Made by a program: the position numbers and the translations under genes. The notes under the pieces were generated by a model. It ran no database searches and was not told the origin of the DNA. It worked only from the letters and a program-made list of their open reading frames with translations. From Allolobophora icterica (lineage: Eukaryota; Annelida; Clitellata; Crassiclitellata; Lumbricidae), in the NCBI GenBank assembly GCA_963556255.1, contig OY744606.1, positions 5,723,127-5,787,126 on the forward strand: a stretch of 64,000 bases of DNA, given 5' to 3'. This document shows, in pieces, positions 1-64,000 of this stretch. Every line of letters begins with the position of its first letter. Position 1 is the first letter of the stretch.

Positions 1-602
1 ATCCATGTATATATGCTTAACGATGCTGTAGCCAACGTCACCCTCCTCCTTTATCCAGTTTGGGGACTGGTGACAACCGGGTTCGATTAAATCCAATAGT
101 TTATGCCAGTTGACGTCTTCAGGATACATCTTTGCACAGTTCTAGCGTTGGTGTGGCATAATCCAGCACAAAAACTAACACGATTAACACTTACTATGTT
201 TAGTCTGTTTTCACTGTTTAACGAAACCCTACGACTGCCAGGGCAGTTGATGTCCACTTTAATACCTGTTGTACAGAATCGAGATCACACTGATGTTGAA
301 TTGTTCTCGTCGATTTAGAGGGCTGCAATATGCCAAAACAATTTATGTCGACGTCAACGGCCTTTGTTGTCATAGGACAGCGGTTTTCAAACTTAATTTT
401 TATCGTACCATCAGTTGAAAAATGAATGTTGGCGTGCCACCAGCAAAGGTCAGATCAAAACCAACAGGCGAGCGCAAAGTTCCCTTGCAATTAGTGTAGT
501 ACCACGGTAGGTAGACAAATTAAAAAATTTCATATAGTTTCCCACACATGTGTGTCCTATGACAAATGCTGCGGAATGTGACTGATGGCCTGCCCTCCCT
601 CT
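1..602. other. Non-coding stretch with decayed dispersed-repeat modules
   Basis: No gene is seen. Around 20-100 is a copy of the module containing CCCTCCTCCTTTATCCAG followed by GGGGACTGG, and around 340-385 a copy of the GTCGACGTCAACGGCCTTTG module. Both recur throughout the window in both orientations, so this is old repeat-derived DNA. The short frames here have no recognisable domain. Confidence 0.5.
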
Positions 603-703
603 GTCCGTCCGTCCGTCCGTCCGTCCGTCCGTCCGTCCGTCCGTCCGTCCGTCCGTCCGTCCGTCCGTCCGTCCGTCCGTCCGTCCGTCCGTCCGTCCGT
701 CCC
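603..703. repeat. (GTCC)n microsatellite
   Basis: About 25 uninterrupted GTCC units. All reading frames across it encode trivial Pro-Ser-Val-Arg or Asp-Gly-Arg-Thr repeats and are not genes. Confidence 0.97.
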
Positions 704-1294
704 TCCTTCCCTCCTCCCTCATTATGGCACACGATCTGACGGGAGGTTGAGGGGGAGGAGGAGCAAATACTGACGAGGCGAAGACTGATTACCCTAAACA
801 TCGTTTGGTCACGTGCAATACAGGGCAAATGCTCTATTGTTCGATCCAGAGCGGGAGGGAGAGATGGAGGGAGGGAGGGAGAAGGCGGAGACAGACTTAC
901 TAACCGCTGTCTGTCTGACTCGTAATGTGGCTCATAATCAAGCATTCCATTAAACAAATTCTTTTCTCTTCCTATCAATCCATTCATTTTATTTTTCAAC
1001 TAGTCATATATGACGGGCAAATACTCCAATTAATATATAATTTATAATATATAATTTTAAGAATGCAATCTATATCAACAAAAAGGAAAATAAATTCACT
1101 ATTACAAAGTGTTAATGTGAGCTGTAGGCTTGCTTCAACAAGCACAGAAATACAGTAGGGGCCTATCTCGTTTAATATTTTGTGAATTTCAAAACGCGAC
1201 TCTGGTTTGAGTTCAAGCTTTGCGCTGAATTTGAAGTTTTGCGCATAGGCCTACCACTTAGCGACACCTAGCGTTGGCTACCATTAGTTCTACG
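704..1294. other. Non-coding, no gene seen
   Basis: AT-rich intergenic DNA with a short GGGA-rich purine tract near 850-890. No domain-bearing frame, RNA gene or transposon end was recognised. Confidence 0.45.
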
Positions 1295-2356
1295 CAGGGC
1301 TGTAGTGGTAAAATTTGAGGTGAGTATACGCTACCGGTGACCAGCGGCGTCAAAAAAAAATTTCAGACCTTTTTTTAGGAAAAATTTCAGACTTTTCACC
1401 AATTCTTTGAAAATTTTCAGACTTTTTACGATTTCGTCTCTGAAAAAGTTTATGACCTTTTTTTTAGTCATTCGCCCTAAAAACCTCTGAAAACCTCTCT
1501 TTTTCCTCAAAATTTCATCTGTATACAGAGGTAAGTATACGCTGTATACCCGCGTATACCCTCGTCTACAGCCATGAGTATACGCTCTCAAATTTCTCGA
1601 GGTAAGTATACGCTGTATACCCGCGTATACCCTCGACTACAGCCATGTGTATACGCTCTCAAACTTAGATGGATCAGATCAAGGCTTAGGAAGCTAATTT
1701 TTACCTATGAATTTCAGTTGTTGTGTCCGCGGATTCGGCTGATATAACCTACCTTGGCAAATTTAAGAGTGTATGATTATATGGTTTTTGTTTTCATCGA
1801 CTATAGGCCAATATATATCGTCGGTAAAATATGCGACCTATGAATAAAGTCTATCGTATATATCTACTCGTAATTTTTTTAGTAAAAAGGAAGGATATTA
1901 AAATATATTTCTCTAATTGCCATAGGACTTTTCTTGTGGCTGTATTAACTCTTCTGTGGCCTTTCTGTATTCAATTTGGCCTTAAGGCTCTTATTATTTT
2001 GGTCTTAAGGCCAGAGCTGTAGTGGTAAAATTAGAGGTGAGTATACGCTACCGGTAACCAGCGGCGTCAAAAAACTGTGAAGACCTTTTTTAGGAAAAAT
2101 TTCTGACTTTTCACCCATTCTCTGAAAATTTTCTGACTTTTTACGATTTCGTCTCTGAAAAAGTTGATGACCTTTTTTTAGTCATTCGCCCTAAAAACCA
2201 TTGAAAACCTCTCTTTTCCTCAAAATTTCATCTACAGAGGTAAGTATACGCTGTATACCCGCGTATACCCTCGTCTACAGCCATGTGTATACGCTCTCAA
2301 ATTTCTCGAGGTAAGTATACGCTGTATACCCGCGTACACCCTCGACTACAGCCCTG
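1295..2356. mobile_element. Non-autonomous hAT-type DNA transposon with internal duplication
   Basis: The element starts CAGGGCTGTAG and ends CTACAGCCCTG, giving matching terminal inverted repeats. It is flanked by an exact 8-bp target-site duplication GTTCTACG (1287-1294 and 2357-2364). An 8-bp duplication and CAG-type ends are typical of hAT elements. No transposase frame is present. Internally the left ~360 bp (1295-1665) reappear in direct orientation at about 2012-2351, separated by ~345 bp. Each copy contains two tandem ~75-bp units built around AAGTATACGCTGTATACCCG. It is therefore a composite or internally duplicated element. Confidence 0.85.
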
Positions 2357-2485
2357 GTTCTACGTGCTTACCACCGTTTGAAAACCGCTGCCCTGTATGA
2401 TGAATATCGGATCCTCCGCCGCGCCTCGAATATATAGGGCCGAGTGAATGTGATTTAAAGGTGTGGGTGGATGGATCCTGCGTTT

Positions 2486-2702
2486 AATAATAATAATAAT
2501 ATTTATTCTTTAATTAAGCGCCTGCAAACGCACTGCGCTGTACATGTACATGTTATGCGATAAATCTTAACTACTATAACAGAACAGACAGCCTGCAATA
2601 CACGGCGCAAATTGCAGCCTACAAAGCATGTCCGCCTATGGGACTCGATCTCTGTACCTCTCGCACTCTACGCCAGATGTTATCCAATGCGCTATCGGGC
2701 CC
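2486..2702 (-). repeat. tRNA-derived SINE
   Basis: On the minus strand the 5' end reads GGGGCCCGATAGCGCATTGG, like a tRNA A-box region, with a B-box-like GAGATCGAGTCCC about 45 bases downstream. The element ends in an (ATT)n tail at 2486-2502. It lacks a clean cloverleaf and carries a non-tRNA body, so it is a SINE and not a functional tRNA gene. Confidence 0.7.
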
Positions 2703-3230
2703 CAACATCTTATGTAAAAAAGGCTATTGACGTCGACAGAAATTAGTTTGAACAGTTCTCACCGTGTGTTCGGTATAATGCAGACTTTTACTGTGAACTT
2801 ACTTAGTCTTTACTCAATCTTTTTATACAATGCAATGAAAGTGGGCCTATTGAATATGAAGGACACCGTTTGAAGGTGTCAAAACAGAACTTTACAATAG
2901 GTCATTAGTGTTCATTGTTTACCGATATAAAATAATACAGCTTTATTCTCTGATTCGTCTGTTGTGAAGAGATGATAGGTTTGTTCGATGGAAATTAAAC
3001 AATATTTTACAGCAATTGTAATACACAAGAAATGTAAAATGTTAAATTCTTAATTTTATGCGCATGAGATTTTTAATATGCTCATTTATATCAAAAAAGC
3101 TTTATCAGGTTTACAAGAAATGCAATTTTGACATGAAATTCTCATTCTACTTTTGAATTTTCAAGAAGTGGTCAATCAATATAATTAAACAGTTTTTAAA
3201 GATTTATTCAAAGAGTTAAAAAGACATTTC
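2703..3230. repeat. Diverged repeat copy paralogous to about 32410-32900
   Basis: Shared landmarks in the same order include GTCGACAGAAATTA, AGTTCTCACCGT, GTCAAAACAGAACTT, ACACAAGAAAT and TTTTGAATTTTCAAGAAGT. No coding potential was seen. Confidence 0.6.
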
Positions 3231-3493
3231 TCTATCATATTATACAGACTTGATTCTAATAAAAGAGAACCGCATCTTCATCCGAGATCCGAGATCTACT
3301 ACTCAAAATTTTTAACTGCAGCTTGATTGATATTGTATTGTTTGTTTACTTATGTAAGTGTTTACCAACAATATGAGAACCTCATTTCATCATTACATGT
3401 ATTATCCGATCATGTTGACACTGATGCTTTTTTGCAGCTGATAAATATATAGAGTCATTCAAAACCGTTTTATAGGTGTCTAAAGAGAATATT

Positions 3494-3495
<2 letters not shown>
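3231..3495. other. Non-coding, no gene seen
   Basis: AT-rich sequence with one copy of the AGGTGTCTAAAGAG motif at about 3475. Nothing else recognised. Confidence 0.4.
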
Positions 3496-3527
<32 letters not shown>

Positions 3528-6500
3528 AGTAGTTTTATATAGCGCCCCTTCAAGATTGCCTACTCAGGAGCACTCCCAGCCCAACCACGGTCAAATAACG
3601 CAGTTTTGAGGACAGTAAGAAACAGGGTGAAATGACCAATCGGTAATTGACGGAGCTTGGTAGGAAGCCCATTCCAGGTCATGGGGGCAGCCACAGAGAA
3701 GGCACGGCGCTGCCGTATGGTTGTCCGCACGCGGGGAACAACAAGTTCAGCCTGCGCAGCTGAGCGGAGAGAGGAACGGCGCTGCGAGCATGAGGTGGGA
3801 CAGCAGAGCTCCCGCAGGTATGGAGGGGCCAAACCTTCAAAGCACCGCCGGACCAAGGCAGAGATTCGGTAAGTGATGCGCTGTGGGTAGGGGAGCCAGT
3901 GGAGGACATCCCTCATATACGCAGACACTCTGCCAAACTTGGGGATGCGGCCTACAAGGCGGGCAGCAGTACGCAGGATTCTGTTCAGGGACTCAATCCG
4001 GCAGGCCGGGAGTCCATCATATATGGCACTGCAGTAGTCCAATCGAGAAACAACAAAAGCATGGACAAGCGTGGAAGCTGCACCGGGAGACAAAGAACGG
4101 GAGATCACCTTGAGTTGCCGGAGCTGGTAATAGCAACTGCGGGAGAGAAGATTTATGTGCCGCGTGAATGCAAGTTCCTGGTCCAGGATGACTCCCAAGT
4201 CCCGGACCGAGGTCGAGAAAGCAAGGTGTGGGAATTGCAAGGCAAGAGAAGACAGATCTATTTTACAGAGCTGCTGGGGAGTGCCAAGCCATATAAACTG
4301 CGTCTTGGCGGGGTTTAGCCGCAGGCGGTTTGAGGACATCCAGGCCTGCAGGGACTCCATGGCATGGGTCATGGTTTCCACCGCTGCAACAGCGCGGACA
4401 GCCGGGCAGTGTATATAGGCTTGCAGGTCGTCAGCATAGGACTGGCTAAGGACCGACCCAGCCGCCAGCAGGGACCCTAGGTCGGCAGTGTAGATTATGT
4501 AAAGAAGGGGGCCAAGAACAGAGCCCTGAGGCAGGCCAAATGGAGCAGGGACCCAAGGAGACCTAGTGGATCCGTGGACGACCATGAAGGAGCGGTCGTG
4601 CAGAAAGGAGGTAAGCCAATCAAGAACATTGCCAGAGAAGCCAAAAGAAGTGGATAGGCGCTGCAAGAGAATGTCGTGATCAACAGTGTCGAACGCGGCA
4701 CTCACATCAAACAGCGCAAGGAGAGTGACCTGAGATCTATCAATGGCTCCATATATGTCAGATAGCAGGCGGACCAACAAGGTTTCTGTGGAGTGGCCCT
4801 TACGGAAACCGGACTGGAAAGTGGGGAGGAGACCATTTTTGTCAAGGTAGCACATGAGCTGTGCGGCAACAATCTTTTCAATTATTTTAGATAAGAATGA
4901 GACATTTGCTATTGGCCTAAAATTAGTTGGCTCAGTAGTGTCGAGTCCTTCCGCTTTAATCACTGGAACCACGATGGACTTCTTTTGGCTAGCAGGAAGA
5001 ATTCCCTCTTGAAGGGAGCGATTACATAGAACCGTAAGAAACGGTAGGAAGACATCAAGGGTCTCTTGCAGGATGAATGATGGGAGTGGATCCAGTTCAC
5101 AGGTTTTCGGCGCTGATGTAAGTATGATTTGACGGAGCTCAACACTGGTAATTGGGCCCAGAGACGGAAGATCACAGCTCGTAGGTGGAAAGACCGGTGG
5201 TGGGCTGTCAGCCGTAGCCTCGCGGACCGAACTCACTTTACCCATGAAGGCCTTAAGGAAGGCATCGGCTGTGAAGTGCGATGCAGCCGGGCTGGAACCA
5301 GAGCGCGCTCGACCCAGGATATCATTGAAAGTCGACCAGAGTTTCCTTGGTTCTCCGGAGTTCTGGGCAATCTTGTTCTCCCAGTAGCTCCGCTCTTTTT
5401 CTTTGTAACGACGGTGCATTTCACGGACGTATCGTATCCAGGTAGCACGGTCAGTAGAGGCCTTAGTTCTCCGGTAGTGTCTTTCCAAGCGGCGGGCATG
5501 CCGTCGATAAGCACGGCACTCAGCGTCAAACCATGGTGTCAGCACCGAGCGGCGCGCCTTTGCAGTACGAGCTGGAAGCAAGGTGTTGACGATATCGGCT
5601 ACCGTTGTCTCGTAGATTTCAAAGAGGTCAGAGGTCGAGGCGTCAGAGAGGGAGGATGGATCAGCGAAAGCTGGGACGGAAAGGAGGGCCTCACAGAAGG
5701 TAGCACGATCCATCGACTTCCAGCATCTGAACTGTCCCTCGACATGCATCGGAGTCTCATGGAGGAATGGGACCACGGCAATTACAAGACCGTGATCCGA
5801 TATGGTTGGTGGGTGGACTGTAAGGTCACTTAGCTGACAGTCGTCTCGCGTAATTAAAACATCAAGCCAGCCGCCCAGTCGATGTGTCGGTTCAGCGACT
5901 CGCTGCACCAGCCCAAACTGTTCCGCGATAAGTGCGAACTCCTTTGTCTCCAGCAGTTCCGGGTCCTCAAGGTGAAGGTTGATGTCACCAGCGATGACCA
6001 GCTGGGTGTTGTGCAGCGCGAATTGTTCAAGTAGCGCCGCAAACTCTCCAAAGAAGGCTGTTGACGGCGGTTCAGACCCCGGACGGTAGACATCAATGAT
6101 AGTCAGTGGGCCATGAGGCGAAGCGACAGAGACAACCAGAGCCTCGAAGGTCGTGGGAGGGTCTGGGAGTGTGACCCTTCGCGTTGGTAGAGCTGCGCGA
6201 TGGTAGATGATGAGCCCTCCACCACGTCCATCACCGTCCCGAACATCAGCCCTCGGGCAGTCAATGCACGAATAGCCCGGCGGGGCAGATCTGCGTACCG
6301 CCACGTCAGATGAGGAGCTGTGCCAGGACTCTGTGATGAGGAGTAGATCGAGGTTTTCAGCGAGTATCGTGTCAGCAACAGCGACGTGTTTATTTCGGAT
6401 CGAGCGAACGTTCCACGTAGCTAAGCGGAGGCCAGATAGGGGAGCAGTCGAGGACAAGCCATCAGCGGGTGCCGACGGGAGGGAAGCTGGTTTAGGTCGA

Positions 6501-6660
6501 CCAGCAGTCGGTCGCCAGATTCGACAGGAGAATAGGATTTTCCTCGTACAGCGCGAAATACGAGAAGGACAAGAAGAAAGCGCACGCAGCTGATCCGAGC
6601 TGTACGTGAAAGAGGGCTTTGCCACGTCACGCAGGTCGCCCGCCGCCATTTTTGTGGTGT
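3496..6660 (-). mobile_element. CR1/L2-like non-LTR retrotransposon (LINE)
   Basis: On the minus strand the element comprises a single large frame, a short 3' tail containing GGGGCGCTATATAAA, and an (AAT)n tract at 3496-3527. The same 3' tail is found on truncated copies at 35853-35985, 16190-16262 and 62285-62530, which marks it as the family's 3' end. No ORF1 and no clear target-site duplication were found. The copy is probably 5' truncated or ends close to the start of the frame. Confidence 0.85.
3560..6649 (-). CDS. LINE endonuclease/reverse transcriptase polyprotein
   Basis: Target-primed reverse transcriptase of a LINE. I start it at the ATG at 6649 (context AAAATGGCG), because the upstream in-frame extension begins with TTG. 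That gives 1029 residues, normal for a CR1/L2 ORF2. The N-terminal third is an APE-type endonuclease with LRLATWN (about 74-80), GDINLHLE (about 221-228) and SDHG (about 284-287). The reverse transcriptase follows with FDVSAAFDTVDH (about 647-658), GLPQGSVLGP (about 705-714) and the catalytic YADD (about 738-741). The C-terminus ends FDRGWAGSAPE. No RNase H domain is visible, as expected for CR1-like elements. The frame has no stop or frameshift, so the copy is young or recently active. Assignment to CR1 versus L2 needs a phylogeny. Confidence 0.9.
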   Translation of the reverse strand: MAAGDLRDVAKPSFTYSSDQLRALSSCPSRISRCTRKILFSCRIWRPTAGRPKPASLPSAPADGLSSTAPLSGLRLATWNVRSIRNKHVAVADTILAENLDLLLITESWHSSSSDVAVRRSAPPGYSCIDCPRADVRDGDGRGGGLIIYHRAALPTRRVTLPDPPTTFEALVVSVASPHGPLTIIDVYRPGSEPPSTAFFGEFAALLEQFALHNTQLVIAGDINLHLEDPELLETKEFALIAEQFGLVQRVAEPTHRLGGWLDVLITRDDCQLSDLTVHPPTISDHGLVIAVVPFLHETPMHVEGQFRCWKSMDRATFCEALLSVPAFADPSSLSDASTSDLFEIYETTVADIVNTLLPARTAKARRSVLTPWFDAECRAYRRHARRLERHYRRTKASTDRATWIRYVREMHRRYKEKERSYWENKIAQNSGEPRKLWSTFNDILGRARSGSSPAASHFTADAFLKAFMGKVSSVREATADSPPPVFPPTSCDLPSLGPITSVELRQIILTSAPKTCELDPLPSFILQETLDVFLPFLTVLCNRSLQEGILPASQKKSIVVPVIKAEGLDTTEPTNFRPIANVSFLSKIIEKIVAAQLMCYLDKNGLLPTFQSGFRKGHSTETLLVRLLSDIYGAIDRSQVTLLALFDVSAAFDTVDHDILLQRLSTSFGFSGNVLDWLTSFLHDRSFMVVHGSTRSPWVPAPFGLPQGSVLGPLLYIIYTADLGSLLAAGSVLSQSYADDLQAYIHCPAVRAVAAVETMTHAMESLQAWMSSNRLRLNPAKTQFIWLGTPQQLCKIDLSSLALQFPHLAFSTSVRDLGVILDQELAFTRHINLLSRSCYYQLRQLKVISRSLSPGAASTLVHAFVVSRLDYCSAIYDGLPACRIESLNRILRTAARLVGRIPKFGRVSAYMRDVLHWLPYPQRITYRISALVRRCFEGLAPPYLRELCCPTSCSQRRSSLRSAAQAELVVPRVRTTIRQRRAFSVAAPMTWNGLPTKLRQLPIGHFTLFLTVLKTALFDRGWAGSAPE

Positions 6661-6682
6661 GAAAACGTACAATGAATAACAA

Positions 6683-7002
6683 TAGATTCTGATGGAAATG
6701 TAAATCTAACTGTGATAGTTCACGTAATCAATGTTTAACGACATCTGGAGGCTTCTAATGTCACCTTTTGAATGACATAAAGGAAGCTGCGTGGCGATTA
6801 CAGAATCCAATATTTATATATGTCTCGTGGTTTTTCAGGGACCGCAACTGGAAATTTTCTCCAATCTTCAGTGTAACGACATCTGTTGAAAACTTCGGCC
6901 TTTGTCGTAATAATAATATTATAGTGCTGGATTAAGCCATAAGTTTAGAAAGCTACAGCTCAAGGCGTAAATCTGCAGGGGCCTAAAAACTTTAAAAAAT
7001 TT
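6683..7002. other. Non-coding, no gene seen
   Basis: AT-rich sequence upstream of the LINE with decayed repeat modules and no recognisable gene. Confidence 0.4.
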
Positions 7003-7640
<638 letters not shown>

Positions 7641-9362
7641 AATGCAGAGGCATATGATATAGATTTGGAAGGGATACGATGCCATAGAAATAAAGACAAT
7701 GTTAAGAAAATTCACCTATCAACGTCAGCGTCCATTGATGACTGTTGGATCATATCCAGCCTTTCCCAGGTTGGCCATCGTATGTGAAGGTAGGTAAGCT
7801 CAGGTAAGGTCGCTCTCAACGGTCTTGAAGGCCAAAAATTTCACTAAACATTAGATAATACAATATTCTGGATAATTTAAATTCTGTGGTTAGACACCTT
7901 TGAAAAGTTTGATTTTAAAGCGTTATAAGTACGTTCAGCCGCGTGGCGTCATACTCTATCTCCTATACTATCGTTATTACATTATTTTCGGAAAAACTTA
8001 CCAGACAAGAAAACAAGAACGAAGGAAACAAGCAAAATTGATGGACGAACGATATATAATATGAAAATGAACTGAACTATATATCAATGATCTTTAAAGA
8101 CGTCAACGGCCTTTATACCTATAGGATGTCGTTAAACAATCGATTACTTACTGGCTTCATGTTTATTTAATTGGCGTTTAAAGTCCCTGGTAGACATGGG
8201 TAAAGTAAGGTCAATGTCAACGGCACTGGCAGCCAAAATATAACGCATTGTCAAACTCTGGATACTGCATGGTGTCATATTTGTTAGGAAAGCTGTATCA
8301 TGCCATGGAGTGTAACTCTGGTAATGCCAGTTCAAATCCTAGAAAAAGGAGGAGGGCGACGTCAACGGACCTGGCAGCTATAAGATTCTGTTAATAACTG
8401 GATTAATTAATTGATTAATTAAATCAATATATACTATGCCTTACGAACGGTGATATTTGCCATTTCATCCCATAAGATGTCATAAAAAGGTTGAAACCGA
8501 TGTGTCATATTAAAAAACAACAGTAGTTATGTAAGATCGACGTCAGCGGCGCTGACAGCATGCAACAGACGTCATTAAACGCTGGACACTAATTTCCAAT
8601 GATAAAAACCGATTGTGCTATAACGGGCGAACTTAGATTAAAACGTAAATGGTCCAAGAAGTCGTTAAAATTTGATACATGCCTACCTAGAATGTGCAGC
8701 GTTCACTTTTAGACACCTTTAACATCTCTCCTGATAACGGTATATATTTATATATGCTGTGCTCAATCTATACCTCATTCTATTGAACTTAATTAGTTAA
8801 CGTAATGAACAGATTAACAAGCGAAATCTCTTTAAAAATTAGAATATGCAGCGTTCACATTTAGACACCTTTAAAACATCTTTGAATAACGGTACATATT
8901 TTGTCAGCTACGTTCGATGTATAACTAACTAAGCTTCAGTAACCCTGCATCTATCCAATCTATAGACACGATCCTGTGTTTACATAATAATTATTAGCAT
9001 TACTGCGTGACTATCCCACATTACAAATTACAGTTACATTTATTTTTTGAGAAGTCGGACTGGTGAAACGCGCTGGGTTCCATGAGCAGATGAATGCTTT
9101 GCGTAAGGTAACAAAGGTCAGCATAGAAAAACGTTTAGATCGTTCTTTCAAATACAACAGACCAAGGAGAATGGGAGAAAATCACAAAATAGAAGAGAAG
9201 ATGGGCCGGCGGTCTGTTTAGAAGAGAAGAGATATTTGCAAATACAAGAAACGACAAAACTATAATCTACAATACAATGCAATGCAATAAAAGACACGAC
9301 AAAGGTATAATCTACAAGCGAAAACGTAAAAATGAATACGAAATCAATCGCTCGGCCGTTGT
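7641..9362. other. Non-coding, dense decayed dispersed-repeat modules
   Basis: No gene. Reverse-oriented copies of the window-wide modules are visible, including TAGACACCTTTAA near 8706 and 8860 and GGAGGAGGGCGACGTCAACG near 8350. The small frames have no recognisable domains. Confidence 0.5.
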
Positions 9363-10548
9363 TTGTCTCCGGAGTCAGTTGCTAAGGAATTATACCGACC
9401 GACTTGATTAGTTAGCGGCTGACTTAGCGACTTAGTCGATTGACCATAGACGTTGAAGCCAACGTATTTTTAGAGCTGCGTTTGCCTTACGAACAGACGC
9501 CTTTTTCGATGAAAACGATTGTGTGACGTCATGCAAAGTTACAGACACCACTCTGACAGGTAGTTAGTAAAGAACTGGTGACCTGACATCGGTGACATCG
9601 ACTGATTGTCAGACCGTTAGTCTGTTGCAGTGACTCTTATTGTATTGTATTGTATTTACGAATTAATAAAGCGTGCACCTCTCGCAGTTCAACCTAATCA
9701 GAGGCGCTCCCAGTGCGAGGAGCCCCGTGTGAAAAGAGAAGTCTTAAGACAGCGAGACGTAGCAGCAATGCCCCCAGTTAGGATCTGAGAACGAGTCGTG
9801 CACCATGGAAGGAAGATCATTCCAGAGGGTCGGGCCAGCAGATGCGTATATATATATATGCACGGTGTTGATTCATAGAAATCCGGGTCCGAGGGACCGA
9901 GAGATCATGTCGGTCTAAAGAACGGAGAGCATGCCCAGAAGCGGCCGAAAGAGGTCGACAAATAAGATCACAGAGATAACGAGGAGCTTGACCTTGGAAC
10001 GCTCGAGAGGTAAGGAACAGGATTTTAAACTGGATACACCCAGTGAGCGGAAGCCAATGTAAGTTCTCAGACATAAAAGTCGAGATATGTATCGTGAAAG
10101 ACGGGCATTCAAACGAGCAGCTACGCTTAACATCGTTTGAAGTGGAGACATATACGGGTTTTCGGCAGACCAATAAGTAATGAATTACAGTAATCAATGC
10201 GTGAGCAGATAAAGGCGTGTGCACCGTGAAGGAGAAAGTGGAGGAAAGAACAGAACGCCGGACAGCACGAAAACTTCTCAGATGATAAAAACTAAGAGAG
10301 ACTTGAGATGTGGTTAGCAAACGAAAGTGTGCTGTCAAGATTGACACCAAAATCACGAAAACTCGTATCTTATAAGGAAGTGTTGCTTCTGTCTCCTGTT
10401 GCAGATGTTCGTCAGAAATCGAAATTCCGAGACCGCCATTAAAACAATATGCAAAATATTAACGTGAACGAAATCTCTAGCAGTTGATAGCTTTGCGACT
10501 GGTTTCAACTTGAGGGCTTAGCGCCGGCTGCGACTGTTTCGGGTACTA
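9363..10548 (-). mobile_element. Decayed non-autonomous DNA transposon interrupted by a LINE fragment
   Basis: Its ends match the better-preserved element at 39820-41087 in inverted orientation. The left end has CTCCGGAGTCAGTTGCTAAG plus GACTTAGCGACTTAGTCG subterminal repeats. The right end has GACTGGTTTCAACTTGAGGG, then GGCTTAGCGCCGGC and GGGTACTA. I could not find a matching target-site duplication, so the outer limits are approximate. A CR1-like LINE fragment occupies most of the interior. Confidence 0.55.
9640..10440 (-). pseudogene. 5'-truncated CR1-like LINE fragment (reverse transcriptase C-terminus)
   Basis: On the minus strand a 179-codon stretch (9817-10356) retains recognisable features of the CR1-like C-terminal region, including LHWLPLTGCIQFKIL followed by APRYLCDL and VPRTRI. 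The 3' end has GGGAGCGCCTCTGATTAG and then a (ATACA)n tail near 9640-9656. Only the C-terminal part is present and frame breaks are evident. It is a dead retrotransposon copy, from a LINE subfamily different from the 3.5-6.6 kb copy judging by the different tail. Confidence 0.7.
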
Positions 10549-11298
10549 TTGCAAAGCAATGAACAATCTTATGTCAGACTATCATATGTAGGCCTATACA
10601 TCTCACACTTCTGCATTCGGGTAGCACAGCTTATATAAATCTATATCGTCTGATCAGCATTCAACTGGTATAAATGTACAAAAACTTTATCCTAACGACG
10701 TGAACAGTCTTTTATACCTTAAGCTGTTGTTCAACTTTTGGAATGCATTCCATTAGTAGGCCACGTGGTCACTTGGTTGTATCATTAAGTTCAGATGAGA
10801 TCAACGTTAACGAACCAGGAAGCCATAAGATGTCGTTCAACGCTGGATTGAAAATACATAAACACTGCGTTTGCTAGACACCTTAGAAACATATTCAACA
10901 TATGTTATATATAGGATCAAAACTAATTAAATGTGTTTCAATATGGTCTACTGCAGTGAATTTTCCAAAGATTTCGGGAATTGGCGATCTGGGAGTTTTT
11001 ACTAAGGTCTACAGTCATAATATACTGTTAATATTTCGTATGGAATTATAACAATGAGCACTTGTTGACTTGTCATTGAGTAACTCGTTGGCCATGTGTC
11101 AATGGCTACATGGTCGTTTACTTGTATACACCTTACACTTATCTTGTGAAGAACATTACGTCATACTTCATCAGAAGATTCCGCGGATTCCGTAATCCAT
11201 AGTTCCATACATTTACCGCCGATGCGGACGCAATTATTAAACAACTAAATCTGGACAAATCGTCGTAAAGTCGTAACAGTTTTAAACCGGAATTTGTC
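10549..11298. other. Non-coding, no gene seen
   Basis: Repeat-derived intergenic DNA, including a TAGACACCTTAG motif copy near 10875. Nothing further recognised. Confidence 0.4.
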
Positions 11299-11481
11299 AT
11301 GGCATCGTCTGATTCTGACTCTGAGTCTGGCGACACTGGCGCCGAGCCGCGTAAGAAAGCAAAGGTATGGTATAGACAACTGTTCGACGAGGAATGGCTG
11401 AAAATCGATGAATTTAAACTTTGGCTTAAACCAAAGCGAGGAGATATGCAACAAAATGTAGTGTTTGTTTCAAAACACTGA
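11299..11481 (+). pseudogene. Short fragment resembling the N-terminus of a transposon-derived zinc-finger protein
   Basis: A 60-codon frame opens with an ATG and has an acidic Ser-Asp-Glu start followed by basic residues, then EEWLKIDEFKLWLKP and KRGDMQQN. This W-x(n)-F-x-x-W spacing resembles the region just before the first CxxC in BED-like or hAT-derived zinc-finger proteins. The expected cysteines do not follow in frame and the frame stops immediately. It could be a first exon, but no continuation or splice partner was recognised, so a decayed transposon fragment is more likely. Confidence 0.3.
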
Positions 11482-13269
11482 CTGTCGTTAACAGGTTGGC
11501 ACAAGTGAAACATACAGAGTCTGCCAATCACGTTTGAAACTACATAACAAAACAGAGCATGATTTGTATCAACAAGTTCTTTAAGAAACCGACCACTCCC
11601 ACCATTGACTGTATGTCAATTAGGCCTTTTACTGGCAAGATCTTGGGATTTCAGAAAATGGAAACACTGGTTGTCTAGTAAACTGGAAGGAAATTTGATT
11701 AAATTGACTTTTGAACGTTCTCCACAAAGTAACTGCAAATGTCCAACCCGTAAGAGCTATAAAAGCTAACTGGTAACCTAACGGAGTCCCTGTTAAAGTA
11801 TATCACTTGGTCATGTGCTGTATGTTTCCCTTTTAAAGAATTTTTGTCGCGCATACAAATTCTCGAGTGCAAGTACTTAGGTCTCAAGTACGAACGCGAG
11901 TACAAGTATATGCCTACTTGAAACTATATATACTCGAATTGTACTCAAGTACAAGTACCAAGTACAACATTTCTGCAAACGAAAATGATATATGTATGTA
12001 TGTATGCAATTATATAATTATATAAATTTTAAAATCGATATCACCCACCTGCCAAATATCGCCGACTCAACAGTCAACAGTCTGTCAATCACGGAAACAA
12101 CCAAGACAAGCGAAAACTGATGGTAGGAAATTAAACGAAAATTAAATGAAATACATAACAAGCTGTAAAGATATTGGGGCCTAGGTCATTAAACATTGGA
12201 ACACGTACATACCATCGCCGTATCAACTCCGCCACTACCAATCCGTGCCAATAGTGTTAGGTAGCGCTAGTCCCAAGCCTAGAGAAAGGAGGAGGGCGAC
12301 GTCAACGACCTTTGCAGCCATAAGGTGTCGACAAACACTGGAAACTATACTAAACAAACAGTGAAAACAGTAAGAAATTACTTTAGACGTCAGTGGCCTT
12401 AGCGGCCAAGGTTTCGTTAAACACTGGAAACTACTGATTGCCAGCGCTTAAAGAAAATCACGGGACTAATCCATATTACAGCGAAAACTGCAAAAAACGG
12501 TCTTCGATGCCATAAGATGTTGTTAAACATTGGGTAAAATAATGCTCTTACAACACACCTTTTAAATATAATAATCGGACGTTATATATATCTGCTCTAA
12601 CGCACAGTTTTTGATAACAGAGCTCCAATCACGCGATCGGCGGTGGAACGAGAAGTCGGCTACCAAAAGTAAAAGAAGCTTAAAGGCTGACCGATAAATG
12701 CTATTTGTGGGTAGGGCCTACATGGAATGTCCGCACTCTCTGGGCGGAGGGAAAACTAGATCTGCTGGAGGCGGAGGAGGAAATGGCGCGATAATTATAA
12801 ACGAGTGCTTTGTGTAAGGTAACAAAGATTCTGTCAATACAAAAAGGTATATCGTTCTTACATATACTCGTACAACAGACAAAGTAAAAGGCGATGCATT
12901 CACAACACAGTACATCAATCATCATAAGCAAATGAGACGTTGATTGACAGGCCCATCTAATCCAGTACAAGAACTTCTAAAGCGCCATTGTCGTAATGCT
13001 CGAGCCTACAGTCGATGGTCTCTATACTATGCAAAATCGTTGTGCAAGCCAACTTCCATGGTGCATGTTTTTCAAGTGTCGAAGGTCAAGGAGTCGGAGA
13101 AGACACGGAAACAGACTATAATATTATATGCAGTGGAAATGAGTCTAGGAAAAAATTAGTTTTTCGCCGAGACCTTAAGGCCAACATGGACTTAATATAT
13201 AGTTTTATAGAGCCTCTGATGAGGTGAGAAGCTCCTATTTTTCACCAGGTGCATGAAATATATAGAAGT

Positions 13270-13445
13270 TTTACTCTGGTGGGCTCATACACCTGGAACA
13301 AGTTTCCCAACCACCTGCAACATAGCTCCTCGGCCTCTCTTTGCCTCGTTTCTGCAAACACTTGAAAACCATGCATTCTGTTCGATCAGGAGCGCCTGTG
13401 ACGAGTCTGTCTTGAAATGGCGCTATATAAATTTGCATTAAAAGT
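13270..13445 (+). pseudogene. LINE 3'-end fragment
   Basis: Plus-strand sequence ends with CAGGAGCGCCTGTGACGAG and then TTGAAATGGCGCTATATAAA, the tail found on the CR1-like LINE and its relatives in this window. The preceding ~100 bp encode a degraded version of the LINE C-terminus (YTWNKFPNHLQ). It is a dead 5'-truncated copy. Confidence 0.5.
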
Positions 13446-14408
13446 ACCATTACATGGCGCAAGATTTGGACGTCCTCGTGTCACCCAGAAAGTTCTGAAA
13501 ACACAGAAGATGAATTGAGAACACTACTATGAAAACAATATCAGCAGACAGAAAACGAGAAAGGAAAATTACAAGAAACTTCAAACAGCTTAAAAATAAT
13601 ATAACTTATACTGAGAACCGTTGTTTCTGGTGACTTGCTTAATCGTCTGTCCGTTTATGCAAGAATAATAATTAGGATGATGTATTTGGATCAAGAAGTC
13701 GTCGTTCAACACTGGATAAAATAATGCTCTCTTTACACACCTTTAAAATATATACAACCCGATCTATATATAAATATTTAACCAACCGATATTAATTTGA
13801 TGAAAAGCAGAATGAAACGCGTTATTATACTCATCAAACGTTAATTACTTCAAGTCGAATTTACGAACTACGAATTTCAGTTTTAGACTGACCAGCTTGT
13901 GAGAAAAATTGTACTTTAATTATGTTAGCCAATCCGCCACTGCGAATTACTTCAAATTAATTTTAGCTGTAAGTTTTTTGGTTCTTTGAATTATATTTCT
14001 GAATTGTCGTCACCGGCCTTTGATGCTACGATGCATAGGACGACGTTAAACTTTGAATAATGAAAATTAATTAAATACTGCTAATACACTACAACACAAT
14101 AGCTCTATTATGCCACATGAACGATGACAACTGTTCAAAAATAATTTCTGAAAACCGCAACGAATTTTTTTTACCATAAGATGTCGCCAAACTCTAGATC
14201 CATCCATTAATACTTATAAACTGCTCTCAATAACACTGTTATACTTCACTGTTAGTGCCAGTCCCAAGGCGGAGGACGACGCTAATCATCCTTGTCATAA
14301 CACAGCATCCTTGACCAGCACCTAACTATTGTTTCCAAGTTGCATATAGAAATATGAAATTTGTTTTTATACTAGCCGGTTTAAAATCACACTAGTATTT
14401 TAATTATC

Positions 14409-14410
<2 letters not shown>

Positions 14411-14482
<72 letters not shown>
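14411..14482. repeat. (AT)n microsatellite
   Basis: About 72 bp of pure AT dinucleotide. Confidence 0.97.
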
Positions 14483-14485
<3 letters not shown>

Positions 14486-15207
14486 ATTATTTCTGCGTGT
14501 AAAGGACACTGGCAGCCAATTGATGTCGTTAAACGCAGGATTAAACAATGACCCATTTAGACACCTTTAAAATGAATTTATCAGGCGTTATATATAAATT
14601 TATAACCATTACGCCATTAATTACATGACGTACCAACATTAATCTATAGACTAACCCGTTTATAAACAAAACCGTATTTTAATTATGTTAGCAACTCCGC
14701 CACTGTTCGTATACTCTGGGATGCTCGGAAACCGTGCAAAACTGTCCCCTTCTCACGGCTTCTTTTCAGTTAAACACTTCTTCAAAATTTCTCAACTTTA
14801 GCCTTTATACGAAACTATTTTAACGACTGTCACAGCTCTTCTTATAGAAAGTTCGACCAATGAATTCACCGAATTAAACTTTACTCGATTATCTTCATCA
14901 GTTGCGCAAACCAAGTCAACTCCTATTATAAGGAACAGAAGGATGGTCTAGGCTACCCAAGGGATAGGGCCATCACCTCCACATACACATGTACAATTGT
15001 ACATCTATACCTAGTATGAGCATACAGCAATATATAAGTACAGAACGTGTATATGCATATATACGAATATACGTATACATATATACATATGTTCATTTTA
15101 TGCGTGTATGCATGTTGTGACTGGATGTACTGAATAAACACCCATACAGAATAACTCAGCATTACAAAGTCCGATAGGAAATCAATTTTGAGACAGCAAG
15201 ATAAAGA

Positions 15208-15909
15208 AATTGAAGGGCTTGCAGCAATAACCAGGTATGTCGGATTTTTTTAGTTTTGGGAAAATGGCTTCAAAGATTTGACACTTCAAACTGTTGTATC
15301 TAAGCCATTTTACGAGATATCGACAAGATGTTTGAAACACCGTCTGAGTTGTTATTGTCTTTCACGAAATTGTTACATAATGCAATGCAAAAGATAACTT
15401 TAATGTTTTTTTCACGACATTTTGCTTCATACCTGGTTATTGACACTCAATAACCCAACATCGCCTGCTGTTAGTCGACATACCTTATTCTTGCACCAAA
15501 TAGTGACCAGCACACAGTACAAATTAATCGCGCAAGAAGAAGGTAAGTCATCATAGCTACATTACAGTAAGAAAAAAATAACGCAAAATCAGTGAATTGT
15601 AGAGTAAGTAAGAGACAATAACCGGGTATGTCAAATAACCTGATTATTGCACCGGTTTCGATACAAAGAATACTAGAAAAAACGGCAATTTTTCTTTATC
15701 ATACCGGGTTATTGCATTGGAGTAATGCTGCCGGCTGCTAAATACCATATGTCGACAAACTGTTTTATCCAAAAGCCAATTCAAAAATGATCAGATTTGC
15801 ACCAAATTTGCAGGGTATATAGAATACAATATTTCAAGCACGCTGGCATACTTTTTCACATAAACCAGGTATGTCGACATACCTGGTTATTGAGGCAAGC
15901 CCTTCAATT
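15208..15909. mobile_element. Inverted-repeat (MITE-like) element with internal ACCTGGTTATTG repeats
   Basis: Terminal inverted repeats of about 36 bp start AATTGAAGGGCTTGC at 15208 and end GCAAGCCCTTCAATT at 15909, with AATAACCAGGTATGTCG and its complement just inside. Further copies of the ATACC[TG]GGTTATTG core lie near 15430, 15615, 15640 and 15700 in both orientations. There is no coding potential. The inserted target duplication is unclear because the palindrome runs into the flank. Confidence 0.6.
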
Positions 15910-16009
15910 GGTCTTGGAGCAGCATAAAGGCCTATACATATGGATATGCTTTAATACGGTAACGTATACTGAAGAAGAAGAGCAGTCCCTTAAGCTGCCT
16001 ATGAGGCAG

Positions 16010-16120
16010 CCATGGGTATGAAGTGTTAGTGACTTCATTTTCTTAGCCTTGGCATATGTGGGGGTGGCCAGTCCTCTCCCTCACCGTCTTGAACAGAAAC
16101 CTCGAACCTCGAATTTTGGC
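16010..16120. repeat. SINE-like fragment
   Basis: Shares TTCATTTTCTTAGCCT, GGCATA and CCCTCACCGTCT in order with the SINE-like segments at about 24190, 27970 and 39690. Degenerate. Confidence 0.45.
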
Positions 16121-16189
16121 CCTTGAAACTAACTACTATGCAGTACTACACTATCGAACACTCCTAATAACGTATCATAAACGTAAATT

Positions 16190-16262
16190 TATGTAGCGCC
16201 ACTTCAAGAGAAACTCCTCAGAGGCGCTCCCGACCTGACAACGCACAAACCACGATCAAAAG
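16190..16262 (-). pseudogene. CR1-like LINE 3'-end fragment
   Basis: Minus strand reads through a degraded C-terminus (FDRGLCVVRSGAPL) into TTGAAGTGGCGCTACATAAA, matching the 3' end of the LINE at 3496-6649. Severely 5' truncated. Confidence 0.6.
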
Positions 16263-16366
16263 AATGGTTTTCAAACGTATATCTTATATATTTAGTAATA
16301 TATATATAAACATGTATACATATACAGCTGTATATATATATATATTCCATAATGTATATATATATA

Positions 16367-18591
<2,225 letters not shown>

Positions 18592-18599
18592 ACTTGAAC

Positions 18600-19716
18600 C
18601 AGTGATATTTTCGTTAACGAAAACTAAAATTAGAAGTAAAAATAAATGATTTCGTTAACGAAAACTAGAAGTAAAAGTAGGAATTATTTCAGCAGAAAGA
18701 ACGAAATTAAGAATTGAATTAGGAATTATTTGCCGAACTAAAATTATGAACGAAATTAGGAATTATTTTCAGAAGTAAAATCATTTTACTTCTTGTGGCG
18801 CTTACGTTGAGACGAAGGCGAGTACCGGTAAAATTGCACGCGCTCCAAACAAAATCCATTGGAAAACCGGTTGAGATGAAGACGCTGCGCATACCATTTC
18901 TATTATCTTTGGTCTTCGTTGTCTAATAATTGTCCCCACTTAATTGCGTACCAACCATTGATATGTATTACTAGTTAATACATATCAGTGGTACCAACGA
19001 CCTCAGTTTCATACGCCATTTTATTTCGGGTTTGATCGTTAAATTGTAAAATTACGAGTTTATCGAGAATGTTGACCGGAAGGAAGCGAGATACCCAATT
19101 TTGGGTTTATCATTTCGACGAAACTACATGTGCAGGCTGATCTACATGCCAAGTACTAAACGGGGAAAATGATGGAATTTGTGGAACAGCACTAGCTGGA
19201 GAAATACAAGCAATATAAGTCTTGGAAGGGGATAGATGAATGGTAACACGCTGGCATAGCCTAAGAGCATTAGATGTTGCCGACTGACTCGAATAAATTC
19301 CGTCAGCGACTGCATATCGTTTTGGATATGGTTGTCCACACAGTAGGGCCTAACCGATTTCGCTGATACTAGATAATTCTTCGTTTCGTATTAATGATAA
19401 ACACACGACTCAAAATTCAAATTACCAGCATTGTAAGACTAAAGCTTCACCCCTTGTTTTACTTCAAACAGTTTTTTCTTTCTCGAGACAGGTTTGGTGT
19501 GCTTCTCTCTGCAAGCGTTGCATATGTACTTTTACAGCACGGAAATTAATAATTATTTGGAAAAGTAAAATTAGAAGTAAAATTATTTGAGAACTAAAAT
19601 AGGAATTAGAAGTAAAATTATTTGAGAAGTAAAATTAGAATTAGAAGTAAAATTCAAGCGCTCAGAACTGAATTAGAACTGAATTAGGAATTATTTTTAG
19701 AAGTAAAATATCACTG
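18600..19716. mobile_element. Non-autonomous hAT-type element
   Basis: Ends CAGTGATATTTT and AAAATATCACTG are inverted repeats. They are flanked by an exact 8-bp duplication ACTTGAAC (18592-18599 and 19717-19724). Subterminal DNA is full of CGTTAACGAAAAC and AGAAGTAAAA repeats. The 1117-bp element has no transposase frame. It belongs to the same family as the element at 42052-61197, which has related ends and similar internal repeats. Confidence 0.9.
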
Positions 19717-19724
19717 ACTTGAAC

Positions 19725-21078
19725 TATCCAAGACAAAGACAGGTGTTTTAATTCTACAAATTCTATGATCATGATGCGTGTTTCATTTTGGAAAAATAGC
19801 AATGATTTAACAAATATTTTAACTTAAGATGTAAATAATCTTTATGTAGAACCCGATTTTCTCCTAAATTATATGTAAATCACAATATGAAACAGTTAAA
19901 CTTTTAATGTTTTATCTTAAAAATTTATATAGCATCCGATTTTCTCCTAAATTATATAATTCAAGATACGAAACAGTAAACCTTTTAATTTTTTATCTTA
20001 ATAATATATGTAGAACCAGATTTCTCCTAAATTATATAATTAAAAATACGAAACAGTAAAAATTTTAATTTTTAATCTTAAAAATTTAAGATTTTGTAAC
20101 CTTCACTTTTAATTTAGGCTATATCAAATTTTGAAAATAGTTTGCTCTTAAAAAATTCCTATTGTTCCTCATTTCATCTAGGCCTACTAAAAAGTAAATA
20201 TTATTATGAGATGCATATATTAGTTCAAAATTTCTTAACTATAAAAAAATTGATAAAAACAGAAATTATTGGCTTTGATGTTTCTATTAAATTTTTCAAC
20301 GGTTGCCAAGTAGTCTCCCAGAATGAGGCAATATTTGCGAAAATATTGCATCAAGCCATGCGATGTTTCACATAGTAGCATTACTTTATTTTATAAATTT
20401 TTCTATAAATAGAAATTTCTAAGTTATCTAAAAACTTGAAGGTAGTTACGACAACGCCCTACTCTATAAGTTAGAACTATACTCCCTCTCTGTCTGACCT
20501 TTCTACTAACAGTGTACAGGAGGTGTACTCATTATAGCTGAGTGAGTTGGCTAGAAGGCGCAAGCCGAACGGAAGTCTCGAAACAAATTCCTGACTTTGT
20601 CGGAGATTTTTGACCTCTCGGTTGGTTGTTCAACACTAGTAAGTATAAATTTGGTTAACATCATGTACATTGTACAAGAGTTCTGTGCGATAGTTCAATT
20701 TTCACTCTTTTGAATATAGGATATGAAGTGGATATTCAAACTGTGAATTTAACCACGCATATGGCAACGTTTTAAAGGTGTCTAAAGAGACAGCTCTAAC
20801 CAATCGGCTACCTTGTTCAACGCAACACGGACTTTGTCCATATCGTGTAATTTTTGAAGCTCTACATGTTTGTGAGAGCCTATATTTGAAGCCTTTCTTG
20901 TATTCTGACACCACGTGATGAACGATTTGTTCTAAAAGAAATACTATATATGCCCATGTATCAGCAACCTGGTTTCCGAGGAAGGGTCATCGAAGAGGAT
21001 CTATAAAATGTCAATCAGTTACAGTGTACATTATATGAAATCACATCGCCTTGCATTCCATTATACCATCTTCCTTGT
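19725..21078. other. Non-coding, AT-rich internal repeats
   Basis: At 19830-20090 three tandem-like copies of a ~75-bp segment carry GATTTTCTCCTAAATTATAT or close variants, followed by ACGAAACAGT. A GTTTTAAAGGTGTCTAAAGAG motif lies near 20771. No gene recognised. Confidence 0.5.
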
Positions 21079-21345
21079 GGGACGTGGTGGCTCAGTGGTA
21101 AGTTCGGCGCCTTGTGACCGGAGGGTTGTAGGTTCGAATCCCACTCTATAGCCGCTGCGTACGGACCTTGGGCAAGTCCTTCACTCGCGATTGCTCGTGG
21201 CGCTTCGGCGTGAAAATTCCGGCACAGTATCAAATGCTGTAGTCGGGAGCGCCTCTGAGTAGTAGTAGACTTGAGGAGGCGCTATAGAAATATCCTAAAT
21301 AAATAAAAATAAAAATAAAATAAATTAAAATAAATAAAATCTTGC
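21079..21345 (+). repeat. tRNA-derived SINE with LINE-like 3' tail
   Basis: The head GGGACGTGG is followed by an A-box-like TGGCTCAGTGGTAAG (21088) and a B-box GGTTCGAATCC (21131-21141), showing RNA polymerase III tRNA ancestry. The body contains CCTTGGGCAAGTCCTTCAC, a segment shared with other SINEs here. The 3' part GGGAGCGCCTCTGAGTAG then GAGGAGGCGCTATAGAAAT closely matches the 3' end of the CR1-like LINE, ending in an A-rich AAATAA repeat tail. That match suggests the LINE machinery mobilises it. Confidence 0.85.
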
Positions 21346-21690
21346 TACACTAAATAGCAATTCATCACATTACGTTATGCCTATACATTGAGTAGCGTTG
21401 TTATTTCGCCTATAGCATCGCCCAGGATTGCATTACATGACATAGAATAACATTATATTACATTACAGTGTATGTTGTTACATGAAATTGCACTTCAATG
21501 CCTCACATAGCATAGCATCAATTATATTACCTGACGCTGTTTAACTTTACATTGCGTGGTTTTGCATCACATTGCTTCACATCACACAAAATTACATATA
21601 TCAATACACTGAATCGAGTAACATTACCTAGATTGCATTATCGACAGGCTCTTGGTCGACGTACCTAAGGCCGGCAGGCCATGACAGGCC
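21346..21690. repeat. Degenerate CATTACA-rich low-complexity DNA
   Basis: Irregular ACATTACATT and CACATCACA words recur over ~280 bp, a decayed minisatellite. No gene. Confidence 0.5.
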
Positions 21691-22022
21691 TTTGGCCGAC
21701 CTACCTATTATTGCTATTATTACCATTATGACTGTAATCGGTATATCAGGGGAGGCACGAGGCCGTATTCCCCGCGTTCCAAAGCGATCTCTGTAAGCAA
21801 ACGGTTGTTTAGTTGCTGTTTAACGACACTGTGTCATAACAAAGATGATTAGCGTCGCCCTCCTCCTTACTCCAGGCTTGGGACTGGCACTACCACAAGC
21901 AGGGTTGTGGCGGAGCTTAAAATGAATGGATATCGGGAGCCCGGGTTACGCAATTTAATTTAAGCAATTCAGTTGGGCAGAACTTAGCAAACGTTTTTCC
22001 CTGGTTTGCGCTTATATATATA

Positions 22023-23400
22023 CACTGTGAACGGAAAAAAACCATACCTCTCTTATTACTACGATAATTTGTGTAATAATTTGCATATTTTAATAAAACG
22101 TGGTGGAACTTCAGTTTAAAGGATATGAATCACATGACTATTATTTTTTAGTTATAATGTGTGTTCAAAATGTCCTCCTTTGGCCTCAACACACGCACAA
22201 AGACGCGCTCGCCACTGACTAATTGCTGAATCGATTACAGCTTGATCAAATTCATCCCATGCCTGAGTTATACGTTCACGCAGTTCTCCGACATCGCGCA
22301 CCTTTGTCTTGTAAACTTTTTCTTGCATCACACCCCAGATTTTGTAGTCCACGGGATTAAGGTCCGGGCTATTTGGAGGCCAAAGTGTAGGGGGTATGAA
22401 ATCTGGAGTTTCGTTTGTAAGAAGTTCAACAGTATCGCGAGCTCGGTGTGCCGGAGCACCATCCTGTTGAAACGTATAATATTCAGACAACTCTCGGATA
22501 TCTGGTAGCAATTTCTGCAGCAACAAAACATCACGGTAGTACGCACCATTAATTTTAACCCCAGGTTCCACGAAGTGTATCGCTGTTCTGCCAAGCGCCG
22601 ACACACCGACCGAAACCATTACTGTCTTGCTGAATGTCGAGCGTGTGCGTAGCAATCGACTCGCAGGGATGTTTTTCTTCAGTGTTCCGAGGGCAGCATA
22701 CAGGCGATCATTTTGACTATTTGAAGGTGAAGCAACAGTGAACAGCTTTTCGTCGGTGAACCAAATGAAATGTACTAAGTTAGCAGGATAGCGAATCAAC
22801 AACTGCCTTGATCGCTCAAGCCGTGCCTGTTTGTTGGCCTCCGTAAGTTCAGTCGCTCTTCGTTTCTTAAAACATTTTAAACGAAGATCAATCTTCACAA
22901 TTTCATTCACAGACGTTTGAGAAATGCCTACCTCTCGTGCTATTTCTCTTTGTGTGAGATGAGTTTGTGGCCTGTCTTCTTGACTCAACACAAGATCTTG
23001 CACCTGTTGGATGTTTTCGTTATTTCTTGCAGTACGAGGTCTACCGCTGCCCACTTGACGCTTGCATGAACCAGTTCTATCAATCTTTTGCAGAAGGTAC
23101 TGTAGTCCACCAAGTTTCCATGCTTTACCCGGAAATTCCCTAAGAAAACGTTTTGCACTGTAATTCTGATTCTGGCGTAAATATTGTATTACGATTCTAT
23201 CCTCTTCACTGAACGCCATTTTGTAACGGATGTTTTATTACAAATGACGTCACGGGCACGTCAATTTTTAACTGCTTTAGCGCATTATTATCTGAGATTA
23301 TAGTTTGGAATAAAATAGTTTTAAGCTCAATAACATTTTCAATATTTGGTGTTAATTTCCCTATTTATGGTAGAGGTATGGTTTTTTTCCGTTCACAGTG
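22023..23400 (-). mobile_element. Complete mariner/Tc1-type transposon
   Basis: Perfect 29-bp terminal inverted repeats begin CACTGTGAACGGAAAAAAAC and end with the complement. The element sits between TA dinucleotides (22021-22022, 23401-23402), the hallmark target of this superfamily. It holds one full-length transposase frame on the minus strand. The repeats show no divergence and the gene is intact, so this copy looks recent and possibly active. Removing it restores the W-P junction seen in the related array units. Confidence 0.95.
22152..23219 (-). CDS. Mariner-like transposase, DD37D
   Basis: DDE/D transposase of the IS630-Tc1-mariner superfamily, cutting and pasting the surrounding element into TA sites. 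The 355-residue frame starts at an ATG 181 bp inside the right inverted repeat. The N-terminal half contains helix-turn-helix DNA-binding segments, including the GSGRPRTARN hook and LTQREIAREVGISQTSVNEI. The catalytic core shows the first Asp in WFTDEKLFT, the second in QQDGAPAHR and the third in SPDLNPVDYKIWG. There are 37 residues between the second and third Asp, the spacing described for maT-like (DD37D) mariners. No stops or frameshifts occur and length is normal. Subgroup assignment needs a tree. Confidence 0.93.
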   Translation of the reverse strand: MAFSEEDRIVIQYLRQNQNYSAKRFLREFPGKAWKLGGLQYLLQKIDRTGSCKRQVGSGRPRTARNNENIQQVQDLVLSQEDRPQTHLTQREIAREVGISQTSVNEIVKIDLRLKCFKKRRATELTEANKQARLERSRQLLIRYPANLVHFIWFTDEKLFTVASPSNSQNDRLYAALGTLKKNIPASRLLRTRSTFSKTVMVSVGVSALGRTAIHFVEPGVKINGAYYRDVLLLQKLLPDIRELSEYYTFQQDGAPAHRARDTVELLTNETPDFIPPTLWPPNSPDLNPVDYKIWGVMQEKVYKTKVRDVGELRERITQAWDEFDQAVIDSAISQWRARLCACVEAKGGHFEHTL

Positions 23401-24189
23401 TATATACTATAGGATCGGTTGACATTGTTTAAAAGGTGTCCAAAGAGAGCGCCCAGAACAATCGGCCAAGAAGGATCCAGAATTTAACGACATCTTGTGG
23501 CAACAAATTTAAGGCCGCTGACTCTTTGTTCCTTCCTCATGTTCTCTGCCTTGATCAAACGTCCAAGATGTTACTCCTCTCGATGCTGGGTTTTCTCCTT
23601 CAGTTTACTGTATCCATCCACCACCAGCCAGTCCACCATCACCAGTCTAAATTTTCCTCTCGTTCTCTTTCCCTCCATTTTTCTCTCCATTATAGTTCTC
23701 AGTAGGGAATCCCCTCCCCGCATGTGATCAATCCACTTCCTCGTTTTTTTCTCTTATAGCAGCCACGAGAGATATTTCCTGTTCCACCTTATACAACACC
23801 TCTTCGCTTGTTTATGCTCAATCCAACTAACCGTTTCCAGCCTGCAACCGACCCACATTTCCAAAGCCTTCAGCCTTCTGATATCATCTGATAGTCCATG
23901 TGTGTGATCCGCACAAAACCACACTCCGTATAATCGATTTAGCCGTTCTTTTCTTTGAGTTGACATTGAGTCCTTCATTGAACTCCTTTCGTTTCATATT
24001 GTAAGCGTCTTTGCCAATCCTAACCCGTCGTCTTCTCGTCGTCTGCTCATCGTCTTATTGACTTATTCGATTATATATGATCTAGCGTATTACACGTATA
24101 AATAACATCAATTTTTAGCGTTTTAAAGGTGTCTAAAGAAAATTGCTGATCGCTCCAGTTAGTTTTAGCAAGGATAGCATTTTTATTTT

Positions 24190-24420
24190 CCTAGCCTCGG
24201 CATACGAGAGCGGGTGGACAGATTTGAACCCCGACCCTCACCGTCTGATCTTCCCACCGACAGTGTACGGTCAGTGTACTCCTTAGAGCTGAGTTAACTA
24301 TGTGGAGTAGATGGAGCAGAAATCCTGAAAAATCTGCCTTGGAGGATTTGAACTCCCGACCTGTCTGTTGACAGTCCAGTAAGCTAACCGCTAGATCATC
24401 GCGCACGTCAAGGGAATTAA
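24190..24420 (-). repeat. Tandem tRNA-like SINE segments (block S of unit 1)
   Basis: Minus-strand sequence contains two B-box-like words, GGGTTCAAATC-type near 24225 and GGGAGTTCAAATCC near 24350. The second follows GCGCGATGATCTAGCGGTTA, which resembles a tRNA 5' half. Equivalent segments occur at 27970-28205, 39690-39815 plus 41100-41195, and 37120-37175. Confidence 0.6.
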
Positions 24421-24499
24421 ACAACAAATAAGAGTTTAATTGCTTTTAAATAGTATTGCTTCGGATGTTTCTGGCGCGACAGTTATTGCTGTCATTAAG

Positions 24500-24655
24500 C
24501 GCCACGGTTTAATGACAAAGCCTCAATCGATGGCGATGAGCAAAATTGTACTCAATGTTCCTGTACACAGTAACCGTCGCAGTGGAGGCTCGAAGCCGTA
24601 TACTCCGCGTTAGGAGGCTAGGCTATCGCTTTAACCAATCGGCTATACCGACTTA
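24500..24655 (-). repeat. tRNA-derived SINE fragment
   Basis: Minus strand starts GGTATAGCCGATTGGTTAAA (A-box-like) with GCTTCGAGCCTCCAC in the B-box position, then CTGTGTACAGGAACATTGAG. Better-preserved relatives are at 37305-37432 and 41335-41490. Confidence 0.55.
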
Positions 24656-25845
24656 TATATATATATATTAATCACATATTCAAGGTATCTAAAGAGATAC
24701 CTTGAATCCTATAACCAGTCAGTGGGTCCAACAGTTTAACGAAATCTTATGTCAATAAAGGCCGTTCACGTCGATAAAAATTATTTCTGAGCAGTTCTCA
24801 ACGTTCGTATGGTATAATGAACATCTTTATTACGTCAAAGAGGCAGAAAGAATTATTAACCAATACCAAAATGAGAAAACACAAAGCATCAGTTAAAATC
24901 AACAGCAGACCAGCTTAGTGTACACATGTCATCAAACTTGACTAACCAGGGCGAATGTGCGATTAAATCGCATCGTGTTTTTATTCACGCATGCCAAAGC
25001 AAGGCAATCATCATTATGATGGTACACCTGTTAATGCCCTTCTCACAGTCTCCGTGCATTTTGTTCCAAACAAATCAGTGACCGCGTCCCAGGCTTATAT
25101 AGCATCGGTCGACGACGTTTTAAAGGTGTCTACTGAGAGCACTCTAACCAAATGGCAGTAGTAGTAGCACTTTCAGTTAAACGAGACTGCGCGATAACAA
25201 AGATCATTGGCGTCGCCCTCCTCCTTTATCCAAGCTTGGGACTGGCTTGCCAGAGGTAAGCAGTGCCGGAGTTTAACCAATAGGGTACAGTGTCCCGTTT
25301 TCTTTAATTTGTTAACAATAAGGTGTCGTTTCCGAGACATATATTGCAGCGGTTCACACCATTTTAAAGGTGTCTAAAGAGCGCACTGTCACTACTCAGC
25401 TACGTCTTACACCAATATGAATATTCATCGAAAGAAATTTGAAGAAAAGCATTCAGGCGTTTCTCTTCTCCCTTGTCCAATGTTGAAGTCCTTTGTTCCG
25501 GCTGTGTGAAGCTAAACGAATTCTGGGCGAAAATTTCCGAAACATTGCTCTGATGGGTTCACGTTGAATACACAGGACTGGAAAATTTGTTTATAAAAAT
25601 AGAATTGTTCTACCGATATCACTTTCTCCTGCTTCTTTATGGTTGGTTCTAATTGCGACTGGATTACGTAAGACTTGTGATTAGGACGAAGATGGAAGGG
25701 GTGGCAGAGAATTGTTCCACCACTATGGGTCGCGTTCACGGAAACCTTTAGCTTTTAAACGCATATCATCCGGATATGCTGTAAGGCCAGGCAGTCGTTG
25801 TATGCATTACACATTTTAAAAGCTCATGGCTTTAAGGGCACAAAC

Positions 25846-26303
25846 CTATTCAAAGTGGTGTGCGCCACCACAGTAGCGCGCATGCTGCATGCGAGCCCTG
25901 CATGGTGGGGTCTTGCTCGGTAGCAGGATTAAAAATAGGCTTAAATCCATCATAGGCAGGTTGATCCGACTGGGGTACCTCACTGGTGACAGTCGCACCT
26001 TTGACCAGCTCTGCCGGCATGCGGATAATGGTCTCTTCTCAGCAGTTCTGAAAAACCCAGGCCATGTCTTACACAAGCTGCTACTACCTAGAAAACCCTC
26101 TCCTTTTTCTCTCCGACCATGTTCTCACGAGAGGAGCCTGAGCTTTTAAGATAATAATATGATAATAAAGATAATAAAAAAAAATTTCATATGAAGAATG
26201 CTGTATTCTTACTGATTCTGCATATTTTTTGACGTTTTGTGCACCGGAGTGCGGCTACTCAACAACCGGTTTAATAAAGAATAAACTTACTTACTTACTT
26301 ACC
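25846..26303 (+). pseudogene. LINE 3'-end fragment, second LINE family
   Basis: An 86-codon plus-strand frame at 25889-26149 retains SRIKNRLKSIIGRLIRLGYL, ADNGLFSAVLKNPGHVLH and LRPCSHERSLSF. This matches the extreme C-terminal region of a non-LTR retrotransposon clade that ends with a LHPLLP-type motif and a His/Arg-rich tail. A 3' UTR and an (ACTT)n tail (26286-26300) follow. It lacks the endonuclease and polymerase, so it is a dead copy. It interrupts block U of array unit 1: the flanking halves are contiguous in copies U2 and U3. Confidence 0.7.
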
Positions 26304-26859
26304 GCTTGGAGACTCTACCTAGGCTTCTACTCTCCTGCCATTACACCAATGTTTCTGTCAAATTTTGCATTCAAAGGCAACAGGACATATTTACATTTCG
26401 TCGCTGCATGTTGCACCCAAAGTGGGCGGAGTCGAACTGTCATTGCCTTGTCATTCAAATATACGATTTCAGTCCATAAAACCAGTTTCGCCTTATTAGA
26501 GGCCAATCTCTTACTAATAAATATTCATGATTAATGACGTACTGCCTTTGATTATTGTTGTTCGTCGAAGGTCATCTAAAATAATTTTTGCCTACTCCAA
26601 CAGCCTTTTGTTGCCATAAGAAGATGTCGCTAAATTCTGAAACCATCCAAATAAAACAGAGAACTCCGAAAAAACTGTAGTGCCAATGTTACCATGTAGT
26701 GTCAGTCCCAAGACTGGAAAATGAAGTAGGGCGACGTCAACAGACATGGTGCCACAAGATGTCACTAAACATTGCATACAAAGAATACTAAACATTCGAC
26801 CGAATTAATTTGAAAATCACTTCAATTCCAAAATTCAACTTCAATACCTGGTGCTATTA

Positions 26860-28300
26860 TTACTATTACTATACTATTGAACTATTATTACTAGTATGAC
26901 TGTTATTGGTATATCAGGAGAGGCACGATACGGTATTCTCTGCGTTAGAAGACGAGCTCTGTAACCAAATGAAACAGCAGTCCTATATTAAAAAAAGTAG
27001 TTTACTTGTGCCTATATAACATCTGTTGAAGCCGTTTAAAAGGTGTCTAAATAGTGCGCTCCTAACAATCGGCCAAGAAGGATCCAGAACTTAACGACAT
27101 CTTGCGGCAACAAATGTAAGGCCGTTGACTTAGGTAGAAATTATCTTCTTCAAGTTCTCTTCCTTGGCAGGTTCAGACGTCCAAGGTGCCACTCCTATAT
27201 TGATTCTGGGTTTTCTTCTTTAGTTCACTCAGTTCACCATCATCCGTCTAAGTCTTCCTCTAGTTCTCTTTCCCTCCATTTTTCTCTTCATGACAGTTCT
27301 CAGTAGGGAACCCCCTCCTAGCATGTGACCAATCTACTTCCTCTTTTTTCTCTCTTATAGCAGCCACGAGAACTTACCTGTTTCACCTTATACAACATCT
27401 CTTCGCTTGTGTTGTGCTCAATCCGCCTAACTTTTTCCATCCTGCGCAAGACCCGCATTTCCATGCCTGCTGACTATCTTCTTTTCTGATGGTCCATGTT
27501 TCTGATCCGCATAAAAAAACACTTCGTATATCAAACAGCAAAAATTCTGCCTTTTGCATACCGCTTCACCGTGGATTTTTTTCTGGAAGTTATTATGGCA
27601 GTATTATAAATCTTTATAAAACAGTGTTTAAACGTTTTAACGGTGTCTAAACAGTACACGCAAATCCACTTAATACCAGTTGGATCCAGAGTTTAACGAA
27701 ATCTTACGGCAACAAAGGCCACTGACAGCGAAGTTTATTATTTTGGCAAAATTGCCATAATACAAGTCTTGATGCCACTTGGATACCATATCCCATGGAG
27801 GTTAGGATCCTCAGTTTAACGACATCTTATGGCAACATAGGCTACTGACGTCGACAAAGACCTTATGTAGGTATTTACCGCTGTGCATAGCATCGGCTGA
27901 CAACATTTTAAAGCTGTCTTACGATAAATTGCTCATCACTCTAGTTAGTTTTTTGCAGGAATAGCATTGCAACTTCATTTTCTTAGCCTCGGCATATAAG
28001 GGCGGGTGACAATATTTGAATCTGATCATCACCATCTGATATTCCAACAGACAGTGTATAGTCATGGTCGTCTTAACAGATGAGTTGGCTACGTAGAGCA
28101 ACTAGAACAGAAATCCTTAAAAACTCTGCCCTGGGATTTGAACCCACGACCTCTCTGCTGACAGTCCAGTCCGCTAAGCACTAGACCATAGCGCACCTCA
28201 AGAGAATTAGACAATGAATAGGAGTATAATTGTTTTGAAGAGTAGACTTCCGGGTGAATAAACTAAAAGTTTCCGAGACGTTTCTGGCACGAAAGCCACT
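26860..28300 (+). repeat. Decayed array unit 2 (blocks W-P-S)
   Basis: W at 26860-26960 (GTTATTGGTATATCAGGAGA), P at 27030-27560 (TTTAAAAGGTGTCTAAATAG through TCTCAGTAGGGAACCCCCTC) and S at 27900-28210 (tRNA-like SINE words). Blocks R, U and V are absent or unrecognisable. No gene. Confidence 0.6.
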
Positions 28301-28339
28301 GTTACTAAACCCTATAGGTCATTATAAATATATATATAT

Positions 28340-28645
28340 GGTCGGATGATGATGTTTTAAAGGTGTCTAAACGAACGTTGCGTATCCCTTGTATAAGAAC
28401 ATCTGTTGGCTGCCCTGGCTGTTATGACCCTATATATATTTATTCAACAGCATGTATCTCATTCATACGAGTTAGTTTGTGTTTTGAGTGAAACGGGGAG
28501 CATTATATACAAACTAGTCTTATCGACGTTGTTGCCACGAGATCTTTTTAAAACTGTTGGATTCCATTCGTCAGCTTCACTGATTTAATCACAATATTTG
28601 CGACACCGCATCATCGTTACACAGAAACTATACCTTCATTCGATA

Positions 28646-28676
<31 letters not shown>

Positions 28677-28680
28677 CAAT

Positions 28681-28778
<98 letters not shown>

Positions 28779-29330
28779 CAGCAGCCAGAACCAAGGAGAA
28801 ACGGTCATCAGAAAAGCAGAAGAAAGTAACAAACACAATCGAAATACAACAAAGAAAATGATACAACACAGAAAAACACAACAAAGAAATACAACAAAGA
28901 GCTTCACAATTGCGCCAGCGGTCGCTGATGTTACATATGACTTCTTTAAACTTTGCAGCTGCTGCTAAGTACAGGAAGTTCGACTTCAAGGTCTCTGGTA
29001 GTCAAATTTGATGTACTGACTTCTATTGCGCCGTTATCATAATACGCGGACATTAATCGGTGTTCGCTTCATTCAAAGGAGAAGCCAAGTTGAATTCCCA
29101 TTGGTAAGCGAAAGCTCGGCTAGAGTCGATAAATGCTGCAAAATACGAAGTTTTACTTACACACCTTTAAAATAGTTCTGATATACGTTTTAAAAATGGT
29201 ATACATGAACGCAAGCGAACTCCGCCACTGCTAGCATTGAGGTAGTGCCAGTCCCAAGCCTGGAAGAAAGAGGAGGGCGCCGCTAATGATTTCTGTTATC
29301 ACAGTGTCGTTAAACTGAAACTACTACTAC
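28340..29330 (+). repeat. Block X, paralogous to about 62000-63990
   Basis: Shared landmarks in order: GTCGGATGATG-type word with AAAGGTGTCTAAAC; TTCGTCAGCTTCACTG (62 kb copy: TTCGCCAGCTTCACTG); GCGACACCGCATC; then CAGAAGAAAGTAACAAACAC-type and ACAATCGAAATAC stretches; then CAGCTGCTGCTAA and TACAGGAA[GA]TTCGAC. It contains the large AT microsatellite. No gene. Confidence 0.6.
28683..28777. repeat. (AT)n microsatellite
   Basis: About 95 bp of pure AT, preceded by shorter interrupted AT runs from 28642. Confidence 0.97.
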
Positions 29331-29980
29331 GACAACTATACTATGAACATACGCTATATATATTGGGTATATATTATTCATTCTGTAGTAGCCTAAATTA
29401 GGCCAATGGGAGGCATCATGGACTTCTCGGTATGGACCAAAAAACACAATAGAGCTACAAAACCGAAAATGTGACGAAATGTTAAGTAAGTAAGTAAAAT
29501 AGTTAGAAGGAAGCAAAAGTAAATTTCAATAATACATAAGTAAGTAAAATAATTTTGGGAAGCTTTTCATTACGTATACTCTCGTGTTTTAACAACATTG
29601 ATTTGCGAGTTATTTTCAGTACTTCGTTACCTTCATCGCCCGAGTTTTACCCTATACATACATACATACATACAAACATACATACATGCATACATACATA
29701 TATATATATATAGAATATGCAGGTTTGTGATAAAGAAAGCTGCACTAATACACACATCTAGAAATACAGTCACACAAACGCACATACTTACACACATACA
29801 GAAATTAGTACAGACACCATATAATATTATATTATATATACAATTATACATGCATTCGTACATAAATACTTAAGAAACATTTGCATATAGCCTCATAAAC
29901 TCATGCATACATACACAAGATATATACATACAACAAAGATTAAATTAGATTGTATCATAGTATGTTACATACATGCGTTC

Positions 29981-30051
<71 letters not shown>

Positions 30052-30115
30052 AGAAGGGATGCATGAACGGATAGACAGATGGATGGACGAACGGATGGAC
30101 GGATGGATGTATACA
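29331..30115. other. Low-complexity, non-coding
   Basis: Contains GTAAGTAAGTAA repeats (29483-29545), CATACATACATACA repeats (29655-29700), an (AT)n tract at 29984-30049, and GGATGGACGGATGG words. Frames across it are simple-sequence artefacts. Confidence 0.6.
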
Positions 30116-30124
30116 CGTATATAT

Positions 30125-30767
30125 GGTATGCGGACGTTTGGTCAAAGGACGGTTGGTCAACGGACGGTTGATCACGGACGATTGGTCAATGGACGATTGG
30201 TCAAGCGGACTGTTCGTCAAGAGGACGGTTGATCAAGGGTCCTTTCGTCAAGAGGACGGTTGATCAAAAAATCGGTCGGTTCGTCTGTCTAGGGATAATT
30301 AGTGGTCGTCCGTTTAAAAGGGTATCGTATATCTGTGCCAGTGCAGTTGTTTGTACTGATAAGAGAACTGACATATTTTAAAAGCGTCTAAAATTCACGT
30401 ATATCGTATCACTCCATATTTGTTTTATTTGTGTATGGGCTACGCTTTGCGAAGTTTTCATTGCTGTGCATGTAAAGATGTCTGGTTTTGTAATGGCTTA
30501 ATTGGTCGGTCGGTTCGTCTGTCTAGGGGTAATTAGTGATCGTCGATTTCTCTTATCAGTGGTTTGTACTGATAAGAGAGCTACCATATTTTAAAAGCGT
30601 CTCTAATATCAAAAATTTAAATTTTTGATCAACCGTCCTCTTGACGAAAGGACCCTTGATCAACCGTCCTCTTGACGAACAGTCCGCTTGATCAATCGTC
30701 CGTTGACCAATCGTCCGTGACCAATCGTCCGTTGACCAATCGTCCGTTGACCAAACGTCCTAGAACC
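30125..30767. mobile_element. Foldback element with ~145-bp inverted repeats and 9-bp target duplication
   Basis: Long inverted repeats at 30125-30267 and 30627-30767 are built from short tandem words such as GGACGGTTGATCAA and GGACGATTGGTCAA. The outer ends GGTATGCGGACG and CGTCCTAGAACC pair imperfectly. A 9-bp direct duplication CGTATATAT flanks it (30116-30124, 30768-30776). The TA-rich site makes chance similarity possible. A 9-bp duplication with long repetitive ends suggests a Mutator-like or foldback family. No transposase frame. Confidence 0.7.
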
Positions 30768-30797
30768 CGTATATATATGTGGATGGATAGATTAAAG

Positions 30798-32046
30798 CAG
30801 CGGTTCTCAACCTTTTTAGTGACGCGACCCCTTGATAATATTTCCAAAGTTTGGCGACCCCCAACAATAAAATTGAGTGGGTTGCTCCCTTCACCGCGTT
30901 TTTGCTACCATTGTTATGCATTTCACTTCTCATCATTTGATGATCTAAAGGCCTACAAATAGTGCATTATAGCATAAAAAATCATTAACCAAAAAATTGT
31001 ATTTTTTTTGTAATAATTTCGAAAAATTTAAAAGTAAAATTTAGTAAATTGAATGTTTAGTTAAATATTTATTGTGTATTGCACTATGACTGTACAATTA
31101 AGAGTTACAAATGTCAATGGCAGCTGCTAAATATAAAGTTTAGGGCCTAAACATTTCTTAAGAATCAAGAAGAAAACAAAGCTACAGAAGGTCAACAGTA
31201 ATATTATTATTTTAGTTATAACTAAAAAAGATGGAGTTTCGCAATCCAAAGAAGAGCGTCAACATGTAGGCCTACGCGATTTTATATAACGACCGTATAG
31301 GGCTATGGCACCGACCCTGCTCATAATTCAATGAATTGATCGGGTGAGATCCTTCACCACTACAACCCGTTCGAATAGGCTTCACGCTATTTAAGGTCCC
31401 CGTGTTGGGATCGTGCTAGCCCGAACTTTAAATCTCTTAAAATTAATAAGGTATACCCAGTGGCGACGATCTTGTTTGACAGGGGACATTCTTGAACTGA
31501 TCTGGTCAAAAAAGAGTTTTGAACTGATCTGGTCAAAAAAGAGGTAAAACATTTATCGCCGTGAACTGATCTGGTAAAAAAAGTAAAAAAATTTTATGAC
31601 CTTTCTGGGGGTTTCTCCAAAAAGTGGAGGTCCGATGCATGGCGTGTCCCCCCACTGTTAAAGGTGGGGTCTTGTCCCCATCGACCCCCATGATCCGCCG
31701 CCCATGGGTATACCTTCGGAAAGCGAACCGCACGCTGACTTTCACAGAGTAATATGGGACGCATCCTACGCTGTTACCGATGTTGCTAACTGGGCTAGCA
31801 TTAGCTTACTGGGCTAGTAGTTCAATAAGAACGCGGAGCTTAATTGCTTCTTTCTTGCCAGATCAGAAATTTTTTGGGGTAGTCTTTGCAAGTGTGCAAC
31901 GCAAAAATCATAATTATTACATAAAATATTAAGAAACTACGCTGACAATATTTTTTTAAAACAAATTTCTGAAACTACCAAGCGACCCCTGGGAAATCGT
32001 AAGGCGACCCCCGTGGGGGTCGCGACCCACAGGTTGAGAACCGCTG
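30798..32046. mobile_element. Non-autonomous hAT-type element (Charlie-like ends)
   Basis: Ends CAGCGGTTCTCAACC and GGTTGAGAACCGCTG are inverted repeats followed by GCGACCCC-type words. This end type is widespread among animal hAT elements. An exact 8-bp duplication GATTAAAG flanks it (30790-30797, 32047-32054). The 1249-bp interior has two direct copies of TTGAACTGATCTGGTCAAAA at about 31492 and 31520 but no transposase frame. Confidence 0.92.
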
Positions 32047-32054
32047 GATTAAAG

Positions 32055-32409
32055 GATGGATACAAATAGGTGCAGGTGTGCATGATCAATGGTTGGGTGA
32101 ATGAACATGGATGGAAAGACAACGGTTACCGACGACATTTTTTCCATCAAAGGCCGTTCACGTCGATTGGAAAAAGGTTTAACAGCCCTTGTTGCAACTG
32201 AGTCTGCCTTGCAATGTACAGTAACCATACTTTCCATTCAAGAGCGACAGCTCACACCTATACCAGAGTCATTGACCTCGAGGTCACCTCTTAAATTCAC
32301 AGTTATTCTAAAGTGTACCTTTCTTATTCCAAGGTTTGACGTCATCATATGACATTGAAGGTCGTTGTCGACAATTTGAAAGCGTATACAACGCGGGTTT
32401 CCGGAGTTT
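32055..32409. other. Non-coding, no gene seen
   Basis: Repeat-derived DNA containing AAAGGCCGTTCACGTCGATTG, a decayed dispersed module. Nothing else recognised. Confidence 0.4.
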
Positions 32410-32900
32410 AGGCCGTCGACGTCGACAGAAATTATTTCGAATAGTTCTCACCGTTTGCCTGGCATAATACAGCCTTGCATACAATGCAAAGAAAGATCCA
32501 ATTTAAAGACGTCAAAACAGAACTTGACAATGTCAAAATATTCAAAATACAGTTGCAATGTCGATGATACATGTATTTTGATAAGATGGTATTTGATGTA
32601 AAATTGCAATATTTTTCCACAATATTTATACACAAGAAATTTCAAATGTAAAAAGGATTCTTGATGAACAATTCTGAATCTGGTTATTAAAAGTTTAAAA
32701 CAGCTTCAATTGCAAATTCCAAATGCATGTAATCATGTCATGATACTCTTATTGTACTTTTGAATTTTCAAGAAGTTATCAGTCAATATTATCAAAAAAT
32801 ATTAGAGAAATATATACAAACCCTGAAACACAGTAGTGCTTTATTATATGAGCAGTTTAATAAATATCTAATTCACACAAGTTTTTCCTTAACAATAGGA
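32410..32900. repeat. Diverged repeat copy paralogous to about 2730-3230
   Basis: Carries GTCGACAGAAATTATTTCGA, AGTTCTCACCGTTTG, GTCAAAACAGAACTTGACAA and TTTTGAATTTTCAAGAAGTT in the same order as the 2.7-3.2 kb copy. Non-coding. Confidence 0.6.
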
Positions 32901-33466
32901 TTGATGTCTGTAGACTTGAATCTGTAAGTAGCCCATACTCTGCAAGTTCTTACCGTTGATTTCAGATTTATGTATAATACATATATCTCTGAGTAAATTG
33001 AAAACATGTTCCCTTAATAACAAACCATTTCAGGATCAAACATAGAAAAGGAAAGGTATTAATGCAATGCAAATGTGTTTCATAAAAAGTCTGCACAATA
33101 TACTTTAAAACCGCGAAATTGATAGACTGCTCAACTACTACATTTGGCCTATATATCACAATCAGTCTAGTTTCAGTTTCTTATAATAGGCCCCATTGAA
33201 GTATAATTAAGGCATCCTTTATTTATACTTCCCAATATAATTCAAAACATTTACTTTGGAAGCAATGTTATCATTAAAGTATAATATCAGTAGTATTACT
33301 GAAATAAACTGCGTATAAACTCTGCGAAGCACGGTAGCCGATTGGTTAGACTGCTCTATTTAGACATCTTTAAAACTTGGTGCTTGGTTTCAAAATCGAT
33401 GGTTCAAGTGAATTATTGACGGATTTGATAAATATATAGCGTCTGGAAACGCAGATTTAAAGGTGT
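32901..33466. other. Non-coding, no gene seen
   Basis: AT-rich DNA with reverse and forward copies of the AGGTGTCTAAA motif near 33358 and 33461. Confidence 0.4.
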
Positions 33467-33474
33467 CTAAACAG

Positions 33475-33652
33475 CAGGCACGTAACTAGGATTTTTCGTT
33501 TGGGGGGCTTAAACCTTGAACATGGCAACATTTATACAGTGTTCATACGAATTTTAGCCGTAAGCATACAACGGCTTGACTTGTTTGGGGGGGCTTCAAC
33601 TTCGTTTGGGGGAGCTTAAGCCCCCCCAAGCCCAACGCTAGTTACGTCCCTG
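33475..33652. mobile_element. Short hAT-type MITE
   Basis: 178 bp with ends CAGGCACGTAACTAGG and CTAGTTACGTCCCTG and G/C-rich GGGGGGCTTAA words. An exact 8-bp duplication CTAAACAG flanks it (33467-33474, 33653-33660). It inserted inside a copy of the AAAGGTGTCTAAACAG dispersed motif. Confidence 0.88.
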
Positions 33653-33660
33653 CTAAACAG

Positions 33661-34310
33661 CGAATTTAGAAAAAGTATACGGGCAGCAACCGATGGTCCA
33701 CCAAAGACCTCTTATTTCTTCCAGAGGAGTTTGGTTTCAAGCACGAAACGTCACTTGCCGTTTTGGAAACTGAGACCGAAACTGGCGCGGACGAATTGCA
33801 GTGGCGGAGTTAAAAATTACCCATAAACGTAACGGTAAAGGTAACGTTTAGTTCAGAATTGAAGCGTTTAAAAGATGTCCAAAACTCAATATGGCCATTC
33901 GTGTAGGTTTTAGCGACATCTTCAGCTATGTCCTTTGACGTTGACCTTGCTTACGCTTTCAAACATTCATTCATTTGTTCAAAGCATAAGGTATATGGCA
34001 TAAGTTTGCCATCAGCGTTCGAGACAGCTAAAAGATGTTACAGAACACAGAATAAAGAAACCTTCTCTGTAGACACCTTTATAACGTTTCCTGCGGATGT
34101 TATACAAATGCAATTCATGACCTAAATCGATGAATAGATGATCCCTCTGTCCTTGAAAACGTACTGTAAGTTCAATGTCAAAGAGCATTTCCAAAGCATC
34201 CGTTGCTTATTCGAAGTGCCCGTACATTTGGAGTCTTCTAGTTTCGACCATCTCCAGACTGGGGTCTGTCCCTTGCGCCTGAAAGCTTCTGCATTTGCGA
34301 TGTGCGTAGC
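33661..34310. other. Non-coding, no gene seen
   Basis: Contains a GTTTAAAAGATGTCCAAAAC motif near 33866 and a reverse GTAGACACCTTTATAACG near 34069. Short frames have no domain. Confidence 0.4.
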
Positions 34311-34318
34311 ACATGGAA

Positions 34319-35308
34319 TATACCCCGTGATCGATCGAGTCGAACTGCTACGATCGACTTGGCTCGGCCGACGATCGACTCGATCGACTTTGTCGACTAG
34401 TCGACCTCTCGTCGACTCGATCGACTTGGCAAATAAACGATCGACTTGGTCGACTTTGTCGACTTGGACTGTATCTCTTGGCCATGGGCCCGGGAGCCAT
34501 GGCGCCAAAGATGCCAATGCTCACACAAGTTTGGCTCTGTAGCGCCGAGGCAGAAGCATGCTCAATGATTGCTCACACAACTTTTGGCTGGCGCTTTGTA
34601 TTTGATGCTTGCTAAAGTAGTTATTGCTACAGACGCGTTTCATTTCATGAATATGTGGGCCATGTATAATAAACTTTTCCACTGATTGTAAGAAATTACA
34701 AAATATTCTTATTGGTTATATTGGATATAATGTATAGGCCCTACTTCTTTCCATCTTAGGTCTGTAGCCTACTTGGCTGAGGTTAGCTCACGCAACTTTT
34801 AAGCACTTTCCGAGCCACTGCTCTTGGCCAAAATCGAAGCATTCAGTCGGTCCTAAGTCCTAACATACAGACATTCGAACGTTTTGAGATCGTCGTTATA
34901 ACTGACTACAGAGCTGAAATTTTCTGAAACTTGCGCATTTTAAACGCATCTTAATCTTTCCATTTTCACCGTTAAACTGTGAAAAAAGTATCTGCAGCGT
35001 CCACTATACGAAATCACCATAAGGCTCATAATTTGCACTGAACTTCAAATCAGGTTAATACGGTAGTTGTGCGTTTACTAAGCATTACGACATCACATCA
35101 TGTGGGTCATTTTGTGAAGTAGCCGCAAAAACTAGTAAGAAAATATTTCATAGTCGAGTCGAGTCGAGGAAACAACGATCGACTCGACTTGTCAAAATAT
35201 ATGATCTACTCGACTTGCAAGTCGATCGAGTCGACGATTTTTCGACCGACTCGACTTGGCAGAGTTTCGATCGACTTGATCGACTGACTCGATCGATCAC
35301 GGGGTATA
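34319..35308. mobile_element. MITE-like element with GATCGACT subterminal repeats
   Basis: Inverted ends TATACCCCGTGATCGATCGA and complement are flanked by an exact 8-bp duplication ACATGGAA (34311-34318, 35309-35316). About 150 bp at each end are packed with GATCGACTTG and GTCGACTCGATCGAC words, giving heavy secondary-structure potential. The interior is AT-rich and non-coding. The 8-bp duplication fits hAT or P-like transposition; the superfamily is not settled. Confidence 0.88.
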
Positions 35309-35316
35309 ACATGGAA

Positions 35317-35852
35317 GTCGCAGGTTTCTCCTAGGGCAGAGACTGTTGGAAGGTTTTCAGCTTCTTCCTCAGAGCCTTGTTAGCATCCAGATCTAAGCCC
35401 CGTAAAGGAGCACAGGTATTATGTACGATGCAAGCAGGCGTAATTTGGTGTGGCATCTATGTAGACCAGCGCTTCCCAAACTGTGGGTGATGACCTTGAT
35501 TTCTGGTGGATCGCGAATAGGTTTTGAAAATAATGTGATTTTTGTTCAATTATATAAAAATGACATCTTTTAAACGTTGTTAACGGCTGTTATATAACTA
35601 TGGCAAATTTGTCTGAAATGTCCCTTCAACATTTTAATTCTTTTAAAACTAAGGGCAGACTCATTCGGGAGATGCCTAGACTTCTAGAAGAACTATTCTC
35701 AACGGCAAGAGATAAATTAAGCTATTTTACTACCCTTCCAAGTCCTACCTGCACCTCATCGTGGTGGAAGGATGAACAGCCAAGTAGGAGAATGCCTAGT
35801 GGGGTTATGCCATCAGTGGTGAGTGCTTCGGCCGAGGAATAACCTCCCTCTC
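35317..35852. other. Non-coding with a possible lone hAT-like end
   Basis: CAGCGCTTCCCAAACTGTGG at about 35467 resembles a hAT terminal repeat, but I found no partner end. An 80-codon frame at 35600-35842 has no recognisable domain and lies in repeat-rich DNA. Confidence 0.35.
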
Positions 35853-36000
35853 TCCCTTCGCTCTCTCCCTATAGAGACCTCTCAGGTACTTTCTATGGCC
35901 TTCTTAAGACCTTTCTCTTTGACCGGGCCTGGGTCGGGAGCGCCACTGAGTAGATTTCTTGAAGGGGCGCTATCGAAGTTCATTATAGATAGATAGATAG
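35853..36000 (+). pseudogene. CR1-like LINE 3'-end fragment
   Basis: One frame encodes the last ~20 residues of the LINE (LLKTFLFDRAWVGSATE then stop). It is followed by TTGAAGGGGCGCTATCGAAG and a (GATA)n tail at 35986-36000. This matches the C-terminus and 3' tail of the LINE at 3496-6649, so it is a severely 5'-truncated copy. Confidence 0.75.
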
Positions 36001-36410
36001 AACCTACTGCATCACCCGAGGTGGACAGACTCACCAGAAACTCCGAAAACAGCTGGCCAACGCAGGCGGCAGGTGTTGGAGGGACACCTGATGGCGAGCG
36101 AGGCCTAGTGCTTGGCCCACCGGCTTCCCTACCCAGCTTCCCTACCCAGCCACAAGTGTTTTGGCTACTGTAAGTAAGTAAGTAAATGAGTATTTTCTTT
36201 ATTTAACCGGTTGCAACAGATTAGCACTCCAGTCATGCATAAAAAATACAATACGCAATACAACAGTTAAAAAAACAGCATCACAATCAATAGGAGTATA
36301 CAGTATTCTCGCAATGAAATTTGTTCTCGTTATATTGTCCAGACCCCATGCAGAGGAGTAAGCACTCTTTCGTGATACCGAGGTGGGAGAACATAATTTT
36401 TATGGTTTCT
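36001..36410. other. Non-coding, no gene seen
   Basis: Includes AAGTAAGTAAGTAAATGAGT at about 36172 and unrecognised DNA. Confidence 0.4.
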
Positions 36411-36419
36411 TGGTTTTCT

Positions 36420-38640
36420 TTACTGTGGCCGTTGACGTCGCCCTCCTCCTTTCTCAAAGCTTGGAACTGGTACTACCTGGCGCTATTATTAGAACTACTG
36501 TGCTATGATTACTATTATTTCGATTATTGCTACTAAGCTGTCGGTAACTCGGTATATCCGGGAAGACACGAGGCCGTATTCTTCCGCGTTGCAAAGCGGG
36601 CAATCTGACCAGCACGAATATCTTCCTGAGCTACCGTGTATTGTTGTCTTTACTTATATAGCATCGCTTGATAACGTTTTAAAGGTGTCAAAGAGACCGC
36701 TCTAAACAATTGGCCAGAAGATCCAGAGCTTAACGATATCTTAACGCAACAAAGTTAAGTCCTTTGACTTAGATACAAATTATCTTTAACAGTAAGTTCT
36801 CTTCGTTTCTTCTTGATCAAGTTCTCTTCCTTGGGCAGGTTCAACGCCCATGGTGCCACTCTCTCGATGCTGGCCTTTCTCCTTCAGTTTACTGTTTCCA
36901 TCCACCACCACCCAGTCCACCATGCATCCGTTGAGGTCTTCCTCTCGTTCTCTTTCCATCCATTCCTCTCTCCATGACAGGTCTCAGTTGGGAATCCCCT
37001 CCCATTATGTGACCAATATAATTCCTCTGTCTTTCTCTTATAGTATTTCCATGATAGATCTTTCCTCTTCCACCTTAAATAACATCTCTTCGCTTATTTA
37101 TTGCTCAATCCAACTAACCGCGACCTCTCTCTGACAGTCGAGCCCGCTGACCGCAAGACGGTCGCGAACCTCAAGAGAATTAAACAACGAATAGGAGTTT
37201 AATTGTTTTCAAAGAGTAGACTTTCGGCTGAATACACTATAAACGTTTCTCGTTAGCTCTTTCAGGCGCGACAATTTTTGTTGTTATTAAGAATTTATTA
37301 AGCGCAACTGATTAGTAACAGAGTGAAGGACTTGCTCAAGGTTCCTCTACACAGTGCCCATCTCAGTTGAGACTAGAACCCTATTCTTCGTATTAGAAGT
37401 CGAGCGCTTTATCCAATCGACTACCGACCTCTATTAATCACCTATGCAATGAAAGATGTCTAAACTCTAAAGAGATCGTTCAAACCAATCGGAAGAAAGA
37501 TCCAACAGTTTAACGACATCTTATGGCAATAAACCAATTGGCATTTGTGGCCCATGCCTATGTAGCATTGGTTGACTAGATTCCAAGGGTGTCTATATAA
37601 AGAGACCGCTTCAACCAATCGTGTTTTATCCAACCGTTTAGCGACATTTGGCAACAAAGGTCGTTGATATCCACAGAAAAAATTTATGTGGATGTCAACG
37701 ACTTTGTTGTCTGTTTTTCAACAGTTCTCACCGTTCATTTCGTATAACACAGCTCTTAATGCAGCTGAATCTCATTTGCTCGAACAGCTATCGTGTCCTA
37801 GACTTATATAGCAGCGGTTTAAACCATTTTAAAGGTGTCTAAAGAGAGCGTTCTGACCAATCAGCTACCGTGTTACAACGAAAAGAAATGGAAAGAACAG
37901 AACTCGGACGCTTCACTACTCCCTTTTCAATTTCGAAGTTCTTTCTTCCGGCGGTGTTAAGTTAAACCAGGTCCGCGCCAGGTCAACGCGCAAAACGTCT
38001 CGAATAATGCTCTGATTTGTTGATGTTGAACACGCATGACTAGGAAATTTGTTTATAAAAATAGGATTGTTCTATTGATATCATTTTCTGCTGCTAAGGT
38101 TTTCAGGTTCATGGTTTGTTCTAATTACGATTGCATAGTTAAGATGCATGTAGACTATACCTAGGCTTCTATTGTTCTACTTATTACACCAATAATTTCA
38201 GTCGTTTTGCATTCAAGGCAACAGGATACATTAAGATTTCGTCGCTGTATGTTACACCAAGGTGGGCGGAGTCGAACTGTCATTGCCTCGTCATTGAAAT
38301 ATACGATTTCAGTCCATATAGCTAGTTTCGCCTAGTATCTTATCAATGAATATTCATGATTAATGACGTACTGCTGTTGATTAGTTTATAACAGAGGTTG
38401 ATCCTCGAAGGCCATCTAAATAATTTTTACCTTTTCCAACAGCTTTTGCTGCCATAAGAAGATGTCGTTAAATTCTGAATCCATCCAAATACAACAGAGA
38501 ACTCCGAAAAAACCGTAGTACCAATGTTGCCATGTAGTGTCAGTCCCAAAATTGGAAAATGAAGTAGGGCAACGTCATCAGACGTGGTAGCCACAAGATG
38601 TCACAAAACATTGCATACAAGTTGTACAGTATTTTATAGA
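36420..38640 (+). repeat. Decayed array unit 3 (blocks W-P-S-U-V)
   Basis: W 36420-36610 (GTTGACGTCGCCCTCCTCC, GGTATATCCGGGAAGACACG); P 36660-37115 (GTTTTAAAGGTGTCAAAGAG to AATAACATCTCTTCGCTTA); S 37120-37440 (tRNA-like SINE); U 37825-38400 (AAAGGTGTCTAAAGAGAGCG to AATATTCATGATTAATGACG); V 38405-38630 (GCCATAAGAAGATGTCGTTA). Block R is shortened. Shows the uninterrupted state of U that the LINE breaks in unit 1. Confidence 0.65.
37305..37432 (-). repeat. tRNA-derived SINE
   Basis: Minus strand begins GTCGGTAGTCGATTGGATAA (A-box-like), then CGCTCGACTTCTAATACGAA in the anticodon-arm position and GGGTTCTAGTCTC near the B-box position. The body CACTGTGTAGAGGAACCTTG leads into AGCAAGTCCTTCACTC. 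Confidence 0.65.
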
Positions 38641-39819
38641 AACTCAAAGGATCTGGCCAGTGACCAGTTGTGACAGCGTTTAAAGACATCTTGTGGCTGC
38701 TGTGGCCGATGATGTCGCCCTCCTACTTTCTCCAAGCGTGGAACTGGTACACTACCTGACGTTATTACTACTATCATTACTATTATTGCTATTATGTTTG
38801 TTATCGGTATTTCACGGGAGGCACGAGCCAGTATTCCGAGAGTTACAAGGCGAGCTCTATAACCATAACAAACCGTACTTTCTAACTAACCGGAGAGCGT
38901 TGTTTGTACTTATATAGCATTGAGTGGCAACGTTTAAAAGGTGTCTAAAGACAGCGCTCTAAACAATCGAACAGAGGGAATCCAGAGATTAAAGAAATCT
39001 TATGGCAACAAATTTAAGGCCGTTGACTTGTATAGGTAGATATTATCTTGAACAGTTTTCTCCGTTCCTTCTTCAAGTTCTCTGCCTTGGGCAGGTTCAA
39101 ACGTGTATGGTGCCATTCCTCTCGATGCATGGTTTTCTCATTCGGTTTACTGTATCCATCCACAATCATGCAGTCCAGCAGCATAAGCCTTCCTCTCGTT
39201 CTCTTTCCCTCCATTCATCTCTCCATGATAGTTCTCAGTAGGGAATCCCCTCCCAGCATGTGATCAATCCACTTCCTCTGTCTTTTTCTCATATAACAGC
39301 CACGAGAGATATTTCCTCTTCTACATTGTACACCAACTCTTCGTTTATTTTATGCTCAATGCAACTAATTTTTTCCATCCTGCAACCGACCCACATTTCC
39401 AAAGCCTCCACAGTCTTCTGATATCTTTTTTTCTTACGGTCCATGTAACTGATCTCCACAAACCACACTACGTGTCATCATTTATTTATTCTTTTCTTTG
39501 AGTTGACATTCAGTCCTCCATTGAACTCCTTTCGTTTCATAAAAGCGTCTTTGCCCATCATTGCCTTTTCTTAATTTAATTACGATGTTTGCGTATTACA
39601 GCTCTCTATAACATCGATTGACTGCATTTTAAAGGTGTCTAAAGAAAAATGGCTAATTGCTCCAGCTAGTTTTCGCAAGGATAGCATCTTCATTTTCTTA
39701 GCATCGGTATACATGAGAGCGGATGGCCAGATCTGCACCCCGACTGTCACCGTTTGATATCCCCACCGACAGTGTACGGTCAGTGTACTCTTTAGAGCTG
39801 AGTTGGCTATGTGCAGCAG

Positions 39820-41087
39820 TAGTCCCCGGCGCCGCCGCCATCCGCCGCCGCCGCCGCCGCTAAGCCCTCAAGTCGAAACCAGTCGCTAAGCTATCGACTG
39901 CTAACGACTTCGTTCACTTAATATTTTGCTTGTTGCTTTAATCACGCTTTCCGAATTTCGATTTGACGAAGACATCAGCAGCAGGACAGAATCAACACTT
40001 ACAATACAATACAATATAATAATCGTTTGTTGAGGAAAACAAGACGATATGCTGCAACTTGGCACATTATAAGAGAAAGAGTTTGCTCTAATAGTAGGCT
40101 AAGAGATCTTATAGAGCATATAGGGGAAATAGTTGTTGTTGTCTTTTTTGGTAAAGTGATTTTATGCATTCTATTATGAAGATCGTGTTGATGATTACGA
40201 AGAGGGGGGGGATAAGCAGGGTGAGAATTCTCGGGGTTGGAAGTTCAATCCACTAGTCTTTCTTAGGTCCCCACAGTTAAGTCTTCATTGCACACCCCAG
40301 AGGTCGTTTCCAACCCCTCAGTTGTGCTGGTGTGATTTAACATTACATTTGATTGTAAATCTTTGAAAAAGTGGAGAAATTTCCATGTTGTACATGTATG
40401 CATTTTCGAATTTTCTCAACAAGGAATTGATTTTGAGTCAGACTTGCAAAACTTCTAGCGTTGAAATCAGCTGCTTTCAAATTTCGCTAACGAATAAAAT
40501 GTTCAACTCCAAATGGATCAAAGTCTAACCACCAAGTATTTTTTCTACAATTCTCACACTGGAAATAAGTGCCGGAGTAGGCCTACATGATTCTCGTTCT
40601 CTGCTACTGCCTGAAAGAGCCACGCATCAGCAGTTTCGGCCTACTCGTTGGCCGTTATAAAATCGGGTGCTGTTATAAATCCTCCTCGCTTCATTCGATT
40701 TATCAAGCGTTAAATTTCACGATTTCACATTAACATTTATCTCACGGTCATCGTCCTGTCTTCTGTCAGCATGCCCACATAGAGAGGAGCCCATGTTCCC
40801 TTACTGGACCCATATATAGAGCCCATATGGGTTCCATCTAATGCTCACGGGAATGATGGCATGGTCAGTACAGTATGCGATAAAATGCATTATATTGTTA
40901 GTAATCAGGTACGCCCAATAGACATACCTGATTACATGAGAAGTCGATAGCAAGTCGCTAAGTCAGTCGATAAGTCTAAGCGACTTAGTCAGCCGATAAG
41001 CATGCGACTTAGTCGACTTAGTCGCTAAGTCAGTCGCTAACTCATCAAGTCAGTCGCTAACTCCTTAGCGACTGACTCCGGGGACTA
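39820..41087. mobile_element. Non-autonomous DNA transposon with AGTCGCTAAG subterminal repeats
   Basis: Ends TAGTCCCCGG and CCGGGGACTA are inverted repeats, flanked by TGCAGCAG (39812-39819) and TACAGCAG (41088-41095), an 8-bp duplication with one mismatch. The right ~140 bp are filled with AGTCAGTCGCTAA-type repeats and the left end with GCC repeats. The other array units show this site unoccupied within block S. No transposase frame. Same family as the decayed copy at 9363-10548. Confidence 0.82.
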
Positions 41088-41334
41088 TACAGCAGATGGA
41101 GCAGAAATCCCAAAATTTTTGCTTTTGAGGATTTGAACTCCCGACCTCTCTACAGACAGTCGAGCGCCCTAACCACTAGACCATGGCGCACCTCAAGAGA
41201 TTTATACAATGAATAGGAGTTTAATTGTTTTCAAAGAGTAGACTTTCGGATGAATAAACTAAACGTTTCTCATATGACCTTTTTCTGGCGCGACGGTTAT
41301 TGTCATCATTATGCGTTTATTAAGGGCCACTGCC

Positions 41335-41490
41335 TCATAACCGAGCCTTAATCGATGGTGCTGAGCAATTGTGAGTGAAGGACTTGCTCAAGGTTCCCAT
41401 ACACAGTACCCATCTCAGTTGAGACTAAACCCGTCGTCTTCGCATTAGAAGTCGAGCGCTTTCGCCAATCGACTACCGACCTCTATTAAT
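41335..41490 (-). repeat. tRNA-derived SINE
   Basis: Minus-strand homologue of the 37305-37432 SINE, with GTAGTCGATTGGCGAAAGCG at its head and CCTTGAGCAAGTCCTTCAC in its body. Confidence 0.6.
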
Positions 41491-42303
41491 CACCTATTGA
41501 ATCTAGGGTGTCTAAAAAGATCGTTCTAACCAATCGGGCATCAGGGATCCAACACTCTAACGACATCTTACGGCAATAAAGGCCGTTGACGTCGAAAAAA
41601 TTACTTCTGAGCAGTTCTCACAGTTCGTATGGCATAATAAACACCTTTATTACGTTTAAAAAAGGCATAAACAGCGACCAACCGATATCAAAAGAAAACC
41701 ACAAAGCCTCGGTTAAAATCAACAGCAGACCAGCTCAATGTACACATGTCGTGAATCCTGATATATACAGTTCATTAAAGACAATCATCATTTTGACACA
41801 GCTATTAATGTCGTTCTCACCGTTAGTTTTAATTATTTTCCATAACTTCAAAGCAATTGGCTATTGCGTCCCAGGCTTATGTATCATCGGTTGACAACGT
41901 TTGAGAGGTGTCTACAGAAGGCGCCCTAACCAAATGGCTATTGTGGCCTGTGTCTATATAGCATCGGTTGATTACATTTTAAGGGTGTCTAAAGAGGTCG
42001 CTCCACAGTCGTGGTTATCCAATACTTTAACGACATCTTACTTATGGCCTCCAGTGTGATTCTCGTTAACGTTAACGATAACGAAAATGTTCGTTAACGA
42101 ACCAAAAATGATTTCGTTAACGATAACTATAACTGTAACTAAAAATATCATTAACTATAACTATAACTATAACGAAAATAACAGTAACGAAAATTCATCG
42201 CTATTTTCGTTAATGAAATAAAAAAGTGCAATATCGATAAACATGGCGAATTTAATCAAACGAGATATTTTATTCGTTTAAAACTATCCTGTTTATTGTT
42301 CCA

Positions 42304-42640
42304 AGTAGATGTGAAAGGGGGCTTTGAGCGCAGGGCCCTCTGAGGGCCCCGAGACCAATGGGCCCTTACAGCAGATCGACCTTCAAAGGGTCTCCAGAGG
42401 CCTACGAACCCATATAGCATATCCACTTTCTCCTGTGTATTTTAGAACAAAATATGCGGGCTTTGAGCGCAGGGCCTTCAGAGAGGGTCCTGAAACCCAC
42501 GGACAATTATAGCAGGCCGACTTCCAGGCAGTCCGTGGAATCCACGAACGCTTATAGCTTAGAAGTCCTCGAGTGTGACAACTTTCACAGTGTGATGATA
42601 ATATCTGTCACGAGTGTCACAGTGTCACACTAAGCTAGGA
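42304..42640. repeat. Left terminal region with two 139-bp repeats and TGTCAC words
   Basis: GGGCTTTGAGCGCAGGGCC occurs at 42319 and again at 42458. Similarity of the two ~139-bp units continues through the GACCTTC/GACTTCC and ACGAAC...TATAGC words. GGCCCTCTGAGGGCC at 42335 is an interrupted palindrome. The stretch 42570-42632 repeats GTGTCACAGTGTCACAC-like words. These lie between the element end and the first gene, where a replication origin would be expected. Confidence 0.6.
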
Positions 42641-42724
42641 GCGTCTTCCTGCAGAAGCATCTTAAGTCGTTCAGAATTTTTTCCATTTAAATAAATGAAT
42701 AGGTTGTGGTATACATAAAACATA

Positions 42725-43000
42725 ATGTTAGGACAAAACTTTTGCATTTGGCTCGGTATAGGTAAAACATCCCTCTGCTGTCGCAGGTGCATTGGGGAGT
42801 ACTGTTTCAAACATTTGGCACGACTGCGAAACGGTTGTGGGACGAGACCTTGCGCCAAATGTGGAAGGGGTATAAAAACACACGTGGGTGAGTGTATGAA
42901 ATGTGGTTATTTCGCTAAATATTTGAGAGCTCGACGAGGTGGGTTAGTCCGTGAATTTAATAAAGAATGGAAGCGACTTTCAAATATATCAGTAGAATAA
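42725..43000 (+). CDS. Small cysteine-rich, probably zinc-binding protein (left arm)
   Basis: A 91-residue basic protein with an ATG start and three Cys pairs: CCRRC, CAKCGRG and CMKCGYF. A His (THVGEC) lies among them, which suggests one or two zinc ribbons. The C-terminal third is rich in Arg/Lys (RARRGG, EWKRL). I do not recognise a named family. It is the outermost gene of the arm, reads inward in the same direction as PolB, and ends 161 bp before it. A DNA- or RNA-binding early protein is plausible but inferred. It is repeated unchanged in the opposite arm. Confidence 0.6.
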   Translation: MLGQNFCIWLGIGKTSLCCRRCIGEYCFKHLARLRNGCGTRPCAKCGRGIKTHVGECMKCGYFAKYLRARRGGLVREFNKEWKRLSNISVE

Positions 43001-43009
43001 AAAAATTAT

Positions 43010-43104
43010 CATTTGAACAAATGATATAGTTATTGTATTGAGATAATACAGATGAGCAAGCGTCAATCGAATATCAGTAAACAAAATTTCATTTTGAACA
43101 AATG
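43010..43104. promoter_or_regulatory. Paired ATTTGAACAAAT palindromes upstream of PolB
   Basis: CATTTGAACAAATGATATA (43010) and CATTTTGAACAAATGATATA (43090) lie 80 bp apart in the AT-rich leader between the Cys-rich gene and PolB. Each contains an inverted repeat CATTTG/CAAATG. Similar CAAATG palindromes occur at the integrase start. A binding site for an element-encoded or host regulator is inferred. Confidence 0.45.
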
Positions 43105-43161
43105 ATATAATTATTATATTAAAGAAAAGTTTGCCATAGTAATATAAAATAATTTTTAACT

Positions 43162-46100
43162 ATGGCATTGTCCACGAATGAAAAAATTGAACAATTGTTG
43201 GGTGAGTTTACCGGTCCCCCAGCTCTTCGAGCTGTTCTACAGAATATCATAGACGAACCTATCCCATATGCCGTCAAAAGGCGCTTACTTCAGCCACTGC
43301 TTCCAAGGCCAATTCCTCCAGTGCGCAAGCATAGAGGGGCAAAACGTAAGGCCCTTCTAGCAGAATTCGACCCACTCCTACTTAAGAAGGATAGAGGTGG
43401 ACCACCACCCTTTCTAGTACACAAAGAGCTCGCCAATCAGCTTCTGAGAGACTTTCGTGCAGAAGTACCTCTTAACCACAGGCTGGAAAGAGATGCGTTG
43501 GCTTTCTTGAGTGCAATGGAGCACAGCATTGAGGCGCAGCTCAACGAAGAGCTCTTGAAATATGGCGGTTTGAAATACTCTCAAGTGTTGACAGTTGAGT
43601 TGGAAAAGTTGGCACCGACCGTTGATAATGTGTATGGTGGCAACGCGCCCCCGGGCATCATTACTAATACCGCCTACTTTCGAAGCACAGCAGTCCCAAT
43701 TACCACTGCGGGTAAAGTCCAAGGGGCTATACGGAAGGCCAAAGCCGAAATACTAAAACTCCTCGAGGATTACACCAATGAGGGGTCGGGGTGGAGGGTG
43801 AGGCGCGTCGTGGCGCTAGACCTAAGTTTTGCAAGATATAAGCCTTTCCGAGGTAAGAGCTACTTTCCCACACCAAAGTACATACCCCCTCGTACGGTTA
43901 TTAATGTCAAGAATGAAGACAACCGTTGCTTCGAGTGGGCCATCTTAAGTGCCATGTATCCAGTAGAAAAGGACCCTCAACGCCCAACTAAGTATCGAGC
44001 TCACCTCCACGAACTAAACTTCGACGGTATAGAATTTCCGGTGAAGGTCACAGATATCGGTAAGTTCGAACGTCAGAACCCGATGGTGTCCATATCGGTC
44101 TTTGGATGGAATGAAGGGCTGTATCCGATTTATGTCTCAACCGAGACTAGAGTTCACAATATTGATCTTCTACTGTTGGCCAGCGATGTAAATGAAAATT
44201 TACCTTTACAGAATTATCACTATGTCTGGATCAAGGACTTGGCCCGAATGCTGTACAAAAACAACGATCATAAAGAGCGAAAGCACCCATGTCGCCGCTG
44301 CCTACACATATTTGGTAGACAAGACTTGCTGGATGCCCATATCAAAGATTGCCAGGGCATCAGTAAGAAGCCTCAGCGGATTGAGATGCCAAAAGAGGAT
44401 GAAAATATCCTCAAATTCCAGAACCATCACAAACAGATGCGCACTCCGTATATCATTTACGCAGACTTCGAGGCTCTAAACATACCAATCGAAGGTGCAG
44501 TCATGAACCCCATCGAGAGCAACACCAGACAGATAGCTGAGCAGAAACCATGCAGCTTCTGTTACATAGTGGTTCGATGCGACGGCCGCACGAAGAAGCC
44601 GGTGCTGTATCGTGGAGAGAACGCTGTGCAAGAGTTCCTACAACGACTACAAGGCGAGCTAGCCACTATCAAACAAAGGCTGGCCACCCCAGCTAAGATG
44701 GTTATGTCAGCGGCCGATCGCCAATCATTCCGCGAGGCTAACGAATGTCATATCTGCGGAGAAGCGCTCGAAGAGGATAGAGTTCGCGACCACTGTCACA
44801 TTACCGGTAAGTACCGGGGTGCCGCTCATAACGCCTGCAACCTCAAGCTTCGAATATATCCAGATAAGTGCAAGGTACCAGTGGTCTTCCACAATCTACG
44901 AGGTTACGACAGCCACCTCATAATGCAAGCGATAGGTAGCTGTGAGGCCGCACAGGATGAACAAACTGAAATTAACTGTATTCCAAACAATATGGAGAAA
45001 TATATGACATTTAATATTGGGCAACTACAGTTCATCGATAGTCTCCAGTTTCTAAACAGCTCTTTGGATAAATTATCAGGAAACCTATCGCTAGAGGATT
45101 TGAAAGTCACAGCAGCATATATAAAGGAAAGTTTCGTTCACAATGATAGGACAAAACTTGATCAGTTGAGACGAAAGGGCGTATATTGTTACGAATACAT
45201 CCATGATTACCACCGCTTCGAAGAAGACCGACTTCCACCTAAAGAAGCGTTCTACAGCAGGCTGTCCCGAGAGAACATCTCTGATGAGGATTATGAACAC
45301 GCTCAAAGAGTGTGGAACGAATTTGATTGTAAAACTCTAGGTGACTATCACGACTTGTATCTCCGTACGGATGTACTCCTACTGGCAGATGTCTTCGAGA
45401 CCTTCAGGTCCACATCGATGAAACACTACAGTCTGGACCCGGCTAACTACTTCAGCCTACCAGGAATGGCCTGGGACGCTTTGTTGAAAAAGACAAAAAT
45501 CGAGCTCGAACTTTTAACAGATATTGACATGCATTTGTTCGTAGAGAAAGGTCTCAGAGGCGGTATTTCGATGGTATCTAAACGCTTCGCAAAAGCCAAC
45601 AACCCGCAATGCCCGGATCATGATACCACGAAGCCAGACAACTGGATCATGTATCTCGATGCTAATAACCTCTACGGCTGGGCGATGCAACAGCCACTGC
45701 CAATTGGAGGATTTAGCTGGGAAAGTCCAACTCTCGACGAAGTGTTGGAAACTCCAGACGACGCGCCTGAAGGCTTCCTGCTCGAAGTCGATCTCGAGTA
45801 CCCGGAGCACCTCCACGATGCTCATAACGACTATCCCCTAGCACCGGAGACCCTGACAGTCCAAGAGGAGTGGTTGAGTGACTATCAGAATGTGCTTATG
45901 AACGAGTTGGAAAGCAAGTTCACAAAGCATGTGAAGTTAATACCAAGCCTACGACCTAAGGAGCGGTATGTGGTCCATTACCGAAATCTCAAACTCTACC
46001 ATTCGTTGGGCCTACGAGTTTCTAAAATCCATCGTGCCGTTAAATTCAGACAGGAGGCATGGATGGCTCCATACATCGAGATGAATACGAAATTGAGAGC

Positions 46101-46920
46101 GAAGGCAACGTCGGAGTTTGAGAAGGATTTCTTCAAACTGGCTAATAATGCGGTCTTTGGAAAGACCATGGAAAATCTTAGAAAAAGAATCAGAGTTAAC
46201 CTGGTACCGACCTCAAAAGTTGGCAAACTTCGTAAACTAATTGCTGACCCGGCCTACATATCACACAAAATCTTCAACGACCAACTCGCCGCGATTCACA
46301 GTTTGAAGAACAAGCTCAAGTTAAACAGACCTGTATATGTCGGCCAGGCTGTCCTAGACCTCAGCAAGCATCTGATGTACGACTTCTGGTACAACGATGT
46401 GAAAAACCAATACGGTGAAAAAGCCCAGTTGCTATATACAGACACTGACAGCCTGTTATTTCAGGTGGAAACTCCGAACGCTTGCACCGATATGTGGAAC
46501 AAAAAACACCTATACGACCTCTCAGAGTTTCCAAGAGACAGTCCCTACTACGACGCCGAGAACAAGAAAATCGTGGGCAAGTTCAAGGATGAATGTAACG
46601 GAGTGGCCATCGCGGAATTCGTAGGATTGCGTCCGAAGATGTACTCGATCTTAAAATCGGGCGGTTCAGAGATCAGGAAAGCAAAAGGCGTTCAGAGAGC
46701 AGTTGTGAAGAAGGATCTGCACCACGAGCTATACAAGAAATGCCTGTTCGAACGAGAGGAAATGCGGCACACACAAGTCGTGATTCGAAGCCACGACCAC
46801 CAGATCGGAGTGTACGAGCAGAATAAGATCAGTCTCTCTCCATTAGACACAAAAAAGTGGATATCTCCGGACGGAATAACAACGCTGGCATACGGTCACT
46901 ACAAAATCAACGACGGTTGA
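43162..46920 (+). CDS. Protein-primed family B DNA polymerase (left arm)
   Basis: Replicates the linear element from its ends. The 1252-residue frame starts at an ATG after an AT-rich leader. A Cys/His zinc-finger-like segment (CRRCLHIF...HIKDC) lies at about 377-397. 3'-5' exonuclease motifs are YADFEA (433-438), FHNLRGYDSH (576-585) and LRTDVLLLADVFE (734-746). Between Exo I and Exo II sits an endonuclease VII/HNH-like module (CHICG at 529, DHCHITGKYRGA, then CN). Polymerase motifs are A YLDANNLYGWAM (831-842), B KLANNAVFGKTMEN (992-1005) and C YTDTDSL (1092-1098). All catalytic residues expected for pPolB are present. It converges with the integrase, and the two 3' ends overlap by 14 bp. 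Confidence 0.96.
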   Translation: MALSTNEKIEQLLGEFTGPPALRAVLQNIIDEPIPYAVKRRLLQPLLPRPIPPVRKHRGAKRKALLAEFDPLLLKKDRGGPPPFLVHKELANQLLRDFRAEVPLNHRLERDALAFLSAMEHSIEAQLNEELLKYGGLKYSQVLTVELEKLAPTVDNVYGGNAPPGIITNTAYFRSTAVPITTAGKVQGAIRKAKAEILKLLEDYTNEGSGWRVRRVVALDLSFARYKPFRGKSYFPTPKYIPPRTVINVKNEDNRCFEWAILSAMYPVEKDPQRPTKYRAHLHELNFDGIEFPVKVTDIGKFERQNPMVSISVFGWNEGLYPIYVSTETRVHNIDLLLLASDVNENLPLQNYHYVWIKDLARMLYKNNDHKERKHPCRRCLHIFGRQDLLDAHIKDCQGISKKPQRIEMPKEDENILKFQNHHKQMRTPYIIYADFEALNIPIEGAVMNPIESNTRQIAEQKPCSFCYIVVRCDGRTKKPVLYRGENAVQEFLQRLQGELATIKQRLATPAKMVMSAADRQSFREANECHICGEALEEDRVRDHCHITGKYRGAAHNACNLKLRIYPDKCKVPVVFHNLRGYDSHLIMQAIGSCEAAQDEQTEINCIPNNMEKYMTFNIGQLQFIDSLQFLNSSLDKLSGNLSLEDLKVTAAYIKESFVHNDRTKLDQLRRKGVYCYEYIHDYHRFEEDRLPPKEAFYSRLSRENISDEDYEHAQRVWNEFDCKTLGDYHDLYLRTDVLLLADVFETFRSTSMKHYSLDPANYFSLPGMAWDALLKKTKIELELLTDIDMHLFVEKGLRGGISMVSKRFAKANNPQCPDHDTTKPDNWIMYLDANNLYGWAMQQPLPIGGFSWESPTLDEVLETPDDAPEGFLLEVDLEYPEHLHDAHNDYPLAPETLTVQEEWLSDYQNVLMNELESKFTKHVKLIPSLRPKERYVVHYRNLKLYHSLGLRVSKIHRAVKFRQEAWMAPYIEMNTKLRAKATSEFEKDFFKLANNAVFGKTMENLRKRIRVNLVPTSKVGKLRKLIADPAYISHKIFNDQLAAIHSLKNKLKLNRPVYVGQAVLDLSKHLMYDFWYNDVKNQYGEKAQLLYTDTDSLLFQVETPNACTDMWNKKHLYDLSEFPRDSPYYDAENKKIVGKFKDECNGVAIAEFVGLRPKMYSILKSGGSEIRKAKGVQRAVVKKDLHHELYKKCLFEREEMRHTQVVIRSHDHQIGVYEQNKISLSPLDTKKWISPDGITTLAYGHYKINDG

Positions 46921-47920
46921 GTATTCTATCGGGGGGTAACTCAGTGCCCATAGGCACCAGAAGCAGTTCCTCACGTACAAATCCGCGGGCAGGACCGTCT
47001 ACCAGATGGTATAGGGCCGGTTGGTCAGCCTGCCGAACAACATCCAAAATAGCGTGGATGGTGAGCGACCAGTTAGGATCGGTGGCACGTTTGCTTCCAC
47101 CTTCGAGCTCGCCGGGAGCGTACAAATATCGGACGAGAACGTCGTGTCCGAGAATAGGCTCATCCATTCCCCACAAACGAGTTTTCATTTGTGAATGAGA
47201 GGGCTTCTGTGTCACTTTAGCAGCTTTCATCGCTTCAACCGGCTTCATGTCGAGCAAGCGCGTCGGCTCATCGTTTAGTGTAGCTACAACTTCGGGCAAT
47301 CGTCGAACCCATTCCACTGACCGTTCTGATGACCCCCTTGCATCCAGGAGCAATTCCTGAGCGTATTGGGCACCGAAGAGTCGCTCAGCTAGAGTACGGT
47401 TAAAGCGTTCAACGATGCCCTGTTGGCGATGATTTCCGGCCTGTCCGCGTCTTACAAGAACGTCGTGCTTCGCCAGCAACGGCGTAAAATCACCCATAAA
47501 TTCGCGTCCAGGATCGACCTGAAAGAGTCGAGGCCAAGTTAATGGGCCCCTCTTATAGATCCGGCTTAAAGCGGCGGCGACTTCGGTCGCACTTTTGTTG
47601 ATCAACGGTTCAGCTTCTTTGTATCGTGAGGCAACATCAACAACAGTGAGAGCGTATTTATAAGTCTTTCGACCTACTTTATCGTGAGGTAAAAACAAGA
47701 GATCGGCTTGGTGTACCGCGTTTGGTCGATTTTCATCGAACTTTGGACGCGGTATGCGGCGTGGAACGGGAAGATAAATCTGCCACACAGCTTGTTTCTT
47801 CAACCAATCACGAGCCTCCGCCTCGGAAACTTTGGCGGCTGAGGCTAGTTTCTTCACCGCAGCCTTACCTCGCCAGTAACCTTTAGGGCTGTAATAGACG
47901 GCTGAAAGGTGCTTAGACAT
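46907..47920 (-). CDS. Retroviral-type DDE integrase (left arm)
   Basis: Inserts the element and produces the flanking short duplication. I favour the ATG at 47920 (337 residues). An upstream in-frame ATG at 47986 would add 22 hydrophobic residues through a palindromic regulatory segment. The N-terminus has YYSPKGYWRG and WLKKQAVWQIYLP, typical of Maverick integrases. The catalytic core has NAVHQADLLFLP (Asp about 73), FQVDPGREF (Asp about 136) and GIVERFNRT (Glu about 171), i.e. 34 residues between the last two. A C-terminal SH3/chromo-like region ends in GFVREELLLVP. No disruption is seen. The gene lies on the strand opposite PolB, ATPase and capsid genes. Confidence 0.95.
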   Translation of the reverse strand: MSKHLSAVYYSPKGYWRGKAAVKKLASAAKVSEAEARDWLKKQAVWQIYLPVPRRIPRPKFDENRPNAVHQADLLFLPHDKVGRKTYKYALTVVDVASRYKEAEPLINKSATEVAAALSRIYKRGPLTWPRLFQVDPGREFMGDFTPLLAKHDVLVRRGQAGNHRQQGIVERFNRTLAERLFGAQYAQELLLDARGSSERSVEWVRRLPEVVATLNDEPTRLLDMKPVEAMKAAKVTQKPSHSQMKTRLWGMDEPILGHDVLVRYLYAPGELEGGSKRATDPNWSLTIHAILDVVRQADQPALYHLVDGPARGFVREELLLVPMGTELPPDRILNRR

Positions 47921-47960
47921 TTCAGTAAAACTATATATTACAAACAGGTAAACACATACA

Positions 47961-48004
47961 CAAATGATTTTCATTTGCGTTTTCATAAATGAAACTCATT
48001 TATG
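47961..48004. promoter_or_regulatory. Two adjacent palindromes upstream of the integrase
   Basis: CAAATGATTTTCATTTG (47961-47977) and CATAAATGAAACTCATTTATG core (inverted arms 47984-47992 and 47996-48004) lie directly upstream of the integrase, the second overlapping the stop of the PLA2-like gene. The shared CAAATG/CATTTG arms echo the pair upstream of PolB. Control of the integrase promoter is inferred. Confidence 0.4.
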
Positions 48005-48550
48005 GCCCTTTGTTCTGACACCCATTCCCAGCCTCGACTTCGCTGACATAATGGCCGATACCAGCCGCGCATCCTTCTTCTCATAATCCGGAGTTTCATC
48101 GGTGAGTGCGATCTTCGACGCGGCTGCAGCGAGGATGTCATCTGCGTGGTTACGCCCCGGAGTATCTTTATGAACTGCGTAAGCCACATCGTGGTGGAGG
48201 CACGCACGGTCGAGCTGATTAACACCGTGATATCGCTGTGACAGCCGTTTATCGAGTTTTGTGAATGGTCCACAGTAAGAGTACTTTCCTGTATTCTGAA
48301 AAGAACCTCCCGGATTATCTTCCGAAGACATACCGGATGGAAGGCTCATATGCATCTCAGGCAGAGGTAGAATATTAAGAGCGCTATTCAGTAGAGAACC
48401 TCCAGTCTTTCGCACTTTAGAAGGCAAAATTTGGCTCTTCTTTGCACCGCAGACGGCACAGGTTCCCTTCTTGGCTGGCCGACCGTTTCGTAACTCGACG
48501 ATTGTTTCATTTGAAGTCTCAGTATGTTTCTTACATCGTAGGCAATACAT
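47996..48550 (-). CDS. Zinc-ribbon plus phospholipase A2-like virion protein (left arm)
   Basis: Probably a capsid-borne lipase that helps the particle breach a membrane, as the PLA2 domain of parvovirus VP1 does. The first true ATG is at 48550 (184 residues); the longer frame opens with TTG. The N-terminus is a zinc ribbon with CLRC (3-6) and CAVC (31-34). A Gly/Pro/Ser linker follows, then the PLA2 core with YCGPFT (calcium-loop position, about 92-97) and LDRACLHHDVAYA, containing the catalytic His-Asp pair (120-121). The loop lacks the usual second Gly, so activity is unproven. It is divergently arranged with the ATPase, with 38 bp between the start codons. Confidence 0.85.
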   Translation of the reverse strand: MYCLRCKKHTETSNETIVELRNGRPAKKGTCAVCGAKKSQILPSKVRKTGGSLLNSALNILPLPEMHMSLPSGMSSEDNPGGSFQNTGKYSYCGPFTKLDKRLSQRYHGVNQLDRACLHHDVAYAVHKDTPGRNHADDILAAAASKIALTDETPDYEKKDARLVSAIMSAKSRLGMGVRTKGHK

Positions 48551-48588
48551 TGTGTTCGTTGAATACAATCATAACTCGTTGTCTCTAT

Positions 48589-49275
48589 ATGGAAATAACA
48601 AATTTCGATCTCGAAGCCGACGATGGGAAAAAACACCACCATTGGTTGTTGCCATCAAGCATACGATGCATAATCTGTGGGCCTAGCGGATGTGGAAAAA
48701 CAAACCTACTACTCAACCTTCTGTTGAAGAAGGGGTACCTGCGTTTTGATCGGCTGTATCTATACTCGAAGTCTCTGGGACAGGAAAAATATCAGTTCCT
48801 CCGGGACTGGGTTACAGAGTTGGAAAAAGTTGCCGGGAAGGAAGTGGCTTCCTTTCACTCTTGCTCAGATGAAATAGTTCCAGTTGAATCATTAAATAAG
48901 AATGCCAGAAGCCTTCTAGTGTTCGATGACGTCATGCTTGAAAAACAGTCGCCCATCGAAAGGTATTTCACTATGGGTCGACACGGTGGCGCGGACTGCT
49001 TCTACTTAACACAGAATTATTTTCGAATTCCGAAGCAAGCGATCCGTGACAATGCTAATCTTATCGTCCTCTTCAACCAGGATAGCAAGAATTTACGAGC
49101 CATTCACGATACGTTCGTGGGCGGCGACATGTCTTTCGATGAGTTCCGTACGTTCTTCAGCGAGTGTGCTGCCCAGCCATATGGATTCGCAGTCATAGAT
49201 TTGACGTCCAAAGTGTACGATGGAAAATATCGTTGCGGGTTCGATCGCTTCTATAAGCCCAAGGCAAGTATTTAA
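48589..49275 (+). CDS. FtsK/HerA-type genome-packaging ATPase (left arm)
   Basis: Pumps viral DNA into the capsid. The in-frame extension upstream starts with TTG and overlaps the divergent PLA2-like gene, so the ATG at 48589 (context TATATGGAA) is preferred, giving 228 residues. Walker A is GPSGCGKT (31-38). Walker B is LLVFDDV (about 110-116). A sensor-like segment GADCFYLTQNYFRIPK follows, matching the Maverick/adintovirus A32-like ATPases. No damage seen. The stop is 40 bp before the coiled-coil protein gene, so a shared transcript is likely. Confidence 0.93.
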   Translation: MEITNFDLEADDGKKHHHWLLPSSIRCIICGPSGCGKTNLLLNLLLKKGYLRFDRLYLYSKSLGQEKYQFLRDWVTELEKVAGKEVASFHSCSDEIVPVESLNKNARSLLVFDDVMLEKQSPIERYFTMGRHGGADCFYLTQNYFRIPKQAIRDNANLIVLFNQDSKNLRAIHDTFVGGDMSFDEFRTFFSECAAQPYGFAVIDLTSKVYDGKYRCGFDRFYKPKASI

Positions 49276-49315
49276 AGACATGATATAGGCAACATATAGT
49301 CGACATACAACCACG

Positions 49316-50428
49316 ATGTGGACAAAGGTTTCTTCTAAACAGGAGCGAGACGCGTTAACTCAGGATTATTTAGCTCGGAGAAATCGATTGAGACAGCGTT
49401 TCGTGGATGAGAAGCTCGGTGAAGCCAATCTTCAGTACGATGCGGCAAAGCTTTTCAAACCAATAGCCACAGCCACCGCTGAATCCCAGGTGGCTACGTC
49501 TAAGGAGCTGCAGAAAGTCACCAGCGCTTTACAGGATTTGCCGGCGCAGATTTCAGAGTCTGCTAATTTTAACCCGATAGCAGCTTTGTTCGGTGATTCC
49601 GTGGGAGCAGTTGCTCCAACGGCTGCTCCAGCCCTTCCAGCGCTTCCAGCATCCCGAATCCCCCCCGCACTGTTAGTCGATCCAAACAAATATCTCAACG
49701 TCGAGGCAATCATAAGGCACGGTTTCAGACCTCCGAGCGAGCTCGATTTAGCCGACAAGGCAGGTGCTGAAAAGATAATCGGTGAGGTCAATCACTATAA
49801 TCGCCACGCCCTGGGCAAAGAGAAAAAGCTGGCTAAAAAGCAAAAAGACGAAGAAAAGGTAGATGCGGTGACTGCAGATATCGAAGCCCTAAGGGAATAT
49901 AAAAAGCGAATCGATACACTGATAGAGGGCCACACCCTCATCAAAAAGGGAAAGGGTTTCAGTGTTCCAACCGTTCCTCTGAAATTACAAGGTAACGCCT
50001 TGGGTGAGCTCTCCGTTGACCCCGTCGCGTTGTCTGCCGGTAGACTGAGAGTGTTTAAAGGTGGTAACCTCGTTCTCGAATCTCCGGCCGATGAGTCGTT
50101 GTTCAGCCTGTTAACGAAACGCTTCGTTAAGACTAAGCAATACTCGCCTCAAGCAATTGAAACTTTTAAAAAACTCGTACAGATGTCTGGTCTGCCTATT
50201 CATGGCCGGAAAAGTAAAAAGTTCCAGCTGATTCGAGGCGGCGCGGTGCAATTTTACAACGACCCAAACGCTCTGGTAGAGAGGTTGCAGCTTTTGGTGG
50301 CCTCTAGGGCCGCGGGAAACACAGGTCTCGGCAACGAAATCTCCGCCATTCTTGACGAGTTACTGCGTTCCGGTGCGATCTCCAAAGAGCTGGCACTCGA
50401 ATTGAATAGAAACATGCTCATAAAATAG
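49316..50428 (+). CDS. Coiled-coil structural-type protein of unknown function (left arm)
   Basis: 370 residues, ATG start. Layout: a charged helical N-terminus (about 1-45); a Ser/Thr/Ala-rich section with an Ala-Pro linker (about 98-120, APALPALPAS); a long Lys/Glu-rich coiled coil (about 155-210); and a mixed alpha/beta C-terminal half with GGNLVLESPADESLFSLL and HGRKSKKFQLIRGG. I do not recognise a characterised family. Its place between the packaging ATPase and the penton-like gene, with 18 bp to the latter, makes a virion or assembly role likely. It has no membrane segment or signal peptide. Confidence 0.75.
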   Translation: MWTKVSSKQERDALTQDYLARRNRLRQRFVDEKLGEANLQYDAAKLFKPIATATAESQVATSKELQKVTSALQDLPAQISESANFNPIAALFGDSVGAVAPTAAPALPALPASRIPPALLVDPNKYLNVEAIIRHGFRPPSELDLADKAGAEKIIGEVNHYNRHALGKEKKLAKKQKDEEKVDAVTADIEALREYKKRIDTLIEGHTLIKKGKGFSVPTVPLKLQGNALGELSVDPVALSAGRLRVFKGGNLVLESPADESLFSLLTKRFVKTKQYSPQAIETFKKLVQMSGLPIHGRKSKKFQLIRGGAVQFYNDPNALVERLQLLVASRAAGNTGLGNEISAILDELLRSGAISKELALELNRNMLIK

Positions 50429-50446
50429 AAATAGAAAACAAAATTC

Positions 50447-51016
50447 ATGGCTCAGATGGAACGCTCGGAGAAACTGCTCGAAGAAATTAGAGAACTTTTA
50501 CAGCCTAAGGAAAATTTTAGTATAGTTGTTTCCTCAGATACTACAGGGTGGACCACGGCTTTCTCACCACCGCTGTACCTGGATCCAAAAAGACGCTTTG
50601 AGCTTGCTTTGATCAATCTTGAAACTTATAATTCGATTCCCAACATCGATAGTACAAATAACAAGTTCGTCTACAGCACCGACAATGGTGTGACGTGGAA
50701 GACGATCATTTTGCCCGACGGAAGCTACGAGATCGCACAGATTAATGATGAAATCGGTAGGCAGTTAGAAAAGCAAAATTCTCCGACGGGTGTGGCACCA
50801 CTCGGCTTTAATTCTCCTATTACCATAGGAGCTAACGCATCTACCCTACGCGCCTTCATAAAAATTACGAATGCCCTATATAAGGTAAATATGGCTCAAT
50901 CTACCATCAGGCAAATGCTCGGTTTTAACCCTCAGAGGCTTGGTAGTGGTTATAAAGAGGGAGAAAATCCAGTCGATATTCTCCGGGTGGACACAATCCT
51001 GGTAAATTGTGATATT
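50447..51016 (+). CDS. Penton-like minor capsid protein, cut by the assembly gap (left arm)
   Basis: The first 190 codons are identical to the complete 266-residue gene in the other arm; the rest falls in the N run. Its start lies 18 bp after the coiled-coil gene. It begins with a charged helix (SEKLLEEIRELL) followed by beta-rich sequence (SIVVSSDTTGW, PPLYLDPKRRFELALINLE). The break is a sequencing gap, not a mutation. Confidence 0.85.
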
Positions 51017-51216
51017 NNNNNNNNNNNNNNNNNNNNNNNNNNNNNNNNNNNNNNNNNNNNNNNNNNNNNNNNNNNNNNNNNNNNNNNNNNNNNNNNNNNN
51101 NNNNNNNNNNNNNNNNNNNNNNNNNNNNNNNNNNNNNNNNNNNNNNNNNNNNNNNNNNNNNNNNNNNNNNNNNNNNNNNNNNNNNNNNNNNNNNNNNNNN
51201 NNNNNNNNNNNNNNNN
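51017..51216. other. Assembly gap (200 N)
   Basis: Placeholder of exactly 200 N inside the left arm. By mirror coordinates the bases before the gap match up to position 51739 of the right arm and those after it match from 51377. The missing segment is therefore expected to be 361 bp (the complement of 51378-51738). It would contain the end of the penton-like gene and the start of the next gene. Confidence 0.95.
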
Positions 51217-51377
51217 GCGAATAGAGGCACAATCACAAACGTTGCCAAGGCGGTTGGTAATGTCGCGAAAGCCGGCGCCACAACAGCATCTGCCGTCAGG
51301 CAAATTGTTGATGTGGCGCCGGCTTTCGCGACATTACCAACCGCCTTGGCAACGTTTGTGATTGTGCCTCTATTCGC
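51217..51377. repeat. Centre of the palindrome (fold-back junction)
   Basis: Bases 51217-51282 are the exact complement of 51312-51377, separated by a 29-bp non-repeated spacer (51283-51311). The junction is within continuous called sequence, not in the gap. Around the spacer the words CAACA (51281-51285) and TGTTG (51306-51310) can pair, a plausible priming hairpin for template switching. Confidence 0.92.
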
Positions 51378-51485
51378 CGAAATGAAGGAGCCTGCACGGC
51401 CAAGGAAGCCCGCGATTTTGGGTATCCAGTCGAAAAGTCCACCACCCACGACACGACGCCGCTTTTTAATTCCAAGAACCAACAT
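51312..51485 (-). pseudogene. Small capsid-type gene truncated at the palindrome centre (right arm)
   Basis: The ATG at 51485 lies 22 bp after the stop of the penton-like gene. The 58 codons before the junction begin MLVLGIKKRRRVVGGG, then LFDWIPKIAGFLGRAG, an amphipathic stretch, and an Ala/Val-rich tail. The basic run plus Gly plus amphipathic helix recalls small core or membrane-active capsid proteins of adeno-like viruses, but I cannot name it. Beyond 51312 the frame runs into its own antisense, so the natural C-terminus and all later genes are lost. The matching left-arm copy has its start in the gap. Confidence 0.65.
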
Positions 51486-51507
51486 TAGAATATTTAAGTG
51501 TGAACAT

Positions 51508-52308
51508 TTACGCACTGCGGATGTGAAACCTTATAGTTACTGTCTCACCGCGGAGGTTTAATTGTTCACCATTCTGGTCAGTCAGCCAAACACGAATGCC
51601 CTGTACGTTGCCAGCCGGTGCTACTGGTAGGTACACTAGATTTTTCGGAGACTCGATTACCTTGTAGCCGGGCGACACATCCGGGAAAAAACTGTAGATT
51701 ACTGGCAGCTGGCTACCATTTCGATACGATCCAGAGATAATATCACAATTTACCAGGATTGTGTCCACCCGGAGAATATCGACTGGATTTTCTCCCTCTT
51801 TATAACCACTACCAAGCCTCTGAGGGTTAAAACCGAGCATTTGCCTGATGGTAGATTGAGCCATATTTACCTTATATAGGGCATTCGTAATTTTTATGAA
51901 GGCGCGTAGGGTAGATGCGTTAGCTCCTATGGTAATAGGAGAATTAAAGCCGAGTGGTGCCACACCCGTCGGAGAATTTTGCTTTTCTAACTGCCTACCG
52001 ATTTCATCATTAATCTGTGCGATCTCGTAGCTTCCGTCGGGCAAAATGATCGTCTTCCACGTCACACCATTGTCGGTGCTGTAGACGAACTTGTTATTTG
52101 TACTATCGATGTTGGGAATCGAATTATAAGTTTCAAGATTGATCAAAGCAAGCTCAAAGCGTCTTTTTGGATCCAGGTACAGCGGTGGTGAGAAAGCCGT
52201 GGTCCACCCTGTAGTATCTGAGGAAACAACTATACTAAAATTTTCCTTAGGCTGTAAAAGTTCTCTAATTTCTTCGAGCAGTTTCTCCGAGCGTTCCATC
52301 TGAGCCAT
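51508..52308 (-). CDS. Penton-like minor capsid protein (right arm, complete)
   Basis: Expected to form the capsid vertex, by similarity to Maverick/adintovirus penton proteins. 266 residues, ATG start. It has a short N-terminal helix, then beta-strand-rich sequence compatible with a single jelly roll. The C-terminal segment NVQGIRVWLTDQNGEQLNLR followed by GETVTIRFHI is the strongest family signal: most proteins of this group end with an RGE-x-(I/V)-T-(I/V)-R-(F/L)-H type strand. Intact. The jelly-roll call is inferred from pattern and position and would need structure prediction. Confidence 0.85.
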   Translation of the reverse strand: MAQMERSEKLLEEIRELLQPKENFSIVVSSDTTGWTTAFSPPLYLDPKRRFELALINLETYNSIPNIDSTNNKFVYSTDNGVTWKTIILPDGSYEIAQINDEIGRQLEKQNSPTGVAPLGFNSPITIGANASTLRAFIKITNALYKVNMAQSTIRQMLGFNPQRLGSGYKEGENPVDILRVDTILVNCDIISGSYRNGSQLPVIYSFFPDVSPGYKVIESPKNLVYLPVAPAGNVQGIRVWLTDQNGEQLNLRGETVTIRFHIRSA

Positions 52309-52326
52309 GAATTTTGTTTTCTATTT

Positions 52327-53439
52327 CTATTTTATGAGCATGTTTCTATTCAATTCGAGTGCCAGCTCTTTGGAGATCGCACCGGAACGCAGTAACTCGT
52401 CAAGAATGGCGGAGATTTCGTTGCCGAGACCTGTGTTTCCCGCGGCCCTAGAGGCCACCAAAAGCTGCAACCTCTCTACCAGAGCGTTTGGGTCGTTGTA
52501 AAATTGCACCGCGCCGCCTCGAATCAGCTGGAACTTTTTACTTTTCCGGCCATGAATAGGCAGACCAGACATCTGTACGAGTTTTTTAAAAGTTTCAATT
52601 GCTTGAGGCGAGTATTGCTTAGTCTTAACGAAGCGTTTCGTTAACAGGCTGAACAACGACTCATCGGCCGGAGATTCGAGAACGAGGTTACCACCTTTAA
52701 ACACTCTCAGTCTACCGGCAGACAACGCGACGGGGTCAACGGAGAGCTCACCCAAGGCGTTACCTTGTAATTTCAGAGGAACGGTTGGAACACTGAAACC
52801 CTTTCCCTTTTTGATGAGGGTGTGGCCCTCTATCAGTGTATCGATTCGCTTTTTATATTCCCTTAGGGCTTCGATATCTGCAGTCACCGCATCTACCTTT
52901 TCTTCGTCTTTTTGCTTTTTAGCCAGCTTTTTCTCTTTGCCCAGGGCGTGGCGATTATAGTGATTGACCTCACCGATTATCTTTTCAGCACCTGCCTTGT
53001 CGGCTAAATCGAGCTCGCTCGGAGGTCTGAAACCGTGCCTTATGATTGCCTCGACGTTGAGATATTTGTTTGGATCGACTAACAGTGCGGGGGGGATTCG
53101 GGATGCTGGAAGCGCTGGAAGGGCTGGAGCAGCCGTTGGAGCAACTGCTCCCACGGAATCACCGAACAAAGCTGCTATCGGGTTAAAATTAGCAGACTCT
53201 GAAATCTGCGCCGGCAAATCCTGTAAAGCGCTGGTGACTTTCTGCAGCTCCTTAGACGTAGCCACCTGGGATTCAGCGGTGGCTGTGGCTATTGGTTTGA
53301 AAAGCTTTGCCGCATCGTACTGAAGATTGGCTTCACCGAGCTTCTCATCCACGAAACGCTGTCTCAATCGATTTCTCCGAGCTAAATAATCCTGAGTTAA
53401 CGCGTCTCGCTCCTGTTTAGAAGAAACCTTTGTCCACAT
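52327..53439 (-). CDS. Coiled-coil structural-type protein (right arm)
   Basis: Exact mirror of the 370-residue left-arm gene, with the same ATG, linker and coiled-coil layout and no differences noticed. It provides a second, complete dose of a protein of unknown function. Confidence 0.75.
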   Translation of the reverse strand: MWTKVSSKQERDALTQDYLARRNRLRQRFVDEKLGEANLQYDAAKLFKPIATATAESQVATSKELQKVTSALQDLPAQISESANFNPIAALFGDSVGAVAPTAAPALPALPASRIPPALLVDPNKYLNVEAIIRHGFRPPSELDLADKAGAEKIIGEVNHYNRHALGKEKKLAKKQKDEEKVDAVTADIEALREYKKRIDTLIEGHTLIKKGKGFSVPTVPLKLQGNALGELSVDPVALSAGRLRVFKGGNLVLESPADESLFSLLTKRFVKTKQYSPQAIETFKKLVQMSGLPIHGRKSKKFQLIRGGAVQFYNDPNALVERLQLLVASRAAGNTGLGNEISAILDELLRSGAISKELALELNRNMLIK

Positions 53440-53479
53440 CGTGGTTGTATGTCGACTATATGTTGCCTATATCATGTCT

Positions 53480-54166
53480 TTAAATACTTGCCTTGGGCTT
53501 ATAGAAGCGATCGAACCCGCAACGATATTTTCCATCGTACACTTTGGACGTCAAATCTATGACTGCGAATCCATATGGCTGGGCAGCACACTCGCTGAAG
53601 AACGTACGGAACTCATCGAAAGACATGTCGCCGCCCACGAACGTATCGTGAATGGCTCGTAAATTCTTGCTATCCTGGTTGAAGAGGACGATAAGATTAG
53701 CATTGTCACGGATCGCTTGCTTCGGAATTCGAAAATAATTCTGTGTTAAGTAGAAGCAGTCCGCGCCACCGTGTCGACCCATAGTGAAATACCTTTCGAT
53801 GGGCGACTGTTTTTCAAGCATGACGTCATCGAACACTAGAAGGCTTCTGGCATTCTTATTTAATGATTCAACTGGAACTATTTCATCTGAGCAAGAGTGA
53901 AAGGAAGCCACTTCCTTCCCGGCAACTTTTTCCAACTCTGTAACCCAGTCCCGGAGGAACTGATATTTTTCCTGTCCCAGAGACTTCGAGTATAGATACA
54001 GCCGATCAAAACGCAGGTACCCCTTCTTCAACAGAAGGTTGAGTAGTAGGTTTGTTTTTCCACATCCGCTAGGCCCACAGATTATGCATCGTATGCTTGA
54101 TGGCAACAACCAATGGTGGTGTTTTTTCCCATCGTCGGCTTCGAGATCGAAATTTGTTATTTCCAT
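53480..54166 (-). CDS. FtsK/HerA-type packaging ATPase (right arm)
   Basis: Mirror copy with intact GPSGCGKT and LLVFDDV motifs. The start at 54166 is chosen for the same reason as in the left arm: the longer frame opens with a TTG at 54313 inside the divergent PLA2-like gene. Confidence 0.93.
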   Translation of the reverse strand: MEITNFDLEADDGKKHHHWLLPSSIRCIICGPSGCGKTNLLLNLLLKKGYLRFDRLYLYSKSLGQEKYQFLRDWVTELEKVAGKEVASFHSCSDEIVPVESLNKNARSLLVFDDVMLEKQSPIERYFTMGRHGGADCFYLTQNYFRIPKQAIRDNANLIVLFNQDSKNLRAIHDTFVGGDMSFDEFRTFFSECAAQPYGFAVIDLTSKVYDGKYRCGFDRFYKPKASI

Positions 54167-54204
54167 ATAGAGACAACGAGTTATGATTGTATTCAACGAA
54201 CACA

Positions 54205-54759
54205 ATGTATTGCCTACGATGTAAGAAACATACTGAGACTTCAAATGAAACAATCGTCGAGTTACGAAACGGTCGGCCAGCCAAGAAGGGAACCTGTGCC
54301 GTCTGCGGTGCAAAGAAGAGCCAAATTTTGCCTTCTAAAGTGCGAAAGACTGGAGGTTCTCTACTGAATAGCGCTCTTAATATTCTACCTCTGCCTGAGA
54401 TGCATATGAGCCTTCCATCCGGTATGTCTTCGGAAGATAATCCGGGAGGTTCTTTTCAGAATACAGGAAAGTACTCTTACTGTGGACCATTCACAAAACT
54501 CGATAAACGGCTGTCACAGCGATATCACGGTGTTAATCAGCTCGACCGTGCGTGCCTCCACCACGATGTGGCTTACGCAGTTCATAAAGATACTCCGGGG
54601 CGTAACCACGCAGATGACATCCTCGCTGCAGCCGCGTCGAAGATCGCACTCACCGATGAAACTCCGGATTATGAGAAGAAGGATGCGCGGCTGGTATCGG
54701 CCATTATGTCAGCGAAGTCGAGGCTGGGAATGGGTGTCAGAACAAAGGGCCATAAATGA
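54205..54759 (+). CDS. Zinc-ribbon plus PLA2-like protein (right arm)
   Basis: Mirror copy; the ATG is at 54205, and the in-frame TTG at 54187 is not used as a start here. The HHDVAYA active-site signature and both Cys pairs are unchanged. Its stop codon overlaps the palindromic segment ahead of the integrase. Confidence 0.85.
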   Translation: MYCLRCKKHTETSNETIVELRNGRPAKKGTCAVCGAKKSQILPSKVRKTGGSLLNSALNILPLPEMHMSLPSGMSSEDNPGGSFQNTGKYSYCGPFTKLDKRLSQRYHGVNQLDRACLHHDVAYAVHKDTPGRNHADDILAAAASKIALTDETPDYEKKDARLVSAIMSAKSRLGMGVRTKGHK

Positions 54760-54794
54760 GTTTCATTTATGAAAACGCAAATGAAAATCATTTG
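54751..54794. promoter_or_regulatory. Two palindromes upstream of the integrase (right arm)
   Basis: Mirror of 47961-48004, with inverted arms CATAAATGA/TCATTTATG and CAAATG/CATTTG. The upstream alternative integrase ATG (54769) lies within it. Confidence 0.4.
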
Positions 54795-54834
54795 TGTATG
54801 TGTTTACCTGTTTGTAATATATAGTTTTACTGAA

Positions 54835-55848
54835 ATGTCTAAGCACCTTTCAGCCGTCTATTACAGCCCTAAAGGTTACTGGCGAGGTAAGGCTGCGGTG
54901 AAGAAACTAGCCTCAGCCGCCAAAGTTTCCGAGGCGGAGGCTCGTGATTGGTTGAAGAAACAAGCTGTGTGGCAGATTTATCTTCCCGTTCCACGCCGCA
55001 TACCGCGTCCAAAGTTCGATGAAAATCGACCAAACGCGGTACACCAAGCCGATCTCTTGTTTTTACCTCACGATAAAGTAGGTCGAAAGACTTATAAATA
55101 CGCTCTCACTGTTGTTGATGTTGCCTCACGATACAAAGAAGCTGAACCGTTGATCAACAAAAGTGCGACCGAAGTCGCCGCCGCTTTAAGCCGGATCTAT
55201 AAGAGGGGCCCATTAACTTGGCCTCGACTCTTTCAGGTCGATCCTGGACGCGAATTTATGGGTGATTTTACGCCGTTGCTGGCGAAGCACGACGTTCTTG
55301 TAAGACGCGGACAGGCCGGAAATCATCGCCAACAGGGCATCGTTGAACGCTTTAACCGTACTCTAGCTGAGCGACTCTTCGGTGCCCAATACGCTCAGGA
55401 ATTGCTCCTGGATGCAAGGGGGTCATCAGAACGGTCAGTGGAATGGGTTCGACGATTGCCCGAAGTTGTAGCTACACTAAACGATGAGCCGACGCGCTTG
55501 CTCGACATGAAGCCGGTTGAAGCGATGAAAGCTGCTAAAGTGACACAGAAGCCCTCTCATTCACAAATGAAAACTCGTTTGTGGGGAATGGATGAGCCTA
55601 TTCTCGGACACGACGTTCTCGTCCGATATTTGTACGCTCCCGGCGAGCTCGAAGGTGGAAGCAAACGTGCCACCGATCCTAACTGGTCGCTCACCATCCA
55701 CGCTATTTTGGATGTTGTTCGGCAGGCTGACCAACCGGCCCTATACCATCTGGTAGACGGTCCTGCCCGCGGATTTGTACGTGAGGAACTGCTTCTGGTG
55801 CCTATGGGCACTGAGTTACCCCCCGATAGAATACTCAACCGTCGTTGA
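54835..55848 (+). CDS. Retroviral-type DDE integrase (right arm)
   Basis: Mirror copy with Asp, Asp, Glu (about 73, 136, 171) all retained. Having both integrase copies intact means transposition of this locus or of relatives in trans is not excluded by coding damage. The 3' end overlaps the convergent PolB by 14 bp. Confidence 0.95.
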   Translation: MSKHLSAVYYSPKGYWRGKAAVKKLASAAKVSEAEARDWLKKQAVWQIYLPVPRRIPRPKFDENRPNAVHQADLLFLPHDKVGRKTYKYALTVVDVASRYKEAEPLINKSATEVAAALSRIYKRGPLTWPRLFQVDPGREFMGDFTPLLAKHDVLVRRGQAGNHRQQGIVERFNRTLAERLFGAQYAQELLLDARGSSERSVEWVRRLPEVVATLNDEPTRLLDMKPVEAMKAAKVTQKPSHSQMKTRLWGMDEPILGHDVLVRYLYAPGELEGGSKRATDPNWSLTIHAILDVVRQADQPALYHLVDGPARGFVREELLLVPMGTELPPDRILNRR

Positions 55849-58800
55849 TTTTGTAGTGACCGTATGCCAGCGTTGTTATTCCGTCCGGAGATATCCACTT
55901 TTTTGTGTCTAATGGAGAGAGACTGATCTTATTCTGCTCGTACACTCCGATCTGGTGGTCGTGGCTTCGAATCACGACTTGTGTGTGCCGCATTTCCTCT
56001 CGTTCGAACAGGCATTTCTTGTATAGCTCGTGGTGCAGATCCTTCTTCACAACTGCTCTCTGAACGCCTTTTGCTTTCCTGATCTCTGAACCGCCCGATT
56101 TTAAGATCGAGTACATCTTCGGACGCAATCCTACGAATTCCGCGATGGCCACTCCGTTACATTCATCCTTGAACTTGCCCACGATTTTCTTGTTCTCGGC
56201 GTCGTAGTAGGGACTGTCTCTTGGAAACTCTGAGAGGTCGTATAGGTGTTTTTTGTTCCACATATCGGTGCAAGCGTTCGGAGTTTCCACCTGAAATAAC
56301 AGGCTGTCAGTGTCTGTATATAGCAACTGGGCTTTTTCACCGTATTGGTTTTTCACATCGTTGTACCAGAAGTCGTACATCAGATGCTTGCTGAGGTCTA
56401 GGACAGCCTGGCCGACATATACAGGTCTGTTTAACTTGAGCTTGTTCTTCAAACTGTGAATCGCGGCGAGTTGGTCGTTGAAGATTTTGTGTGATATGTA
56501 GGCCGGGTCAGCAATTAGTTTACGAAGTTTGCCAACTTTTGAGGTCGGTACCAGGTTAACTCTGATTCTTTTTCTAAGATTTTCCATGGTCTTTCCAAAG
56601 ACCGCATTATTAGCCAGTTTGAAGAAATCCTTCTCAAACTCCGACGTTGCCTTCGCTCTCAATTTCGTATTCATCTCGATGTATGGAGCCATCCATGCCT
56701 CCTGTCTGAATTTAACGGCACGATGGATTTTAGAAACTCGTAGGCCCAACGAATGGTAGAGTTTGAGATTTCGGTAATGGACCACATACCGCTCCTTAGG
56801 TCGTAGGCTTGGTATTAACTTCACATGCTTTGTGAACTTGCTTTCCAACTCGTTCATAAGCACATTCTGATAGTCACTCAACCACTCCTCTTGGACTGTC
56901 AGGGTCTCCGGTGCTAGGGGATAGTCGTTATGAGCATCGTGGAGGTGCTCCGGGTACTCGAGATCGACTTCGAGCAGGAAGCCTTCAGGCGCGTCGTCTG
57001 GAGTTTCCAACACTTCGTCGAGAGTTGGACTTTCCCAGCTAAATCCTCCAATTGGCAGTGGCTGTTGCATCGCCCAGCCGTAGAGGTTATTAGCATCGAG
57101 ATACATGATCCAGTTGTCTGGCTTCGTGGTATCATGATCCGGGCATTGCGGGTTGTTGGCTTTTGCGAAGCGTTTAGATACCATCGAAATACCGCCTCTG
57201 AGACCTTTCTCTACGAACAAATGCATGTCAATATCTGTTAAAAGTTCGAGCTCGATTTTTGTCTTTTTCAACAAAGCGTCCCAGGCCATTCCTGGTAGGC
57301 TGAAGTAGTTAGCCGGGTCCAGACTGTAGTGTTTCATCGATGTGGACCTGAAGGTCTCGAAGACATCTGCCAGTAGGAGTACATCCGTACGGAGATACAA
57401 GTCGTGATAGTCACCTAGAGTTTTACAATCAAATTCGTTCCACACTCTTTGAGCGTGTTCATAATCCTCATCAGAGATGTTCTCTCGGGACAGCCTGCTG
57501 TAGAACGCTTCTTTAGGTGGAAGTCGGTCTTCTTCGAAGCGGTGGTAATCATGGATGTATTCGTAACAATATACGCCCTTTCGTCTCAACTGATCAAGTT
57601 TTGTCCTATCATTGTGAACGAAACTTTCCTTTATATATGCTGCTGTGACTTTCAAATCCTCTAGCGATAGGTTTCCTGATAATTTATCCAAAGAGCTGTT
57701 TAGAAACTGGAGACTATCGATGAACTGTAGTTGCCCAATATTAAATGTCATATATTTCTCCATATTGTTTGGAATACAGTTAATTTCAGTTTGTTCATCC
57801 TGTGCGGCCTCACAGCTACCTATCGCTTGCATTATGAGGTGGCTGTCGTAACCTCGTAGATTGTGGAAGACCACTGGTACCTTGCACTTATCTGGATATA
57901 TTCGAAGCTTGAGGTTGCAGGCGTTATGAGCGGCACCCCGGTACTTACCGGTAATGTGACAGTGGTCGCGAACTCTATCCTCTTCGAGCGCTTCTCCGCA
58001 GATATGACATTCGTTAGCCTCGCGGAATGATTGGCGATCGGCCGCTGACATAACCATCTTAGCTGGGGTGGCCAGCCTTTGTTTGATAGTGGCTAGCTCG
58101 CCTTGTAGTCGTTGTAGGAACTCTTGCACAGCGTTCTCTCCACGATACAGCACCGGCTTCTTCGTGCGGCCGTCGCATCGAACCACTATGTAACAGAAGC
58201 TGCATGGTTTCTGCTCAGCTATCTGTCTGGTGTTGCTCTCGATGGGGTTCATGACTGCACCTTCGATTGGTATGTTTAGAGCCTCGAAGTCTGCGTAAAT
58301 GATATACGGAGTGCGCATCTGTTTGTGATGGTTCTGGAATTTGAGGATATTTTCATCCTCTTTTGGCATCTCAATCCGCTGAGGCTTCTTACTGATGCCC
58401 TGGCAATCTTTGATATGGGCATCCAGCAAGTCTTGTCTACCAAATATGTGTAGGCAGCGGCGACATGGGTGCTTTCGCTCTTTATGATCGTTGTTTTTGT
58501 ACAGCATTCGGGCCAAGTCCTTGATCCAGACATAGTGATAATTCTGTAAAGGTAAATTTTCATTTACATCGCTGGCCAACAGTAGAAGATCAATATTGTG
58601 AACTCTAGTCTCGGTTGAGACATAAATCGGATACAGCCCTTCATTCCATCCAAAGACCGATATGGACACCATCGGGTTCTGACGTTCGAACTTACCGATA
58701 TCTGTGACCTTCACCGGAAATTCTATACCGTCGAAGTTTAGTTCGTGGAGGTGAGCTCGATACTTAGTTGGGCGTTGAGGGTCCTTTTCTACTGGATACA

Positions 58801-59593
58801 TGGCACTTAAGATGGCCCACTCGAAGCAACGGTTGTCTTCATTCTTGACATTAATAACCGTACGAGGGGGTATGTACTTTGGTGTGGGAAAGTAGCTCTT
58901 ACCTCGGAAAGGCTTATATCTTGCAAAACTTAGGTCTAGCGCCACGACGCGCCTCACCCTCCACCCCGACCCCTCATTGGTGTAATCCTCGAGGAGTTTT
59001 AGTATTTCGGCTTTGGCCTTCCGTATAGCCCCTTGGACTTTACCCGCAGTGGTAATTGGGACTGCTGTGCTTCGAAAGTAGGCGGTATTAGTAATGATGC
59101 CCGGGGGCGCGTTGCCACCATACACATTATCAACGGTCGGTGCCAACTTTTCCAACTCAACTGTCAACACTTGAGAGTATTTCAAACCGCCATATTTCAA
59201 GAGCTCTTCGTTGAGCTGCGCCTCAATGCTGTGCTCCATTGCACTCAAGAAAGCCAACGCATCTCTTTCCAGCCTGTGATTAAGAGGTACTTCTGCACGA
59301 AAGTCTCTCAGAAGCTGATTGGCGAGCTCTTTGTGTACTAGAAAGGGTGGTGGTCCACCTCTATCCTTCTTAAGTAGGAGTGGGTCGAATTCTGCTAGAA
59401 GGGCCTTACGTTTTGCCCCTCTATGCTTGCGCACTGGAGGAATTGGCCTTGGAAGCAGTGGCTGAAGTAAGCGCCTTTTGACGGCATATGGGATAGGTTC
59501 GTCTATGATATTCTGTAGAACAGCTCGAAGAGCTGGGGGACCGGTAAACTCACCCAACAATTGTTCAATTTTTTCATTCGTGGACAATGCCAT
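55835..59593 (-). CDS. Protein-primed family B DNA polymerase (right arm)
   Basis: Mirror copy of 1252 residues with all exonuclease and polymerase motifs intact. The single base I found differing from the left arm (59279) turns an AAC Asn codon into AAT, a silent change near residue 105. Confidence 0.96.
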   Translation of the reverse strand: MALSTNEKIEQLLGEFTGPPALRAVLQNIIDEPIPYAVKRRLLQPLLPRPIPPVRKHRGAKRKALLAEFDPLLLKKDRGGPPPFLVHKELANQLLRDFRAEVPLNHRLERDALAFLSAMEHSIEAQLNEELLKYGGLKYSQVLTVELEKLAPTVDNVYGGNAPPGIITNTAYFRSTAVPITTAGKVQGAIRKAKAEILKLLEDYTNEGSGWRVRRVVALDLSFARYKPFRGKSYFPTPKYIPPRTVINVKNEDNRCFEWAILSAMYPVEKDPQRPTKYRAHLHELNFDGIEFPVKVTDIGKFERQNPMVSISVFGWNEGLYPIYVSTETRVHNIDLLLLASDVNENLPLQNYHYVWIKDLARMLYKNNDHKERKHPCRRCLHIFGRQDLLDAHIKDCQGISKKPQRIEMPKEDENILKFQNHHKQMRTPYIIYADFEALNIPIEGAVMNPIESNTRQIAEQKPCSFCYIVVRCDGRTKKPVLYRGENAVQEFLQRLQGELATIKQRLATPAKMVMSAADRQSFREANECHICGEALEEDRVRDHCHITGKYRGAAHNACNLKLRIYPDKCKVPVVFHNLRGYDSHLIMQAIGSCEAAQDEQTEINCIPNNMEKYMTFNIGQLQFIDSLQFLNSSLDKLSGNLSLEDLKVTAAYIKESFVHNDRTKLDQLRRKGVYCYEYIHDYHRFEEDRLPPKEAFYSRLSRENISDEDYEHAQRVWNEFDCKTLGDYHDLYLRTDVLLLADVFETFRSTSMKHYSLDPANYFSLPGMAWDALLKKTKIELELLTDIDMHLFVEKGLRGGISMVSKRFAKANNPQCPDHDTTKPDNWIMYLDANNLYGWAMQQPLPIGGFSWESPTLDEVLETPDDAPEGFLLEVDLEYPEHLHDAHNDYPLAPETLTVQEEWLSDYQNVLMNELESKFTKHVKLIPSLRPKERYVVHYRNLKLYHSLGLRVSKIHRAVKFRQEAWMAPYIEMNTKLRAKATSEFEKDFFKLANNAVFGKTMENLRKRIRVNLVPTSKVGKLRKLIADPAYISHKIFNDQLAAIHSLKNKLKLNRPVYVGQAVLDLSKHLMYDFWYNDVKNQYGEKAQLLYTDTDSLLFQVETPNACTDMWNKKHLYDLSEFPRDSPYYDAENKKIVGKFKDECNGVAIAEFVGLRPKMYSILKSGGSEIRKAKGVQRAVVKKDLHHELYKKCLFEREEMRHTQVVIRSHDHQIGVYEQNKISLSPLDTKKWISPDGITTLAYGHYKINDG

Positions 59594-59650
59594 AGTTAAA
59601 AATTATTTTATATTACTATGGCAAACTTTTCTTTAATATAATAATTATAT

Positions 59651-59745
59651 CATTTGTTCAAAATGAAATTTTGTTTACTGATATTCGATTGACGCTTGCT
59701 CATCTGTATTATCTCAATACAATAACTATATCATTTGTTCAAATG
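59651..59745. promoter_or_regulatory. Paired CATTTG/CAAATG palindromes upstream of PolB (right arm)
   Basis: Mirror of 43010-43104, between the PolB start and the Cys-rich gene. Confidence 0.45.
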
Positions 59746-59754
59746 ATAATTTTT

Positions 59755-60030
59755 TTATTCTACTGATATATTTGAAAGTCGCTTCCATTCTTTATTAAAT
59801 TCACGGACTAACCCACCTCGTCGAGCTCTCAAATATTTAGCGAAATAACCACATTTCATACACTCACCCACGTGTGTTTTTATACCCCTTCCACATTTGG
59901 CGCAAGGTCTCGTCCCACAACCGTTTCGCAGTCGTGCCAAATGTTTGAAACAGTACTCCCCAATGCACCTGCGACAGCAGAGGGATGTTTTACCTATACC
60001 GAGCCAAATGCAAAAGTTTTGTCCTAACAT
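59755..60030 (-). CDS. Small cysteine-rich protein (right arm)
   Basis: Mirror copy of the 91-residue protein with CCRRC, CAKCGRG and CMKCGYF intact. No function assigned. Confidence 0.6.
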   Translation of the reverse strand: MLGQNFCIWLGIGKTSLCCRRCIGEYCFKHLARLRNGCGTRPCAKCGRGIKTHVGECMKCGYFAKYLRARRGGLVREFNKEWKRLSNISVE

Positions 60031-60114
60031 TATGTTTTATGTATACCACAACCTATTCATTTATTTAAATGGAAAAAATTCTGAACGACTTAAGATGCTT
60101 CTGCAGGAAGACGC

Positions 60115-60451
60115 TCCTAGCTTAGTGTGACACTGTGACACTCGTGACAGATATTATCATCACACTGTGAAAGTTGTCACACTCGAGGACTTCTAAGCTA
60201 TAAGCGTTCGTGGATTCCACGGACTGCCTGGAAGTCGGCCTGCTATAATTGTCCGTGGGTTTCAGGACCCTCTCTGAAGGCCCTGCGCTCAAAGCCCGCA
60301 TATTTTGTTCTAAAATACACAGGAGAAAGTGGATATGCTATATGGGTTCGTAGGCCTCTGGAGACCCTTTGAAGGTCGATCTGCTGTAAGGGCCCATTGG
60401 TCTCGGGGCCCTCAGAGGGCCCTGCGCTCAAAGCCCCCTTTCACATCTACT
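60115..60451. repeat. Right terminal region with 139-bp repeats
   Basis: Mirror of 42304-42640. It ends CATCTACT at 60451, immediately followed by the TTCCA target duplication. Confidence 0.6.
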
Positions 60452-61205
60452 TTCCAAGATAAAATGAGAAAATGTGCTGCATATTCTCCTTCCGAATATT
60501 CTGGTTTCTTTTCGAAAATCTAATATTTCGAGTTTCTTTTTGATGGAAAGATAATTTTTTCTTTTGATTGTTAATTTTAGAGTGAGAAACTTGTTTTGAT
60601 TTTAATTTTCTATGTTAAAAGGAATATTATAAAAAATTATCATGTTCAAGTATGAAATGTTCATAATAAAAATCAAATTGAATACACAATTTAAAAGAAA
60701 ACGAGATTGTAGGTTTAATGGGAAAAATCCATTAAATATCTGTGACAGACGGTGATTACACAAGTAGGCCTACTGTAGCCATTAAGTATCAAATTAAAAT
60801 CTGAATGACAAAGTTTTGTTTTTTAGCAATTTCAGTTTTTTCCATGTTAAAGTCATATAAATATTCTGAGGGTGGGGTAATTTTCTTTGACATAATTTTG
60901 TTAGGGAGTCCTTGAATGTTTGACAGTTGATGACAAGCGGAGATAAAAAAAAACTGCCTAAAATTTGCTGAATTAATCGATGACCCTATATATGGACCAG
61001 GAGGAGTGCCATTGAGGTCACTTGTAATGATGTACTAACTAAAATTAACTAAAATAAAAATAAAAGTCCATTAACTATAACTATAACTATAACTAAAAAA
61101 TAATGCTAACTATAACTGTAACTATAACTAAAATAAAAAACCATTATCTATAACTGTAACTATAACTAAAATAAAATCTGTAATGAGAATCACACTGATG
61201 GCCTC

Positions 61206-62000
61206 AAAGGTCGATGACGCCAACAGATATAATAATATTATTTTTGAACAGTTCTCGTCGTTAGTTTCTTATAACAGCTCTTAATAGGCATCAATTACTT
61301 TGGCCCAATAACAACCAGCTATACAGTGTCATGTACTTATACGGCAGTGTTCACACATTTTAAAGGTGTCTAAAGAGAACGCTCTAGCCAATCAGCTACC
61401 GTGTAACCACAAAAAGAAATGGAAAGAACAGAACTCAACGCTTCACTTCTCTCTTTTCCAATTTCGAAGTCCTTATACTTCCGGCGGTATTAAGTCCGCA
61501 CCAGGTCCGCGCGCAAAAAGTCCTGAACATTTGGTTTATGTTGAACACGCAAGACTAGGGTATTTGTTTATAAAAGTAGGACTGTTCTATTATAGGTAGA
61601 GGCCTATCATTTTCTGCTGCTAAATTTTGCAGGTACAAAGTTTGGGCTAATTACGATTGCATAATTATGACTGCTTGCAGACTATACCTAGGCTTCTATT
61701 CCACTTATTACACGAATGTTTTCTGTCAAACATTGCATTCAAGGGCAACAGGATACATTGACATTATGTCGCTGTATGTTGCACCTAAGTGGGCGGAGTC
61801 GAACTGTCATTGCCTCGTCATTCAAATAAATGATTTAAGTCCATACAGGCCACTTTTCGCCCTATCAGAGGCCAATCTCTTACTAATGAATATTCATGAG
61901 TAATGACGTAACTACTGTTGATTATTTTATAAAAAGGTTGATCGTCGAAGGTCATCTAAAATAATTTCTACCTATAGAACTAACTTGAAAAATACTTCCA
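61206..62000 (+). repeat. Array unit 4, distal part (end of R, block U)
   Basis: Continues unit 4 after the nested insertions: AAAGGTCGATGACGCC, AGTTCTCGTCGTTAG, then block U from AAAGGTGTCTAAAGAGAACG (about 61355) through GGGCGGAGTCGAACTGTCAT to AATATTCATGAGTAATGACG (about 61910). Collinear with 25360-26560 and 37825-38400. Non-coding. Confidence 0.65.
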
Positions 62001-62284
62001 TTCCCAAATGCAGCTTCAAGTTGAATGGGATATTTTGGCAGCCTTTGAAAGTCCGATGATGCTAACTTTAACCGGACTGTTAGCCAGCAGATATTCTTAT
62101 ACAAGAGATACACGACGTTCTGCTTAGACACCTTTAAAACGCATCATCCGACGCTATATATAAATATTCGATGCCGTCATCAACTGATAAAGTTGTCATT
62201 CTCTACAAATTAGTTGTTGTTTTAAGTGAAACAGTGCGAATTATACAAGTTGTGTTATTATAACAGAACGCTCATATATAATAT

Positions 62285-62530
62285 ATAGCGCCACTCATAC
62301 CAGCGGCGCTCTCAACCCGCAAAAATGCTAGCACCGTCAAAACAAGGCTTTTCAGGCGTCTAGGGAAATGGAGAGGAGAGAGGGCAAGAAGCTCTTGGAG
62401 GAGAAACACGGGAAGAAAATTCCAAGCCAAGGGGCCTACGTCTATAGGCGAAGCTCTTGGATTGTGCCGTGGATTAGAGCACACGAGGGATAGCCATAAG
62501 GCCGCGGGCCGTAGATCGCAAGGAAGCCCT
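62285..62530 (-). pseudogene. LINE 3'-end fragment
   Basis: The left edge TATATAGCGCCACTCATACC followed by AGCGGCGCTCTC is the reverse of the CR1-like 3' tail. The minus strand then encodes a degraded C-terminal stretch (LAWNFLP in the usual AWNxLP position). A dead, truncated copy. Confidence 0.55.
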
Positions 62531-62796
62531 GATAAGTTTCCTTATCCTATCGACGTCAACGGCCTTTGTTTTATTGCCTCAAGATGTTTGTAAACTGTTT
62601 GATTTCATTCGCCAGCTTCACTGCTTTGATCACAATCGCTGCGACACTGCATCGTCGTCAAACAGAAACTACCTACCATTCGACAGCTATATAATTATAT
62701 CCTCTCTGATTTCAACGCTACAGGTATGACGTTCAGTAACGTTAACTGCCATGGCCGCCACAAGTTGTCGCTAAACATTGGATATAGCGCCTCTGA

Positions 62797-63061
<265 letters not shown>

Positions 63062-64000
63062 TAGCTAATCGTTTCGGTGTATACAAACGTGTATACAAAC
63101 GGTATATACAAACGTGTATACTATATGTTCTAGAAATATGGCATGGAGGATATATTTCTTCCATTCTTCCTGGCAGGCCCTATTAGGATTATATGATCTC
63201 CACGCTTATCAGTATACGGCCATTAGATTCTATAGCGAATATATAGTAAGAGAGAATGGATTGAACAGACTTGTATAGGCTACTGTTAGCAAATATAGAA
63301 GACACAGAATATGAATGGAACATATATCTATAGAACTACAAAGGAAGGAATTGAACAGAAGGTTAACAGACAGAGGGGAACTATAGCAGGAAATTTAAGA
63401 AAATCCGAAAACAACATTAACCTCTATAAAAACAACGTTAACGTCAGCACCCTTCACTGCCAATTACGACAACAACACAGACAACGACGATGATAACATT
63501 AAAGCAACAACAACAGCAACCAACGAGAAACTATGCCTTCAGAAAAACAGAAGAAAATAACGGAAACAATCGAAATACTACAAAGAAAAGTATACAACGA
63601 AGAAAAATAAAACAAAGAAAATACAACAATTGTCGTCAATGGCCGCTGATGGCATCTAGGGCCCTGTGACCTCTCTAAACTTTGCAACTGCTGCTAATCG
63701 CTCACAGACTAATATAAAGTACAGGAAATTCGACAATGATCGGACGTGGGAGCCGTGCGATCTATGGTTAAATCTAATATAATATACTGACTTCCATATA
63801 GCGACGTTCTCATGTTCGGGGCATAAATTGATGTTCGCTTGAAGTGAAACTGTATACCCAAATCAGTTATCCATTGGATAAGCCAATTTGAATAGGTCAT
63901 AACGAATGCTGCAAACTACGAAGTGCCACTTGCACACCTTTAAACCACATTAAGAGACGCTATATATATTTTTCAACTGCAATATCTGCAATATTAGATA

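Follow-up and report, generated by a model that had tools for sequence, protein, structure and literature searches.

Palindromic Maverick-like elements of Allolobophora icterica as probable snap-back genomes

Mavericks, which are related to adenoviruses, are thought to be viruses whose free particles are hard to catch, and protein-primed replication belongs to the picture of the family. Symmetric recombinants of adenoviruses and palindromic derivatives of yeast linear plasmids exist, in which a protein-primed linear replicon likewise gives rise to a palindrome of one end; unlike the elements described here, these are episomal or virion DNA without an integrase-made insertion. Vertebrate Mavericks are reported to be ~17 kb long with ~10% variation, for which a constrained genome size has been suggested, and to have 6-bp duplications, in a paper that does not mention palindromes (PMC8097293). 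The snapback genomes of AAV form a class of defective-interfering DNA that shares with our elements one end inverted around a fold-back point, symmetric or looped, and the loss of the other half, the 5′ class retaining part of the replication gene. AAV is nevertheless a single-stranded parvovirus with hairpin-end replication, whose snapback forms are packaged and not germline-integrated, and lack integrase and target duplication (PMC8235507). Variants of HCMV Towne and AD169 carry an inverted left-end duplication in place of a right-end region, although these are laboratory strains of a herpesvirus and not integrated (PMC2885757). Among the matches listed in our literature search, at the level of titles and abstract openings and with a coverage that takes in little of the subscription literature, no palindromic Maverick is described.

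A mirror-image double copy of a Maverick left half lies in the window, the whole stretch of 64,000 nucleotides analysed. It is very probably the snap-back genome of a young Maverick/Polinton-like (adintovirus-like) family, inserted as a unit by integrase. In common with Mavericks and adintoviruses, the family has PolB, an rve integrase, an A32-type ATPase and a penton, a double-jelly-roll capsid protein in its ordinary siblings, AGTAG... ends, lengths of 15.5-18.8 kb and target duplications of 5-6 bp (PMC8097293). In contrast to Mavericks, the three palindromes found in this genome lack the right half and the capsid gene, and inverted arms of 7-9 kb replace the terminal repeats of ~0.3 kb. On sequence grounds, the family is thus Maverick/Polinton-like (adintovirus-like), and the three palindromes are incomplete derivatives without the double-jelly-roll capsid.

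The window element and its sequenced turn

Comparison within the assembly showed a single mismatch (43476/59279) over 8,713 positions between 42304-51016 and the reverse complement of 51739-60451, and the mirror symmetry ends at the element borders, the flanks outside not being symmetric (Table 1). The near-perfect palindrome and the TTCCA at its outer ends, both claimed in the first-pass annotation, are therefore borne out. Of the 9140 bp that it gives for each arm, 8,713 bp can be read in both, and its pairing of x with 102755-x holds for the arms but misplaces the axis. The offset from the turn comes from the arbitrary length of a gap, on which that annotation was silent, where the left arm breaks off on its inner side. 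Its six genes per arm (PolB, integrase, PLA2-like, ATPase, 370-aa and penton-like) were all recovered, except that the left penton frame runs into the gap.

Table 1. Features of the palindromic element in the window
Feature	Position	Strand	Basis
TTCCA target-site duplication, left copy	42299..42303	.	Flank comparison
Left arm as assembled, stops at gap	42304..51016	+	Same sequence continuous in ordinary copies
Stretch equivalent to ~0.3-kb terminal inverted repeat of ordinary copies	42304..42620, approximate	+	End alignments
PolB, 1252 aa, left arm	43162..46920	+	Pfam DNA_pol_B_2, 4.8e-23
rve (retroviral-type) integrase, 359 aa, left arm	46907..47986	-	Pfam rve, 2.7e-10
DUF5679 + PLA2-like protein, 184 aa, left arm	47996..48550	-	Pfam, 6.4e-14 and 1.5e-9
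A32-type packaging ATPase, 228 aa, left arm	48589..49275	+	Pfam Pox_A32, 2.4e-8
370-aa protein, left arm (coiled-coil in first-pass annotation)	49316..50428	+	ORF
Penton-like gene, truncated by gap, left arm	50447..51016	+	ORF
200-N gap	51017..51216	.	Exactly 200 N, sole N run in window
First 97 nt of right contig, forward element sequence to turn	51217..51313	+	100% match, 8/9 ordinary copies fetched
Loop at turn, 29 nt	51283-51311	.	Turn analysis
Putative snap-back point, 2-nt microhomology TG	51312..51313	.	Strand flips here in right contig
Right arm, left half inverted	51312..60451	-	Arm comparison
Gene start, pVI-like by eye, interrupted at turn	51312..51485	-	ORF
Penton protein, 266 aa, right arm	51508..52308	-	Foldseek
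370-aa protein, right arm	52327..53439	-	ORF
ATPase, right arm	53480..54166	-	ORF
PLA2-like protein, right arm	54205..54759	+	ORF
Integrase, right arm	54769..55848	+	ORF
PolB, right arm	55835..59593	-	ORF
TTCCA target-site duplication, right copy	60452..60456	.	Flank comparison

The two arms lie on two sequence stretches joined by this gap, at which the left arm lacks 361 nt as reckoned from the symmetry. The run of N is better taken as a scaffold gap than as a length-keeping mask of 200, which fits less well because the symmetry calls for 361 missing nucleotides. The right contig alone spans the forward sequence, the turn and the full inverted arm, and since it proceeds forward for 97 nt before the strand reverses, the turn itself has been sequenced. 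The same set of alleles is found in both arms. Two of these were considered as private and rejected: of seven ordinary copies compared, four have T at 46604, and A at 45696, missing in all six first compared, is present in the C14:44.8 copy and in the C1 palindrome described below.

Frames for replication and integration are open in both arms, and the 3′ part of PolB is also open in the C1 palindrome. Neither the 370-aa protein (no Pfam family over the cut-off) nor the pVI-like gene, which encodes 152 aa in one ordinary copy, matched a Pfam family. The penton model, of moderate confidence (pLDDT 74.5), found the mavirus penton as its best PDB match in Foldseek (6g41, E 2e-8, TM 0.36) and also matched adenovirus pentons, and a sequence search with the protein returned 906 homologues. 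A Pfam search at E <= 0.1 of eight stretches of the window and six of a C14 copy gave no family match for an adenain-like cysteine protease. No relative was confirmed in IMG/VR by scans with PolB, the ATPase and an alignment of the penton, none was found in phage records, and the capsid protein of ordinary copies had no match in the PDB by sequence search.

Further palindromes and their ordinary siblings

As the first-pass annotation had proposed, full-length relatives and other palindromes were sought in the same genome, and ordinary siblings and two more palindromes were indeed found, although the shared junction that it envisaged was not seen among the candidates scored, each turn being different. 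The C1 palindrome (C1:60202324-60219759) has 17,436 bp, a CCGCT duplication and a loop of 14 nt, and the C3 palindrome (C3:8283433-8298035) has 14,603 bp, a GGTAG duplication and a loop of ~586 nt; both centres are crossed without any N. In all three cases, the 5-bp duplication at the outer ends is exact and the flanks are unrelated among the loci. The three turns have a microhomology of 1-4 nt, and the loops of C1 and the window are short. At the C3 turn, with its ~586-nt asymmetry and 1-nt overlap, a later loss on one side of the centre may have occurred, and this copy gives weaker support for a simple snap-back. Arms differ by one substitution in the window, by two in the outer pieces of C1, and by two plus a 9-nt gap in C3. 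Moreover, the two arms of C1, and likewise those of C3, present a nearly equal mosaic of divergence from the window, and therefore each of these two palindromes derives from one molecule.

Each turn matched in full at its own locus only, with 40 candidates scored per search, so that no lineage of copies with a common turn appeared among them. These best 40, out of 828-1,690 first-look candidates per search, are a sample of the youngest copies, and palindromes in older copies would escape it. Palindromes occupy 3 of 37 left-end loci and 0 of 40 right-side loci, a bias that is not significant, all three being left-ended. In a search for right-end palindromes, the best 40 matches of the capsid piece and those of the right-side piece each fell at 40 loci, with no pair within 40 kb.

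The three palindromes have three different, near-identical ordinary siblings of 15.5-18.8 kb. The window element is 99.8-100% identical to C14:40885253-40903783, with a copy at C1:15.0 Mb equally near over PolB; the C1 palindrome is 99.4-100% identical to C14:44752883-44771659, and the C3 palindrome 99.9-100% to C3:8523710-8539238, except for the 9-nt gap in one arm. A major capsid gene (PF21738, 9.2e-55) was identified by Pfam in the siblings at C14:40.9 and C3, and by DNA match in the one at C14:44.8. This gene is missing from the palindromes, since the pieces of C1 and C3 are left-half sequence from end to end with no space left; in the window the left-half filling was traced up to the gap, and in C3 the gene is judged absent because the arms take up the whole element, the C3 type falling outside the best 40 of the capsid search. 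The four ordinary copies fetched with both ends have target duplications GGGCC, ATCACC, CCTAT and CTCCTC, and their terminal inverted repeats, from alignment of left and right ends, measure 251-321 bp, which rejects long ordinary terminal repeats as an explanation of the arms. In relation to its sibling, the length of the palindrome is 0.99 in the window (gap filled by symmetry), 0.93 in C1 and 0.94 in C3, hinting at a genome-size ceiling, and the turns are located at 45-50% of sibling length.

Origin of the palindromes

One end inverted and duplicated, loss of the other half and a fold-back junction are all seen here, as in snap-back genomes. The earlier proposal, in which integrase captured a defective snap-back genome whose ends are identical, gains support from three palindromes that have their own turns and their own exact 5-bp duplications and lack the capsid gene carried by their siblings. 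Protein-primed strand-displacement replication would start from the left end, and the nascent 3′ end would halt slightly before mid-genome, fold back through 1-4 nt of microhomology (with a loop of 29 nt in the window) and copy its own strand back to the left terminus. The product, double-stranded and linear, would carry the left terminus at either end. The retroviral-type integrase could then take the two identical ends and insert the molecule whole with an ordinary 5-bp duplication, in what would be three independent insertions of snap-back genomes. The duplications at the outer ends, together with the short loops in two of the three, suggest a fold-back that would have been extrachromosomal and preceded insertion. 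These molecules would also be protein-primed, depend on ordinary copies for their capsid and be held to a size limit close to one genome length.

A conversion after integration, in which a break in the right half lets the right terminal repeat invade a left repeat (of its own or another copy) and copy the left half before end joining, is unlikely. The repeats of ordinary copies could seed such an invasion, the duplication would be preserved, the arms would be near-identical, the microhomology at the join suits end joining and the asymmetry of C3 would come naturally; however, two unrelated ends would rarely meet within 14 nt (C1) and 29 nt (window) of the symmetric point, and conversion alone does not predict that all three lengths fall just below one genome length. 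A capture in which integrase inserts two separate broken genomes by their left ends at a single target, with the inner ends joined, is scarcely credible: it accounts for identical outer ends with an ordinary duplication, but requires break points matched within 14-31 nt in two of the three cases, and the variant mosaic is nearly equal in both arms.

The gap raises the matter of an assembly product, either of two haplotypes with elements in opposite orientation joined over it or of fold-back chimeric reads. The left contig ends at 51016, within 2 nt of the point equivalent to the C1 turn-back (51014), which resembles a branch point of an assembly graph. Such an origin is nonetheless very improbable, given that the centres of C1 and C3 contain no N, that the right contig of the window holds the forward stretch, the turn and the entire inverted arm, that three distinct turns lie within three distinct duplications, and that the arms differ slightly at all three loci where those of an artefact should be identical. 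As sole cause, a haplotype or scaffold join is rejected for C1 and C3 and unlikely for the window.

Significance for the Maverick family

The snap-back genomes found at three loci resemble fossils left by errors in copying a linear molecule that was probably protein-primed, and a packaging limit is hinted at by their lengths, which fall just below one genome unit. The different centres suggest that faulty snap-back viral genomes arise repeatedly and insert like normal ones. The palindromes also suggest that two copies of one end can serve the integrase. In this way, the three palindromes make extrachromosomal linear replication and genome packaging of the family measurable questions. It is conceivable, though doubtful, that they are a recurrent second form of the element, produced by snap-back shortly before mid-genome, kept under one genome length by what a virion can contain, mobilised by ordinary copies that provide the capsid, and entering the germline with polymerase and integrase in double number. 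If true, transcription across the axis would also yield RNA of the family's own genes that folds into a long perfect hairpin, a possible self-made silencing trigger against the Maverick family.

Palindromic copies in the genome

The genome (1.118 Gb in 328 contigs, with the window at G000:C5:5723127-5787126) was searched with a PolB piece and with a terminal piece of the element, scoring the best 40 of 1,131 and of 1,189 first-look candidates, respectively, which in each case fell at 37 loci. Among these best 40, convergent pairs of hits occurred at the same three loci only in both searches: the window and the C1 and C3 palindromes (see table).

In the window, the mirror-image arms of 9140 bp described in the first-pass annotation are indeed reverse complements: only position 43476 mismatches (left arm C, right arm T) in a comparison over the 8,713 positions on either side of a 200-N run, the only N inside the window. 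Symmetry ends at 42304 and 60451, beyond which the flanks differ from each other, and both dissimilar flanks read TTCCA, the 5-bp duplication already annotated there. The palindrome is therefore bounded by an integration scar; an exact 5-mer is expected by chance at about 1 in 1,024 per locus. The outer duplications of C1 and C3 are CCGCT and GGTAG. Arm against arm, the 4,277 outer bases of C1 hold two mismatches and its 4,431 inner ones none; C3 has two in 3,736 outer bases and none in 3,446 inner ones, together with one 9-nt gap that sits in the left arm, the right arm being gapless relative to its sibling. In the window palindrome, both arms keep open frames for PolB, integrase, the PLA2-like protein and the ATPase (ORF scan); so do both arms of C1 and C3, with pieces read separately. 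Directly ahead of the PolB start, all three carry two short repeats.

Coordinates of the palindromes, their nearest ordinary copies found and neighbouring features (positions without contig are those of the window)
Feature	Location	Size	Remarks
Window palindrome, arms	42304-51016; 51739-60451	~18.3 kb, gap filled by symmetry	0.99 of sibling
Nearest ordinary copy, window	C14:40885253-40903783	18,531 bp	100%, 99.95% and 99.8% over three pieces
C1 palindrome	C1:60202324-60219759	17,436 bp	0.93 of sibling
Nearest ordinary copy, C1	C14:44752883-44771659	18,777 bp	99.4-100%
C3 palindrome	C3:8283433-8298035	14,603 bp	0.94 of sibling
Nearest ordinary copy, C3	C3:8523710-8539238	15,529 bp	same contig
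N run	51017-51216	200 nt	parts left arm from remainder
N run in L033, a fetched stretch	84-5083 (C1:15005683-15010682)	5,000 nt	cuts left end of another young copy
Repeats ahead of PolB	42999-43120 and mirror	two of ~41 nt	81 bp apart
TAACTA-type minisatellites	42070-42173; 61035-61178		in the left (~130 bp away) and right (~600 bp away) flanks of element
LINE endonuclease/reverse transcriptase-like frame (by eye)	3560-6727 (-)	1,055 aa	
Tc1/mariner-type transposase-like frame (by eye)	22152-23234 (-)	360 aa	

The turns and the window gap

The right contig of the window begins at 51217, and its first 97 nt (51217-51313) match eight of the nine ordinary copies fetched at 100% in forward orientation (89% over 83 nt for the ninth, L014). 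From 51312 the sequence is reversed and runs through the penton, ATPase, integrase and PolB genes on to the left terminus. The turn thus lies within the right contig and is sequenced; against all eight copies it is identical, with the return point 31 nt before the forward 3′ end, an overlap of TG (2 nt) and a loop of 29 nt. The symmetry implies that 361 nt of left-arm sequence are lost in the gap. Its run of 200 N is probably scaffolding filler, for which this length is frequently used; N also stands in for withheld stretches of sequence.

The centres of the C1 and C3 palindromes contain no N. In left-arm coordinates of the window (u), C1 runs forward to u51032 and returns from u51014, with an overlap of TATC and a loop of 14 nt, identically against seven of eight ordinary copies (for the eighth, L009, the exact-match walk halted early at a difference). 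The left contig of the window ends at u51016, within 2 nt of this turn-back, as if the assembly graph had branched there, in which case the C1 turn would have been present in the reads. C3 runs forward to u49303 and returns from u49890, with an overlap of 1 nt.

Ordinary siblings and independence of the events

The search for full-length relatives and further palindromes proposed in the first-pass annotation yielded both, and a 301-nt query over each of the three turns found a full match at its own locus only, among the best 40 candidates scored per search. At the 39 other scored loci, the halves of the window and C1 queries map to one place on opposite strands, the pattern of an ordinary run-through; the remaining scored matches of the C3 query cover one half only. 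The nearest siblings found differ, a copy at C1:15.0 Mb being equally near to the window over PolB. Along their length, the two arms of C1 vary in identity to the window between 90 and 100% in nearly the same mosaic, and so do those of C3, whose bins diverge by at most 1.8 points, at the 9-nt gap. Distinct turns, different siblings and near-shared arm mosaics therefore indicate three fold-back events, each inside one molecule. The C3 palindrome and its near-identical sibling lie ~0.24 Mb apart, start to start, which may reflect local insertion.

C1 and C3 are occupied by left-half sequence. Past the turn, the sibling of the window palindrome (C14:40.9) completes a 152-aa gene, which looks pVI-like by eye, and encodes a DJR major capsid protein of 431 aa (PF21738, 9.2e-55). 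Also present there are ORFs of 190 aa, with a sub-threshold match to protein X (E 0.007), and of 620 aa, judged fibre-like by eye, as well as two for which Pfam gave no match. The capsid match to PF21738 recurs in the C3 sibling, and C14:44.8 is hit by the capsid piece at the DNA level. Assignment of the penton gene is based on a predicted structure of moderate quality (pLDDT 74.5, pTM 0.55); in the PDB it comes closest to the penton of mavirus and the penton bases of adenoviruses, at low TM-scores (0.30-0.36).

Origin and novelty of the palindromes

If a 3′ end folded back onto the strand it belongs to, a short loop with 2-4 nt of microhomology would remain, as in the window and C1; the C3 turn, with its ~586-nt loop and 1-nt overlap, is a less telling sign of such an event. 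An ordinary copy repaired after integration by way of its terminal repeats would seldom have two ends brought as close to symmetry as 14 and 29 nt. The PolB of these elements is presumably protein-primed, as in the Maverick literature. As for size, the palindromes measure 0.99, 0.93 and 0.94 of their siblings and the turns fall at ~45-50% of sibling length (n = 3), which could be explained by a ceiling set by packaging or, alternatively, by arrest where two replication forks meet. Vertebrate Mavericks measure ~17 kb with ~10% variation, and a constrained genome size has been suggested there (PMC8097293).

Symmetric recombinants occur in adenovirus. Snapback genomes are known in AAV (PMC8235507). 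A literature search over titles and abstract openings found no palindromic Maverick, in agreement with the earlier impression that none had been described, and no paper linking Mavericks/Polintons with defective interfering genomes. Since snapbacks are thus known from AAV and palindromic Mavericks were not found, what appears to be new, as far as these searches reach, is the integrated snap-back Maverick with its own target duplication, present three times in one genome.
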